NCBI GenBank assembly: GCA_019096065.1 | Contig: JAGUCH010000005.1 | Span: 4,836,001-4,900,000 of the forward strand | Direction of reading: 5' to 3' | DNA from: Paracyclopina nana | Taxonomy: Eukaryota > Arthropoda > Copepoda > Cyclopoida > Cyclopettidae | Length of the DNA stretch: 64,000 nt | Shown here: positions 1 to 64,000 of the stretch, piece by piece | Numbering within the stretch: the first letter of the stretch is position 1 | Layout of the letters: each line of letters starts with the position of its first letter | Position numbers and translations under genes: made by a program | The notes under the pieces: model-generated | What the model was told of the DNA's origin: nothing | Seen by the model: only the letters and a program-made list of their open reading frames with translations | Database searches by the model: none

Positions 1-1609
1 AGATCCCGAAAAAGTGTCACCAAAAATATATGGATGTTATAGTTGCGGTAATTCTAACTTTTCAAAACACTAAGGAAAAACAGGCAATGTTTGTTCAAGC
101 CAGAACCTTACTGTGAAGTAAAGTACATGCGTAAATCCAATCATGGTTAGTAAAGGGGATGGTGGAGCAGATGGCAACAACCATTCCCCAAGCATTCTGT
201 CGCCATCATCCTTTTACTTCTCCTCGCATATTGATCGCGATCGTGATGGCGCGCGCTGTGTAGTCATAGTACTGTACAAAACTAGGGTCATTGTCATGGC
301 ATCCATGATGACGCCGGCACGTGGCGTCCCACGTCCCTCCATCATCTGCATGATCTTGATGAGGAAACAAGTGGAGCATTTGCTCATATGATATACCGCC
401 TCAATTCATGCAAAACACATAAATTATGTCGCGTACTCTCCATACTTTTTCCTCTTTTTTTAACTTGTAAAAGATTGCCGTGTAAAAAGCAGAAATGATG
501 TTGCATCAACATTTTACGAGTGGTATTGCAAAAAGTGCATATACGATTTACAGAGTTTCATAGATTGAAAGTATAGTCTAGCTGAAAATTGGTAGTAAGC
601 TTTTTTTTTGACTCACTAGGTAGACTGAAGTGTAAACAATGTCAACTAATTTTATGTCAAGTCATGGTGCATGAATAGATCGAAGCATGCATTTAGATAA
701 AAAGATTGAAAGGTTTCGAGTTGAGAGAGCTGATTACTATTCAGATTGGTTCCGCGCAAAGATTCGGCCCTCTTTTGAGCGAAACCTCTCTCACGCAAAT
801 GAGCTCTCTTGCGTCTCGCGTTCTTCCCTTTTCCTTCGCTTGCACTCTTAGCTGCTAAGCCGAAACCTTGGGAAAAACGAGCAAGGTTGCTCTATACCAA
901 AATGGTTGTTAGGGGAAAGTGTCTTTTTCTCGATGGTGCTGACTGCTGCTGCTGCTGCTGCTGCTGCTGCAAAGAATGCATATATTACAAGAAGGCGACT
1001 GAAAGGCAAATCTCACTACACGAAAGCTACTTATTATGCGTTCGTCATTCCTAAGAGTCCAAGGCTAACGTTGAGTGTTGTTGTGATTTGATTGTCGTAT
1101 GCATGCGTATGGTCTATTTACCATACTAATATTACATACAAATAATAACTTTCCATAGCGGAAGTAGCCCCAGGACATTGGGCATATTTCCGTGATTGCC
1201 TTACATACCTTATGACAGGCCTTGTTCTGCCATCGTTATTGCCCTGAATGGGTCTAAAAAATAGCTTCCTTCCTTTTTGTAGTGTGAGTAATGTTCATGT
1301 ATTGTATTTTCCAAATGACAATGGTTTGGGGACAATTTTCATGCACTGCATAGCCATCATTTTTTAAAGTAGTCTGCGCCATAGAATAATTTGATAAACG
1401 CACTTTGATATATAATATTGTTAGAATCCATGAAGCATTTTTCTTATAGAGATGACAGAGATTGTTGCTCGTTATTCGTTTGGCAAAGGACTGACAGTTT
1501 TATAGTATTAGGTATGTAGTATGGTAGCGGGTACATAGGTAAAAGTCCCAATTGCGATGACAGCCAACACTTTCCCTATTATGACATATCATATGTATTT
1601 TTGGCACTC
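1..1609. other. Non-coding left flank
   Basis: I see no supported gene. The short open frames here have no recognisable domain, no splice partners and no coding-like composition. A CTG microsatellite lies at 943-969. This stretch includes the 3' flank of the DUSP12 homologue, where I could not find a convincing AATAAA on the minus strand. Confidence 0.6.
943..969. repeat. (CTG)9 trinucleotide microsatellite
   Basis: Nine perfect CTG units in non-coding DNA. Open frames reading it as poly-Cys or poly-Ala are artefacts of the repeat. Confidence 0.95.
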
Positions 1610-4599
1610 TCACACGACAACCGGTTCCCTTTGTGCTGACTGTAGAAATCGATTTTTCGTCCTAAATATGATCTCGGTGACGTCGAGGCTGAAGGCAGGA
1701 TTGACCTTGGCCTCGCACCCCCCGCAATCTCCGCCCAACACCCACGAATATTGGCCCACTCTGGCTTGGCAATTTGGGCAGTACAATTTGCCGGACAAGT
1801 TTTGGCGAATTTCCGGCTCCATCCAGCGGACGGGATTGATGAAAACGGAGGCTGAGCACAAATGGAGGCCAGCCTCGGAGGCAGCCTCCATTACGTCCTC
1901 AGCTGGCAAGGACCACTTGGAGGCCGTCCAAACCGGTGATTCGTCTTGGAGGTGAGGCATCAGATTGAAAGCTGTGGCCAGAGTCCGACGACATTTCCTG
2001 CACTTGTACACCGAAGGATATCTCTTGGTGTTCGACACTGCCGAGCCTGGAAGCGAGCCTGATCCGGGATCGGCGTCAATGACCGAGTCCAATATCTCCT
2101 TGCATAAACGCTTGGCTTTGCGCATCTTCTCTGAAGCACAGTGGAGCCTGCAATTGAAGGAGAATTAGCGTCAGGGGAGAAATGGCACCGAAATCATTTT
2201 TACAACTGGCAGCGCAGCCATAAAGTGGTTAGTGGCAATGAGGTAGGAAAAATGGTTTCTGACTTTTACTGGTTGAGATGACTTTTTCTTTATGCCATAA
2301 AAGAGTGTGTAGTAAAAGGTTGCGTAGGCATTAATCAAGACAAGCCTCGTTGGCTTTATGGCTTTCCACATGAAATATGAACATGTCAGAGCAGTAGAAT
2401 TATGAGTTCAAAAGTCCTCTCCAATACGGAATTATTTCAGCTGGCTTCATTTGCATGCCCCCATTAATTCAACCTCCTCCTGGCTTGTGCGTTATGCTAT
2501 CAAGGCCAAGGCTAGAGAAAGTTCTGATTTGTGAGGGTAATGTGGAATATTACTGGTATTTCCCTCAAAGTGCCATAGAACTAATTTGTACCGCGAAAAG
2601 TTGTGGGTGAAAAGTTGAAATTGCGCTGAATAATTCACCTAAACATTTTGAACTGAAGGTTTCCCGGATCGAGGGTGTAGTCCATGTTTTCGAACAGTTT
2701 GAGTTGAGCAAGGAACGACTCATGCGGTTGGATGATTTCTCGTCTCGAGCGAACTTTGGCCAAAGCTCTCTCTGCGGAATAGCCATGTTTTTGCATCAGA
2801 AAAGCCACGACCACGGTGGCCGAGCGCGAGCGGCCACGGTAACAGTGGACAAGGACAGCACCATCTTTAGATAGACCATCTTCGATAAAAGCATTGGTCG
2901 TAGGAAAATAACTCAATAAATCCTCTTCCGGCAAATCTGTGACCTGAAGCCAAAAAATACCAAATAAAATGAAGCCTGTTTCTCCCTGGCTAAAATTTTT
3001 TTTTTTTGCTTTTAAATAGTGACCTGTAAATGCAGCATCGCTATTCGGGGCATTAGCGAGGTGATTTTCCTCGGCAGCGGAATCGAGTCCACTGTGATAA
3101 GGTGACTAATGGCATTGGACTCGAGCAATATAACATCTGTGGCCGCTTCGAGGCTGCCAAGGAAAAGGCCGTGCTCGATGCGACTCATTTTTGGACTAGG
3201 CCTTCGCTTGGATGTGGCTGCGACCGCAGATCTGGTTGACACGACAGATATATCAATTCTGTCGAGAAAGTCGTTGCTCCTCGCTTTTCGCCGTCGCTCA
3301 TACGCATCAACTTCACCGTAGCCTCCGCTGAGGTTATTGCCTGTAGTAATACGAGACGTGAATAGCGTTGCATAATGCTTTCTATTTTTGCTGCTGCTCA
3401 CCGATCATGGACATGGACATCAAGTTGAAGGTCGTGGTCGTCATTGGCCGATTGAAGTTCTCTGCATTGTTGTATCTGCGACACGAGGCTGACCTCCGAC
3501 TCAGCCTCTGCACGGTGTTATCTGCACTCGAAGAGGCGTGAGGCTCGATAGTAATTGCATGATTCTGTGGATTGCTTTTGTGTTGCTTTCGCTGCTGTTG
3601 CCTTCGTCTCCTCCAGGAGCGAGACTCATCATTCTCCTCATTCATTGCAGTATCTGTTGTATCGTGACTCCATATTGTCTGCGAGGAAACAGGGGCTATT
3701 TTAGTACATACTCTCGCTATATAAAAGATGCAGCCAAGTAGTATCCGCTTTTTTGGAAGCCATGCTTGCTGCAATATTAGCAGATTTCCCATCAGACGGT
3801 GTAAGATACTATATTTGCTTTTTTCCTTAGCGCACCACATGGATATACTCGAGGAAAGTTGCTAATGCACTCTAAAGAAGTATATATTTGTGGCGCAAGT
3901 TTCCTCGTGAGTGTACTCGCAGATTGTCCCACAATTTTTAGAGCTATCAAAACAGATTAATTTGAGTCTCCAAAAAAGGTGGGGGAATCTGCTGTAAATT
4001 GCAGATTTTACCTTTCGATCGTGGTGAGATGAGCCATTGAGGCCGCTCTTTTCCTCATTATCCTCGTCAAGAAAAGTGTCAGGCACGCTGATTGTCTTCG
4101 ACCTCTGTAGCAGGACTCTAGAAGCGCTGCTTTTCTTTGGGGAGCCCTTTAAGGCGACCACGGGCGGCAATGTATCGCTCTCCGGCCTCATAATCGGTCC
4201 TGCCTGGAATTGATGAGGTTGCTCGAGCACAAAAGACCTCACATCCTCGTCCTCGGTTATTGTCTTTTGCAACCTCGGAGCGGCCAGCTCAACTTTCTCA
4301 TCGCCATTATTTGGTGTTGCGACGACTGGCTCTTCCCCGTTGCCAAACATATTTCGAGGCCGTTGGCCGTCGTCGCGCTGCTTCACCGAGGCCGAGTTCC
4401 GGTCCTCGGTGAGGTCAATGACAACCACGTTGTCCTCGTCGTATTCGGTCATCATTAGCTCGTCCGTGTCACTACTCAGGCTCGGAGGCCTTTTCAGCTT
4501 GAATAGGCTTTCGTCGTTGGATGCCTCGACCTCCACGATGGAGGCTGTCGTCGAGGTCATTCCCGAGCTCGGGTGAGGGGAGTACTCTGTGGACATCAT
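1610..4599 (-). CDS. DUSP12: DUSP12/Yvh1-type dual-specificity phosphatase with long N-terminal extension
   Basis: Five exons: 4599-4012, 3678-3402, 3340-3024, 2943-2639, 2147-1610, giving 674 aa with phases 0, 1, 0 and 2 matching at every join. Residues from about 340 (MSRIEHGLFLG) to the end match the whole of a typical DUSP12 of about 340 aa. The catalytic loop VHCYRGRSRS has nucleophile Cys428 and Arg434, satisfying CX5R. The C-terminal zinc-binding domain starts at CRKC (545-548) and continues through CSASVFINPVRWMEP and CPNC. Family members dephosphorylate Ser/Thr/Tyr, and yeast Yvh1 acts in 60S ribosome maturation through the zinc domain. Residues 1-339 are low-complexity, rich in acidic and Ser/Thr residues, and have no recognised domain. 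An in-frame stop lies just upstream of the chosen ATG. The loop has Arg where most family members have Ala before Gly. A shorter protein starting at Met340, or a separate upstream gene, is possible. Confidence 0.88.
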
Positions 4600-7500
4600 C
4601 TTGGACAGATATCCTAATGATTACGGCTCTTCATTTACTTGGCCACTCAATGGGCCCAGTGACATTGCGTCAAGGCCGACCTGCTTTCCCCTGCTGCTTC
4701 TGTTGATGGTGTGTGGCAGCAGCAGCCTGAAAAAACAGCAGCAGCAGCATAAAATTATGATTAAAAAGCCCTGCTACTACTTTGTGTGGCAAACAATGGC
4801 CACGTCCTTGTTGCATAAGAGCCTTTTAGTTCTTGTTCATTCAAACATTCAGAGCCAATAGGGCGAACGTAATTCAATATACTAGTATGTGAACCTAGAA
4901 GAAGTTGCATATACGTATAGGCAGGACTCGTTCCCCGAGCAAAATAGCTATTATGCAGCTTTTAGCGTTCTACTTCGGATACAACTTCCTTTAAGGTAGA
5001 GTAGACAATCCCCAATAAATTCTTAATGGATGCTACTTTCCACGCGAGCTTATAGCCACAGTCGTAAAAAGTAGTATCTGTAGAGTTGCTCATCAATTTC
5101 AATTCAGCATACTATGTGGAAGGAAATCAATTTTCAATCAAATGTCGCATTCTAGGTCTTCTATCAGAAATTACTAATGGGCAAAGTTGAAGTTGTAGGA
5201 AATGGGAAAACGTGGAGAGCGAACTACTTTTGTAGAAGTAGAATGATCAATACTTGTGCTTGCTCTACTTATATTATACATGCAAACAAAAGTCCTTGTC
5301 TTTTTTTCGCGAAAAAAGGAAAATTGCCTGATATCCGCAAATAGAAGAGAGACTCGAGTGGTGTGCGCAATGTAATTTTAAAACAGCTATATGGCACTAA
5401 TGCTGCGTTCATCTATAAAGGAAATTTTTTCCTTCCGTTAAATTGCGTTTTTCTTAAGCCTCCTATTTTAGTACTGATTATTATTACTCACTTTTGATAG
5501 CTTTAAGTAAACCACTTTTCCCAAATCTTTTGGTCACATGAGTTTGAAGTATTTTGATTAGTCAGAAGTACGAAAACTTAGGCATTTCATTTAAGGCTGT
5601 CGTAAGATTTTAAGGAAACGAGGCATAGATGAACACCCCATAAGTTTCTTCGGCTGTAGCTCCAAATTAATAATTCATTTTATGGGTTCTTGCCATCATC
5701 AAAGCGTGTTAACACAATTAAGCCTTTGTGAAAGTCTTTGTGGATGTCTCGCACTCTGTTCGTAGTTATACCACCATGATGAAGGCTGCGATATTCGAAA
5801 GGCTATAAGATGACGGAAGTCCATCAATCTTGGGATCAAAAGCCGATGCTGAGCGACAAAGAAAGTCCATTTGAGTGAGCCGGCGTGCGCTCGCGTCTCT
5901 TGGGAACTCCAACTTGCATGCAAAAATTTGCTTTTAAACTATTCCAGACTTTCGTATACCACATTTCTTTTTTCTTTCAGATGTGCAACTCATTTGGCAA
6001 CTTTTTTGATTAAATGCCTTTCTACTAGTAGCAAATAGAGAAGCTGAGGTAATTATACTTCATTCTTCTTTGCCTCAAGTTAAGGGCGTTCTCATATTGG
6101 ACTTTAGCTTACCAAAACCTGATTTTGGTTAACCAAAAACCAGTTTTCGGTAGGTAGCCACTACATAGAGCTTTACTAAAACCAGTTTTTGGTTAACCAA
6201 AATCAGGTTTTGGTAAGCTAAAGTCCAATATGAGAACGCCCTTTAGTAGCTGCAGACTTTATACGAATGCTACAAAAAATGTTCTATCCTTGCTGAAAAA
6301 AATCGGTCTTTTCAAGCACGTGGGGAGTGCATGCAAGCCACTTTCCAAGTAGTAAAATTATTTGGACACGCGCAAGCCGCGCCCGCAATATTTATAATTA
6401 AGCAAAAGGGCCTAGCATTAATAAAGTATCATAATAATTATTCATAAGAATTGGCATACTCCTGGGTTGCACAATGAAATATATTGTGTCGATGTAAATG
6501 AGGTTTGTGATCAATCACTTCAGAATGTATCGGTAATATCATTATAAGGGATTGCTGCGTACTGCCTACTAGATAGGATATATATTCATAGAGATGAGAT
6601 TTTTACATGTAGGAACGAGATGATCAAAGGCCTTCACTGCTGCACTGAAGGGCGCTCTTTTTTCACCGCCATCATAAATAATGAACAGTCATATACTTCT
6701 GTCTGGATCCACTCGTACAATACATTTTCATTGATTTTGTACTGCTGAAGCAAGATACATACGACGTATGCGAGTATGGACAAACAGATATATTCATTAT
6801 TGGATTCTAGTGAAAGCACAATTGGTCATTTACCTGGCCTTTATTTAGACACAACACACTCCTTTCCGCAAAAAATGCCAGTTGAAAAGTGAGCTCTCCT
6901 TTTTGTGATATTTTGCATATTTTATCGAGGCAGTATGCAGGTTTTTCCAGCATATAAAGCAGATTTACGCAATTGATCCCCAGGCTCAAGCTGCGTAGTG
7001 AAATTACCCTTGAGTGGAGAACAAATGAAACAATCTTGTTTGCAATGTAATTTCGTTCTTGCTGCTTTTGATATTAAATACCGCGCCTAGTTCTCCCTTA
7101 CTCTAGTTTAATCCAACTTGCCGAAAGGGTTGAACGTTTTTTCTTACAACTCTGCCACACAGTAAATGTTAGAACGAAAGGATTTTTCAAGATAATGGCT
7201 CGTTTCTTTCCCGCACTTTTTTCTTTGGTGGCATGCAATGAACAATTTATGCGAAAAACACAAGACGTCTAGATTGTAAAATCTCATATAAAACTAAAGG
7301 AATGGCTGTTGATGAGAACTATGCAAAGAGAATTCTTGATAAATTCACACTGCAACAGTGTTGAAAGCTTTTTGCCACCAAAATGAATGGAAGCCACTGA
7401 AAGAAATTTAAAGCTGCAGTGATTTATCCTCACCTGCAAAACATGATCCTTATCAAGTTGGCTTACTACACTCGCGTCCTTGCGAGGCCTAGAACCAAAT

Positions 7501-9563
7501 TGTGTGTGCACCACAACTAAGAGTGACTGAGCGACTGAATGAGAACCAGTAGTGTGCGCTGGGAGACGACTCAGAAGAAGAAGACGAAGAGAAAGCTGCT
7601 GCTATTGCATAGTACAGCTTTCTACTTTGGTGGGCAGCCTTTCGCTTTTGGTTCCTTGGGATCGCCCGGCCGGCGGCCAACAACTGCTATATAGTACTAT
7701 ATGTAGACTACATATTTCTTGGGTGCAAAGAAGACTCTAGTATGCGTATACGCTTGCTGCTTCCTTTGATTGCGTCTTTAATCCATGTACCTACCATACC
7801 AGAATTTTTATTCTATGCTAGGAAGAAATCTAAGCAAACCTGTAGGCTTACAAATATTATGTGAAGCTATGCATAGCTCAGAGAGAGAGAGACCTTTTTC
7901 CGCATTAATGCAATAGTTTGCTCTAGGCAGTAATGTGGTAAAAGCATCTCTACATCTTAGGGAACATCAGTCCCAAGGGAGTTTTCTCAAAGCAAATGAG
8001 AATGCCGCGACACTTGGTGCTATTTTTTCCCTGTGGTCTGTGTATGCAATTGTATACACTTATTACCTCGATTGCTCTCACGCAATTAAGCAGTCAGGAA
8101 ACTGCTGCAATCTCGGTCTGCTCAATCTTGACTCAATCAGCTCGCCGCCTCGGGTCGTACTTATTGGGCGTAAAGGGCTTATTTACTCTTACTTGAGAAC
8201 GAATATATGCATACTGAGATTTCGAGCTAAGCAATATTTATGGATTGAAAAAGTGGAAGTCTCACGCATGAAAGCTTCGGGTATGAGATTATTACAAATG
8301 TAGGGCTTTTTTATGAATCTCGTTTCTTTGATTCGGGTTTTTGTAAATTCGCGTTTAGGCTGTACATTCTGGAAAAGCTGTTCGATTTTTTTCTTCTTTA
8401 TCGTGGTGCATTTTGCGCAGATCTCATTCCAAACTGAGTGTAAGCAATAAATTTTTCACGAGAATTCCTCTCGATTTTATTGACTTTTTACACCGGAAGC
8501 CGCAGGCGTTATTTCCACATCCTCCACGTGAGTAGCTACCAGCAATTCCCTTTGGAAGCTCGCGAGAATTTACCTCCATTTTGTGCTAGAAGTACATATA
8601 GCTGTGAAATGTGGTCCATTTTGAGGCTGCTGGCCTTCACCCAACCGGAAATCAGCAAATAAAAGATCAAGGAGCCCATTTGGTCTTTCTGGCTTATTGC
8701 AGACACACACCAGCTACTTTGGTAAATTTGTGCACTTCCGCTTGCACTCCAAAGTCATTATATCCACGCGATTGGGATTGTTTCGAGTCTTTCGACGACA
8801 ATTTTGCACTTGGCAAGGGGAACTTTGCAAGCAATTTATGCGCGAGGGGATGGCACATTCAGAATTCAAAGAATTCTTCCCAATTGCAGTAGTACGCCTA
8901 CTTTAAATAAAAAAGGACAAAGAGGGCCGCTGGCCATGTTTTTATACCACAATAAACTTCCTCAAAGAGCCTCCTAATTCTCAATTATTCAGGAAGTTTT
9001 CACCTTGAATAACACAAACTTTTCTTTGACAAGTCAACTTTTTTTGGTAAAGTCTATTTGCATTATATTCCAGCTTGAAATGGAAACTGGATTTTCTGTA
9101 CTTTTCTGACATGATAGATCCCTCCTTTTGAGCTTGTCTTCTTGCTGAGCTTTTCTTTATTCAAATCACTCTCACAACAAGTGATTACTGTATATGTTGT
9201 ATTATCGTCTCCGAAAATCGCTTACACAGCATTAGCTTTGTTTGCTTTGTTGCCAACTGCTTTTCGCAATCGAATTACAGCGTTAATTTTCTGGCTGCGC
9301 TGTCAATGAATATGATACTTTGATTGCTTTAAGATATGACACTAACAAAAGCAATGTTGCCACAAATGACAGCTCTTCAAAACACTTTCGATTTCAATTA
9401 GAGCGCATTATGTATCTAAGCTTGCGCTGTACACGCAATATACTATACAGACTTTAATCACTTATATGTCCTCTATCCTGTGTTTGTTTGATAAAAGTTG
9501 TTTTTCTGCTTTTCGTATATATGTGCTGATATTTTCTATCATAGCATCATGCACTTGCGATGA
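4600..9563. other. Intergenic region between DUSP12 and the APD-like gene
   Basis: This is divergent intergenic space: DUSP12 is read leftward and the APD-like gene rightward. It has no recognised gene. It contains a palindromic MITE at 6083-6242. The open frames in 7.5-8.9 kb lack domains and splice support. Confidence 0.6.
6083..6242. mobile_element. Harbinger-like palindromic MITE
   Basis: This is a 160-bp, nearly complete palindrome. The left end begins AGGGCGTTCTCATATTGG and the right end is its exact complement. The arms pair over roughly 70 bp around a short spacer at about 6155-6170. It is flanked by the 3-bp direct repeat TTA at 6080-6082 and 6243-6245. A TTA/TWA target duplication with GGG-type ends is typical of the PIF/Harbinger superfamily. 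There is no coding capacity, so it is non-autonomous. The superfamily assignment is inferred from the duplication and ends alone. Confidence 0.8.
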
Positions 9564-9564
9564 A

Positions 9565-9583
9565 TTATGTCAGTTGAATCTGA
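9565..9583 (+). promoter_or_regulatory. Putative core-promoter motif upstream of the APD-like gene
   Basis: TTATGTCAGTTGAATCTGA, which contains TCAGTT, a match to the arthropod initiator TCAKTY. It lies about 86 bp before the ATG at 9669. Almost the same 19-mer (one change) precedes RpL35A at 16445-16463. A role in transcription start is inferred. Confidence 0.4.
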
Positions 9584-9668
9584 GCTTTAGCCAAGTGTGA
9601 TCATCCTTGTTTTCTGGAAAGAAAGCACTTTTGTCTGAGAAAAGCTACTCACACGAACGCGTACGAGG

Positions 9669-11529
9669 ATGGACCGAGCAGTAAAGTTCAGAGACCTTGA
9701 GAGCATGAAGTGGACTTCAAATTCATCGCCTACAAAAGGCCCAAAAAGGCTGTGTAAATTCTGCTTGCTAGGAATCATTCTACCCATCGTGCTCCTCTGC
9801 GTTCCTCTGTATATGCGGTTTCAAGCACTTCGGCCCTATATTTTCACCCTATCACCATCCGACATGCGGCTACTAAATCACGTAAGAATTCTATATATAA
9901 ATTTGCGATTTCACATACTCCTTAATTTGGCTTATTGAATTTCTGCTCTTCTACAAAGGCGTCAAAACAAGTTCAAGTCCATCAGCTAGCAGCAGAAGTT
10001 CTTTGATGTCAAAGTGTAGTAAAAAGCTGCTATTTTTGACCTGTACTTCTCACAGGAGGGTCGCGTGTCGACAGTTTGGTGCGAGGGCCAGGTTCTGTCG
10101 ATGAATGGGAGTTTCAATGCATATTTGCTGCAAGAAAGACCCAAACTCAGGAGGTGGAGACAACATGTCACAATGAACAGGAACATGATGCTGCAAGATG
10201 ACATCAAAGAATATTGGGGATTTTATCTTCTGCGAGGATCCACTGTCAGGCTTTCTGTGTGCTCCAGACATGAAGGGGCCAGCTTCATTGTAGTCAAAGG
10301 GCTCAAAGATGCCAGAAGATGCTCTTATTTGGGTGAATTAGACTCGCAGGAGGAATCGGACGAGATCTCCGAAGAGTTTGAGTTTAACCACCGAATCACT
10401 CCGGATGACAAGGATATGGAGTTGGACAATGATACACTGCACACATTTGATACTGTTCTGGCTAATGCCACGACGGCAGGATCACCCAATGATCGAGACG
10501 TCAAGATGTTTTCCACGTTTTTGGACAACTTCAAAAGGATGAATCAAACTTCCAAGCACTATCTTCTATGGAAAATGCTGAAATCTATCGGGGAGGATCC
10601 CAAATCAGAGGAAGTCTTTTCAGATGTTGAAAAGATGAACAAATTCGTCGCATTTCAGGTAAAATCAATTTGGCTTTCTTTTGGCAAAACCGGTGCATAC
10701 ACTGTCATTTTAGCTCATATGATGTATTTGGACCTCTATAAAAAGTAATTACTGTTGTATTTGCTCATAGGTACAGCAAAATAAAGAAGATTATGGCAAT
10801 AACGCAACGACCACAACAACTGAACGCTACCCGAGGCAAATTGATGGAGGGGAAGTGCAAAATGAGGAGGAGGATCAAGGAGGTGAATTTGATGATGACA
10901 TTGTCTATGATCTTTTGCACGTGGGCAAATTTGACCAGCACAATACCAACAAAAGGAAAGACAAATCCAGGGAAGAAACCAAGTCGTCGTGGTCTTCATC
11001 TGAGGAGGCTTTGGCAGCCTGCGAAGGCTTGATATTCAATGTGCCATTAAATGGAGGCACAAAATGCACTCAAGATGCAACACCCGACGTCTTAGAGCAA
11101 GTGAGAACTTCCGTGGAGTTGGAAGTGACTGACACCGCCTTCTACTACTTCATTTTTGCCAACGAAAATGAGATGACAGACAACTTTTTGTCAGCCAGAT
11201 TTGAGTTGCACAAAACCGTCTTTGATGTGAGCAACACCTCGATGAATTGCACTGGGCTATCAAAATGCGAGCTTCCGCTCACCTTTTGGTCAGAAGATCA
11301 TGTTGTCATTGAAGTGCCTGAATTTCAGCCTCCATCCTCGTTCCCTAATGGAACTGAAATTGACAGTAACGACTTGTGCAGTGAGGAATCTCTTCTCAAA
11401 GGTTTTTCATCTCTCGATGAATGCCACCAAATTCTGCTTGCAGAGAGTGTTTGCATGCCACGGAAGCCAGTATACATGATTTTCCTACTCCTTGTTCCTG
11501 TTATGATTCTTTTCTGTGCTCACGTCTAA
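9669..11529 (+). CDS. APD1-4-middle-domain-like membrane protein
   Basis: Three exons: 9669-9881, 10056-10658 and 10771-11529, giving 524 aa with phase 0 at both joins. An N-terminal hydrophobic segment (about residues 30-48, LLGIILPIVLLCVPLY) follows a basic cytoplasmic stretch. A second hydrophobic segment (IFLLLVPVMILF) ends at the C-terminus, so the roughly 450-residue middle is probably luminal or extracellular with both ends membrane-anchored. Segments such as SPSDMRLLNH, STVWCEGQ, DIKEYWGFYLLRGS and FYYFIFANENE resemble the arthropod family that databases label with the plant E3 ligase APD1-4 middle domain. No RING finger is visible, so ligase activity is not supported. Its function is unknown to me. 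A central acidic, low-complexity region (about residues 135-350) interrupts the conserved parts. Confidence 0.8.
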
Positions 11530-11626
11530 TGGAGAAAAAGCCTGCATCATTTCGCAATCAGTCTTTTTTTATATAAGGAGAACGTCATTGCTGTGCTGTG
11601 ATAGTATTTTTGTGAAACAAAGAAGA

Positions 11627-11632
11627 AATAAA
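11627..11632 (+). terminator. Poly(A) signal of the APD-like gene
   Basis: AATAAA about 100 nt after the stop codon at 11527-11529. This fits a short 3' UTR. Confidence 0.6.
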
Positions 11633-12197
11633 TAGAGATCTAGTTTCAAAGCTCTCATCTCTGGCTAAATGGGATATAAACTGGAATTTTCTTTCGTCTA
11701 AGCAAACTTCGCCTTGATTATTTTGCCCAAGGCGCAAAATCTCCAATACATTATTTCGCTAGCCTAGCAAATGTTGAATATTAGAGAACGCATTTCAGCC
11801 TGAAGAAGATTTGTCTTCCAGCAATTCTATAACATGAATCTTGTCAAACTTTTGTCAGGGAAAGATTGGAAATGCCACAAAATTATGGATCCCTCCTGGA
11901 AAAGTTTCTTCACATGAAAGTAATGGCATCGTGGTTGAATATTTATGGCTGATCATTTTCCATCTGCAAGAGTTGCGCAATGTGTGAAAGCACTCAGTAT
12001 AGATAGCATTGCTTTCCAAGAACATTTAAAAGGCTCCACATATGGATATTGAATTTGTTTGCTTGCAAAGTTGAAGCATTTGAGATTATTGGGAAACTTT
12101 CGAGTTTTTGCAATTTCCGTCACGTTGCTCAGATCAACTGTCAGGATGCTTTACTAAGATTGAGGCAAAATCCACTCAAAATTAAGTGATAGCTAAT
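11633..12197. other. Convergent intergenic spacer
   Basis: Between the 3' ends of the APD-like gene (plus) and KIF4 (minus). I see nothing in it except AT-rich sequence. Confidence 0.6.
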
Positions 12198-12203
12198 TTT
12201 ATT
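12198..12203 (-). terminator. Poly(A) signal of KIF4
   Basis: AATAAA on the minus strand (TTTATT on plus), about 106 nt after the KIF4 stop codon. Confidence 0.5.
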
Positions 12204-12308
12204 GTATTATCTAAGTTTCTGTGTGGGTTGGGGAAAGGTCAGAAGTAATAGAGCATAAAATAAATGTGTAATTACAAATTGTCACTTTGAAATACTCCTG
12301 AAAGTCGA

Positions 12309-15300
12309 TCATTCCCTGATGGGAGATTTAAAAATCTGACCGAGCCGATGATGACTGTACGGGGTCGCATAAGGAGGTCCTGATGATGGCGACTTGAACA
12401 TGGTGGCACCTCGTTGAACCTTAACTGGGGATGCGTTCTCATCTGCGTTTTGAGCGTCGCTGGACTTCTTGAATGAAAGCTCGGGAATCTGGTAGGTGTC
12501 GTTCAAAAGAGACATTGTGCCTGCTGTCGAATCCGCGGTCTCCGAAGTCTCAGCAGCCTCAGAATTGTTGGTCTTATCTGCAAACGCCAACCTCTCGTGG
12601 TCGTGCCTGTTTTTGCACTGGCCCAACGGACATCTGCATTCATCGGAACAAACTCTGCCTGCTTTGACGCATTGGCAACGCTTCGATTTGCACCCTTTTT
12701 GACAGCTGCATTTTCCCGATCCTGTGCTAGAATTGCTTCTTTTTGCTTTGGGTCCCTGGACCTCATCAGTATCCGCCTCATGAGTAGTCGCAGTCATAGT
12801 ATCACCAAACTTCCTTTTTTGCTGAATATTTGTTTCCCTGATTTTTCGAATGCGTTTCAGCAAAGGAGTTTGATACCAATCAGGATCATCATCTACATCT
12901 TGTTCCTCTTCCACCGTATCATCCAACTCTTCTTCCGCCTCTTCGTCCTTGAGGACCTCCTCCAAAGTATATCTCTCCACTTTTTTGGACGTGCCCGATT
13001 TCTTGGATTTTTTGTTGACCTCGTAGTCTTGGTTCATTTTGAGCAGAGCTTCCTGGAGCTGAGAGAACTTTTGTATCTCTGAATCTTTGAGCCCCACATT
13101 TTCATCGGTAGCTTTTGTGGTCAATTGCATGAGTAACACGTTAATACGTTCCTCATACTCTTTACCGAGGTCAACAAGCTTTTCGGAGTGTTCGTCCTTC
13201 AACTCAGTGATCTCTTCCTCGAGGGCCTGAATATTTTTAATGGCCTCATCATACATACTTCTCAAGTCGCTGAGAGTGCTTTGTGCCGAGGCATGGCTGG
13301 CCATGCTGTCTGCAGCCTTTTCAAACAAGTATTGAAGGGCAATTTTGGCCTCCGTCATGGTGGATAATGAATCCCACCATTTCGCATTCGTAGAGCCATG
13401 ATGTTGCTCATTGCTGTCATCAGCATTCATGATTTGTTTTTGCAGCTCACTAATTTGGGCGTTACGCAAGGCCAACTCTTCCTCAAGTTCCTTCATTCGT
13501 GTATGCATATCATCCCGCTCACTGTTGGTCATGGTCATCCTCTGTTTGTTTTTCAGCGCAGTCAGCTCTTTGGTCAACGTAATTCTATCCTTTAGAAGCT
13601 GCTCGCGACTCTGCTGGGCCTCCTTCACGGACACAACAACGTCCAATTCCTGGGAAACCAGATTTCTCATTCGTTCCGCAGCTCCGACTAATCCTTGTTT
13701 GCCTAGAAGGGAGAAGAGAGTTGTGATTGAGATAGGGGAAAGGAAGAAGATCGAGGCATTGATAGCATTACCATATGATGAAGACTTGCGAGCGGCCTTT
13801 TGTTTATCCATCACATCTTTCAGCCTCTTATTGGCCGCCACAGCCTCCTCCATTTTCCGTTTGAGTACGTTCTGCTGCTTTGAATGTAAATTAGCCATTT
13901 TGGCTATTTGAGCCTGCTGCTTCCTTTCGGTTTGCTTCAGCTGAAGCACTTCCTTTTCTTTTTGCATTTTCCAGGTTCGCACTCGCTCCGATTCCTCCTT
14001 CATTTGGCGGATCAGCCTCACTTTGGCCTGCTTCATCGTGAGGATTTCGTCACCGAGCTGATTCAACTTTTGCACATTTTTCTCGTTCATTTTGATCATG
14101 CGCTGCTGCTCGACCAACTTTTTCTTGAGATCCGCCATGGTGGCCTCCAGTTCTTGAATTCGCTTTCGCCGTTGCTCGGCAATTTTGCTCGTTGCAGGCT
14201 CCGCACGATTCTGCTGGTGCAATTGATCCTTCTCCTTCTCGAGGCTTTTCAACTGGCTTTCGAGCTGGTTCAATTGATCCTCGTACTTTTCTCGAACTTC
14301 TTTCAATTTGTCTTCCTGCTGGTTGAGGACCACGGCGTACTGCTCTTTTTGCGCCAACTGCTTGTTCAAAGTGGCGAGCTGAGTGGCAAGAGCGTTCTGC
14401 TTCAGGATTTCCGCAGCACCAATTTCCTCTCGATCCTCGTGGTTCTGGTCATCTTGGGAAGTGTTGATGGAGGACCTATCTTCAAACCTGCTCAAGTCGT
14501 GCTCGGCCATTGTCTTTTCCGAGTCCTTCTGCGCATCGATTATGTCTCGAATTTTCCTGAGGACATTCTCCACATCAGCTTTAAGAGGCGTCCTCTTCAA
14601 TAGAGCCTCAGTTTCCGCCGCCAGTTCCTCCATTTTTGTCTTCATCTTTATGCTCGAGTCCTCTGTGAGCAAAAGTTTTTCATTCATATGGCTCAACTCG
14701 TCTTGGCATGACATCAAGGCGGATGTGAGCTCTCGGTTCTCAGTCATAAGCAAAGAGTTTTTCATTTTCAACTCCTCGAGCTGCTTACTATCAATCTTCG
14801 TTGATCCACCTCCGCCACCACCATTGAGAAGCTGCACTTTGAGCTCAGCGATTTCTCGCCGCAATTTCGCATTCTCGGCATCCTTGCCATCCTGGTTGAC
14901 AATGGGCTTGTTCTTGATCTTCCTTGCTCGATCAGCATACCTGAGGGTGCTCAAAGTTTCCTCCAGATTCGTATCTGCGGGGCTCACACAGGCAATCATG
15001 AGGGTATGCGAATTCCCACCCAGGGAATCTTGCAGGAGTCGCGTCAATTTCGAGTCCCTATATGGAATGTGAGTTTTGGGGCCAGAGTCGTCACCCAACG
15101 CTGATATGACATTACCCAAGGCAAGCAAGCCAAGATTGATGGCTACGCCTTCCTTGTAGCGAACCCCTGTGGCCAAAGTCTTCTTTGCCCGCTCAGAGCC
15201 TGCCAAGTCTACCAAATGGAATTTGGCCACTATGTTCGAAGCTTCATCAGACTCGTCGTCGGATTTTCTCGTGCCCTCGATGCAAATGGTGAAGATGGCG

Positions 15301-16057
15301 TGCGACCTGCTTGAAGTATTGTTCATTGCTGTGGCAGCAGTGACTCTTTTGATTGAGCCGTGCTCAAGTTGAGCCATGGTAGTCTTCAAATCATGAACAG
15401 CCACTTCTGTCAAGTTTGTGATGACAACTCCTTTGACGGGGTCTTCGCGCAAGTCCACGATGCAATCCTCCTTCATTTTACTTTTACCTGACAGAAGGTC
15501 GTAAAGCTTTTCTTTGTACAGTTCTATGAAGGCTACGCGAACACAAAAATCGTAGCTATCCCCGAGCTGGGCGATCTTGTCAAAAATGTCACGGACAGCT
15601 CTAGGAATGACGCCCTCCAAATGAATGGGGGTTTCTTCCTCACGGTTGGCTGTACCCATGGAAAATGTCTTTCCGGAGCCAGTCTGTCCGTACGCCAACA
15701 CTGTCGCATTGTAGCCTATAAACATTGAATATTCACAAGACTGCAGCGCTAACAACAAAATATCTATTTACCTTTGAACAGTTGCTCTATTAAGGGACGC
15801 ACACAAGAGTCGTAGATCTCCGACTGGGTGCAACTAGTTGAGTGTGCAAAATCATAAGTGAAAGCCTTCTCTGTATTTCGAACGGTGATTTGAGGCCGTC
15901 CAGGAATGACATCAATAACAGAGTCGCACCCATTCTCGATTTCTTTTGAGGACAACGGCCGAATCCTCAAAGCCTAAAACCACATTTGATTGAACGGGTG
16001 ACACAAAAGGGCTGATTTCTATTCACTTACCACCCGAACGGGGATGATGTCTCCCAT
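12309..16057 (-). CDS. KIF4: Chromokinesin KIF4 (kinesin-4 family)
   Basis: Four exons: 16057-16031, 15973-15772, 15715-13772 and 13702-12309, giving 1188 aa with all phases matching. The start ATG encodes MGDIIPVRV, joined to ALRIRPLS, the first motor strand. The P-loop GQTGSGKT is at 86-93, switch I NNTSSRSH and switch II DLAGSER follow, and the motor ends near the neck by about residue 350. A long coiled coil fills about 350-950. The KIF4-specific Cys-rich cluster (CSCQKGCKSKRCQC to CRC) is at about 1056-1088. Known members are plus-end-directed motors that bind chromosomes and PRC1 and restrain microtubule growth at the anaphase midzone. The 69-nt intron 3 is a multiple of three and open, so its retention would insert 23 residues rather than truncate the protein. 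The gene is head to head with RpL35A. Confidence 0.95.
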
Positions 16058-16463
16058 TCTTCAAGCCTTTGTCAAATTTCTGAGTGCCTAGAAGTAAGGA
16101 ACCCGCTCACATTCAAGTACTTTAAGATTTTATGGGCCAGTGAAACCATTTTTGAATAGTTTAGCCCATATCTACTTTTTATCCCCGAATTACTCTCTAT
16201 AGGGATTAAAAAGAGTAAAAATACTTTGATTTGACAAAATATTTCAAATAATTTGCATAAAATGGAACATTTCAATTTATATGTGAATTTATGTTTACTT
16301 CAGTGTCCCAATTTTCAACGTTGGATCTGTCGCCTTTTTCGCTCTGCTGGTGACGCTACCGAATCAGCTGAACACTAGCTTTTCGAAATGCTTTTTTCGT
16401 TATGCTAGTAGACCAGTAGGAACGTTTTGTTTGTAAACATTATTTTATGTCAGCTGAATCTGA
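16058..16463. promoter_or_regulatory. Shared divergent promoter region of KIF4 and RpL35A
   Basis: About 400 bp separate the KIF4 start codon from the probable RpL35A transcription start. Two CAGCTG E-box-like palindromes lie at 16365-16370 and 16451-16456. I see no TATA box at an obvious distance from either gene. A bidirectional promoter is inferred from the spacing. Confidence 0.5.
16445..16463 (+). promoter_or_regulatory. Putative core-promoter motif of RpL35A
   Basis: TTATGTCAGCTGAATCTGA, followed directly by the pyrimidine tract CCTTTTCC (about 16465-16472). That tract looks like the 5' terminal oligopyrimidine start of ribosomal protein mRNAs. The same 19-mer with one change precedes the APD-like gene at 9565-9583. 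Confidence 0.45.
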
Positions 16464-16713
16464 TTCCTTTTCCGTTAAAACTTGGTAAGTAAAGGTGAAT
16501 AATTCAACAACTTTTTATACATTTCACGGAATTAGGCGTCTTTAACTCCATTTTTGCGCTGAATCTGCTCGTGAAAATTGCACTCAGCATTTTGTTTCGT
16601 ACGAGTAATTCTGTTTGAGGCTTTTACACCCTCTTAGAGCCAAACTGTAACTTTAAAAACAGTGAAATTCCAAGCTGACAATTTCATCTCAAAATCAATT
16701 TTTTCAGACTAAA

Positions 16714-17120
16714 ATGGCACCACAACCCGGACGATTGTACGCCAAGGCTGTGTTCACCGGTTTCAAGCGTGGCTTGAGGAACCAACACGAGAACACTGCT
16801 CTCCTCAAGGTTGAGGGATGCGAAGGCAAGGGTGATGCTGACTGGTACATTGGCAAGCGGTGTGCTTTCGTCTACAGGGTAAGATCAACTTGTTCGTACA
16901 ATTTGACAGCTAGTCGCTAAAGGCTGCTTGTTGTTTGCAGGCCAAGAACAAGACCCCTGTTCCCGGCAAGAGTGAAAAGTCCAACTTGCGTGTCATTTGG
17001 GGAAAGGTGACGAGGACACACGGCAATGCTGGATCTGTGAGAGCTAAGTTCGCCAAGAACTTGCCTCCCAATGCCATGGGCAGGCGAGTGAGGATTATGA
17101 TGTATCCTTCAAGAATTTAA
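16714..17120 (+). CDS. RpL35A: Ribosomal protein eL33 (RpL35A)
   Basis: Two coding exons, 16714-16878 and 16941-17120, give 114 aa (human is 110). A 5' UTR intron (donor 16485, acceptor ending 16707) precedes the ATG. Diagnostic segments are [45 protein letters not shown] and the C-terminal YPSRI, the family hallmark. It is a component of the 60S subunit in the cytosol. The leader begins with a TOP-like pyrimidine tract, suggesting growth-dependent translation. The 3' UTR appears minimal, because AATAAA starts on the last base of the stop codon. Confidence 0.97.
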
Positions 17121-17125
17121 ATAAA
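17120..17125 (+). terminator. Poly(A) signal overlapping the RpL35A stop codon
   Basis: AATAAA begins at the final A of the TAA stop (17118-17120). Cleavage 10-30 nt later would leave a 3' UTR of only a few dozen bases. Confidence 0.65.
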
Positions 17126-17533
17126 ACTACGCCAGCTACCATTGCTAAAAGTGCCTCCATTTCTTGAGGCTCTGCCAGATTACTATGCGTATCCGAGGAT
17201 AATGGCACAATCTTGGGCTCAAAAAGGCTTGAGTACTTAAGTCGCCCGCTGCCATCTAGATTCTGGGCTTTGGATTACACATAAAATCCAATTTTTCGGT
17301 TCAGCTGAGGTTCACTTAACCCGTCTTGGGTCAACGACCTTTTCATGTTTCATTTGCCAATTCGGAAAGAAGTATTGTCAAGTCTGTTGAAAAAATGCAA
17401 ACCCCAATTCGCAATTGAGCCGAGTCGGTACTATGATCCAAGTTTTAAACTCGAATTGATATGGCAATTTAATAATGGAGGTTTTTTGCTCATTTGTGCT
17501 TCAGTCGAAAGCTTTGGGTTGTTATAAGGTCAG
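17126..17533. other. Non-coding spacer between RpL35A and the foldback element
   Basis: AT-rich DNA in which I see no gene. A 60-codon open frame at 17345-17527 has no support. Confidence 0.5.
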
Positions 17534-18240
17534 AAGACTTTAAGAGTCTATGCAGGAGCCAGGTGGCAAATTCATGGTAAGCCCAAATTCTAGAATGAAA
17601 TGATACCTATCCCAGTAGTACCCCCATATAGTGGGATGACTAAGTTATTATGCAACATGGGCTTAGAAATGCTCCTGGGCTGAGCTAGAGGCCAATTTTT
17701 GGACCTAGGTGGAAAATTGGCGATTTTTTAGCCCTTTTTAGAAAGCATTAAAAATTCAATTGCTCCAGCTAGGCAAGGCTGATCAAAAACATTTTTTTAC
17801 CACTTGACTATTGGGTTATGAGAAGTTTTTTGACAGCAAATTATTTTCACTAGGCTTATTGGTTTGTCAGCTGAAAGAGAAAACGCTCAAAACTGTTTTT
17901 ATTAAGAAAACTTTTTTGCGGTTGATGGTTTTGGCATAAATCTTTGGCTCTCTGGAAAGCTCTGATCAAGCCACACGTTATGGCAGGTAGCCTAGGTTGA
18001 ACTGACCCCATAGCCGCTGAGCTATTCAAGCTTGAATGTGGAAAAAATGGGCATTTTTCTTTTCTGGTGCATTTATGGACATTTTTACTTCATAAAATAT
18101 TTTTTTTCATAAAATAAGAATTACTTAAATTGAAAAAGGAAACAAAAAATATTCATGCTGTTTTGGATTTCTATCACTTAAATACATTGTGCAAGGCTTG
18201 GTACACCTAGCAATAAGAATAGAATAAGTTGAAAAGAGAG
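17534..18240 (+). repeat. Left arm of the foldback element
   Basis: Inverted partner of 19430-20129. Homology fades near 18240, after CCTAGCAATAAGAATAGAA. Confidence 0.85.
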
Positions 18241-19429
18241 TGCTTTAAAAGTGGCTCCAATAGCTCTATTTTTTGGAAAGACATAACCCAGGCATCCAAT
18301 TTTATTTGGTGCCAGTTCCTGGTACTGCCACAGATACCTGGTGCTACAAAACGCATACCTTGCACTACTCGCAAAATGCACTGCACCTGGAGCCAGTATC
18401 ATGGCATACAATTGCATTTTGTGGCACCAAGTACAATCTGCCTTGACAGTATTTTCAGGGATGATCTGTTGCAGTTGTTCCATATATGATGCATTCTGGT
18501 AGTACCAGGTAAGATTCCACATTGGATCATTGATGCACAAGTTAGATCACAAATGGAATTTATAGCCTTGGACCAACAACGTATTGTAAGTGGATAGACT
18601 ACAACGAACCAGACTTGGATCAACAAAATTAATCATCCTTGGATCACCTACAAGAGCAAGGTCTTTGATAAACCAGAACTGACTTCATAAACAAGCTCTT
18701 CCAAAGAGAAGGCTAAGAAAGCTAACTTAACCTGGCCACCCAAGCCAACTTTGAAAGTCTTGCTCTGTCACCCAAGCCCAGCTGGGAATGTCCTGGCCAC
18801 CCAACCTTTGTAGATAGGATTCCCCAGTAGTATCAAGTACATTTTCACAGTAGATCCAAGGAAAATGAGTTTTTCTGCTAGTCTATCAATTTACAGTTTC
18901 TTTTAGTAGACCCAGGTCCTTCTCAGTCACAGCAGTTGATACAAGTATTGTCCCATCTTATCAATCCAAGGACTGTGTGCCAATCAAGAGACTTTCTGTT
19001 GCAGTCTATCCAGGGACAGTATGTTCTACCCAATCTAAGTACAGCCACAAGACAAATGTGAGTTAGCTCAAAAGGTTAGCCCAAGTTCATAGAAGGGACA
19101 GTCTATTTAACTAAAAATGAATAACAATTGTCTCCAAATTCAATAGCTTTGCTATGTTTTTTGGCTTCCTTACTTCATTTGAATAGATTTGATAGTCATC
19201 AACATTGATTTTTGAATTGAAAATTGAATTTCTAAAACTGACACAAATGCATGACACAAAGTGGACATTAATGAAAGAATTGAGCTCAAAAGTATAGATC
19301 ATCAAGGTTGATGGAAGATGCCATAGATTATTCTAACCATGGAAATACATCCAACAAAATTAGAAGTGGATCCACAAAAAATGGTGGCCTCTGGGGCCAT
19401 TTTGAAACTAATTTTTCAAATTCTCTCTG

Positions 19430-20129
19430 TTTAACTTATTCTATTCTTATTGCTAGGTGTACCAAGCCTTGCACAATGTATTTAAGCAATAGAAATCCAA
19501 AACAGCATGAATATTTTTTGTTTCCTTTTTCAATTTAAGTAATTCTTATTTTATGAAAAAAAATATTTTATGAAGTAAAAATGTCCATAAATGCACCAGA
19601 AAAGAAAAATGCCCATTTTTTCCACATTCAAGCTTGAATAGCTCAGCGGCTATGGGGTCAGTTCAACCTAGGCTACCTGCCATAACATGTGGCTTGATCA
19701 GAGCTTTCCAGAGAGCCAAAGATTTATGCCAAAACCATCAACCGCAAAAAAGTTTTCTTAATAAAAACAGTTTTGAGCGTTTTCTCTTTCAGCTGACAAA
19801 CCAATAAGCCTAGTGAAAATAATTTGCTGTCAAAAAACTTCTCATAACCCAATAGTCAAGTGGTAAAAAAAAATTTTTGATCAGCCTTGCCTAGCTGGAG
19901 CAATTGAATTTTTAATGCTTTCTAAAAAGGGCTAAAAAATCGCCAATTTTCCACCTAGGTCCAAAAATTGGCCTCTAGCTCAGCCCAGGAGCATTTCTAA
20001 GCCCATGTTGCATAATAACTTAATCATCCCACTATATGGGGGTACTATTGGGATATGTGTCATTTCATTCTAGAATTTTGGCTTACCATGAATTTGCCAC
20101 CTGGCTCCTGCATAGACTTAAAAGTCTAC
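19430..20129 (-). repeat. Right arm of the foldback element
   Basis: Inverted partner of 17534-18240. Confidence 0.85.
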
Positions 20130-21740
20130 TTTTTTTGCATGCAGGCCAATAAGTTCTTGATAATTCGACATAAAATTCAAGTATTCCACGCAATCGTAAT
20201 GGGCAAAATTGGTGTGTAGCCGGAAAAGAAGTCACCAGTACCAGAAAGCCTTGGCTTTTTCTGTCAGAAATTGTTAGGATACATGAGATGCTAAGAAACA
20301 ACACTTTCCTGAGTAAAAAATCAAAATGATAACATAATTACTTCTAGAACCCTAATAATTACTCAGACTATTCATAACAACTCTTGTATTTTTTGTTAAC
20401 TTTGATTTTTGATTGGAAAAAAGAATAATAACTGCTTTTTTAAGAATTGTGCCCCTGAAAAACATTGCACCATTTTTTTAACATAAAAGTCTTCGCATTC
20501 CTTTCCAATCCAGTATTTCCCATATTTTTTCACTAGATGGTGACAAAATGTTCTGATTTGGATCTCTATAGTCATTTTTCCGTTCGATCAATTAACCCAA
20601 TGGAAGTTTCAGCTAGATCTTAAAATCCAGGTGATTCGATTTTAATCCGATCTAACAATTTGACCTTAAAATTCACCCTGAAGTCTATCTTATAACTTTT
20701 CAAAGCTATAGCAGCTAAGTTAATATCAGGTAGATTTTCCCATCATGCTTTAGTACTGTACCAATATGAGCCTATTTTCATCTAAGAAATTAATTTTGCG
20801 AACTTTTAAATCTTGAAGTCAAAAGGTTTGAGAACATGCCGGTATAGGTTCAAAAGCTAGAAATTGAAAGAAAAAATTAAAAGCTGGTGCTATAAAAATG
20901 GCCTGTTGTATTTGCTTCATCTCGAAAATACAACCGATATATGTATCTTAAGCAAATAGAGATAAGGTTTGTCAAGTTGAAGGGAGTTTGCTTAGGATTT
21001 GTCTGCCAATTTCAATATTGCTATCTGTCTTTGCACCACATTGAAGCTGTTTTCGCATTAAGCCCATCAAACTAAAAAGCCACTGAGTGTGTGTTTGGAT
21101 AATAGAGATCGGCGATCTTTGAGCAGCGGGTGTCTACGCAGGCTGAAATGGCGACGGAACGCCAAAGAACGTCCACAGCGCTTCAGTTTGTGTTGAGGTA
21201 GCAACGAAGCAGGGTGATATTGCATAATGTAGCGCAGCAGCATGGGAATTCACTCATTGGTAAGCATTTAATGAAATTCACCATACAAACATCAAACAGT
21301 TCCAATTTCTTTGATCAACTCCTTTCTTTGCTAATTAGCTCTTCATCAAGGCAAATTTAAGCGTGCTTTTCTTTTGCCTTCTTTTTTCAACATATCTGGC
21401 AACAAATTTGCAGTGCAGTGGAGAGAAATAGTTATGGTGCTTTCCACTTTCGCAAATTGAATCCAGTAAAGTTCATAGCACACATAGTAGAAAAACTGAC
21501 TTTGAGCTGTCATCAAAGTTAGGAAGAAGCAATCTCACCTCAAAGTAGCTTTTTTCTATACAAGAGTGAAATGCAAGAAGAAACTCTGTGAAAAAAGCTA
21601 ATTTACACTTTGTATTGCAGGTATCCTGTCTGATCTGCTTACAAGAAGAACTACTGTTGAACAGAGAAACTCTTTGAAGTCTACCCATTCTATCAATTAT
21701 GGTGTGAGAGTAAATTACGCCAGGAAGCTTGATAGCAATC
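20130..21740. other. Upstream region of the first MCC gene
   Basis: No gene is recognised. It should contain the promoter and 5' UTR of the EF-hand MCC gene, but no core motif stands out. Confidence 0.5.
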
Positions 21741-24700
21741 ATGGACATTGACGCCGCAGAGCAGCTATTTTTGTCTTGTGACAAAGACCGAGATGGCTTC
21801 ATATCAAGGTTTGTAGCTCTTTTTAATGCAGCCATTAATTTCAATCGATCTTGATCTCATCTGAGGCCACCTCACAAGCATGGGAAAGTTAGCTGTATGT
21901 TTTATGCTAGTCGGTAGTTGGGTCGTTTGAATGCATTAGCTTCAACCACTACCATTTTGGGGTAAAAAATGTCCACGTTTTACCGCAAAGATAAATGTTG
22001 GTATAAACGACTAGTGCCGCTCTTTTGAAATTGCGCTATTTGACCTCCTCCTCTGCTAATGGCAACTTTTTTCTCCTCAGATGTCATCCATTAGAGGAAA
22101 GGGTCCATTAGCAATTCATTTATTCGCTGTTTTTCCTCTCTTTGCGCCAAATGTACTATTACAATGAGTAATGATAGGATCATGCATCTTACGCTGAGAA
22201 AATTATAAATGGAGCATTTTCACGCTGGATGGGTTAAATAGCATCACTTTTACGCTGCTCCTGTACGGATTAAAAAGGAGAGTTAAATAAATGTTACCAG
22301 CACGACTCCCATAAAAAAGGATTGCATTGGTATACTAGTTTACGAACTAGGTGTGTAATGGGGTATTTATCGAGCTGCTGGCACTTCAAAAAAAGGAAAG
22401 TTTAATTTAGCTCCAAATTGGAGTTTGAGTTTTGTATTTTGGAGCCTTGGGTTTCATATTTTTTCAACAGATGGCGCTCCTGTTACATGCTTTGGACTTA
22501 ATTTATTTTGTTAATCACCCTTAATTCAATTGGATTTATAAGAGTGTATTCATAGCCTTTGAGCGTAAGTGATGGGAGCATTGTATGCATGGGATTTATG
22601 CACCAGATTTTCAAGCTAGCCCTGAGCAATTTGCGGGAGGGAAGTTTTAAAAAAGAACCCGCTAATGATTTGTGTGTATAGCAGAACATTTGGCAAAGCA
22701 AAGTGGAGGGGGACAAAAAATAATGATGGAGCTCCTCAGCTGATGACTCATTTTATTGAGTTTCATTTGGATTTTGGCAGGCCCAAGGTTTTTCTCTGAG
22801 CAAGTCAAGCTGGGCCAGCCTTACACATGTAGTACATGTGTGTGATGCTAGGCTGTGTGCACATGGCTCGACTTTCAGCTGACTATACCCAAATTCACTC
22901 TCACCCCTAGGAAACTTCAGTTCACTTCCACTCACAGCGTACAAAGCAGCGTCAGCTAAGGCAGCTTAATTCGTAATATTCGGGGGTAAGATTTGCCAAT
23001 TGGTCCCTTTATCAAAGTTAATTTACATAGTCATGAAAATCACCCTCAAAAAGCCTGTATTTTATTAGTTTTCTTGGGTGACCTTTAATTAAGGCCTATT
23101 TTTCATAGTATAAATGTGTAGTGGTAAACTCTTGTTTAAATAGGCTATACCATAAAGCATAGATCTTGATACGTGTGTAATAAAAGATTGTAAAGGTCAA
23201 ATCTCCATTTTTAGGAAAGATTTAGAGGGTCTATGTGAAGAGTTACAACTGGAGGCTTCCGTGGACGAGTTGATGCAGCAATTGGGCGCAGATGACCAAG
23301 GAAAAGTTGGCTTTGCTCAGTTCCTTTTGTGCCACAAGCATCTCGATTTGGGCCCTTCTGGTCACACTAATCCCAACATGACGACGACCGATCATCATCA
23401 AGGTGTGTGGCGCAGGAGGGAAAATAAGGACAGACCCAAAACTGCCAGGCATTGGGACTGGCTGGGCCAAGCCATGGATAGTTCAGTCGTGATTCCATTA
23501 TTACCTACACCGGAAAAGAGCAAGGAGCAATTACTGCTCGAGAGGAGGCAGCAAAAACGGCTCGAAAAATCAGAGCCTCAGGTAAACTTTGGACCTCCCA
23601 TGATGCAAATGTGTAGCAGTATAAAGCAGAGAAGCAAGGACGAAACTTTGCCTCTCTTTGATCTTTGTGAAGGATACCATTATGCTCCCAAAAATATTGT
23701 ATTGATCCACTAGATACACATAAGCTACCCCTATGTTAGTGCCACACGTGTGCATTTTATTTTTTGTGTGTCTCCAGCATAATTTGCCCGTTTATATTCG
23801 CTGTGTGACGTGACTGAGTCCTATCCATATTTTGTCTCCAAATCCGCGCCCAAAATATAGCTGTCCTAGTGAAAAAACCTGCAGTTAAAGATTTCCCTGG
23901 AGGAATTTGGATAATTTTAATGCATTTCTAGAATGCCTGCCAGATGGAGCATCATGCATTGTCGAGATGCAATGAATATAATTTGAATTGCAAAATTGCT
24001 CTTCTAATTGCAGCAGCCAAAGCAGGGAGACGAAGATGAGGAAAATGAGGAAATTGCTGACTTGACACGTCAGTTGGCCAAAGTCACAGCCCAACGGGAC
24101 GAAGCTCGTAAAAACGAGGATTTCGAGTCCCAATGCCAAAGATACGAGGAGAAGATCGTGGAGCTACATTCCGTCATTGCGGAATTATCGCGGAAACTTC
24201 AGTGCGGCAGGGAAGACATGATTCCCGAAGAATCAGAATCATGTGTGACTGATTCGTGCATTGAGGAAGAAGACGAAGAGGATGACATTGAGGGAGTGGT
24301 GGGAATAAGCAATAAAGAGAGCAAAAAGTTTCTTGACGAAAACAGCGTTGCTTTTGAGCGAGACATCTCGAGCCATAATGACTTTGACGAAGAGTACATT
24401 GAGGAGCTGCAAAACGAGGTTGCTGAGGCGAAATCAGACAACCAGAAATTACGACAAGTTGTGGCCCAGCGAGATCGTGAATTGGTTGAAAGTGACGAAG
24501 CTATTCGAAGGTTGCAGCACGAGCGTGAGGCTCTCAAAAGACAATTAATAGACCTGCAATCCACGCTCGAATTTCAAGAGGCCAAAATGGACCGAAATGG
24601 AAGGTCGTCAGCAGAACGCAGGAGTCTGCGAAAAAAGAAATCCACTGGAGCAGCAGCCAAACCTTGCATAACACCAACCTCACCAGAACCATCTGATTTC

Positions 24701-26801
24701 ACGGTAATAATTTTTTCGTGCTACAGTAGATGCCATAAAACCTAGCAGCACTTTCCAAATCGCATCAACAAGATAATGCGTTGTTTGGATAGCTCTCAAG
24801 AATTTATTGCTTTTGTATGCTCTTGGGTGACAGTTAAATTTGATGGCAAAAATCAACATTTCACTGTGGCGCACATTGATGATGTCTGCCACTTTGCTCC
24901 TGTGTATATATGAATAGTATTTCCAAATGCATTACGGTCAAAATATGGTGCCAGTGATGTGACAGGAGCACAATAGCCCAATATGATATTTGAATGTGTT
25001 CCTTTTACTCTACTACAGGGCTCTGATAACAGAAGCAGGGGCAAATTGTCTCCATTTGGGCAAGTCCAAGAGCTGGAACTGGAATTGGCCAAATGTACGA
25101 GCCAGATTGACCATTTGAAGTCCCAAAATGATGTCTTGGAGCTGACTCTGGACGATGCCAGGTCGACGAGCGAAAAATTGTCCATCCAGTTGGCAAGGCA
25201 CGAATCGAATGCTACTGCCATGCATTTAGCATTAGCATATGCTGATCAGGTAAACAAAAAGAAGCCTTCTACAATGATACAACATCAATTTCGAATAATA
25301 TATTATCTTTGCATATCAAGTCATGCAGCTGCTTTAGTTAAAGCATTCAATGCTCGAAAAGAGCGTAACGCACTCAATTATTTTTTCCTGCTAACCTTGA
25401 CGTCAATTTTCCACCACGAGCTCCAATACCTCAAAAATAGTAGTACGAACATTCATCATCAGGATATCCAAAAATTAGATATGTCATCTCCTCTGGCTTT
25501 AATTAAAATTCGTGCAATATTTTTTCCCAGGCCATCGAGGCTTATGATGTGCTCGTTGCTCTTTTGGAAACTGAAGTGGCCTCAAAGGAGGCCGAGGGTG
25601 ATCCCAAAAAGGCCCAAGCCAATAAGAGGTCAGCCTTGTCAGTAGCCAGGCATTTAATCTGTCGTTACGACAAGACATTCCAAGCTCATCATCATCGAAC
25701 AGATTCTGGCATGGGCTACGGCTCTTCGTGGGAGGCCGACAGTTCTGGATACAGCCACACGACTACTAGGTAATGGGCAGCATTCATTATTAAATGCATT
25801 TCAAATGCCCCCACAGGCCACACTTTCATCCAGCTTCTCTCTTTTGTGTTTGAATAATTGCGCTAATTATTTTATTTAGCTCCTCGACCACCTCGACGAC
25901 TTCCTCCACGTTCAATGACGAACTTTTGCACCAGCACAAATCCGAAGAAACGAGGCTACGCGAGCACATTTGCCAGCTCAAGACCATACGAGCCACGATT
26001 CAGGGCACAGTCGTTGATTTGGAGCCAGTGCTCAAGAGCAGTTGTTCAGCAGGAGTGGCAAAAATGGCTGCAGCAGCGCACCACAGCGATCATTTGTACA
26101 AAGAGGAGCAAATTGAGGCTGCTGTCATCAGGCAAGAGTTGATGGCAGCCAAAGAAGAAATTGCTGACCTCAAAGCGAAAATCTATGTTTCTGAAAAGGA
26201 GAAACTAGGTTAGGAGCAAATGGGGAAAAAATGTACTACTATACAGGTATACACTAATTGCTTCTTCCTCTTTTCTCAGGTCTGGAGCTCACGGTGAAAG
26301 AGAGGAGATCGATGGAAAGCATGCTGAGAACTCACTTAAAACAGCTCCAGGATCAACTTAACCCCAATCCTAGTCACAACTCCATCACCGAGGAGGTTTT
26401 GAGGCAACGCGTGGATAATTTGCTCGAGACGCTGGATAGCGTCATACGCAATTCGGATTTGCGTCAAACGCAATCCAACGATCTGATAGCCGACCTCAAA
26501 CGAGCAAATAGGTGAGCGGTTTTTGCGCAATTTTCTTTACGCCTTGGGAACTTTTTTGTCGGACAACAATGAGGCGCCAAAATCACGGAGTTCAATTGTA
26601 ATTCCAAATGAATCCTCCCACAATGCAATGACATGTTCATGATGCGGTTTACCGAAATTGACACGCAACAATTTTTTTTCCAGCACTTTGAGTGAAGCGT
26701 TGGATAAAACCAAGCGGAAGTATCAGTCAAAGATCAAGAGATTGGAGCAACAATTGACACATCAAGCTCAACAACTGCCAACTGCGAGTAACGTTTGCTA
26801 A
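21741..26801 (+). CDS. MCC: MCC homologue with N-terminal EF-hand (paralogue 1)
   Basis: Eight exons: 21741-21808, 23215-23581, 24014-24703, 25019-25249, 25531-25769, 25880-26208, 26280-26511 and 26684-26801, giving 757 aa with all phases consistent. Residues 14-25 form an EF-hand loop (D-K-D-R-D-G-F-I) followed by a degenerate second hand (GADDQGKVGF), as in the long vertebrate MCC isoform. Then come coiled coil with RYEEKIVELHSVIAELSRKL, an acidic stretch, the MCC signature HLKSQNDVLELTL (from 407), the split AIEAYDVLVALLE, a Ser/Thr-rich linker, RQELMAAKEEIADLKAKIY, and the final LKRANSTLSEALDKTKRKY. Human MCC is a cytoplasmic coiled-coil protein tied to Wnt/NF-kB signalling, cell migration and secretion. 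The vertebrate C-terminal PDZ ligand (TSL) is absent; this protein ends SNVC. It shares strand and family with the gene at 50335-60506. Confidence 0.9.
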
Positions 26802-27107
26802 CTAGTGATATTACTATTATTTGTGAAATGCTACAAATATACTGCGAAATTGAATTAGCTCTCCAGTTACAGGCTTCCGCAAATATGAACATTTATTTAG
26901 AAGCACATGAAGAAATACGGACTTTATACGGCTCAGCTTTAAAGGGACACTTAACGTCGCATTCATTTCTCGTTTTTCCTAATGAGCTTAGCCTACATAG
27001 CCATATCTTCACGTTAAGCTCCTCTGGGCGGCCTTGAAGGCTGCTGTGAAGAATGTGGGTTAAAATACTACGAGGAAGAAAATGAAGTCATCTTCTTGGC
27101 TGCCGTG

Positions 27108-27113
27108 AATAAA
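27108..27113 (+). terminator. Candidate poly(A) signal of MCC paralogue 1
   Basis: AATAAA about 310 nt after the stop codon. A second AATAAA lies at 27164-27169. Confidence 0.35.
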
Positions 27114-27169
27114 ATCTTCCTTCTTCGCTCATCCAATTTTGGGCACGTCTGCCAAAAAAACTGAATAAA

Positions 27170-30100
27170 GCTATAGGGGAATTCTGACCATAAAGTAGTA
27201 ACAAATGCAGGTTCCAAGGACAGCAGCAGCGGAAAAAATTGTGACTTATGGTATTTTCCTTTGGGCGCAATTAATCAACTGGTCAGTTGTTTCGCAAATT
27301 ACCTTTTGGCAGATTGACAACGACAACAGCAGAGGATACTACAACAACAAAGGAATGTGTAGAGATTGATCTGTGAGGCAACCGCGTAGCTGATTTACAA
27401 AATAGCATGAAATTGCATCCAGATATCATGAGCTATTTATGCGCGTGTCCTCCTCCCCTAGCATAGTATAATATACTCTCCCCCATTAACTTGGTATATA
27501 TGCTGAACTTATTTATGGTGCTGGGAATGATCGTTGCTCCAACTTTTCACGAGAAAATGAGGCACCCATAAATAACGCAATTGAGTTTTTGGCTTCTGCT
27601 TTGTTGGTGTCCAGACTTTTAAAATTATTTGTCTCTCTCTCAATATATTTTCTGAAGTGATCAAGCTGCTCAACAAAACTCCTTTGTAAATGATGATGAT
27701 GATACTGGATCGAGCTGCTGGGGAATTCTAGACGAGGATTGGTTTTATGTGCCATTTTGAGCAGTGAGTCATACCTAGAGCTTTTGAGCAAACAGAGTAA
27801 CGACATGGGATGAATAGCAAAGTAGATGCTCTCTTCTTTTTTATGTCTTCCGTTTTGCAAGTACTACGTAGCATAGCAATATAATTTGAACGTCTTTTGA
27901 AATTATTCCAACAACTGACATGACAACTCGATCCTCTTCTTCCACACTTTAATTATATGCAGGAATTGCATTTTTCAAAGACTTCCACTTCTTTTGATTT
28001 TTTCCCTAATTACTTGTACAACTGTCACACTAGAAGAAAAGCAATATGGCTCAGTTTCGTGATTTGTGCATTCAAATGTGCATTAATGAGATTATGGCCA
28101 CACTGTGCATCTCTGGTGGTTGAGATACTTTAGCAAGTTTCATTATTGCTCTCTCTCACTTTCGTCATCGTCCATTTGGAGCAAGATCAATGCCAAACTC
28201 TTGGCTTTCTTCTCCAGTCGCATAAATATGGCTAAAAGTTGGCTCCATGCTATTTACTTTTCAACTAATACGACCCTCAAGTCCATTTATCATTTTCCCA
28301 GCATAGCTTTGAACTCCTTGAGTCGCAAACAGAATTCTTTGCAGAAGTAGCGTTGTTGTCTCTGGTCATTGTGCTACGAGTACACACACAGAGAAATAAT
28401 CAACGGCTTCCCACACGTGGAAAAGGGCGTGATGAATATGCTGGAAATTCCAGATGCTAAATCTGCAAAGTGTCAAACCAATAATGAGCTGCTGTGACAA
28501 TCTTGGGAACCTCGCGCTCAAATTAGAGCAAGTAGTTGCGTGTCATGTAGCAATTAAACTTTTTTAATGATTCTATTGTTCCTCAAGCAACCGAGTTGGA
28601 AACCATGATGGCGGATTTCCATCCAAAAATGCCTCGCCATTATTATTCAAGTTTTTTTAGTGCTAAAGAATTGGTGAGATTTCCTCAACCAGGCTTTTCA
28701 ACAAGATCAGCAAAAGTGGCATTGCATTTTAATATCGTGGGAACTTCCTGTGAAAAACAATCATTATTGTGGCTTTTGGTGGTAAAGAGGTGATAATAAT
28801 AATACGAGAGAAATATGCCTTTCACGTGCGCGGTACACTTACCTTTTTGCTCTTGGCTAGCTCAAAATGTGTGAACTAGCTCTTCTAGTTTGGCAACAAT
28901 TAGCGTTTGCCAAACCATAAAGCTTGGTGGGAATCATACTACATTGTGTGCTTGGCTCGTGATGATATTTTTCGGGAAACGTGCGCAGATCATAACTTTT
29001 ATGCCGCAATTTGGACAACAGCAGCACGGGTCTCTCATATACTACAACTTGCTTTTTGCCATGTAACAAAAGATAGCAATCTCATATATTACGAAAAAAA
29101 ATCCCTTTTCTCCACATTTTCTTTGGTAAATGACGAAACTTCGTTTTTACGCTTGAATCAATTCTCTTATTTTGATAATCATCTGATGATGTTTCAATGC
29201 TGCTATCATGATTTTCTCACGGGAGACTCAGCGACGGTTTTGACGACAGCCAGGCTAAGAAGGGGGTGGTAATGGTGTGAAATTGATTTTTTTCCAAGCT
29301 GGAAATAATCTTGAGAACCACTCACCTAATCTTAAAAGTTGGCATCCGAAATAATTTAATTTTGCAATCGAGTCATTAGAGTGAATTATAAATGATAGAT
29401 TGGGCCGGGCAGAAGTCAATTGCGCAATCAGAATAATTTGCACAGGTTTTGTCGTCGAAAGGCACCGCGCCCTTTGATACGCGGAGCCATCATTCATTTC
29501 AATAGTGGAGAAGCAGTTTCGTGGAAAAAAGTTCACTTTCTCAATTTTCAATTTGCAGCAGCTCCTTCAACATCCCATGATCTGACTCATTACGTCAGAA
29601 TCCAATTACAATTTTTTGATTTATTAGCAATTATCCATACACATACGAATTATACACCCTTTGTGCTTGTGGTAGCGTATATCTATTGCGAGTTGCTGTA
29701 AATTGTACGACACGCAATTTCGTCGTCGTCGTTGGATCATTTCCAATCCGATGAATCCACAAAGGAAACTTGTTTTCAACTGATTGAATCTGCGCTTAGA
29801 GCCGAAATCTGTATAGCTCTCCTTTTTATGCATAAACGCTGCGGACCCAGACAAATGTCAACACGCATAGAAGAGCTGGCAACACATGGCAACTTTGCTA
29901 ATTTGCTAATTTTCCCATTAGGGGGAATTTGATGAAAGCGAGTCAAAAAGTTTGTGCAAAATCATTGTCGTCGTCACGAAATAAAACAGTTTCCAACGAA
30001 TTTTCCCACTAAATTCCTCAGATTTCTGGCTACTTTTTACGAGCCAGCTAGGGGTTGATATCGATGCTAAAGCAAACGACGAGAGAGGAAATGGGAGTAA

Positions 30101-33100
30101 TACTTTGTGCTGTAGTTGCTATCTGCGTTTAAGCGACATATCCTCCGCTGTTAAAGTGGCTGACCCCTTTTTTCAAAATGCATTTCCACTTTTGCAGGCA
30201 GGGGGTCATTATTTGGAGATCGCAAAAAGTTTTCCAAAAAGTTATGCTCTTCATGGTTTGAGCAGGAAGCCAGCAGAATTTTTACCACAATAAGGTACGG
30301 TAAATAAAGAAGCTTGTTGGGTGCAGCCATCCATCTTGGAATCTAGATCGAGCAAATTGAGGGCTATGGCGGATTCCAAAAGAAGCATAAGAAGAAGTAT
30401 TGATATTGGCATGCAATTGCTACCATGTGGGAACAATTGGATCGAGCATAGTGAAATCGAATCCCTCCTTTAAAAGTGGTTTGGTCGACTTCTATATATG
30501 CTGCAATCTGAGTAATTTTTAATGGCACACCGAGTTAAAGAGGTTCTTCTACTCCTGCCAATGACTACTGAATTTCACAAGATTTATTACTGCTATGTAG
30601 CTCGAGGCTTCAGCGGACTATGTACAAATCCAAATAATGGATAAGTAGCAATTTCCAACTTCCCAGTTGCAATGGCATAAATTGATTTTTAAACATTACT
30701 CTGCAGCCAAAAACTCTAATTCTTCTTCGTCAGCCGCAACAGCGTCAGTTATTTGTAATTTACATGCACCAAATGTGAGGCAAAAAAGGGCCACCGTGTA
30801 CGTAGCATATGTACTATGTAAATACAGGGGTCATAATAAAGACATCTCAACGTATTTATTCATGCTCTTTTTGTCGTTGCTCTGATTGCAGCATTCCATT
30901 GTAATTGAGTGGTAGCAAACCCAACATTAGGTAACTTTTTCAGCCTCCTTTTCTTCTTCAGGCGAAATCCGTTGTTGTTTCTCCTGAGCTCGCGTGTATA
31001 TTTGCGTGTGTGGCATATTGTACTGAAATCACTCTGCGATGATGATGACGACGTCGAGGGTCAACAGCCGGTAATTTTATCTCAATTTCCCCATCAGAGA
31101 ATGAAAATCTGCGTCTTCCTGGCAAGGAAGCCTTTGGGCATTGAAATGGAATAGACCTGACCAACGCGACGACGAGAGCACTAAAAAGTGTGCAGCAAAC
31201 CATTTATTCTGTGTGGGCTTTCCACCTGTTGTTGCAGAAAATATTGTGGAAAAAGTCCCCAAAAAATGAATGTTGTTGCTAAAGGTTACCACCACTTTTT
31301 TCACCCCATAATTGCAGTTTCTGAGTGATGAATTGTGCTTTTTGGAGAAATTTGAAATTTTATGGCGTGCAAAATCAAACCTAGCTTCTAAGATGAAAAT
31401 CTGCCTCCTAAAAGTAGGGTCGGTTTCCTCAACGAAAAATTATTCGCTCAATTTGTTTCTCTCAAGATTTGCTTTTCAGCCACCCACTCACGTTTTTTAA
31501 GTGTTCGCTTCTTAATTTGGACAGTTTTTCTGACGAGCGGACTCACACACACACAAAAAAAGATCTATTGACAACCAAATATTGTCTCCATCTCAAATCT
31601 AAGCGTTGGACACACACTGATGACAAGAGGTTGTCATTTATTAGATTCAGCCATCACACAGAGCAAGGACAGGCTCTTCAATATCGGACACAAAAATATG
31701 ATGGCACAGCCAAGATTGGATATTGCCAAATATGGCTCACGAGATAATTGCAGCCAGGTTTTTATCTCTTTTTTTCAAGCTAGCCTAATTTCGGGGTACA
31801 ATGCAAATAAATCGTGGAAAACTTTGAGTAACCCGACCCCATTTAGTTGTAAAGCCGACAACGTACGACGACTCTTTTCATTGTTCATTGTAAGCCGAGA
31901 TAAAAAAGGTCTTCTTCATTTTCTGGATTCAGCCATATGTCATCCTCATCAAGATGATGCAGATGGGGTAAAAGTTCAATTCCGGCACGCCTGGTGCTTC
32001 TAGACAAAGAATTTTCCAGGGAGGATGGTGTTCACAATGCAATGAGGTCGAACACTAACTAGAAATGACAAAAGGATTAGAGAAGCCTCTCAAAAACTCG
32101 AGCTTTTTTCCCTATATGACTGCAGGATCAATGTTTCATGCAGGCCAAATCAGATTGTAGTACTACTACGCTGCTATTTCATAAATAATGAAAGCTGAGT
32201 CCATCTAATCAGAGAGTTGATCCTCTTTGAAGTTGCTCATCCAGAAGATCAGCTTCTGCTAGTTTATAACGGAGTAATATGCCAAAAATGAGTCATCTAC
32301 TGAGTGAAGCCCAGACTAATTGAAACCCTTGAGCAAAAAAAGATTGATTTGTTAATATCACCAGCCATTCATCATTCCAGCTGAATTTACTAGCAGATAA
32401 ATGAAAGGGGAAATTAGAGCTCATTCAAAAAATGCACTTTAGCTTGAGCTAAATCTGCCACTTTTATCTGATGATGAGGCAATTCAAGAGCTGCTAGCTG
32501 CTGCCGCTGCTACGTTGCCAACTTTTGTTGCTCGAAAATCAAAGTGGCTTTTGTCGAGCCCGTGACTATGATCGATTTGCACTTTGCACAGAAAGTGGAA
32601 CATATGTCGCGCGTGGCCATCGTCACCAACAGCTCGTAGACCAGAAATGTAATAAGGCATCATCAACTGTAAAACCGACAAAAAGCAGCTTTGCTCCATG
32701 TTATACGGCCTCAATAAAAAGAAGTATCATATTGTCAACACTAAAAACATCTGGTAGCCCTGCGCCCCACTCAGCCTGTCCTCAACAGCAGCAACAACAA
32801 CAAAACTCTCAATTTTGAACTGAATTCTTCGCAATTGACTGTGAGGTGCTAAAAAGCCACTTTTTGCCATCGCTCAATAAAAAAGAAACGCTTTCGGTCA
32901 AGTTGCTAATGAAGAGCATAAAAAGGTACGTTGTTGCCGAGTATTGATTGGGAATTTTTTTATTGCACCCCATACGGTTGTTCCTTTTATCATCTGCCTA
33001 ATAAGTAGCAATTTCTTTCCAGCCGACTGATTAGCCACCATTTCCAACGAGAGTAATGCTACCATATAGGTGTACTAACCACGTGGCCGTGGGGGTCCTC

Positions 33101-36073
33101 GCATAATGGCACCATAAAGTGGCTGTCAACAAAAATGTCGCAGGTGCGTACTAATCTTGCCTTTTTCTCGTTTTTTACATGCGATGAAAATTCAGTATGA
33201 CCACTTGGACAAATTATTTCACGTAAAGCTGGCACATTTTTTCAGGTTTTGAAAGTTGAGGACGGAATGCAGTAGCCAGAATAGTCATCTGTCCATCAAC
33301 TTTTATGGCAGTTTCTATTGCTTTTTTTATTTTTTGGTGCATCAATAGAAAAAGAAGATGGAATGTCTTCCTTCTCACGTTGATGCCCATCTCACTAAGG
33401 CTTTTGTGGCCACAAAATAAATGGCTGCACGGCTTTAGGAATGATGCTGGTATAAATTCATATCACATCTGCATTTTGTTTAAGCAGCCACTTTTTGGTA
33501 TTTCCAGCTGCTTCATACAATAATGGAAGCCCAATATCGTTCTGACAGAAAACTCGTGACTTTTTTCTGACTGTCTTTGCCATGTGAAAAAGTTCTGGAA
33601 ATCTCATTTCCTTATATCGTGCACTTCTGCTCCTCGATTTTATTCTAATTATGAGAGAGAGTGAAATTGCATTAATAATGATAAGGCGGAGGTTCGATTT
33701 ATGTGAGTGTAAGTTTCTTCCTCTGTTGCAGCATCCATAAACGAAGCTGGAGTCCCACTGTGTCAAAGTTTTTGATGTGTCAGCACTAAGGAGATGATAC
33801 CCAACTGAGACATTGTTCAGTTTGAAGCCCATCAAAAATATTCGGTGAGTACATTTTGAATATTTTTTTTCTCTGCAAAAACTCAAGAGCTAAAGAGTAG
33901 CAAGAAAAGTGACTCTCATATCTAATTCTATTTTCCTTATGGAATTGAGTAGAAGAAGTTTCTGCTTCTCATAACTCATTCAAATAAGAAGTTGCGTTGT
34001 GTGCCATTCTGTTTGATTTCGCAATTCGCAAACATCACAGCGTATTTTTCTTCAAAGAGTAAACTTCTGGCTCTGTCATCAACTTAATAGGAGTCAATCC
34101 TCTTGAATTCGTGAGCTATAAAAACAGCTAGGCAGGAAGGTCATGAATGGAATTCGGACTCGCCATTCATTTGCATAAATTGGCTCTCCTTCACAATTCA
34201 GTGCTAAAAATGATTCTTGAATTACAAATGACTTGGAGCATTTTCCGTGCTTCTCTTGGTAGCTCACGCAATTTGCAGGACCGAAATTTGAAAATGACCC
34301 CTTTTCTCTACTCTCATATATGAAACCAGTGGGTACCAAAAATTACGCGCACAACTCGTGTGCAAAAGTCTACTCCAGATGTGATATGTGGTCAAATAGA
34401 CACGAGTCATCTGTTGCATGCTTTAGCCATGATTTCACAGTGGTTTTTGGTGCTACAATTTTTTTTTTTTTTTTTTTGGCAAAGACGGTTACTGGCTTCA
34501 GCAACAGCAGCCAAATATTGGGACACCATTTTAAGCATATCTTTCCACTCACGTACATACAGAAATAGACACTTTGTGTGTTTCGGTTGCTCCACTTTAC
34601 AGGAATGTTGTCATCAAGATGTTCTTTTCCAGCTTTAAAAAAATGCTGCTGCTGGAAATATGAGTGTAGCGGAAATTTACGAAAAAAAGTAGATATCTGA
34701 TTTCTATCTCCACTCTATAAACGAAGGAGTATCAAGGCAAATGCCGAAAATCATGACAGCATAAATAGCCGGCCAAACTTTGCATTCCGGGAAAATAAAA
34801 GCGTGCATTCACCGAATTACCTCGTGATTGGCGTCAGATAATGTAAACAATCATGCCTTTGTCGCAGGGCTAAAGATGCCGACCAAGGCTTTTTTGTTTG
34901 CCTTGCTCAGTTGCATTTAAAAAAGGTTAGAATTCGTATCTGAGCCATTGACATCAAATAAATTCTAAACTAGCTACTGCATTTTTCAACAATGCCTATT
35001 TGATATGTTTACACAGCATGCTCAGTCCCAATTTTTCATTTGATAGAGAAAATGGCAGTAGTTCTGTTAAAAGCTTCTCTAAAAGCTATTTTATGGGACA
35101 CTTTACCTGAACAACGCATGTGTGGAGTAATATAATAAATGGCTTCAAATTCGGTCACAAGGTTATCGACTCTTACTGCTGCTGACATTAATGCAATGTA
35201 AATAGAATCAGGCGCAATGTGAGCTCGAACTTCTACTATCAACGCGCAGCAGAGTGAATTTTGATGGACAGCCTTAAAAAAATCAGTGGCAATGGAGCAA
35301 AAAGTTTTGTAATGATGCCAAATAATTGTGTGACCCCATCGCACAAAAGCCATTGAATGTCAGGACACAAAAGAAAATGTTGTCACATGGAAATTTGTCC
35401 CGGATGGAAAAAGTTTCGGCTCTAATTTCATTGTAGGACTTGAAGCCGACGAACTATGAAGAGCAAGAGGGGAAGAAGTAGGAGCAACCCTTGGAACTTT
35501 TTTTTCAAATGTTGAACTAGGACATGGAGGGTTTACTTTGAGAAGAAGAAGACTTCTTCTGCTCCTGTTTGATATTTATGTGAAAGCAAGAGGATCTTCT
35601 TCTGCCAAGGCTAAGATTAAAAAAAGCAGCAGTTGCTTTGAAACTTATGCGAATGAAAGGAAACGATGGTGTCAAAACTTCAAATGGAACTCAAGCTTGA
35701 ACTTGAAGAAGAGATGAAGATATGCTGCTATAAAACCGTGTCACCAGAGACCTATAGAGGTTATAGAGATGTCTCTCGCTTATTCAAGACACTTTCATCC
35801 ATATTGAAGCAGCCATCAAGAGCGGTTCTGTTCGAAAAAACTTTTCTGCATTGCTGATGGTCTGATGGTTGGAATTTAAATTCTTGCTGCCATTTTCCTA
35901 TCAATCGGCATTAAGCCTATCGATTTCCAATGCTGAAAATGGAAGAAATGTGAGAATTGGCAGCAATACGTAATGGGGAGGATGGAGGGCTAAAAAGCTA
36001 ATGATTTGGCATCAATTAGCTGCAGCCAGTGTGATCCCCTTGCTGACTAGCTGCTATATTTATATGCTTCAGT
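27170..36073. other. Long non-coding region between MCC paralogue 1 and Kif26
   Basis: About 9 kb without a gene I can support. It is AT-rich with homopolymer runs, for example an 18-T run near 34459. The open frames are short and show no domains. It may hold distal regulatory DNA for Kif26, which is only inferred from its position. Confidence 0.5.
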
Positions 36074-36283
36074 ATGACATTTCTTGCTGCTCGCGAATTG
36101 GAGATGCGCGATTGCCTTCCCCTCGGTGAATCGAGTCGAGCTCGCGGGGTTTCGATGCAGCGGCGGCGGCATACTACAATTCTGCTCCAAGTGCTCTCAG
36201 TGATTCTCGCGACAGCGACCCAAACGCATAGAAATTCAACGAGTGACTGTCAATCCCAGACAATCATCTGTAAACAGCAAAAG
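36074..36283 (+). other. Putative 5' exon of Kif26 carrying an upstream ORF
   Basis: The stretch ends in a strong donor (AAAAG then GTAAGAA at 36284). The next good acceptor (CAATTTTCAG, ending 36810) lies 13 nt before the Kif26 ATG. If joined, the frame starting at ATG 36074 or 36155 continues into ATG ATC TGA and stops 4 nt before the Kif26 start. From 36155 it reads as a hydrophobic, signal-like peptide (ILLQVLSVILATA) of 45 residues; from 36074 it has 72. A TATATTTATA tract at 36055-36064 could place the transcript start near 36085-36095, making 36155 the first ATG. It could instead be the first exon of an unrelated secreted protein. Confidence 0.4.
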
Positions 36284-36823
36284 GTAAGAAGGCCTTGCCA
36301 CATGTCAAAACGATCATAAAATCAGGCCATGTTTGCCTAGCTTTGCATTTATAACGAGTGACTGCTGCTGACATTTACGACAAAATAGCTATTCGCACCT
36401 TAATCCCTCTTTCATAAAATAAACTGGAAAGATTTACAATCGGCAACTTAGCTGCAGTAGTGTCTGTCCAATTAGGCCACGTTGATCCCTGTGTTTTCAC
36501 TATAATGCGGATTTGTACATCAGCATAACTACCACCACTGTTTTTGCACGTGGTCTCTACGCGGTGCAACGATGACCGCCATTTTACCGAAACAAAGCTG
36601 CCAAATTCCCACCAAAGCAAACTACTCATGCTGTAGACTACGTGAATTTCGAAGTCATTTGGCTCTTGGGGCTATTTAGAGTAACTGTCAAAACATTCAA
36701 AAGTTGTTTAAACGTCCAAGACACAAACAGACGGGAGGAGCATTAACCATAACACGAAGCAGTTGAAGTACGAGAGACAAACACCTTTATCTTTATTGGC
36801 CAATTTTCAGATGATCTGAGAAG

Positions 36824-39800
36824 ATGTCATTCCAACAAACAAATAAGCCCTTCGGCTACAGCAGCCCAAGGACCCCAGTAGCAATGGGCTACTATGGGGA
36901 CAATTTCGACCATGTAAGCAGGCCACGAGCACCTGTCATCGAGACCAAATATGTGCTGAAGAAAAATGGGCCCATGGGCACCACAAGTCAAGCCAGTGCA
37001 GCCGCGTCATTCTTCGCCAAGGCCCACCAAAGGCTGCAAATGAACATCACGAACGAGGCTGGTGGCCATGGGGCCTTTGGCAATAACAATGGAGATGAGG
37101 AAGAAGATGAACGCCAGTCATTTCCTACCAATTTTAGGGCAATTGTGCACCGTTCGCCACCCCAGGTGCCAAGCAGTCTACTGAAAAAATTGGAGCTTTC
37201 ACCTTCTGCTGCTGATCAAGTGGGCAAGATCAGGGTTCTTTTGAGGGTGGCGAAAAGCTCTTCATTGCTCAGCTCCCCTGATGGTGACGTTCTGGGCAAC
37301 CAGATCTTCCAAATGGACAGAAGGAGAAGGCAGCTCACCATTTACGACCCCACAATGAGCAGAGTGTCCTCCATTGATCTCGAGGAAAGGAAGGTGGGCG
37401 TGGCAGCCCCCAAAATGTTTGCATTTGACAACGTCTTCACTGACCAGGATCCCCAAGAAGATATAGCAAATAGTGCACTGACTGATGTCATAGCATCTGT
37501 CGTCAATGGCAATGACGGTTGCCTGTTTTGTTTTGGACATGCTAACCTGGGTAAAAGCAGGTCTATGCTGGGATCAGACGAGAGCTCAAAATCCATGGGG
37601 ATCATCCCTATTGCCATAGCCTGGCTCTACCGGGCTATCAAGGAAAGAAAAACAAGGTAATTTAGAGTGAAGCACGTTGTCCGCACCAGCATCCATATAA
37701 CTCTTAAATTTCTTGCAGAAGTGGAGCAAGATTTTCAGTCAGGGTGTCAGCCCTGGAAGTGACCAGCCAAAGAGAAAATCTGAGGGATTTGCTCGAGCCC
37801 TACAACTCAGATAATGATCAAAGTCCAGGCATGTACTTGCGAAATCTGCCTGTCAACAGGCCGGCCAGTGCTACGGGTCAGCCGTCAGCTGCTGACTATC
37901 TGGCCAATCAGAGCGAGCTCAGGGCCTCGTCAGCTGACAAAGCTGCCTTTTACCTAGACGCAGCCCTGGCTGCTCGGTCAGCTGACACTAGAGGGCGTGA
38001 GAGTCACCTATTGTTCACCCTGCATGTGTATCAGTATACAGGTGTGTCAGGGGGAAGGTCAAGGCTGCACTTGCTTGACTTTGGAGGCTGTGAACGCTCC
38101 AAGACCCCTGGGGGTGGGATTACCCTATCCGGCCTTGGAAATGTGATCCTGGGCATTTTCAATGGTCAGAAGCACCTGCCGCACAGGGACAGCAAAGTGA
38201 CCCAGTTGCTTAGGGAGTGTCTCGGATCACTGACCTGTCAGGCCACCATGCTGGCGCACGTGTCACCCGAACCTAGTCGCTACTCAGAGACTTTGCACAC
38301 AGTGCAACTCGCCTCTCGACTCCACAGGCTGAGGAGGAAGAGGCTGAAATCTTCTTCATCCAGGATCAAGTCATCAAGTGGGTCAAGGTCTGGATCAGGC
38401 AGCTCGTCAGGCTTGACCACTTCCACAAATGCATCCTCCTCAGAGTTCTCTTGTGACACTGTGGTCTACAGGGGCCACTCTGATGGTAGTGGAACTGACA
38501 GTGAACATCCTCCAGGACTGATGCTGTTGCGAACAAGTCGTAATGGATCACTGGACGAAATTCCAAGGCCAGCTAGCGGAAATGGCCATAGGAGGAAGAA
38601 GATCTTGACAAATGGGGCAATTTCTCCGCGGCAATGTCTCTCCCCGTTGCCATACATTTCGCGAACAGCTCATCACGGCTTGGCCAGTCCTATGCCAGGA
38701 TCTTCCCTGTCAGGCTCCTGTTTGCCAGCAATCCCAGAGGTCGTACATTCAAGCAAAATGCCGCTCAGTGGGCTTGTCCCCGCTCAATCTAGTCACCGTC
38801 TTCGCATGCAGCAGCAGCAATTTTGCAATCAAGAAAGTCCCAGAAGACCACTGCTGCACTACCAAGCACCAGCACCTTCTTCAGAAATGTGGTTAGACCA
38901 GCAGCAGCCAAATTGTGTTCCTCAACAGCAGCAGCAGCAGCAAATGATTCAGCAGCGAAAAGTCAACTATGGCTACATGGACATGCACAAGGCCAGCATG
39001 ATCAATAATTGGGTGGAGACTCAGTCCGTCAGTGGAGAGTCTGTTTTTCTCACCCAATTCAAGCAGGTGGAGAGTGATGAGAATGTCAACAGCGTGGAGC
39101 AGCAGCATAAAGTGATTGTTCATCATGAGGAGCAGCCTCAAATTGCAAAAGCTGCCAAGCCCAAGCCTCCCCCACCACCTCCCAGGAGAACACCCCCCAG
39201 AGAAACTTCACTTGTCTTCAACATTCCAGAGACGATTCCTATGATAGATGAAATCATCGAGGTAAAGGAGGAAATGACCAATGCTGTTCCCACGTCGGCT
39301 GAAATGTCTTGTCAGGTTGATGAGCAGGATCTCAGAGACGAAGACGACGAGGAAGAATGCTGCAACGTCCCTGCTCCACATCCACTACGAATTTTAAGTG
39401 AGGAAAATTTGACCATTGTGTCCAGCTTTGCAGGCAGCCTTAATGAGCTTCCTAATGACGAGGACGAGCTGCGAGACGACATTGTCGATCCGAGCAAATT
39501 GTCCTTTTTCAAGGTCCCTGATTTGAGTCACATCGGTGACCAAACGGACAGGATCATGCAGACCTTCAGGGAGCTCGAGGAAATGCACAATTGCAAAAAT
39601 AACAATGAAACGAGCCGAGAGTTCAAACAGGCTGAGGAGGAAGGCAATAATGATGTCTTGGACACGAAACCCAAGATGACCGAGCTCATTACCCCACAGA
39701 AGCAATTCTTGCTACTTTCCCAGAGTCTGAGGCATCCTGATGGCTCATCCAATCCTGAGCTGAATTTCATGATGACTGAGAAAATTCCCCAGAGGTCACC

Positions 39801-40605
39801 GGGCAATGGGAGGTCAAGCTCTGATTTGGAAGATGACGCCGCCATCAAGAAAGTTGACAATGCTGCTGCTGTCACGAGTCCAAGTGGGAACAACAACAGT
39901 ATTCAGATGATAAATGAGCAGCAGCAGCCGTCAAAAATAATAGTGGAGCAGCATCAAGAAAAGGCCAAAGCCAGCAGCAAATTTGGGTTCAAATTTTTCA
40001 AGCTCTTTGGCTCGAGTAGGCTGAAAAAGGGCAGCAGTAATATTGAGACCACTGGAGAGCCAAGCACCAGAAGAGCCAAAAGTTGTGACCGAAAATTGGA
40101 TGTGTATCGTCCACAGCTCTCGAATGTGAGATCAGTTTCCTCGAGTCCCTTGACCAAGAAAAACGAGCTGATTAGTAGTAATAATGAACTAGCTATAGAA
40201 GACCCTTCAATGCTCAGTATTTCAACTGAATGGGAGTTTGAGCCGCAAGAAGACGAGGATAATGGCAATTGCGACTTGCCTCCCTCCGTGTTCAATCACC
40301 TTTTGGTCCATTCCAAGCTGAACAACAAGGACAGAAAGAGTTCTGGCTATGACAGCCTCGGTGGCGACGAGAGCAGCAGCCTCGATTCCAACGAGTCCAA
40401 GCCTCACTTGAACATCAAACTCAGCCGTGAGATGAACAATAGCTTGGCCAAGTCATTTTTCGCCAAAAGACCAGCCATTATTCACCCGGAAATCCAGCCC
40501 CAGTATTCAATGCCTAATGACTTTTATGGGCACGTGAACATTATGCAGTATGACGAAGTCGACATTTTGCGCATGGAGCAGCGAAGAAATAGCATTAAGA
40601 AATAA
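36824..40605 (+). CDS. KIF26: KIF26/VAB-8-type non-canonical kinesin
   Basis: Two exons, 36824-37656 and 37719-40605, joined at phase 2, give 1239 aa. The divergent motor spans about 134-486: [103 protein letters not shown] and [21 protein letters not shown]. All of these fit the KIF26 family. The P-loop equivalent (237-245, FGHANLGKS) departs from GQTGSGKT and switch II is DFGGCER instead of DLAGSER. This fits the known lack of ATPase activity; KIF26 proteins bind microtubules and act in signalling and neurite or cell migration (VAB-8 in worms). After the motor comes a long disordered tail with Gln-rich runs (about 640-680), a proline run ([11 protein letters not shown]), a basic segment and acidic patches. 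An acceptor just upstream of the ATG implies a 5' UTR intron. Confidence 0.93.
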
Positions 40606-40606
40606 A
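40601..40606 (+). terminator. AATAAA overlapping the Kif26 stop codon
   Basis: AATAAA spans the TAA stop (40603-40605). Another AATAAA is present near 40957. Which one is used cannot be told from sequence. Confidence 0.35.
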
Positions 40607-43600
40607 TTGAACCAGTAACCTGCTGCTTAATGATCCTTGTCATTATCAGTGGCAAGATGATGAAGGAGAGCCGTGGTCGGGTGGTCATTATCTTTAGCCA
40701 TGCTTTTGATCCTCCATTAAAGTCCAACTTTATTAGAGCCACTTTCCACGCGTTCCAACACTCCAATTCACAATTTTATCTATGGGCCATTAGCTGTAAA
40801 GCCGCTAATGCTGGGATACGGTGTCAAAAGTCAGATCGTAGATTTTGATGGCAATTTTGTGGTGGTGGTAGCTATACATGGTGCCCTTATAGGCTGGTGG
40901 TCCCTATGTACACTAAATCAAGCAAGATGCAACGAGAATGGTAGCTGGATTGGCGTAATAAATCATAAGGAGGTGCCAAGTGTATCAAAAGGATGAATGT
41001 GAGCTTTGATCACCTTTTAAGAGGAGCGCGCGCGAGCGGCAAAACGCATTCATCTTATGTGCTATAACATATAGTATACTAAGGGAGCCCCCTTAAAGCA
41101 ATCGAGCAGCACTTACGATTTCACTTGACAGTTCTGTAATTGCATTGGCCTTTCTTTCGAGGGAACCTGAGAAAAGAGCGCAACCTTTGTAATTAGGGTC
41201 AGTTTTGTAACCTATTTCACACAGAGGGATTTTCATTTAAACTGCTTTGCTTGCTGCGGCTGAATGAAGGATGGATCATCATCGCGTCATCTTTCCTGTG
41301 GTTGGATCAAGGAAACGGGTCATTGAGCATTTCTCAGCATGTCAAAAAATCCATATTACACTGCTGCTGCTGCTGCAGTTGAGTAGATCTGTCCATGTAA
41401 GATGAATTATTGTTCTGAGTGATCTGGCTGCGTAGGGGGTTGATGATGCTCTTGCCAAATGGATGAAAAGGAATCATTTAGCTTATTTGATCGTCAAGTG
41501 ACCCGTTTGTTTTTAAGCCACTTAGAGTAAGTCTGTGATGGTGACAAATGTAGTACTCATCCAAGTGAGGTCAACCGTGGTACCTTGACACAGGTTCTGC
41601 ATTAATCCCCCACGAAAAATGGTCGGAAATCATTTTTCCTCAGTAAATAGGAAATAATTGGTCAGCTGTCTAAAGAGCTTAATGGCTTTTATTCTACCTA
41701 TATGGAATATAATGAAGCTCTTTTCACGCGCCTTTCCACAGTGAAATATTTCATTGGCAGTCATTAGCCTGTCTGGTTTCCGGTTTTATGGCTCGCAGAG
41801 TTTTTCTCCTTTAGTGCTCGGTGCCAAAGACTATTTTATGGTTTACGAGCTAAGCTGATCATCTGAGAGACGCGATGAAGCCTTCACAGACCTCGGGGGT
41901 AAATGTGTAGCTTTTTGAGAACCCCGCAAAGGAAGCGAGGCGAGAAAAAGTCGTGAATGTCAACCCAACTTTTGACGTAGAGCCGCCATAAAGATAGCGA
42001 CAGACTAGTCTTCTCATGCTGAGACATTTCAGCTAGAAATGATCTTGTAGCGCAGGGTGAATGGTCTGTAGAGCTGCTAAAGCCATTTTTACAATCTCAT
42101 ATGCCGATGACAGTAAGGCCACAAGCTGAGAAAATATGTTACACCCGGGCCCTGCTCATATGTTAAAGTTGCGACATAATTGATATGGTTCCAATTATTT
42201 TTCACTTACCAAAATGATGGCGCTGTTATCATGTAATAAAGTGCTACCAGATGTGCCCACTAAAAGTGAGTTTATGGTAGTTTTTTTGTAATTTTGTTCA
42301 TAGCTATATGGGTAAAAAACCTAATTGTATCGAGTATCTTGTTTTTAAAACGCTATGAATTAAGTCTACAGATGAGGAGGCTCTTGTTAACTTACTTAAG
42401 CAATTTCGTACAAAATGGCCAATAGTGTGCGCAGGTGTCATTAGGGTCATTTCACCTTTGTCATTTTGGGACAAAATAGCTCAAGTTGGCGAGAGGAGTA
42501 GAGCAAGTTATATTAAAAGTGCACGCGAGTGACCCTAATTGAAAAAGTAGTAACTTCACTCAACTTTGGAATGTAACTCTGAAAGTAAATTCCTGCTTAC
42601 AAACTCTTCCTCTCTAACAAGTTGTACGAAGGCTGAACACACATCTACGGTTGGCTTGACACAGGCAAGAAAGCTTGAAGCCTTGGTACTCTGAAGCTGC
42701 AAGATTGATTGGGAAAAGTGACAATAATTGGGCTTAAGGGACAATTAGCGAGGAAACTCGATCTGCTGCTCGCGACGGTTTGAAAACTTTGTGCCACTCT
42801 TGTGCTATACCGAGTATAGTACAAATCTTGCATCTGCCTGTGGCGAATATTTGAGAGTTATAGTAGACTCAAGTGTGTCCTGAATAGGTTTTGTTATATG
42901 GGCTATACACAGATGCAGCTGTGAGTTCATATTTCACTATATCCTTAAAAAGAAGAGAGTAGGTTTTCGTGAAGAATGAAAACTTTGTGTGAGCTAGCTG
43001 CATATGCTACTCTCTCTATATATTTGCAGTTTAGCACGTGCAGTGTAACAACTGCTGTTATCAAATGGCAGAATCTTTGCTTATATTCTTTTTCCCCCCT
43101 TTCTTCTTTGAAATATGAGGCTTTTTGACTCATTTCTCAAGAAAGTTGTGCATACCTCAAAAAGATTTCATTTTTAGATTACAAACAATAAGCTGTCACG
43201 GATGGGTGGGATTTTCTTCCGCTAAAAAAGCCACGAGTAGTTTGCTGACTCTTGAAGTTGAAAAAAGGGTCTTTCTGCTTCATTGCTCCAACTCGTCATT
43301 TTCATTCTTGTTGGCAAAAAGCAATAATTTCCGAGAAAATCAATTACGGAAATCCCCCAACTAGTCACCCTTCTACGGGTCACTGCAATATGAGGAATTT
43401 CAAAATGTTGGCTCAAAATTCGACTTCTAAATGCTTGCCAATTGTGACAGTTGCTAATGGATTTCTTTTATTGACAGGAGTCAATTATTCTTGAATTCCT
43501 GCATTATTTTCCGTGAAATTGGTCAGAGTGCATTTGTGTGACTACCTCAAGCTGAGCTGCTGGGGTCACTCTGGAGCTGAGCAGATGTCAGTATTTTTAA

Positions 43601-46600
43601 TGGCGGCTGACCAACTGAGCACAAAAAGAATTTGTACAAATCGTAGGCTAAATCTTGTTAGGAGTTTGGCCAGGACTCGCAAAGCCACGCTCGCGGTACT
43701 TTGGGATGCTTTTAGAGATTGAATTAGTGATGCACAAATACATTGTAAGTGAAGCTTAATGTTCCCAACATATGTGTTTCGCCCATTACTATATATACGT
43801 GCCTCCTTCCGAAAATTGCAGCTAAAGTCGTCGTATGTTCGCGCCCGCGGATACGAAATTATCCTCTAACCATTTGTGTAAATTATGTTGTTTTTCATTA
43901 GATTAGGGATAAGGTCTGAATGCTGCTGGTGGCCACAGATGGTGCTGTAAGTAGGATCATTTAGGTATTATCGAGAACCAAAAACTCATTATTTCCACTG
44001 TGCTCTGATATGAAACCAAGTAGAGCGAAATTGCGATAATGGACGCGTGTGCAGATGCAGTGGCCGGCTTCATATATGCTAATCCAAGCGGCGCCAACAG
44101 CAGCCTTGTATTGTTAGCACCTGTCAAAAAAATGAGGGTGGACACGCCCCTAAAACTTTTTTCAACACTTAGGGAAATCAGTGATTTTCGTGTGCAAATG
44201 ATGTAACAATGGCGTCGCGCTTGTTGAAATACGACTGCTAGCTGTACAAATATTCCTTTGCTGTTCGTACGTATATTATATTTGCTATACATGTTCTTCA
44301 ATTTGCGACGACGTTCGATTTGCTTGATTTATTACCATATGATGTGCACGTATAAAAACGCGTTTTTTGGGATAGATGTTTGCAAGGAGCCCTCTTCGGT
44401 CATAAGAAGATAATCAGCAAATTCGTAACGCTACTCAAGAGTCCACTTTACCAGAATATACTATAGATGATAAGGCCCGAGTCGGGGCACTTTTTATCGC
44501 ATCCAATAGATAAAGTTAGTGAGGCGTGCATAAATAGCAAAACCACTGATATCCATTATACCAAGAATGCGGCTTTTGCCACTTTCAAACAAAGAACGGT
44601 TCGAGGAGAAGTGGCCAAAAATGGCAAGCGTTTTTATTGCATTGTGGTTTGAATTTGCCTTATATGGACTCGATCGGTGCTAGCCACAAAAAAGAAGAAG
44701 AAGACAATGGGCGATTCTTTTGGCAATATGAGTTAATTCAGCCGGAAAGGATTTGGAATGCAGCTCCCCCATTTGGGACTTGGCTTGAAAAAAAGACACC
44801 AAAATAATGGCCAACAAACATGGAACCCATAATTTTGGAGGCTTACTATTGTAAGCGTATAAAAAGCTTTTCATTTAGGTCTCTGTTTCTCACAATTAAA
44901 TGTGGGGAGCGAGAGAGAGAGAGAGAGAGCAAAAAAGCAGCAACCGAAAACACGCAAATGGGTGGTGATTCTCATGTGCAGCCGTAGTAGTCTTTTAACC
45001 CTTTTGATTATTGACCCCTTGACTGTTTTCATGCGAAACAATCCAGACTCGCGCGCATTCCTTCTGCAAGTTTTGCTTGCTCAAGCAGTCCAATTTCATT
45101 AGCAAACAATTTAAAGTGCTCAAATGCAAATAAAACCACGTGGTCAATTTTCCCTCTCCAGTTTCAAAAAAGTCAACAGGTGAAAAAGCCATTAAAGCGC
45201 GACCAATGCATTTACTCCAAGGGGTTTGTAATAGAGCAGTGGTTAAGTCATTAAAAAAAAGATTGAGCCATAAATCTGGCGCAATGTGTGCAAAATGAAA
45301 AATCACACCAAAATTGGTACGGGAAAATAACAGCAGCACAGAGTAGCAAAAATGAGCTGAAAAACAACAACATGTCCAAGATCATTACTCTGGCTGCTCT
45401 CGTGCTGTGTTGGCATCTATGAAATGGTTACTCGTAAATATCTCTGCACCATCGCGAATGATAATGACCCTGGATCCCTGTCTGTACCAAGGAGGGATTG
45501 GAGAGGCTGCCAGCCCCTTTTCTCTCAAGAAAGCAGGGATCGGAATGATCATAAAACAGATGAGTCATCCTCGCGCACTGGTATAGTTCACTTCTTCTTC
45601 CATGCATCCATTGTTGCTCAATATCAGCCAACGTGAGAGGACCCCAATATGAGATAAGTGGAAACTCGCACAACCGAGCGTGAAACAAAAAGTTTTATCT
45701 AAATAGTTCAAGGTTTTGATGATGCCCATTTTCGTCCTCCTAATTGGCTGAGTGTGTGTGCTGAAATGCTCTTGATAAGGGATAATGATTATGCATGGGT
45801 GGGCTGATTTGACGAGACACCGCGAGCATTTTTTAGGGTGGCTACTTTAGCTTTTCATATGCTCAAATGATTAGGAATTTTTTCATATTCTTCAGAGAGA
45901 AACAGTTCTGATGCAGCAGACGATTCAGTGGCCGTGAATTATGGCCTTACGTCAAACCAATAGAAAGAGGGAGCAAGAGATCCCCATGAGCAGCTACTAT
46001 TATATTGCTATAGTGGTGACGCACCCAATTTTTTCATGAAAGTCCAATCTCTATTTAATATTGCTCTGGAGACCTGGCAAACTGGTACACCAACTCCCTC
46101 AAAAAGTGGTGTTGTGAAAGAAAACAATATTTCATTCATGGTGTACTATATGGGAAACTTTCGAGGGTCTAAAGTGGCAACATTAGAATTTTAATATCAA
46201 AATGGCTCGACAGCTAGCTTTATTGCGGAACATAAGTACTCATTCAATGCACTTTTGAGAGCATTTGTTCGAATACATTGTAAAAAAATTCGTCCCCTTT
46301 TTTAAGGACCATGTGAGAAATATTTGAATATGCGACATGTCGAAATATAATAGGACTTGGTCTCAAAATAGATATACAATAAGAGGAAAGCCGAATGCAG
46401 TTGAAGTTATTATGCTGATAAGCCAGATTTGTCAAGCTCTCAGTCAAGTTGAACGGCCAAGAATTGAAAATTCATCTCCAGGCCAGGAGCTGACAGACGC
46501 ATACGTGCACACTATTTTGGGAACGGACTTATAGTATATATCGTAGAAGCCGTATATGGCCGTTGAAGCAGCTCCATGCAGCTTTCTGCCCAGAAACGAC

Positions 46601-49600
46601 TTATTTAATGTAAATAATCTCAAGCTATTTCGGGGGCAGTAAAATCCGCCATTTGCCAGAATAAAAGGTACTTCTTCATCCCCAAGCCAAGCTAAGTGAG
46701 TCGCCCCTTGAGAGAGTAGCCATTTTTGGAATAATTTAGTGAAATTGAATAAGAGTTGGTGTCAAACAGCGTGAGGTATTTTTGTAAACTAAGAACAGCA
46801 GTAGCTACTTGCGTTGCGCGAGATAATTATGGAGCATGGGAAAAGGGCTAATTATAACAAACAACGAACATAAATTACGACGTTTCTCCAATTATTGCCC
46901 ACTTTGTGAAGAAGATGGCTTCATTTGATATATCTTTATTTATTGTTATCGTGATTCAAGCAATTATAGCGCATGGATGGAAGGGGCGTGTTCAAAAAAC
47001 GTCATCAGGGTTGCCAAACGACAAAGTCGATTTATATGCACGCTAATAACGTTATGGGCGGGTCATACTTGTCACTCATAAATGCTCTGGATAAAATGAA
47101 TTCAACTTGTAACCTAACAAATATGGTGAAACCCTTAAAAATGGCCATATTCTCCATTTCAAAATACTAGCTTATGATTCTTAAAGGTACATATGTACAA
47201 GTCAAATGTGTACATACTAATTGAGCAACATCAGCTTTGAGTAGTTTGTTTGCCAATTTCAGCACATATATGCTGTACTTGCAGCAGTATTTAGCATTGG
47301 CAGGCTTCTGGCAAAGATAAATATTTGCTAAATCTAGACGTAAACCTACTTGTTCGCATCTTCAATTTACAAAGAGATCAGAGAAAAAATGAAGCAAGCC
47401 TGTATAGCACACGATAATATGCCTCAATGGAAAAGTGAAAAATATGGTGGCTAATGGCGTTAAGGATCATGCGAAGCAAATGCAGTGAGGAAAAAAAGGC
47501 TAATTGCCGTACAAGCCATCATTCTTTTTCCTGTAGCTTCTTCGTCTTCAGCTGCCATGTTTAGGGGGAAGAATGCAAAAACGAGTGTCGTCTTTATCGT
47601 TTTGCAACGATTTTCGGAGGAAAGCTCTTTTGCTCAACCCCTACCCTTATTTGCATGTAGGTTTGAGGGTTGCGTGACGCGACTCTGTTTTTTAAACCGT
47701 GAAAAGTTGCGTGGCAATTTGCTGCCACTTGAACAATTGATTCCACGTAATTACATTGGCCCTCAGCTTCTTGCTCCTAGTATAAAGAATAATTGTCCCA
47801 ATTAAACATTGTATTCGTCATGAAAAGCATTCATGAGACGCACGCGCGCGCATAATATTAATTTTGTAATTAGATATCCTGACTTGTGAAGTGTTTTCGT
47901 TTGAATTATTGTGATGCAGCGAGAGCTTTGAAGTGAAACTTTGGAGCTCAGATTTTGAGCTTTTGTTGACCCAGGTGACATTTTTAGCCCTCCTCCACAC
48001 TCAAGTGATGTGACAAGAGCATTAGGGCAGAACATGACCTGGCCGATGATAAAGTAAAATTTCTGCAACAACCGACGACAACAATCTGGGAAAATCCTCC
48101 TCAATTTGACCATGCTACAATCCTACGCACAAAGATATCTTTGTCTACTATCCTTCAGTCGTGATTTCGGTTTAGCATAACCGAGCAACTTCAGCAAGAA
48201 AAGATGATTTTTTCTTAAAGCCCACCACGGTGTATTGTGGAATGCTGTTGAATATAATTGAAAAACTGACACCTTTTCTTGAAGCCCATTTTTGTGGTGG
48301 GTGGAGTCGTTTTTGCTGTAAACTCGCGCACTGATTATTCAGTAAAAGGCTTTTTTCGTGCCTACTCCTCCTTTTTCGAATCGAATGCACACTTTAATGA
48401 TGTAATAAAATAGTTTGCGGGCAAAACCCTATAATCAGCCACAAATCACATTTAAGTTAATTTTGTAAATAATTATAATTTTGCCACTCTGTCACATACG
48501 CGGAACTTTACGTGAAAGCACACGCAACCTTTCACCACAATTCTTTATTTCCATATAATTCCACTTAAATAACGCTGATAACTAAATTGCGCTTCAAAGT
48601 TTGTCAATTGAGCATGTCTAGACTTTTGTGCATACCCTGCGCTTGTACAGCAATTCTCAACTAGTTTATTTGTCAAAGATTAATTTCACAAATTGGAATC
48701 AAGCGGGTGTAGCAATAGATCGAATTGAGCTTGGAACTCTCGCTGTAGCTTGAAAAAGCAACACAAGGACCCTTGTCAAAGTGGGAGTGAACGTCAAACT
48801 CGAAGCTTGAATGAATGCGCTCCCCATCACTTTGATAAACATAGCTGAAAATCAGAGCAGATGGCCCAAATCAATTCTTCTTGAATTGGGGTGTGTCTGT
48901 TATAGTATATAGTATAAATCGTGACTTACCGTCCATGCTCTACCAAATCATGAACTCCCAGCCAAAATCCACCCGCATCAGGAAATAGCCTATAAGCCAC
49001 TTCATACACTTTTTGGGCAATTGTTGCGTTGGCTGGCTCAAAAAGCCTTCCACCCATATCGTTGCAATATTCCATGGACTGAAAAATGGTCTTCCCGTCA
49101 AAGATGTAGGGGAAGTAGAAGCAACTGTTGAAAATCTTGATCCAAGATGGCGGACAAGAGCCTTGAAAATGACAAGCTATCAGGCAGGAAATTCAATATT
49201 TTTTCTTTACCTGGGTCGCACGTGTTGCCCAAAAAGGTGTCGAGTTTTCTCAAAAAGCTGGGATTTTCGACGAAAATGTGCTTGCTCATTTCCACAATGG
49301 CCGCGCTGAGATGGCAATCCGTTTTGGGATTTTTCGCGCCAAATATGGACGGCGGGACAAAGAGCACAACAATAACCTGTTTGTCGGGAGCGACTGCATT
49401 TTTTTAAGGCGAAATATTGCGATAAAGATACCGATAGCGCATTATTACCCAAAAGAAGCTTGTGGCCATGTTGACACAAGTCGAAGGTTTCCACAACACT
49501 AAACGAGGAGTAATTTTTCCATTGATCTGAGCTATATTCTACGCAATTACTGCAGCAGTTGAGAGGCCGAGCTCAACTCTGATTTTTGCTTGACACATGT

Positions 49601-50334
49601 CGCGCTTCATTGTGTGTCTTTTTTGCAGAAAAAAGGTAATTACCTCAGCAAAGAAGAAACTTTTCCCCTTTTTTATAACATGCACATTCCGTGCATGCCA
49701 ACGCATTCTTCAATATAAATTACAAAAGTTGTATTTTCTCGATAGACACCGACCGAAAAAAATTCCCCTTTCAGTTTCAGGAAAGTTGGAAATGCATTGA
49801 AAACATTGCTGCGATGATAGCGAACAATATGCTTGTGTGTGTGTTCAAAGAAGAAGAAAGGAAATCCCCCTCATGAAGCTTCTATAATAGTACGACTTTT
49901 CTTTTAAAGTGTCTTAAACCTACAATTTATGGGGATTTTTTGCTAACAACCCTCCTATATAACCATTCGCTTTTAAAAATCTGGCTCATTCAAAGGTATA
50001 ATCTTTAAAATCTTTTTATTGTCCTTCCAACCCTTTCTTGAACACCATATCTTCAGAATAGGTATAAGGAAGCTAATGGCCATTTTAAGTCGATTAGATT
50101 GTTCATTAGGAGCCGAGAGAGAGAGAGAGCACTTTAAGTCTCCTTTCATTTGCTATCTATTTTTGAGATGTATCGGGTCAGTGAGCATTTGTTTCGTTCT
50201 TATCGTGTTTCGCGTCAGCGCGGTTGCGCTTTCACATTTTGCTTCGAGGGTGCAAGCGCTTCTTCTGCTTCCCCTTTCCTCTGCAGTCCACGCTCAGATT
50301 TTGGAGGACTGACTGGCAATGTGAGCGAGCAGAA
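40607..50334. other. Long non-coding region between Kif26 and MCC paralogue 2
   Basis: Nearly 10 kb without a supported gene. It holds a (GA)n run at 44911-44929 and CTG repeats near 41360. No RNA gene was recognised. Confidence 0.5.
44911..44929. repeat. (GA)n microsatellite
   Basis: About nine GA units in intergenic DNA. Confidence 0.85.
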
Positions 50335-53300
50335 ATGTCGTGTTTTGCAGTTTCGAGATTGTTGAGACACAAAGAGGCCTCCCCAATTCAAGAGAGCATC
50401 AATGGGAAAAATGGCCACGTTAGCAACAGGGGATCGCCCAAATCTCGCCAAATGCCCAACGTGGAAATTGTGCAAGAGGTGATGCTACCACAAAGGGAGG
50501 CCTCAGTGACTCCAATAGCTCCATCAAGCCCTCAATTCCACCAGCATCAGCAGCAATATTACTACCAACGTCACATGAGCCCCCACAGAAGTTGTTCAAG
50601 CTCAGTTCCACCCAGCCCAGCTCTTTCAGGATGTCGTAGCCCTTCCAGACAAAGGAAAAATCCTTACAGCACCCTTGAGGCAAGAAAATACTAAAGATAC
50701 AGTAGTGGTAGTTTTTTATTGCAAGATTAGTGTCATCTATGCTAATGCATACAATAATTGGGACAAGGACGACGTCACGATGCAGTGATTAATTAGGCTA
50801 ATGCTATCTTATGTTTTCTAAGGGAAGACTACTGCATTTCCTCGAAATCATCTGTGTTCCAAATGCCAGCATGAATCAGTTAGCAAGCTTAAACAAACAA
50901 AAGAAGAGCTCGCAGCACACACACACACACATTTTGAAAAAAGGGGTGCTTTTCTAAAGATGAGGAAGATGTGCTACTTTCATAATATACCATGTAATTG
51001 AAGGAAAAGCAATTTTGCAGCTAGCTGAGCTGAGGAGGAATGCGCGCGGTAAACTTTCGTCCAAGTCAATACAAAAAGCTTCAATGCGGATGGAAGTGCG
51101 CGAGAAAAATTGTCGAAAACTTTTTCTCTCTTGGCCCAGCCATTACCTAATGTCGAAAAGTTTCCATGCTTGAATGGGAGCCTAGTTAATGATCCGTTTC
51201 CACACGAGCGAATCCATAACTAGGCTAGCCTTGATGGAATACATTCATCTATTATATTATACTAGTAAATGTGGAGCTAGGTTCCAATACACCGCAAAAT
51301 GGAAAGTCAAAGCTTTCAGGCAAGTCATGATGTGGGCGGTTGGAGGAATTTCCAAAGAACCGAGTTTTTTAGCCTCTTTTCCGAACAACAACACTTGGCA
51401 AAAAGCTGCATGTGTGGAGGAGATGTTGTTTGGCCGAGTTGACCACAGTGGGACTCAGAAACAGCAGAAGCAATTCCTTGAGTGTATTTACTTATGCTGA
51501 TGCATGATGGTCTCGTTTTAGTCAATTTGCTATGTACATAATTGTTTGCCAAGCTAAGAGCCAACGCTGCTCGTCTTTGCACCAACACTCTATTTCATTT
51601 TCCATGACTATGCAGGAATGTTAATGGAAAATAAGCACGAGGTGAAAACTTTTCCAATTTTCTATTTTTGAAGCTTTCCCTTCGCAGGCGATATAATTAT
51701 GCTGTTTCTGCCAAGAATGTATAGACTCAATTTGTCAAAATTCGAGCTCTCTTTTGAGGCTCGAGAGCAAGCTCTCAAATTCTTCTATTATTATTCTTGG
51801 CTCGGAACCCAAGGTTAATCTCAGGAGATCAACTGAAATTGGCCTGCTTTCTTTTATTCTTGCGCTTCTAGCAAAAATCATAATTAATTCAATTTGTCTG
51901 CAATTTGTATGCCGAGGACGACCTCGTAGCTTTCACCACCACGTACATACTATAGCATCAGGCACCCCCTAAAACCAAAAGTATTTTTCTAGTATTTGTT
52001 TTCCTCCCCTGCTGCTACGTGCTGCCCCCCTGAAAGAAATGTCACAACAAAGTATTGGGTGTCTTTTTTTTATCTGTCACACTGCTCGCGACGAGGAAAA
52101 CTTTTGCTAACTCTAAGTAAAAGCTTCATAAAGAGGGCAGCTAACAGCAGCAGCAGATGATTTTTCCTCTTCCCCTCCAACTTATCTTCCTGGAAACTTC
52201 ATCAGTCGACCAAGTAATGAAATGTTCTCTAGAGCCTGCCTCTTCAAAGCAATTACTCACGCACGAGTCTTCCAAGTTTGTTTATCAGCAACTTTTGATA
52301 AATTGGTTTTTCTCCACGCAGTGAGCTCAAGTTCACAATTATGCTGAACTATTTCATGCTGAACTTGAAGTTAAGCTTACTTGGCAATGAGTCAGCACTA
52401 AAGAATCACTCAAACGCTAAAAGAGCTGTAAAAAGCAAATAAGTGGAGCAGCTTTTGACTCTTTGAGGACGCAAGCCCATTTTTCCAACAGGCTTTCATT
52501 AATTGCTGCGTTCCAGATTTTTCAAAGGAGCTACAGCCAAACTACAATATAGTAGGGTAAAAAACCACGCTTTTGGCAACGGACAGATTCATTAATTACA
52601 CTCAATGCTTATTCACAAAAACCTCACAAAATAACTCGAGTTCTCGCGAGTGAGAAAGCAAAAAAGGCTTCTTCTGCCATCATAATGGCCAGTTCATCTA
52701 TTGTAGAGCATTTCCTGGCTGAGCTCAGATGAACGCCCCCTCAAATCTTGAAAATAGGAAAGATGAAAGGAGAAAAGCCCAACGGTTTTTCAATAGCTCA
52801 TGCCAGCTTTCCCTGTTTGATTTATGCTTTGAGTAAATCCTTTTGCCATACCCTGGCTTTCTCTTTGTAATTATAGACGCTAAAAAGGGAGGCTTTTTTT
52901 GAGGAGGCTGACTAAGCAAAATCTTTATCTTTAGCTGCTATGCTGCTTCGGGTCTTTCATGCAAATTATGCTCTGGCTTTCTTGCTGTGCATAGCATATT
53001 ACACCATTTTTTGACGTTTTATGAGCTGGTGTCGTTCTTGTCTTACTGCTACTTCAGTGCTCAACCCTTTTATCTAAAATGCCACTTGCTTGATGTGTTC
53101 TAGCATAGCCAGCTAAACAACAGGGCGACCCACAGGAATGTTTTTCTGCCCATTAATTTTGTCCTGAATTATTTCAAGTATGAGGAAACATTTTGGAGTG
53201 TGTTCATTCTTGCCCTGTCACTTAAAGCGACTCACCTTGTTTGCAGTTCACAGCTTTTTGAAAGAAAATCAATAAAAACTCAGTAAAGTAATTTTAGAAA

Positions 53301-56300
53301 GAAGGCAAACTTTTTTCTTTCTGTAAAATCTAGATATAGTAGCATAGAAAGCAGCTTCAATTACAGGCTTTTCAGCAATGAGGTGCTGAAATGTGACTGA
53401 CTATAGAATGCACAGATGTTTATAAAAGTAGCATAAAAAGAAGAGCAAACAAAGATCTTTCTGCTGAATGAGAATGCTCAGCTTGACTTTAGCTCTCTCT
53501 CAGCCTGAAATCTCTTACCCCAGCATGTGGCTTGTTCTAACCTTCTTAGCTAATGGCAAAAAAGTTTTCTCAAAAGAAATGTCTTCACTCTTTCTAATTA
53601 GATTTTGCTACAAAGTATATGATAGCAACATACAATAAATCTGACAATATAACATGCATGTGTATCAGTTTACAGTGCTTATTTTGCCAATTATTGCTGA
53701 TTTTTCCCCTCTGCTGATGGAAATGCAGCATGATTATCCCAAAATGAGCTTTCTTTGTCCTCTATCTATTACTCGCTTGATATCCAGGGTTTCCATGGCT
53801 GGCTGCTGTAATTGAATAGAGTGTGACAAATATGGGCTGCCATTTTTTACCAGACAAGTGTGCTTTTGGCAGCCATAATCATAACTATGAATGAGTTATG
53901 GCCCCCGTGGTAGTGTTTTTGTTTCAATTATTGTAGTGGCAGGAGGAAGACGGGCAGAGAAACGAAAGCTGTGTTATTATATTTGGTACATACGAAGCAA
54001 GGCAGGAATGAAATGGCTGCGTTTACTGCTTATGCACAGTGGGGTCATCTCATTGCGAAAAGTGGCGTTTGGCGGGATAGTGATATATTCTAGTACTTAA
54101 TGCCCTAGGCCTTTCATACGTACATTAAAGGCCTAGTTTTTTAAAAAAATTGACTCTAATTGATGATTTTCCATTGAAAAGTGCTTTAAAAACGGTTTTG
54201 TCTGCTATTAATGAGTTTGTTATTGTTTTGAATATTCAAAAAGGGCTGCTGAAGTCGGCAAAATGGGCTCAGTGAAAACTGTGATATCTCAAAATGGCGC
54301 CAAAATGCGCAAATAAAACTTTGTCATAATGATTTCAGGTATTCAACTGAATGTTTTATGCAAAAATTGTTGAGGAATTTTGAGGACTAACGAGCAAATT
54401 AATATTTGAAAATGATTTAAAAAAGCTTAACTTCAGGGTCCCCCTTTCGCGGAAAAAATTGAGCGAATCGCAAATTTCCAATAACAGTTATCGTAGTATG
54501 TAATGTAACCAAAATTTAATTTTAATGCCACAATCATGATCCTATTACTTTCGGCCTCGAAATTTCCAATTTTTAACTACCGTGTTTTCAGTGAGTTTGA
54601 AAGATGCTGCCATTTCGCGAGATTTCCGAACGCCACTTTTTGCAACGGGATGTCCCCACTGTGTTATGGCGCGCGATCTGTTTTTTCAGTCTATTTACTT
54701 AATGATGTAAAAGAGGGGTAAAGCAAGCGAGGAAAAGCAATAATAAACGATGATGATTATGATGCCAGCCAAATGCTGTACATAGACGAATATATATGTA
54801 GTAGTACGCTTAGTATATATAGCACTGCTATATGGGGGGAGATTTTGGCACAATTCTGGCATTGTCATAACTCATACTGACTGCTACATACCAAATCGAA
54901 ATGGTGGTCCAAGCAGACAAATGGCCAATATTGAGCACTGTACATAGTCCTAGCTTGCCATGATGATTCATGGACGCGCAAACAAATTACACCACTCAGA
55001 AATTGTTTTATTCAATCAGTACTTGTTGTAGTACTTGTGATGCAAATGCTGATCATTTGTCTATTTACGCTTTAATGTGGCGCAATTCTTGTTAGCTCCT
55101 ATTGATTCTTTAGCATTTGCTCGTTTTTGCCCAATTTATTATTAAACGTCGTACCCCCTGTTGGCAGCCCACACCCACTTTTCTATAGCATACTGTACAC
55201 GTATGTAGCCTTACTGTGCTTCATTTCAATCTGAGCGTGGAGTGGGCTTTCGCATGAGTCACCCGGTGCTGCACGCTCACAATTCCTAATGGTCATGGAA
55301 GGAACTATCAATTTTGCCTCCTCCACGCACTCACTACTGCAGAGGAGAAGTCAAGCCCAAGTGTCCAAGCAAATCGAAGAACCAAGAAAAATGCTCCCTT
55401 GTCACGAACTAATATAAAAGCTCGCAGTAATTTGCACGTAGCTTAGTACAGGAGGCGTTAATTAATTATGATCAATTTCGGTTGATATTCTTGCGAATTG
55501 CGAGCGTTGTCTCAACCCCTTCAAAGTATCCTGCAAATTAACATATTGAGGTCATAAGGGAGGCGAGAGAGAAAGTAGTAGTGGTTGTACTGAAAATCTG
55601 GGACTGAACAGTTTGTAAATGCACAGTTCATCCCTCCTTGCAGGGCTGGATTAGAATACTTTGCATAAGTGTTCCCTACTGAATAGTTATCCAAACCAAC
55701 AGAAGCAGAGGAAGGCTGCAACATCCAGGTTTGTTGGAGAATGGTTTTCAAATCCTTTTTGTGCCAAAATAGCTTTTAAGGGTGGGGTGTTGTAAATAGG
55801 GAAAGGAGCGAAATCAGCTTTTCTTTTTTCAAGGAGCCATTCCCTACAGATGTGCCACTTACAGTATGGGTGCGTTTCATAGTTTCGCTGTGTGAGTGTG
55901 TATTGGCAATTTGGTAATATGCCATAAAAGTAGACTCAAACTTTTATTGTTTCCACATAGTAGTAGTATGAGCATAATACTGCAGCGGCTGGGAAAGGGA
56001 AATCTGTACGTTCTGCGTAAAGCACAGCATCAGCGAAAAATAATGGCTAATGGCTTGGAAAGTTTATTAAGAAAGTTTGAGCCGCTTTCAAGGAAAAGGC
56101 ACTCCTCCTTTGATTGGCCAAGAACTTTTAAGCCACCTTACCTTTTGATGTTTGAAAATGCAATCTCAAGAGCATATTTACTACATATCGAGGCATAGCT
56201 AAGTAAGTTTATTGTGCTGTCCTTTGCAGTCTTCAGAATTTATGAGAGAGGATTGAGTTGAAGAAGAAGCAGAAGCGCAATCTACAAATTCCAGGGGAAA

Positions 56301-59300
56301 AGGCTGTTCTAAGAATGTGGGAGATCGTCATATCATGATAAAGCGCAGAATTTCCTTGAGCCTCATTTTGAATTCAAGATTCACCTCAGGAGTAATACAT
56401 CTTTTAGTAGTACTAGCGCAGGTTTTGGACGCGTCTGAGCACGTGGTAGATTTTCACCCTCTTACTCACATCATATCCATGCATGGAGTAGGGATAAAAG
56501 TTCATTTGGATTCCTACAGTCTTTTATTATAATAGACGTGGTTATGCACAGCCTCATCTCTCTCTCTCGCACAAAAAAGTTGTCCTGTCTTTTGTGTTCA
56601 GGATGAGGAAAATTCGTTACAGTTATATTTGTTGCAACTGTATGAAAGACGCTAGCTGATAAAGTTGGACGTCGTCAAAAGCGCGACATTTTCCGGAAAA
56701 TTGGCTAATGAAGATGATTCGCAAAGGGAATTGATCAGTTGGTGTGAAAATGGCTAATAAGCAACAACTAAAATGCCAAATCTGCAATCGCACCTATCTA
56801 ACTCAGCTGCAGCTAAAAACCCACGTGTGCGACGAAGGAACTAGTGGGCAAAATGTCGCATATGCGTGCAAGTTTTGCTCGCAAAAGTTCAAGAAAGGCA
56901 AGAAAGAAATCATTGGACATTTGAGGAAAATCCATATGTGCATCTACTGCACAACCCTGACGAAAAGCATGGACTGTCCAAATCAGCTATGCAGGAATTG
57001 CGAAAAAACCTACGGATTGTGCAAGCTTCAGCTGGAAAAAGTGAAGCTCGAATTGAGTGAGGCCAAAACGACTTCTTCCAATGTTTGCAACATATGCAAA
57101 CTCAAGTTTGAGGATGCTTTCGACGTCATGTCGCACAAAATGATGGTTCATTAGAAATAAAAATACAAAGCTAGAATAAAGCTGACCATATCCCTTGGGT
57201 AATCATAGGATTGGTTACAACAAAGGATGACGCATATAGTCATTGTGATAATTTTGTTCACGCGCGCGCGCGAGCACGCCACACTGCCATTTATCTTACC
57301 TTGTTCGTTGTTTAAGTAAACTATAGGGGCTGTTGTTGTCTGCCACAACCCCCTTCTAAAGTGATTATTTCAAGTTAATGGCTGCCATAGATCACGCCAA
57401 GGTGTCTTCTTATAAAACATAATGCTTGCATGAAATTGCAATTTTGCAAAGCAAACTATAGCATGTTTAGCCACTTAAAGTCCATATACTAGAGGTTTTC
57501 GAGTCCCTTGGGAGCAGTTAATCTGTACATAGCCGCGCCGAAATTCATGAGCCATAAAATGGAAATTTTTATGAAGACGAGGACGAAAATCTTGGTGAGT
57601 CCCCGACGGCGAATCGATAAAAGTGATCATCATGGTATCATCCTCCCTTCCTTCGTAGTTTGATATGGGGGTGCTATCGTCAAATCTGAGTTTACGGTCC
57701 CTCTCTTCTATGGGATGATGTGGACTTTTTTACAGCCATTGGCTCATGGGGAGAAGGAGGAGCAGGTGGTGCACTAAATGTGCGCGTCAGCCCAATTTAC
57801 GATCAAGATTCCGCTTCCGGAGTCATTACTTCTTGGTAGAAAGCCATTTCCTGATGCGCGATGGTCACCGCCGTGAAATATTGAGGGATTAGGACGTTTC
57901 AGGCTGATAACAAAAAGCCATCGTTTCAAGGCTTTTCTAGGGAACACTTTAATTCGAGGAGGAAGTTCATTAATTTTTCAGAAAAACAACATACTACATA
58001 GAGAGCTGCAATTATCGAACGCGTCGCGGATCAATAGTTTTCCATTATTATTAATGCTCTCTCATGACTCACTGCAATTTTTCACAGGTCCAAAATGCAG
58101 CCCTGTCTGCGATGAAAGAGGAGATGCTGGAATTAGCTGCGAGACTCACTCGAGTGACCAAAGAACGGGATTACTTGGAGAAAGCCCTCAACAGATTGCA
58201 AGTACGATCCTCCTCCTATTTAAATTGCGCAGAATTATGCAATTACATTTGTACTTAGCTGGAAAAGTTGCGGATGGCCAAGGAGAAAGACGACCAACTC
58301 GATTGCACGACAGTCAGATATGAAGAGAGACTCGTGGAGCTGCATTCTGTGATAGCAGAGTTGTCCAGGCAAGTTGAGGACAGAGCCAGAGATCAAATCA
58401 ATGAAGAGGACACTGAGGATGAGGACGAGGAGGACACTGTCAACCATGGAGTGGCCGTGGCCTCCAGAACCTCAACTGAGGTCAATGCCCAAGCTCTTGA
58501 GGTCGCTAGATCATTTACAAAACTTTTATTTCGAGGAATTTATCAATTCTAATTTAGGCCGGGCAAAGGCTGGTGGAGCAACTGGAAGTGAGTGGCAGTG
58601 GGCAAGATTTGTGTGCATTTTTGAGAATGTCCCGATCCACAGCTTCGCAATCGATGCACAACTCTTCCACGACAAGCATCCAATATTTGGCTCTTCAAGA
58701 GGAGCTCGCAGATGCCAAAGAAAGGAATGTTCAATTGGCCGCTAGGCTTCAGCAGAGAGAAGCCGACCTCAATGAGGCCAGACAGGACCTGGAAAATTTA
58801 GCGAGGGAGAAGGAGAACTTGCGAGAAAAAGTTAGCTCTCTGGAGGAAAAACTTATTATGGCCCCTGCTAAAAGTCCAGTCAAGAAATCTGCTTCCAATG
58901 ACCCGAATCTGGATGTGTCTCACCTTAAAGTTGCAGAGAGGAAGAAAATCAAGAAGATTGAGGAGGAGCAAGACACTGACGAGGAGGGCAATTTTCAAAG
59001 CCATGGACAAGTGACAGGCTCAGATTTGCAGGCCATCGGAGTGAGAAATAGTGTAGTCGTTGAACATTTAGTTCAAGATCTGCAGGACAAATCTTCAATG
59101 CAGGAATTCCAGGCCTCTTTTTCAGCAGAGCAACATCAACTGCTTCGATCTCCGCGACGAGATTTGGGCATAAATAACAAGCGAAGATCAGCATTGCTGG
59201 AGAGCAAATTGCAAGAATTCGAAATCGAGATGGAAAGATTGAGCAGCAGAATCGAGCATTTGAAGTCTCAAAATGAAGTGCTGAGTTTGACACTGACAGA

Positions 59301-60506
59301 GTCGAAAAACCACTGTGATAATTTGACAGTACTAATTGGGAAATACGAGTCCAACCATACTGCTCAGCACTTGGTGATCACTTACTTGGACCATATGATT
59401 GAAACCCTCGAGGTACTCGTAAACTTCCTCGAGGCTGAGCTGGGGCTCAACCAAGCATCAGGAGGCTCTAATCTGGATCATGCCAAGGAATCGTTCCAAA
59501 TGGCCGAGGCTAATGCCAAGAAGCTGATAAAATTTTTCGATTCAATTTTACGACCCGATTCTGGATTGGCTCTGCAATCCTCCTCTTTGGAATCTGGAGC
59601 ACATTGGGGGGATGACTCATCAGGCTACTCTCAAAACTCCAGCTTGGGATCTAATTCTGGAATAGTGTCTTCGTGTATGGGCAGCTTTGTTTATTCCCCA
59701 ACTGATATCATGGAGCATCAAAAGCCTGAGGAGACGAGGCTTCGTGATATATTAACCCAGCTTAAATCAACAAGAGCATCAATCCAGTCCACGATTTTTC
59801 AAGAGCTTGAAAGCCATTATCCAGAAGCTGATTTGAGGATGGTCAATTCAGAGTCAAAGACTGCTGACTTGGAAATAGCAGTGCTTGTACAAGAACTCAT
59901 GGCCATGCGAGAGGAGAAAGCTGATCTCAGGGCGCAAGTCTATTTATTGGAGAAGGAGAAAAAATCTCTTGAACTTGTCATAAGTTCTCAGCAAGCGCAA
60001 GAGCATGCCTTGAAAACTCACATTCAACACTTGCAAGATGAGCTGGAAAATCAAGACTCAATGGTACTCTCATATGGCTCAAGATTATTCTTTTAAGTCT
60101 TATAAAATATTTTATAGGGTGATGCTGATTCTGAGAGGAGTTTGATCAATAGGAATGATGAGATGAAGTCCAGAATCACCGAGCTGCTGAAAACGCTGGA
60201 AAAGGTGAAAAGAAACTCCGAGCTAAGGCAGCAGCAATCCGAAGAACTCATTTGCGATTTGAAGAAAACTAACGAGTATATAACTTTTAACAAATAACCT
60301 TATCAATTACTATGAATCAAAATCTATTATTTAGGTCGTTGGTGGAAGCACTGGATAAAGTCAAGCAGAAATACGAGTCCAGAGTGAAACATCTTGAGCA
60401 GCAGGTGCTCCAATCCCTGATTCAAGGTCCTAATGATCAAGACAGCCACAAACCTTTGATAAGCTTTTCTAACGACATGTTTAGCAACAAGTCTGATTCG
60501 GATTAA
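50335..60506 (+). CDS. MCC: MCC homologue without EF-hand (paralogue 2)
   Basis: Exons: 50335-50679 (candidate first exon), 58088-58201, 58259-58501, 58558-60063, 60118-60275 and 60335-60506. Total 845 aa, close to the 829-aa short human MCC. The five downstream exons (730 aa) are firm. They include NAALSAMKEEMLELAARLTRV (compare human LHSAALASLKGDIVEL), RYEERLVELHSVIAELSRQ, IEHLKSQNEVLSLTLTESK, IGKYESNHTAQHLVITYLD, VQELMAMREEKADLRAQVY, a linker with DDSSGYSQNSS, and ELRQQQSEELICDLKKTNESL. The first exon encodes a Ser/Pro/Gln-rich, probably disordered N-terminus with no EF-hand; it joins in phase 0 but uses a GC donor (GAG then GCAAGA). The C-terminus (SDSD) lacks the vertebrate PDZ ligand. 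Intron 1 is 7.4 kb and the other introns are 54-59 nt. A coiled-coil signalling or scaffold role is inferred from the family. Confidence 0.88.
54035..54663. mobile_element. Transib-like MITE
   Basis: This is a 629-bp element with imperfect terminal inverted repeats of about 37 bp. The left end begins CACAGTGGGGTCATCTCATT and the right end, inverted, reads CACAGTGGGGACATCCCGTT, with five mismatches over the repeat. It is flanked by the 5-bp direct repeat TTATG (54030-54034 and 54664-54668). Ends of the CACWRTG type with 5-bp duplications are the mark of the Transib superfamily, the relatives of RAG1. There is no coding capacity. A small internal hairpin (CTAGGCCTTT and its complement) lies near 54105-54136. 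Confidence 0.8.
56750..57154 (+). CDS. Small intronless zinc-finger protein nested in an MCC intron
   Basis: A single exon of 134 aa starting at ATG 56750 (context GTGAAAATGG). Zinc-binding clusters: CQICNRTYLTQLQLKTHVC (residues about 10-28, a C2H-type or C2HC finger), CKFCSQKF...HLRKIH (C2H2), a middle CIYC...CPNQLCRNC cysteine group and a final CNICKLKF...HKMMVH (C2H2) that runs to the last residue. No linker of the TGEKP type is present. It is probably a nucleic-acid- or protein-binding zinc-finger protein, but I do not recognise an orthologue. AATAAA occurs 2 nt after the stop. Lack of introns in an intron-rich region suggests origin by retroposition or transposon domestication, which is not proven. 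Confidence 0.75.
   Translation: MANKQQLKCQICNRTYLTQLQLKTHVCDEGTSGQNVAYACKFCSQKFKKGKKEIIGHLRKIHMCIYCTTLTKSMDCPNQLCRNCEKTYGLCKLQLEKVKLELSEAKTTSSNVCNICKLKFEDAFDVMSHKMMVH
57156..57161 (+). terminator. Poly(A) signal of the nested zinc-finger gene
   Basis: AATAAA two bases after the TAG stop; another AATAAA at 57175-57180. Confidence 0.55.
57261..57272. repeat. (CG)6 run
   Basis: Alternating CG tract in otherwise AT-rich intronic DNA. Confidence 0.85.
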
Positions 60507-60516
60507 GGCCTGGTCT

Positions 60517-60522
60517 AATAAA
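60517..60522 (+). terminator. Poly(A) signal of MCC paralogue 2
   Basis: AATAAA begins 11 nt after the stop codon (60504-60506), implying a very short 3' UTR. Confidence 0.6.
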
Positions 60523-60626
60523 TATAAATGTCTTTCATCAATATCCAAAGAGGCCAAAAAGAGACTTCAACGCGCGAATGAAGCATTGATTTCGGAAGAA
60601 AGTCAAAATACTCGCGCAACCTTTCC

Positions 60627-60887
60627 ATGCTAAAGGGGTGCTTTCTCTCAGCATTCATTCTCTTGATTTTCACGGTGACTTGTGTGGACTCATCTAACAC
60701 GAAAATTAGGCTGTTTGCTTGGGGAAAAAGTTTGAATCCACGGATCATCGCCTGGCCGAGTCAGCACCAGAATTTGATGAGCTGCGCGTGGCCGATGAAT
60801 ATAACTTTGCTCGTGTCCTCAACGTTGTCTTCTTCTCCTTCCTCGTGGGCCAATTTTCCGGGAAAGAACATTCATGGCAAACCATGA
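60627..60887 (+). CDS. Possible small secreted-peptide ORF
   Basis: An 86-codon frame starts with ATG and a strong hydrophobic leader (LSAFILLIFTVTC after a Lys) with a plausible cleavage after about residue 20-23. The rest shows no cysteine pattern, no clear dibasic cleavage sites and no family I recognise. A second frame (60719-60928) overlaps it. No splice support was found. It is as likely to be chance as a gene. Confidence 0.2.
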   Translation: MLKGCFLSAFILLIFTVTCVDSSNTKIRLFAWGKSLNPRIIAWPSQHQNLMSCAWPMNITLLVSSTLSSSPSSWANFPGKNIHGKP

Positions 60888-60928
60888 ATTTTAAGCAGTT
60901 TCAACTTTTTACTCTAGACAGGAGCTGA

Positions 60929-63900
60929 GTGGAGAGAAAGCGCAAGTATGCATATAAACTTTCCGATTTCCTAAAGGGGAACGAGGCTTGTGCTTGGCTC
61001 TCCAATAAATCTGAAGGGGTTGAGATGCTACCAGTAATAAAACTTTCAGAGCTGAGCTTGACTTTGTGGTCACAAAAGTTGCTTTTCCGACTGGGCGGCG
61101 GGGGTTGAAGAAAAATAGAAAGCTGGCATGCTTCGGTGGCCACGAATTGTCCTAAGAAAGCTTGCACAGATTGTTTTCTTGCGGGGACTTTTGTCCTGTC
61201 ATCATTGCATCTTTGGCTTGCCTTTGCTCCCCTCTGCCGATATTTTCTCCCAGCCAAAGCTCATGATGGTTCTAAACTAAGCGGGCGCTAGAGATCTTCA
61301 ATTTTGTGTGGTGCCAAAAGATCCTCCCAGCCATTAACTTAAGATAGCAACACATTTGGCTTTCTTCCTCTCAAATGCTCCTTAGCTTATTTCTGCTTTT
61401 TAGGGTAAATTCCGATCTCGATCTGGATGCTTTCCCGGTGAATCTGGGGAATATTGATTGGAAAGTCTTTGTTCCTTGTGGAGGATCTCCATCAGTTAAC
61501 TACCGCATCCGCCCCCCAAGTTAGAGGACGGGTTTGCTGACAAAATTGATGACACGATCAAGAAGAGGCCAATTTTACGGCTCTATTCGCGACATACACA
61601 TTGTTTATGGCTCACCCCTAGCTTTTCCACTGCAGGAGGAAAATGCTTTTGCCTCTGCTACGTTTCCCCTTACAGCATTCTCAAGGAGGCTGAACAAGCT
61701 CGTGTTGATAATGTTTCTGCATTTTTTGCTCAACAAGCAACTGCCATAAAGTATAGGGGTGCATCAAGCATCATACCAACTTGAGTAGTTACCTGTAAGC
61801 CCCCTCTAGGAGCCCGCATGCCTGTCCACTATTATCTACCCCTCTTGAAGACACACAGTAGCGAACCTTGGTCATGTGGCAGGACTTATCAACTTCTTGC
61901 AGTATGCTACATTAACCTATTTTTGGCGGAACTCAACAGCAATCATAACTTTTAAGAGGGCTGAGCAATTAATCACAGAGGAAAACGATGTAACCTTTCT
62001 AGGTCGTACGAAAAAGTCAAGTACTTGCTATTTGATTGAATATTGCTTAGCTTCATCTACTGCACCAAGAAAGTATCGCTCATTTTTTATATGACAGGTT
62101 GCACTATAACAGCCAATCCCACATCAAGTGGATCCTTTCTTGTGGGCAACACTAACCTTGATTTGCGCAAGATTGATTCGATTGCCGAGAAGATGATTTG
62201 GCCTACTTACAAAATACTGCGTCCTTTATTTCCAGTAGTGGAATTTGCTATAATGAAAGAAAATAGTGGCTAAGTAGAGAATTTAATCTCTTTGGTAAGC
62301 AGAAGAGAAACTGGGTCAAGCCATACCATAGCTGGCAGAAAATCTTGAACAATTTACCAACTAATCCCTCTAGAGATATAACCATGTCTTAACACTGCTT
62401 ACAGCGGACTTTTCCTCCAACCGAAAAAGTCTGCTAGCTCTTGAAATACAAAACCATTTATCGCAAAAAAATGTATTTTTCTCATAAATACAATTTTACA
62501 TTGGTTTAGAAGGTATGGAGTCGCACCCCTTTTTAAGTTTAAAGGCCCTCGTTGTGGTGGAAAAGAGCATGAAACTCAGCAAAGATCCGGCTGGATTTTA
62601 GATTTGAATTTAACGACATGGGATATCGTTCATTCGTGTAATGCATGCAGCATGTCCTCCGAAAAAGAAAGGGGGGAGGGAAGACCAAATCCTTTCCAAA
62701 GCACCGTTAAAGCGATGTCATTATGCTTGGTGGCTTTCCCTTTTTATTCCAGAAGTAACAATAGTCTCATCTGGCGAGTGTCAAAGATATACTGAAGCAG
62801 TTATCCAAATCCCTCTACAGTAGAAGAAGCCCCTTTTTCTTCCAACACTCTCCCAGAAATGGATAAGTCGAGCAAAAATCCCATGCGAACGAAGAAGCCT
62901 CACAATTAGGCTATCCAGTTGAAAAACAGCCGTGCAACTATACATAGCTTTTAAAAGCAACCAAAAAAATAAAAGTTCTCCTCAATCTAAAATCTGAAGT
63001 TGCAAAAAAGATAAAACTGAGTCTCTTTAAAAAGAGAGACCTTGCAATCTATAGCAAAGCAGCCAAATTGAGCTATTCTTCTTTTATAGCAGCATAAAAG
63101 TTCAAGTCAAGTTAGTACGCGGGGGGCTAAACTAAGTAGGCACAGGCCAAGAGAAATCTTATCGCAAACTCTACCTTTTTTAGCCGTATCGTACCCATGG
63201 GACATACTCTGCCTTTGCTGCAGTGACAAAACCCTAAAGAAAGCCAGCAGCAGCAAGTTCCTTGGGTCGTTCACCCATTTCTTTTGTTATTCAGAAAGCA
63301 TTGGAAAATTGAGGTGGGTTGGAGAATGAGGGAGGTAAGTCGAAATATGCTACGCATAGATTTGTTTTTTTTGCTCAAATGATTGAAGTTCCATTGCTGT
63401 TTTCTAGTGATAAGACTTTTTTTTCTCCTTACAGCATAGTATGAAAGGGTGACTTTCCTCTTTGAAAGACAAAAGTCAGTGATAACCTGAAAAGAAGACG
63501 TCATCATTCATCTTTCATGAATTTGGAAGCGAAAGAGGAGGGCAAAAAAGACCCTTCAATATTAAAAGCTCCACTTCTATCTGGAGGCTAAGGAATGAAA
63601 GCTGATTAAACCTTATGGAGTTTTTTGCTTGTTTTCCTTTTACCCCTCCTCATAGATCTTTCAGGAAGTCAAAGGGCCAGTTGCAGAAAAAAGTGAAAGA
63701 AGACAAGTTGAGATTGCTGAGGTGTTCATCTGTCTTGACTTGGAAAACAAGGGGTTAGATTACTGCCCAGATTATGCTCGAGATGTGTCACTCTTAATTT
63801 TTGCTTGAATTAAGGCGTAGCCAATTATTAAAGCAAAAGCACATGATAGATGAAGTCTTCATAAAGCTGAAAAATTCCATATTTTCTCCCATGATCCTGT

Positions 63901-64000
63901 ACCAGAGAGAATAGAGGGAGCAACCCCAAACTTCACAATACATTGCCCTCTACCATTCTCGTATAATATAGTAGAAGTCGTTTTATGTAGGCCAACAAAC
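60929..64000. other. Non-coding right flank
   Basis: I see no supported gene, RNA or mobile element in the last 3 kb; the open frames are short and featureless. Confidence 0.5.

Follow-up and report, generated by a model that had tools for sequence, protein, structure and literature searches.

Human MCC is made as isoforms of 829 and 1019 aa from alternative promoters (PMC4172902). Vertebrate MCC (MCC1) has been reported with an EF-hand (PMC10418881); its tail in human, PHTNETSL (PMC10333293), contains the Scribble-binding motif ETSL. The vertebrate paralogue MCC2 (USHBP1), after which PF10506 is named, is reported to have a single MCC-PDZ domain, and its separation from MCC1 is dated to the vertebrate 2R stage (PMC10418881). 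The same 12-species survey describes a single MCC in invertebrates, and it leaves undecided if the EF-hand is ancestral or arose in spiders. In that survey, the one MCC gene of the spider Oedothorax gibbosus is reported as the only invertebrate MCC with an EF-hand (PMC10418881). Kinesin-11 proteins (KIF26A, KIF26B and VAB-8) are atypical kinesins with two vertebrate members (PMC5590807). Both families have been connected with Wnt signalling: vertebrate Mcc is reported to act with Wnt5a/Ror2/Vangl2 (PMC4963810), and Kif26b is a target of Wnt5a-Ror in vertebrates (PMC5590807). Our literature search returned no relevant title on KIF26 in arthropods or on KIF26-MCC synteny.

The window analysed here is a stretch of 64,000 nucleotides from the copepod Paracyclopina nana (contig JAGUCH010000005.1, positions 4,836,001 to 4,900,000 of the forward strand). 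It contains two separate MCC-family genes, MCC-a and MCC-b (paralogues 1 and 2 of the initial annotation), both on the + strand. A PF10506 search of the 92-Mb genome gave three matches, all three inside the window; these two MCC genes are the only loci found. Scanning the window for tRNA genes and Rfam families gave no hits, and a COX1 search of the genome found no match. The insect receptor family 7tm_6 was also unmatched in the genome, but so were the controls.

Both proteins match PF10506 over their whole length (E 9.8e-24 for MCC-a and 5.5e-22 for MCC-b). Each has two PF10506 stretches, the number published for MCC1 and for arthropod MCC, unlike the single domain reported for MCC2. The second, C-terminal stretch scored alone reaches 32.3 bits in MCC-a and 31.8 bits in MCC-b (cut-off 24.5). 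The coiled-coil blocks of vertebrate MCC are present in both genes: RYEE..ELHSVIAEL, HLKSQN, QELMA..EE and DLK+.N are all kept in an alignment with a provisional human MCC sequence, on which all identities to human MCC given below rest. The earlier claim that both genes keep HLKSQN and the C-terminal blocks agrees with this alignment. MCC-a ends in TASNVC and MCC-b in NKSDSD; a C-terminal class I PDZ-binding motif is absent from both, and neither has the human ETSL motif. No continuation was found downstream of either C-terminus with the provisional human tail, though a last exon may have been missed.

MCC-a has eight exons and encodes 757 aa. Its start at 21741 and its end at 26801, as proposed earlier, both hold. 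Exon 1 (21741..21808) contains the ATG, the first EF-hand helix and the loop DKDRDGFIS; exon 2 (23215..23581) contains the remainder of the EF-hand pair, with a degenerate second loop, and a linker, and ends in phase 0. Exon 3 (24014..24703) encodes a coiled coil carrying RYEEKIVELHSVIAEL, and exon 4 (25019..25249) the first PF10506 domain with HLKSQN. These are followed by exon 5 (25531..25769), exon 6 (25880..26208), which carries RQELMAAKEEIADLKAKIYVSEKEK, and exon 7 (26280..26511), which holds the bulk of the second PF10506 stretch and ends in phase 2. Exon 8 (26684..26801) ends at the stop codon. The EF-hand pair bridges the junction of exons 1 and 2: PF13499 matches residues 5-60 with E 4.1e-5, at a score (24.3 bits) below the Pfam curated cut-off of 30, and a phmmer comparison with calmodulin chains gives a best E of 2.1e-8. 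Together these matches uphold the reading of paralogue 1 as opening with an EF-hand. In the second loop, inspection shows no acidic residue at the first or the last position.

The secure part of MCC-b runs from 58088 to 60506 and encodes 723 aa. Its first secure exon (58088..58201) was absent from the earlier reading; it has a phase 0 acceptor and carries the ALSAMKEEM block, VQNAALSAMKEEMLELAARL. The second exon (58259..58480) carries RYEERLVELHSVIAEL. The third (58558..60063) is 1506 nt long and contains the first PF10506 domain, HLKSQN and QELMAMREE. The bulk of the second PF10506 stretch is in the fourth exon (60118..60275), and the fifth (60335..60506) ends at the stop codon.

In the initial annotation, the first exon of MCC-b was a Ser/Pro/Gln-rich stretch at 50335..50679 (+ strand). 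This stretch is rejected as a demonstrated coding exon; codon usage, period-3 signal and homology are all against it, and its coding status is unsupported. Codon z-scores are 0.8 and -1.0 for its two halves and 2.1 to 5.8 for 11 other MCC exons. Its period-3 signal is 0.3; in non-coding stretches the median was 0.88 and the 90% point 1.81. The signal is also low in two short true exons (1.6 and 1.9). Codon usage cannot settle the matter by itself, because a Pfam-supported zinc-finger ORF (56750-57151), on the same strand in the 7.4-kb gap before 58088, also scores low on it (z 1.0); the period-3 signal of that ORF, however, is 3.3. A genome search at E up to 1 found only the self-match, and 466 of 500 shuffles aligned locally to the MCC-a N-terminus as well as the stretch itself did. 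Two donors could give an in-frame join to 58088, a GC at 50680 and a GT at 50479. The GT donor scores 2.4, matching or beating several MCC-a donors, and its use would drop the Ser/Pro/Gln-rich part.

The EF-hand was claimed for one MCC copy only, and this agrees with our searches: it is found at MCC-a and is undetected upstream of MCC-b. The 17.5 kb preceding MCC-b (40606 to 58088 of the window) yielded no EF-hand exon at E up to 10 and none by tblastn at E up to 20, although an upstream module of MCC-b may have been missed. The EF-hand exons of MCC-a (21741-23581) could also be spliced over the kinesin gene between the two MCC genes to the MCC-b exon at 58088, making one complex locus. Such a join would stay in frame, as the end of MCC-a exon 2 and the acceptor at 58088 are both in phase 0. 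It would, however, need a 34.5-kb intron enclosing a complete kinesin gene on the same strand, while the 12 introns modelled in MCC-a, MCC-b and this kinesin gene span 54 to 1406 nt; we regard it as highly improbable.

MCC-a and MCC-b are identical at 210 of 598 aligned residues (35.1%). This low protein identity rules out a haplotype or assembly duplicate. A retrocopy is likewise ruled out for MCC-b, since the gene contains four introns or more and its last one matches that of MCC-a in position and phase. The duplication proposed earlier is supported by membership of the same family, by the 35.1% identity and by this last intron, which falls in the same alignment column and phase in both genes; at least one coincident position occurs in about 4% of random placements. 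A second common intron, before the coiled coil, vanished once the unsupported exon at 50335 was removed from the alignment and was dropped. Four-fold sites are near synonymous saturation (23 of 73 identical, expected fraction 0.251).

The intron patterns differ as described earlier: the HLKSQN-to-ELMA region is spread over exons 4, 5 and 6 in MCC-a and lies in the single 1506-nt exon in MCC-b. Intron loss in MCC-b, also proposed, is a one-sided reading. MCC-b is without four to five of the MCC-a introns that follow the EF-hand exons, but it has three introns that MCC-a lacks; since each gene has introns missing from the other, loss is unproven.

The provisional human MCC sequence is 40.8% identical to MCC-b (274/671), more than MCC-a is. 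Over 579 columns, identities number 238 for MCC-b and human MCC, 205 for MCC-a and MCC-b, and 189 for MCC-a and human MCC. The provisional human sequence and MCC-b also share a central GV..SVVEHL block which is missing from MCC-a; the best match to this block in the MCC-a interval has E 4.9. The greater closeness of MCC-b to the provisional human MCC fits either a fast-evolving MCC-a or a duplication before the arthropods. An MCC pair older than arthropods, with the other copy lost in most lineages, would suit these identities and the near-saturated synonymous sites, but we consider it improbable: MCC-a resembles MCC-b more than it does the provisional human MCC, the copies are still near each other, and the 12-species survey has one MCC in invertebrates (PMC10418881).

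A kinesin gene, KIF26-a, lies between the MCC genes on the + strand. Exon 1 (36824..37656) encodes the N-terminal half of the motor, with P-loop GHANLGKS, and exon 2 (37719..40605) the remaining motor and the tail, up to the stop codon; PF00225 matches in both exons. The statement that two MCC genes flank Kif26 is true of KIF26-a. It is incomplete in leaving out a second, full-length copy of the kinesin, KIF26-b, which lies on the minus strand at 4926937-4931451 of the same contig, 27-31 kb past the window. KIF26-b begins 50 kb beyond KIF26-a and is 48% identical to it over 436 residues; the two can be aligned over their whole length (433 of 1110 aligned residues identical, 39% overall). The KIF26-b P-loop is GHASLGKT. 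Both copies depart from the usual GQTGSGKT, which is found in a KIF4-like neighbour. We tentatively call the pair KIF26 (kinesin-11) proteins; no KIF26 is named among the best 60 of 136 PDB matches to the motor of KIF26-b. Four-fold sites are near saturation here too (55 of 178 identical, expected 0.264). There are two copies, as in vertebrates, but those described here are local neighbours adjoining MCC.

On balance we favour one old local duplication of the MCC-KIF26 pair, followed by divergent losses of modules between the MCC copies. In a blastp comparison of 2054 ORFs of at least 40 aa over 164 kb (E up to 1e-4, at which short exons may escape), MCC and KIF26 are the only repeated gene pairs, apart from kinesin-to-KIF4 matches and repeats. 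The two MCC-KIF26 blocks show no non-coding similarity, only exon matches. Two separate local duplications of genes that were already close would look alike, because KIF26-b lies 30 kb from MCC-b in inverted orientation. Such independent events would suit the orientation, KIF26-b being inverted relative to KIF26-a whereas the MCC copies are in tandem, and the spacing, with about 10 kb separating MCC-a and KIF26-a and about 30 kb separating MCC-b and KIF26-b. They are nevertheless unlikely: exactly two copies of this kind were detected in each family, the four genes fit within 74 kb, and the two pairs have come similarly close to saturation. A single joint event is likelier.

Under joint duplication, an ancestral arthropod MCC and a neighbouring KIF26-like kinesin would have been duplicated together, in place, long ago. 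A later inversion would have turned KIF26-b around, as it now faces the opposite way. The MCC copies would then have diverged by shedding different modules: MCC-a probably retained the EF-hand pair at its N-terminus while losing the central block, and MCC-b kept the central block, its EF-hand being undetected. Each protein retains its coiled coils and its two PF10506 stretches; the two are therefore presumed to be related cytoplasmic scaffolds, which could pair up. With its one near-canonical EF loop, MCC-a may be calcium-responsive; MCC-b should not be. A role of the locus in non-canonical Wnt signalling or cell polarity is conceivable.

In vertebrates the two MCC forms are isoforms of one gene; here they would be two genes. 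As only one MCC copy shows an EF-hand front end, the module which is promoter-switched in vertebrates may, judging from sequence, have been divided between genes. Isoform partition between MCC-a and MCC-b is plausible, and is compatible with the literature on human isoforms. More tentatively, a unit of two Wnt5a-Ror-type effectors, MCC and KIF26, may have been duplicated, with the EF-hand going to one MCC and the central block to the other, so that promoter choice became gene choice.

An arthropod with two MCC copies contradicts a single invertebrate MCC as a general rule. MCC-a adds another invertebrate EF-hand MCC to the question of where the EF-hand originated. If the copies stand in for the two isoforms, the forms could be removed one at a time. 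Recurrence of the MCC-KIF26 linkage in other genomes would suggest that two polarity effectors are co-regulated.

MCC is present at two loci in the P. nana genome. The PF10506 profile, searched over all 91.95 Mb (10 contigs; the window is C5:4836001-4900000, where C5 is contig JAGUCH010000005.1), gives three matches, every one of which falls in the window at the two loci recognised in the initial annotation. The 723 secure residues of the second paralogue, used as a protein query (E <=0.01), give seven matches, none outside these loci. PF00379, which we take to be a cuticle family of arthropods, has 80 matches across the same genome. The first paralogue, MCC-a (21741-26801, + strand), has eight exons encoding 757 residues with no internal stops; the secure part of the second, MCC-b (58088-60506, + strand), has five exons. 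Each contains two PF10506 stretches, and the C-terminal stretch scored alone reaches 32.3 bits in MCC-a and 31.8 bits in MCC-b (cut-off 24.5). Invertebrate MCC was reported as single in a 12-species survey (PMC10418881).

MCC-a opens with an EF-hand, as first proposed. PF13499 matches residues 5-60 (E 4.1e-5; 24.3 bits, which is under the Pfam curated cut-off of 30), and calmodulin chains match the N-terminus (best E 2.1e-8). The EF-hand match continues from exon 1, which is just 68 nt long, into exon 2. On inspection, Asp at position 12 is the one departure from the canonical pattern in the first loop, DKDRDGFISRKD; the second, GADDQGKVGFAQ, has no acidic residue at its first and last positions. 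No more than one calcium site is expected. The 145-residue N-terminal module of MCC-a, searched against the genome (E <=10), has 15 matches among the best candidates scored, of which two are its own exons and none lies at 40606-58088; a tblastn search of that interval with the first 68 residues (E <=20) also returned nothing. These searches argue that the EF-hand asymmetry between MCC-a and MCC-b (secure part and upstream stretch) is real at the level of sequence. Human MCC has isoforms of 829 and 1019 residues, which arise from alternative promoters and co-occur in complexes (PMC4172902). Similarly to MCC-a, vertebrate MCC1 carries an EF-hand with one exception in the 12-species survey, as does the MCC of one spider (PMC10418881).

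The start of MCC-b had been placed in a Ser/Pro/Gln-rich exon at 50335-50679; this exon is unsupported. Its halves have codon z values of 0.8 and -1.0, compared with 2.1 to 5.8 for the 11 other scored MCC exons. Its period-3 signal is 0.3, while nine measured MCC exons range from 1.6 to 10.8; in 200 non-coding stretches the median is 0.88, 90% of values fall at or below 1.81 and the highest is 3.14. Its codon positions are alike in GC content. It has no match in the whole genome besides its own (E <=1), and no similarity to the MCC-a N-terminus. In-frame joins to 58088 can be made from a GC donor at 50680 (GAG|GCAAGA) and from a GT donor that scores 2.4 at 50479, the latter leaving out the Ser/Pro/Gln-rich half; the exon is therefore not impossible. 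Against it, the 7.4-kb gap between it and 58088 contains a C2H2-like zinc-finger ORF on the same strand (56750-57151, +, 134 aa), whose next best genome match has an E of 2.7e-4 and 26% identity, with no close copy. The block VQNAALSAMKEEMLELAARL, in the MCC-b exon at 58088-58201, aligns to the N-terminal end of the 829-residue human form (presumed human MCC sequence).

The initial annotation is thus confirmed in part: the two loci and the EF-hand stand, as does the intron contrast, in which the HLKSQN-to-ELMA region occupies exons 4-6 of MCC-a and a single 1506-nt exon of MCC-b. Intron loss in MCC-b, also proposed, would explain only part of the difference. Four or five introns that follow the EF-hand exons in MCC-a are absent from MCC-b, but three MCC-b introns are missing from MCC-a; several of these non-shared positions are within or adjoin alignment gaps. 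Intron change between the paralogues is not one-sided. The last intron is phase 2 and occupies the identical column in MCC-a and MCC-b, whether or not the unsupported exon is part of the alignment; when introns are placed at random, using approximate positions, at least one coincidence occurs about 4% of the time. A further match, at the phase-0 boundary that precedes the coiled coil, is seen when the unsupported exon is aligned and vanishes without it; it is therefore not counted as a shared intron.

MCC-a is the most diverged of MCC-a, MCC-b and human MCC (presumed sequence). Over 579 common columns there are 205 identities between MCC-a and MCC-b, 189 between MCC-a and human, and 238 between MCC-b and human; with the unsupported exon included (583 columns) these become 218, 195 and 236. 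The central stretch GVRNSVVVEHLVQDLQD of MCC-b has a counterpart in the presumed human sequence but is missing from MCC-a; a search of the MCC-a interval found nothing alike (best E 4.9). On these three sequences, the MCC duplication may have arisen within arthropods or may predate them.

A kinesin, KIF26-a (36824-40605; two exons, 1239 residues), lies between the two MCC genes, as noted initially, but that description was incomplete. A second, full-length copy, KIF26-b, is found beyond the window at C5:4926937-4931451 (- strand, loci L012/L013), with one open frame of 1502 residues from the first ATG; it lacks the KIF26-a intron at 37657-37718. The two align over their whole length (433/1110 aligned residues identical) and share short tail motifs, RSPGNGRS and RKSSGY among them. 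Pfam assigns them to kinesin and nothing narrower; we presume KIF26 from the P-loops (GHANLGKS and GHASLGKT) and their general look. Among 2054 ORFs of at least 40 aa compared across 164 kb (E <=1e-4), MCC and KIF26 are the only repeated gene pairs once kinesin-to-KIF4 matches and repeat sequences are set aside. The simplest account would be that an MCC-KIF26 pair was duplicated locally in a single old event and that an inversion followed. Its main rival is two separate local duplications, one of MCC and one of KIF26. Four-fold sites are close to saturated in both MCC (23/73 identical, expected 0.251) and KIF26 (55/178 identical, expected 0.264), and DNA similarity is confined to exons. The original interpretation, duplication followed by isoform partition and intron loss, thus has partial support; what is added here is that the duplicated unit is more likely the neighbouring gene pair than MCC alone. 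A DDE_Tnp_4 transposase in two open frames (L012:1533-3002, +) lies some 4 kb away from the KIF26-b 3' end, and could be a candidate link to the inversion.

Three kinesin genes occur within about 83 kb: the two KIF26-like genes and one at 12309-15767 (- strand), which we take to be KIF4-like and which has a KIF21A-like domain as well as a CXC match below threshold. Exons at 10023-11529 (+) match PF16040 and PF16041, presumably plant-named families that represent the N-terminal domain and the middle domain of the APD1-4 E3 ligases. An inverted repeat (17545-18250 and 19413-20118) has 706-nt arms, 98% complementary and 1162 nt apart; it looks recent and is perhaps a fold-back element.

Human MCC ends in PHTNETSL (PMC10333293). 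This Scribble-binding tail seems to be absent from the P. nana proteins, where MCC-a ends in TASNVC and MCC-b in NKSDSD; no continuation was found downstream of either end. MCC appears among the nematode gene losses listed in a published study (PMC4568025). Wnt5a, Ror2 and Vangl2 are partners in the action of zebrafish Mcc (PMC4963810), and Kif26b, the orthologue of worm VAB-8, is a Wnt5a-Ror target (PMC5590807). By analogy with these published roles, we infer that MCC-a and MCC-b are putative polarity scaffolds, one of which would be able to sense calcium.
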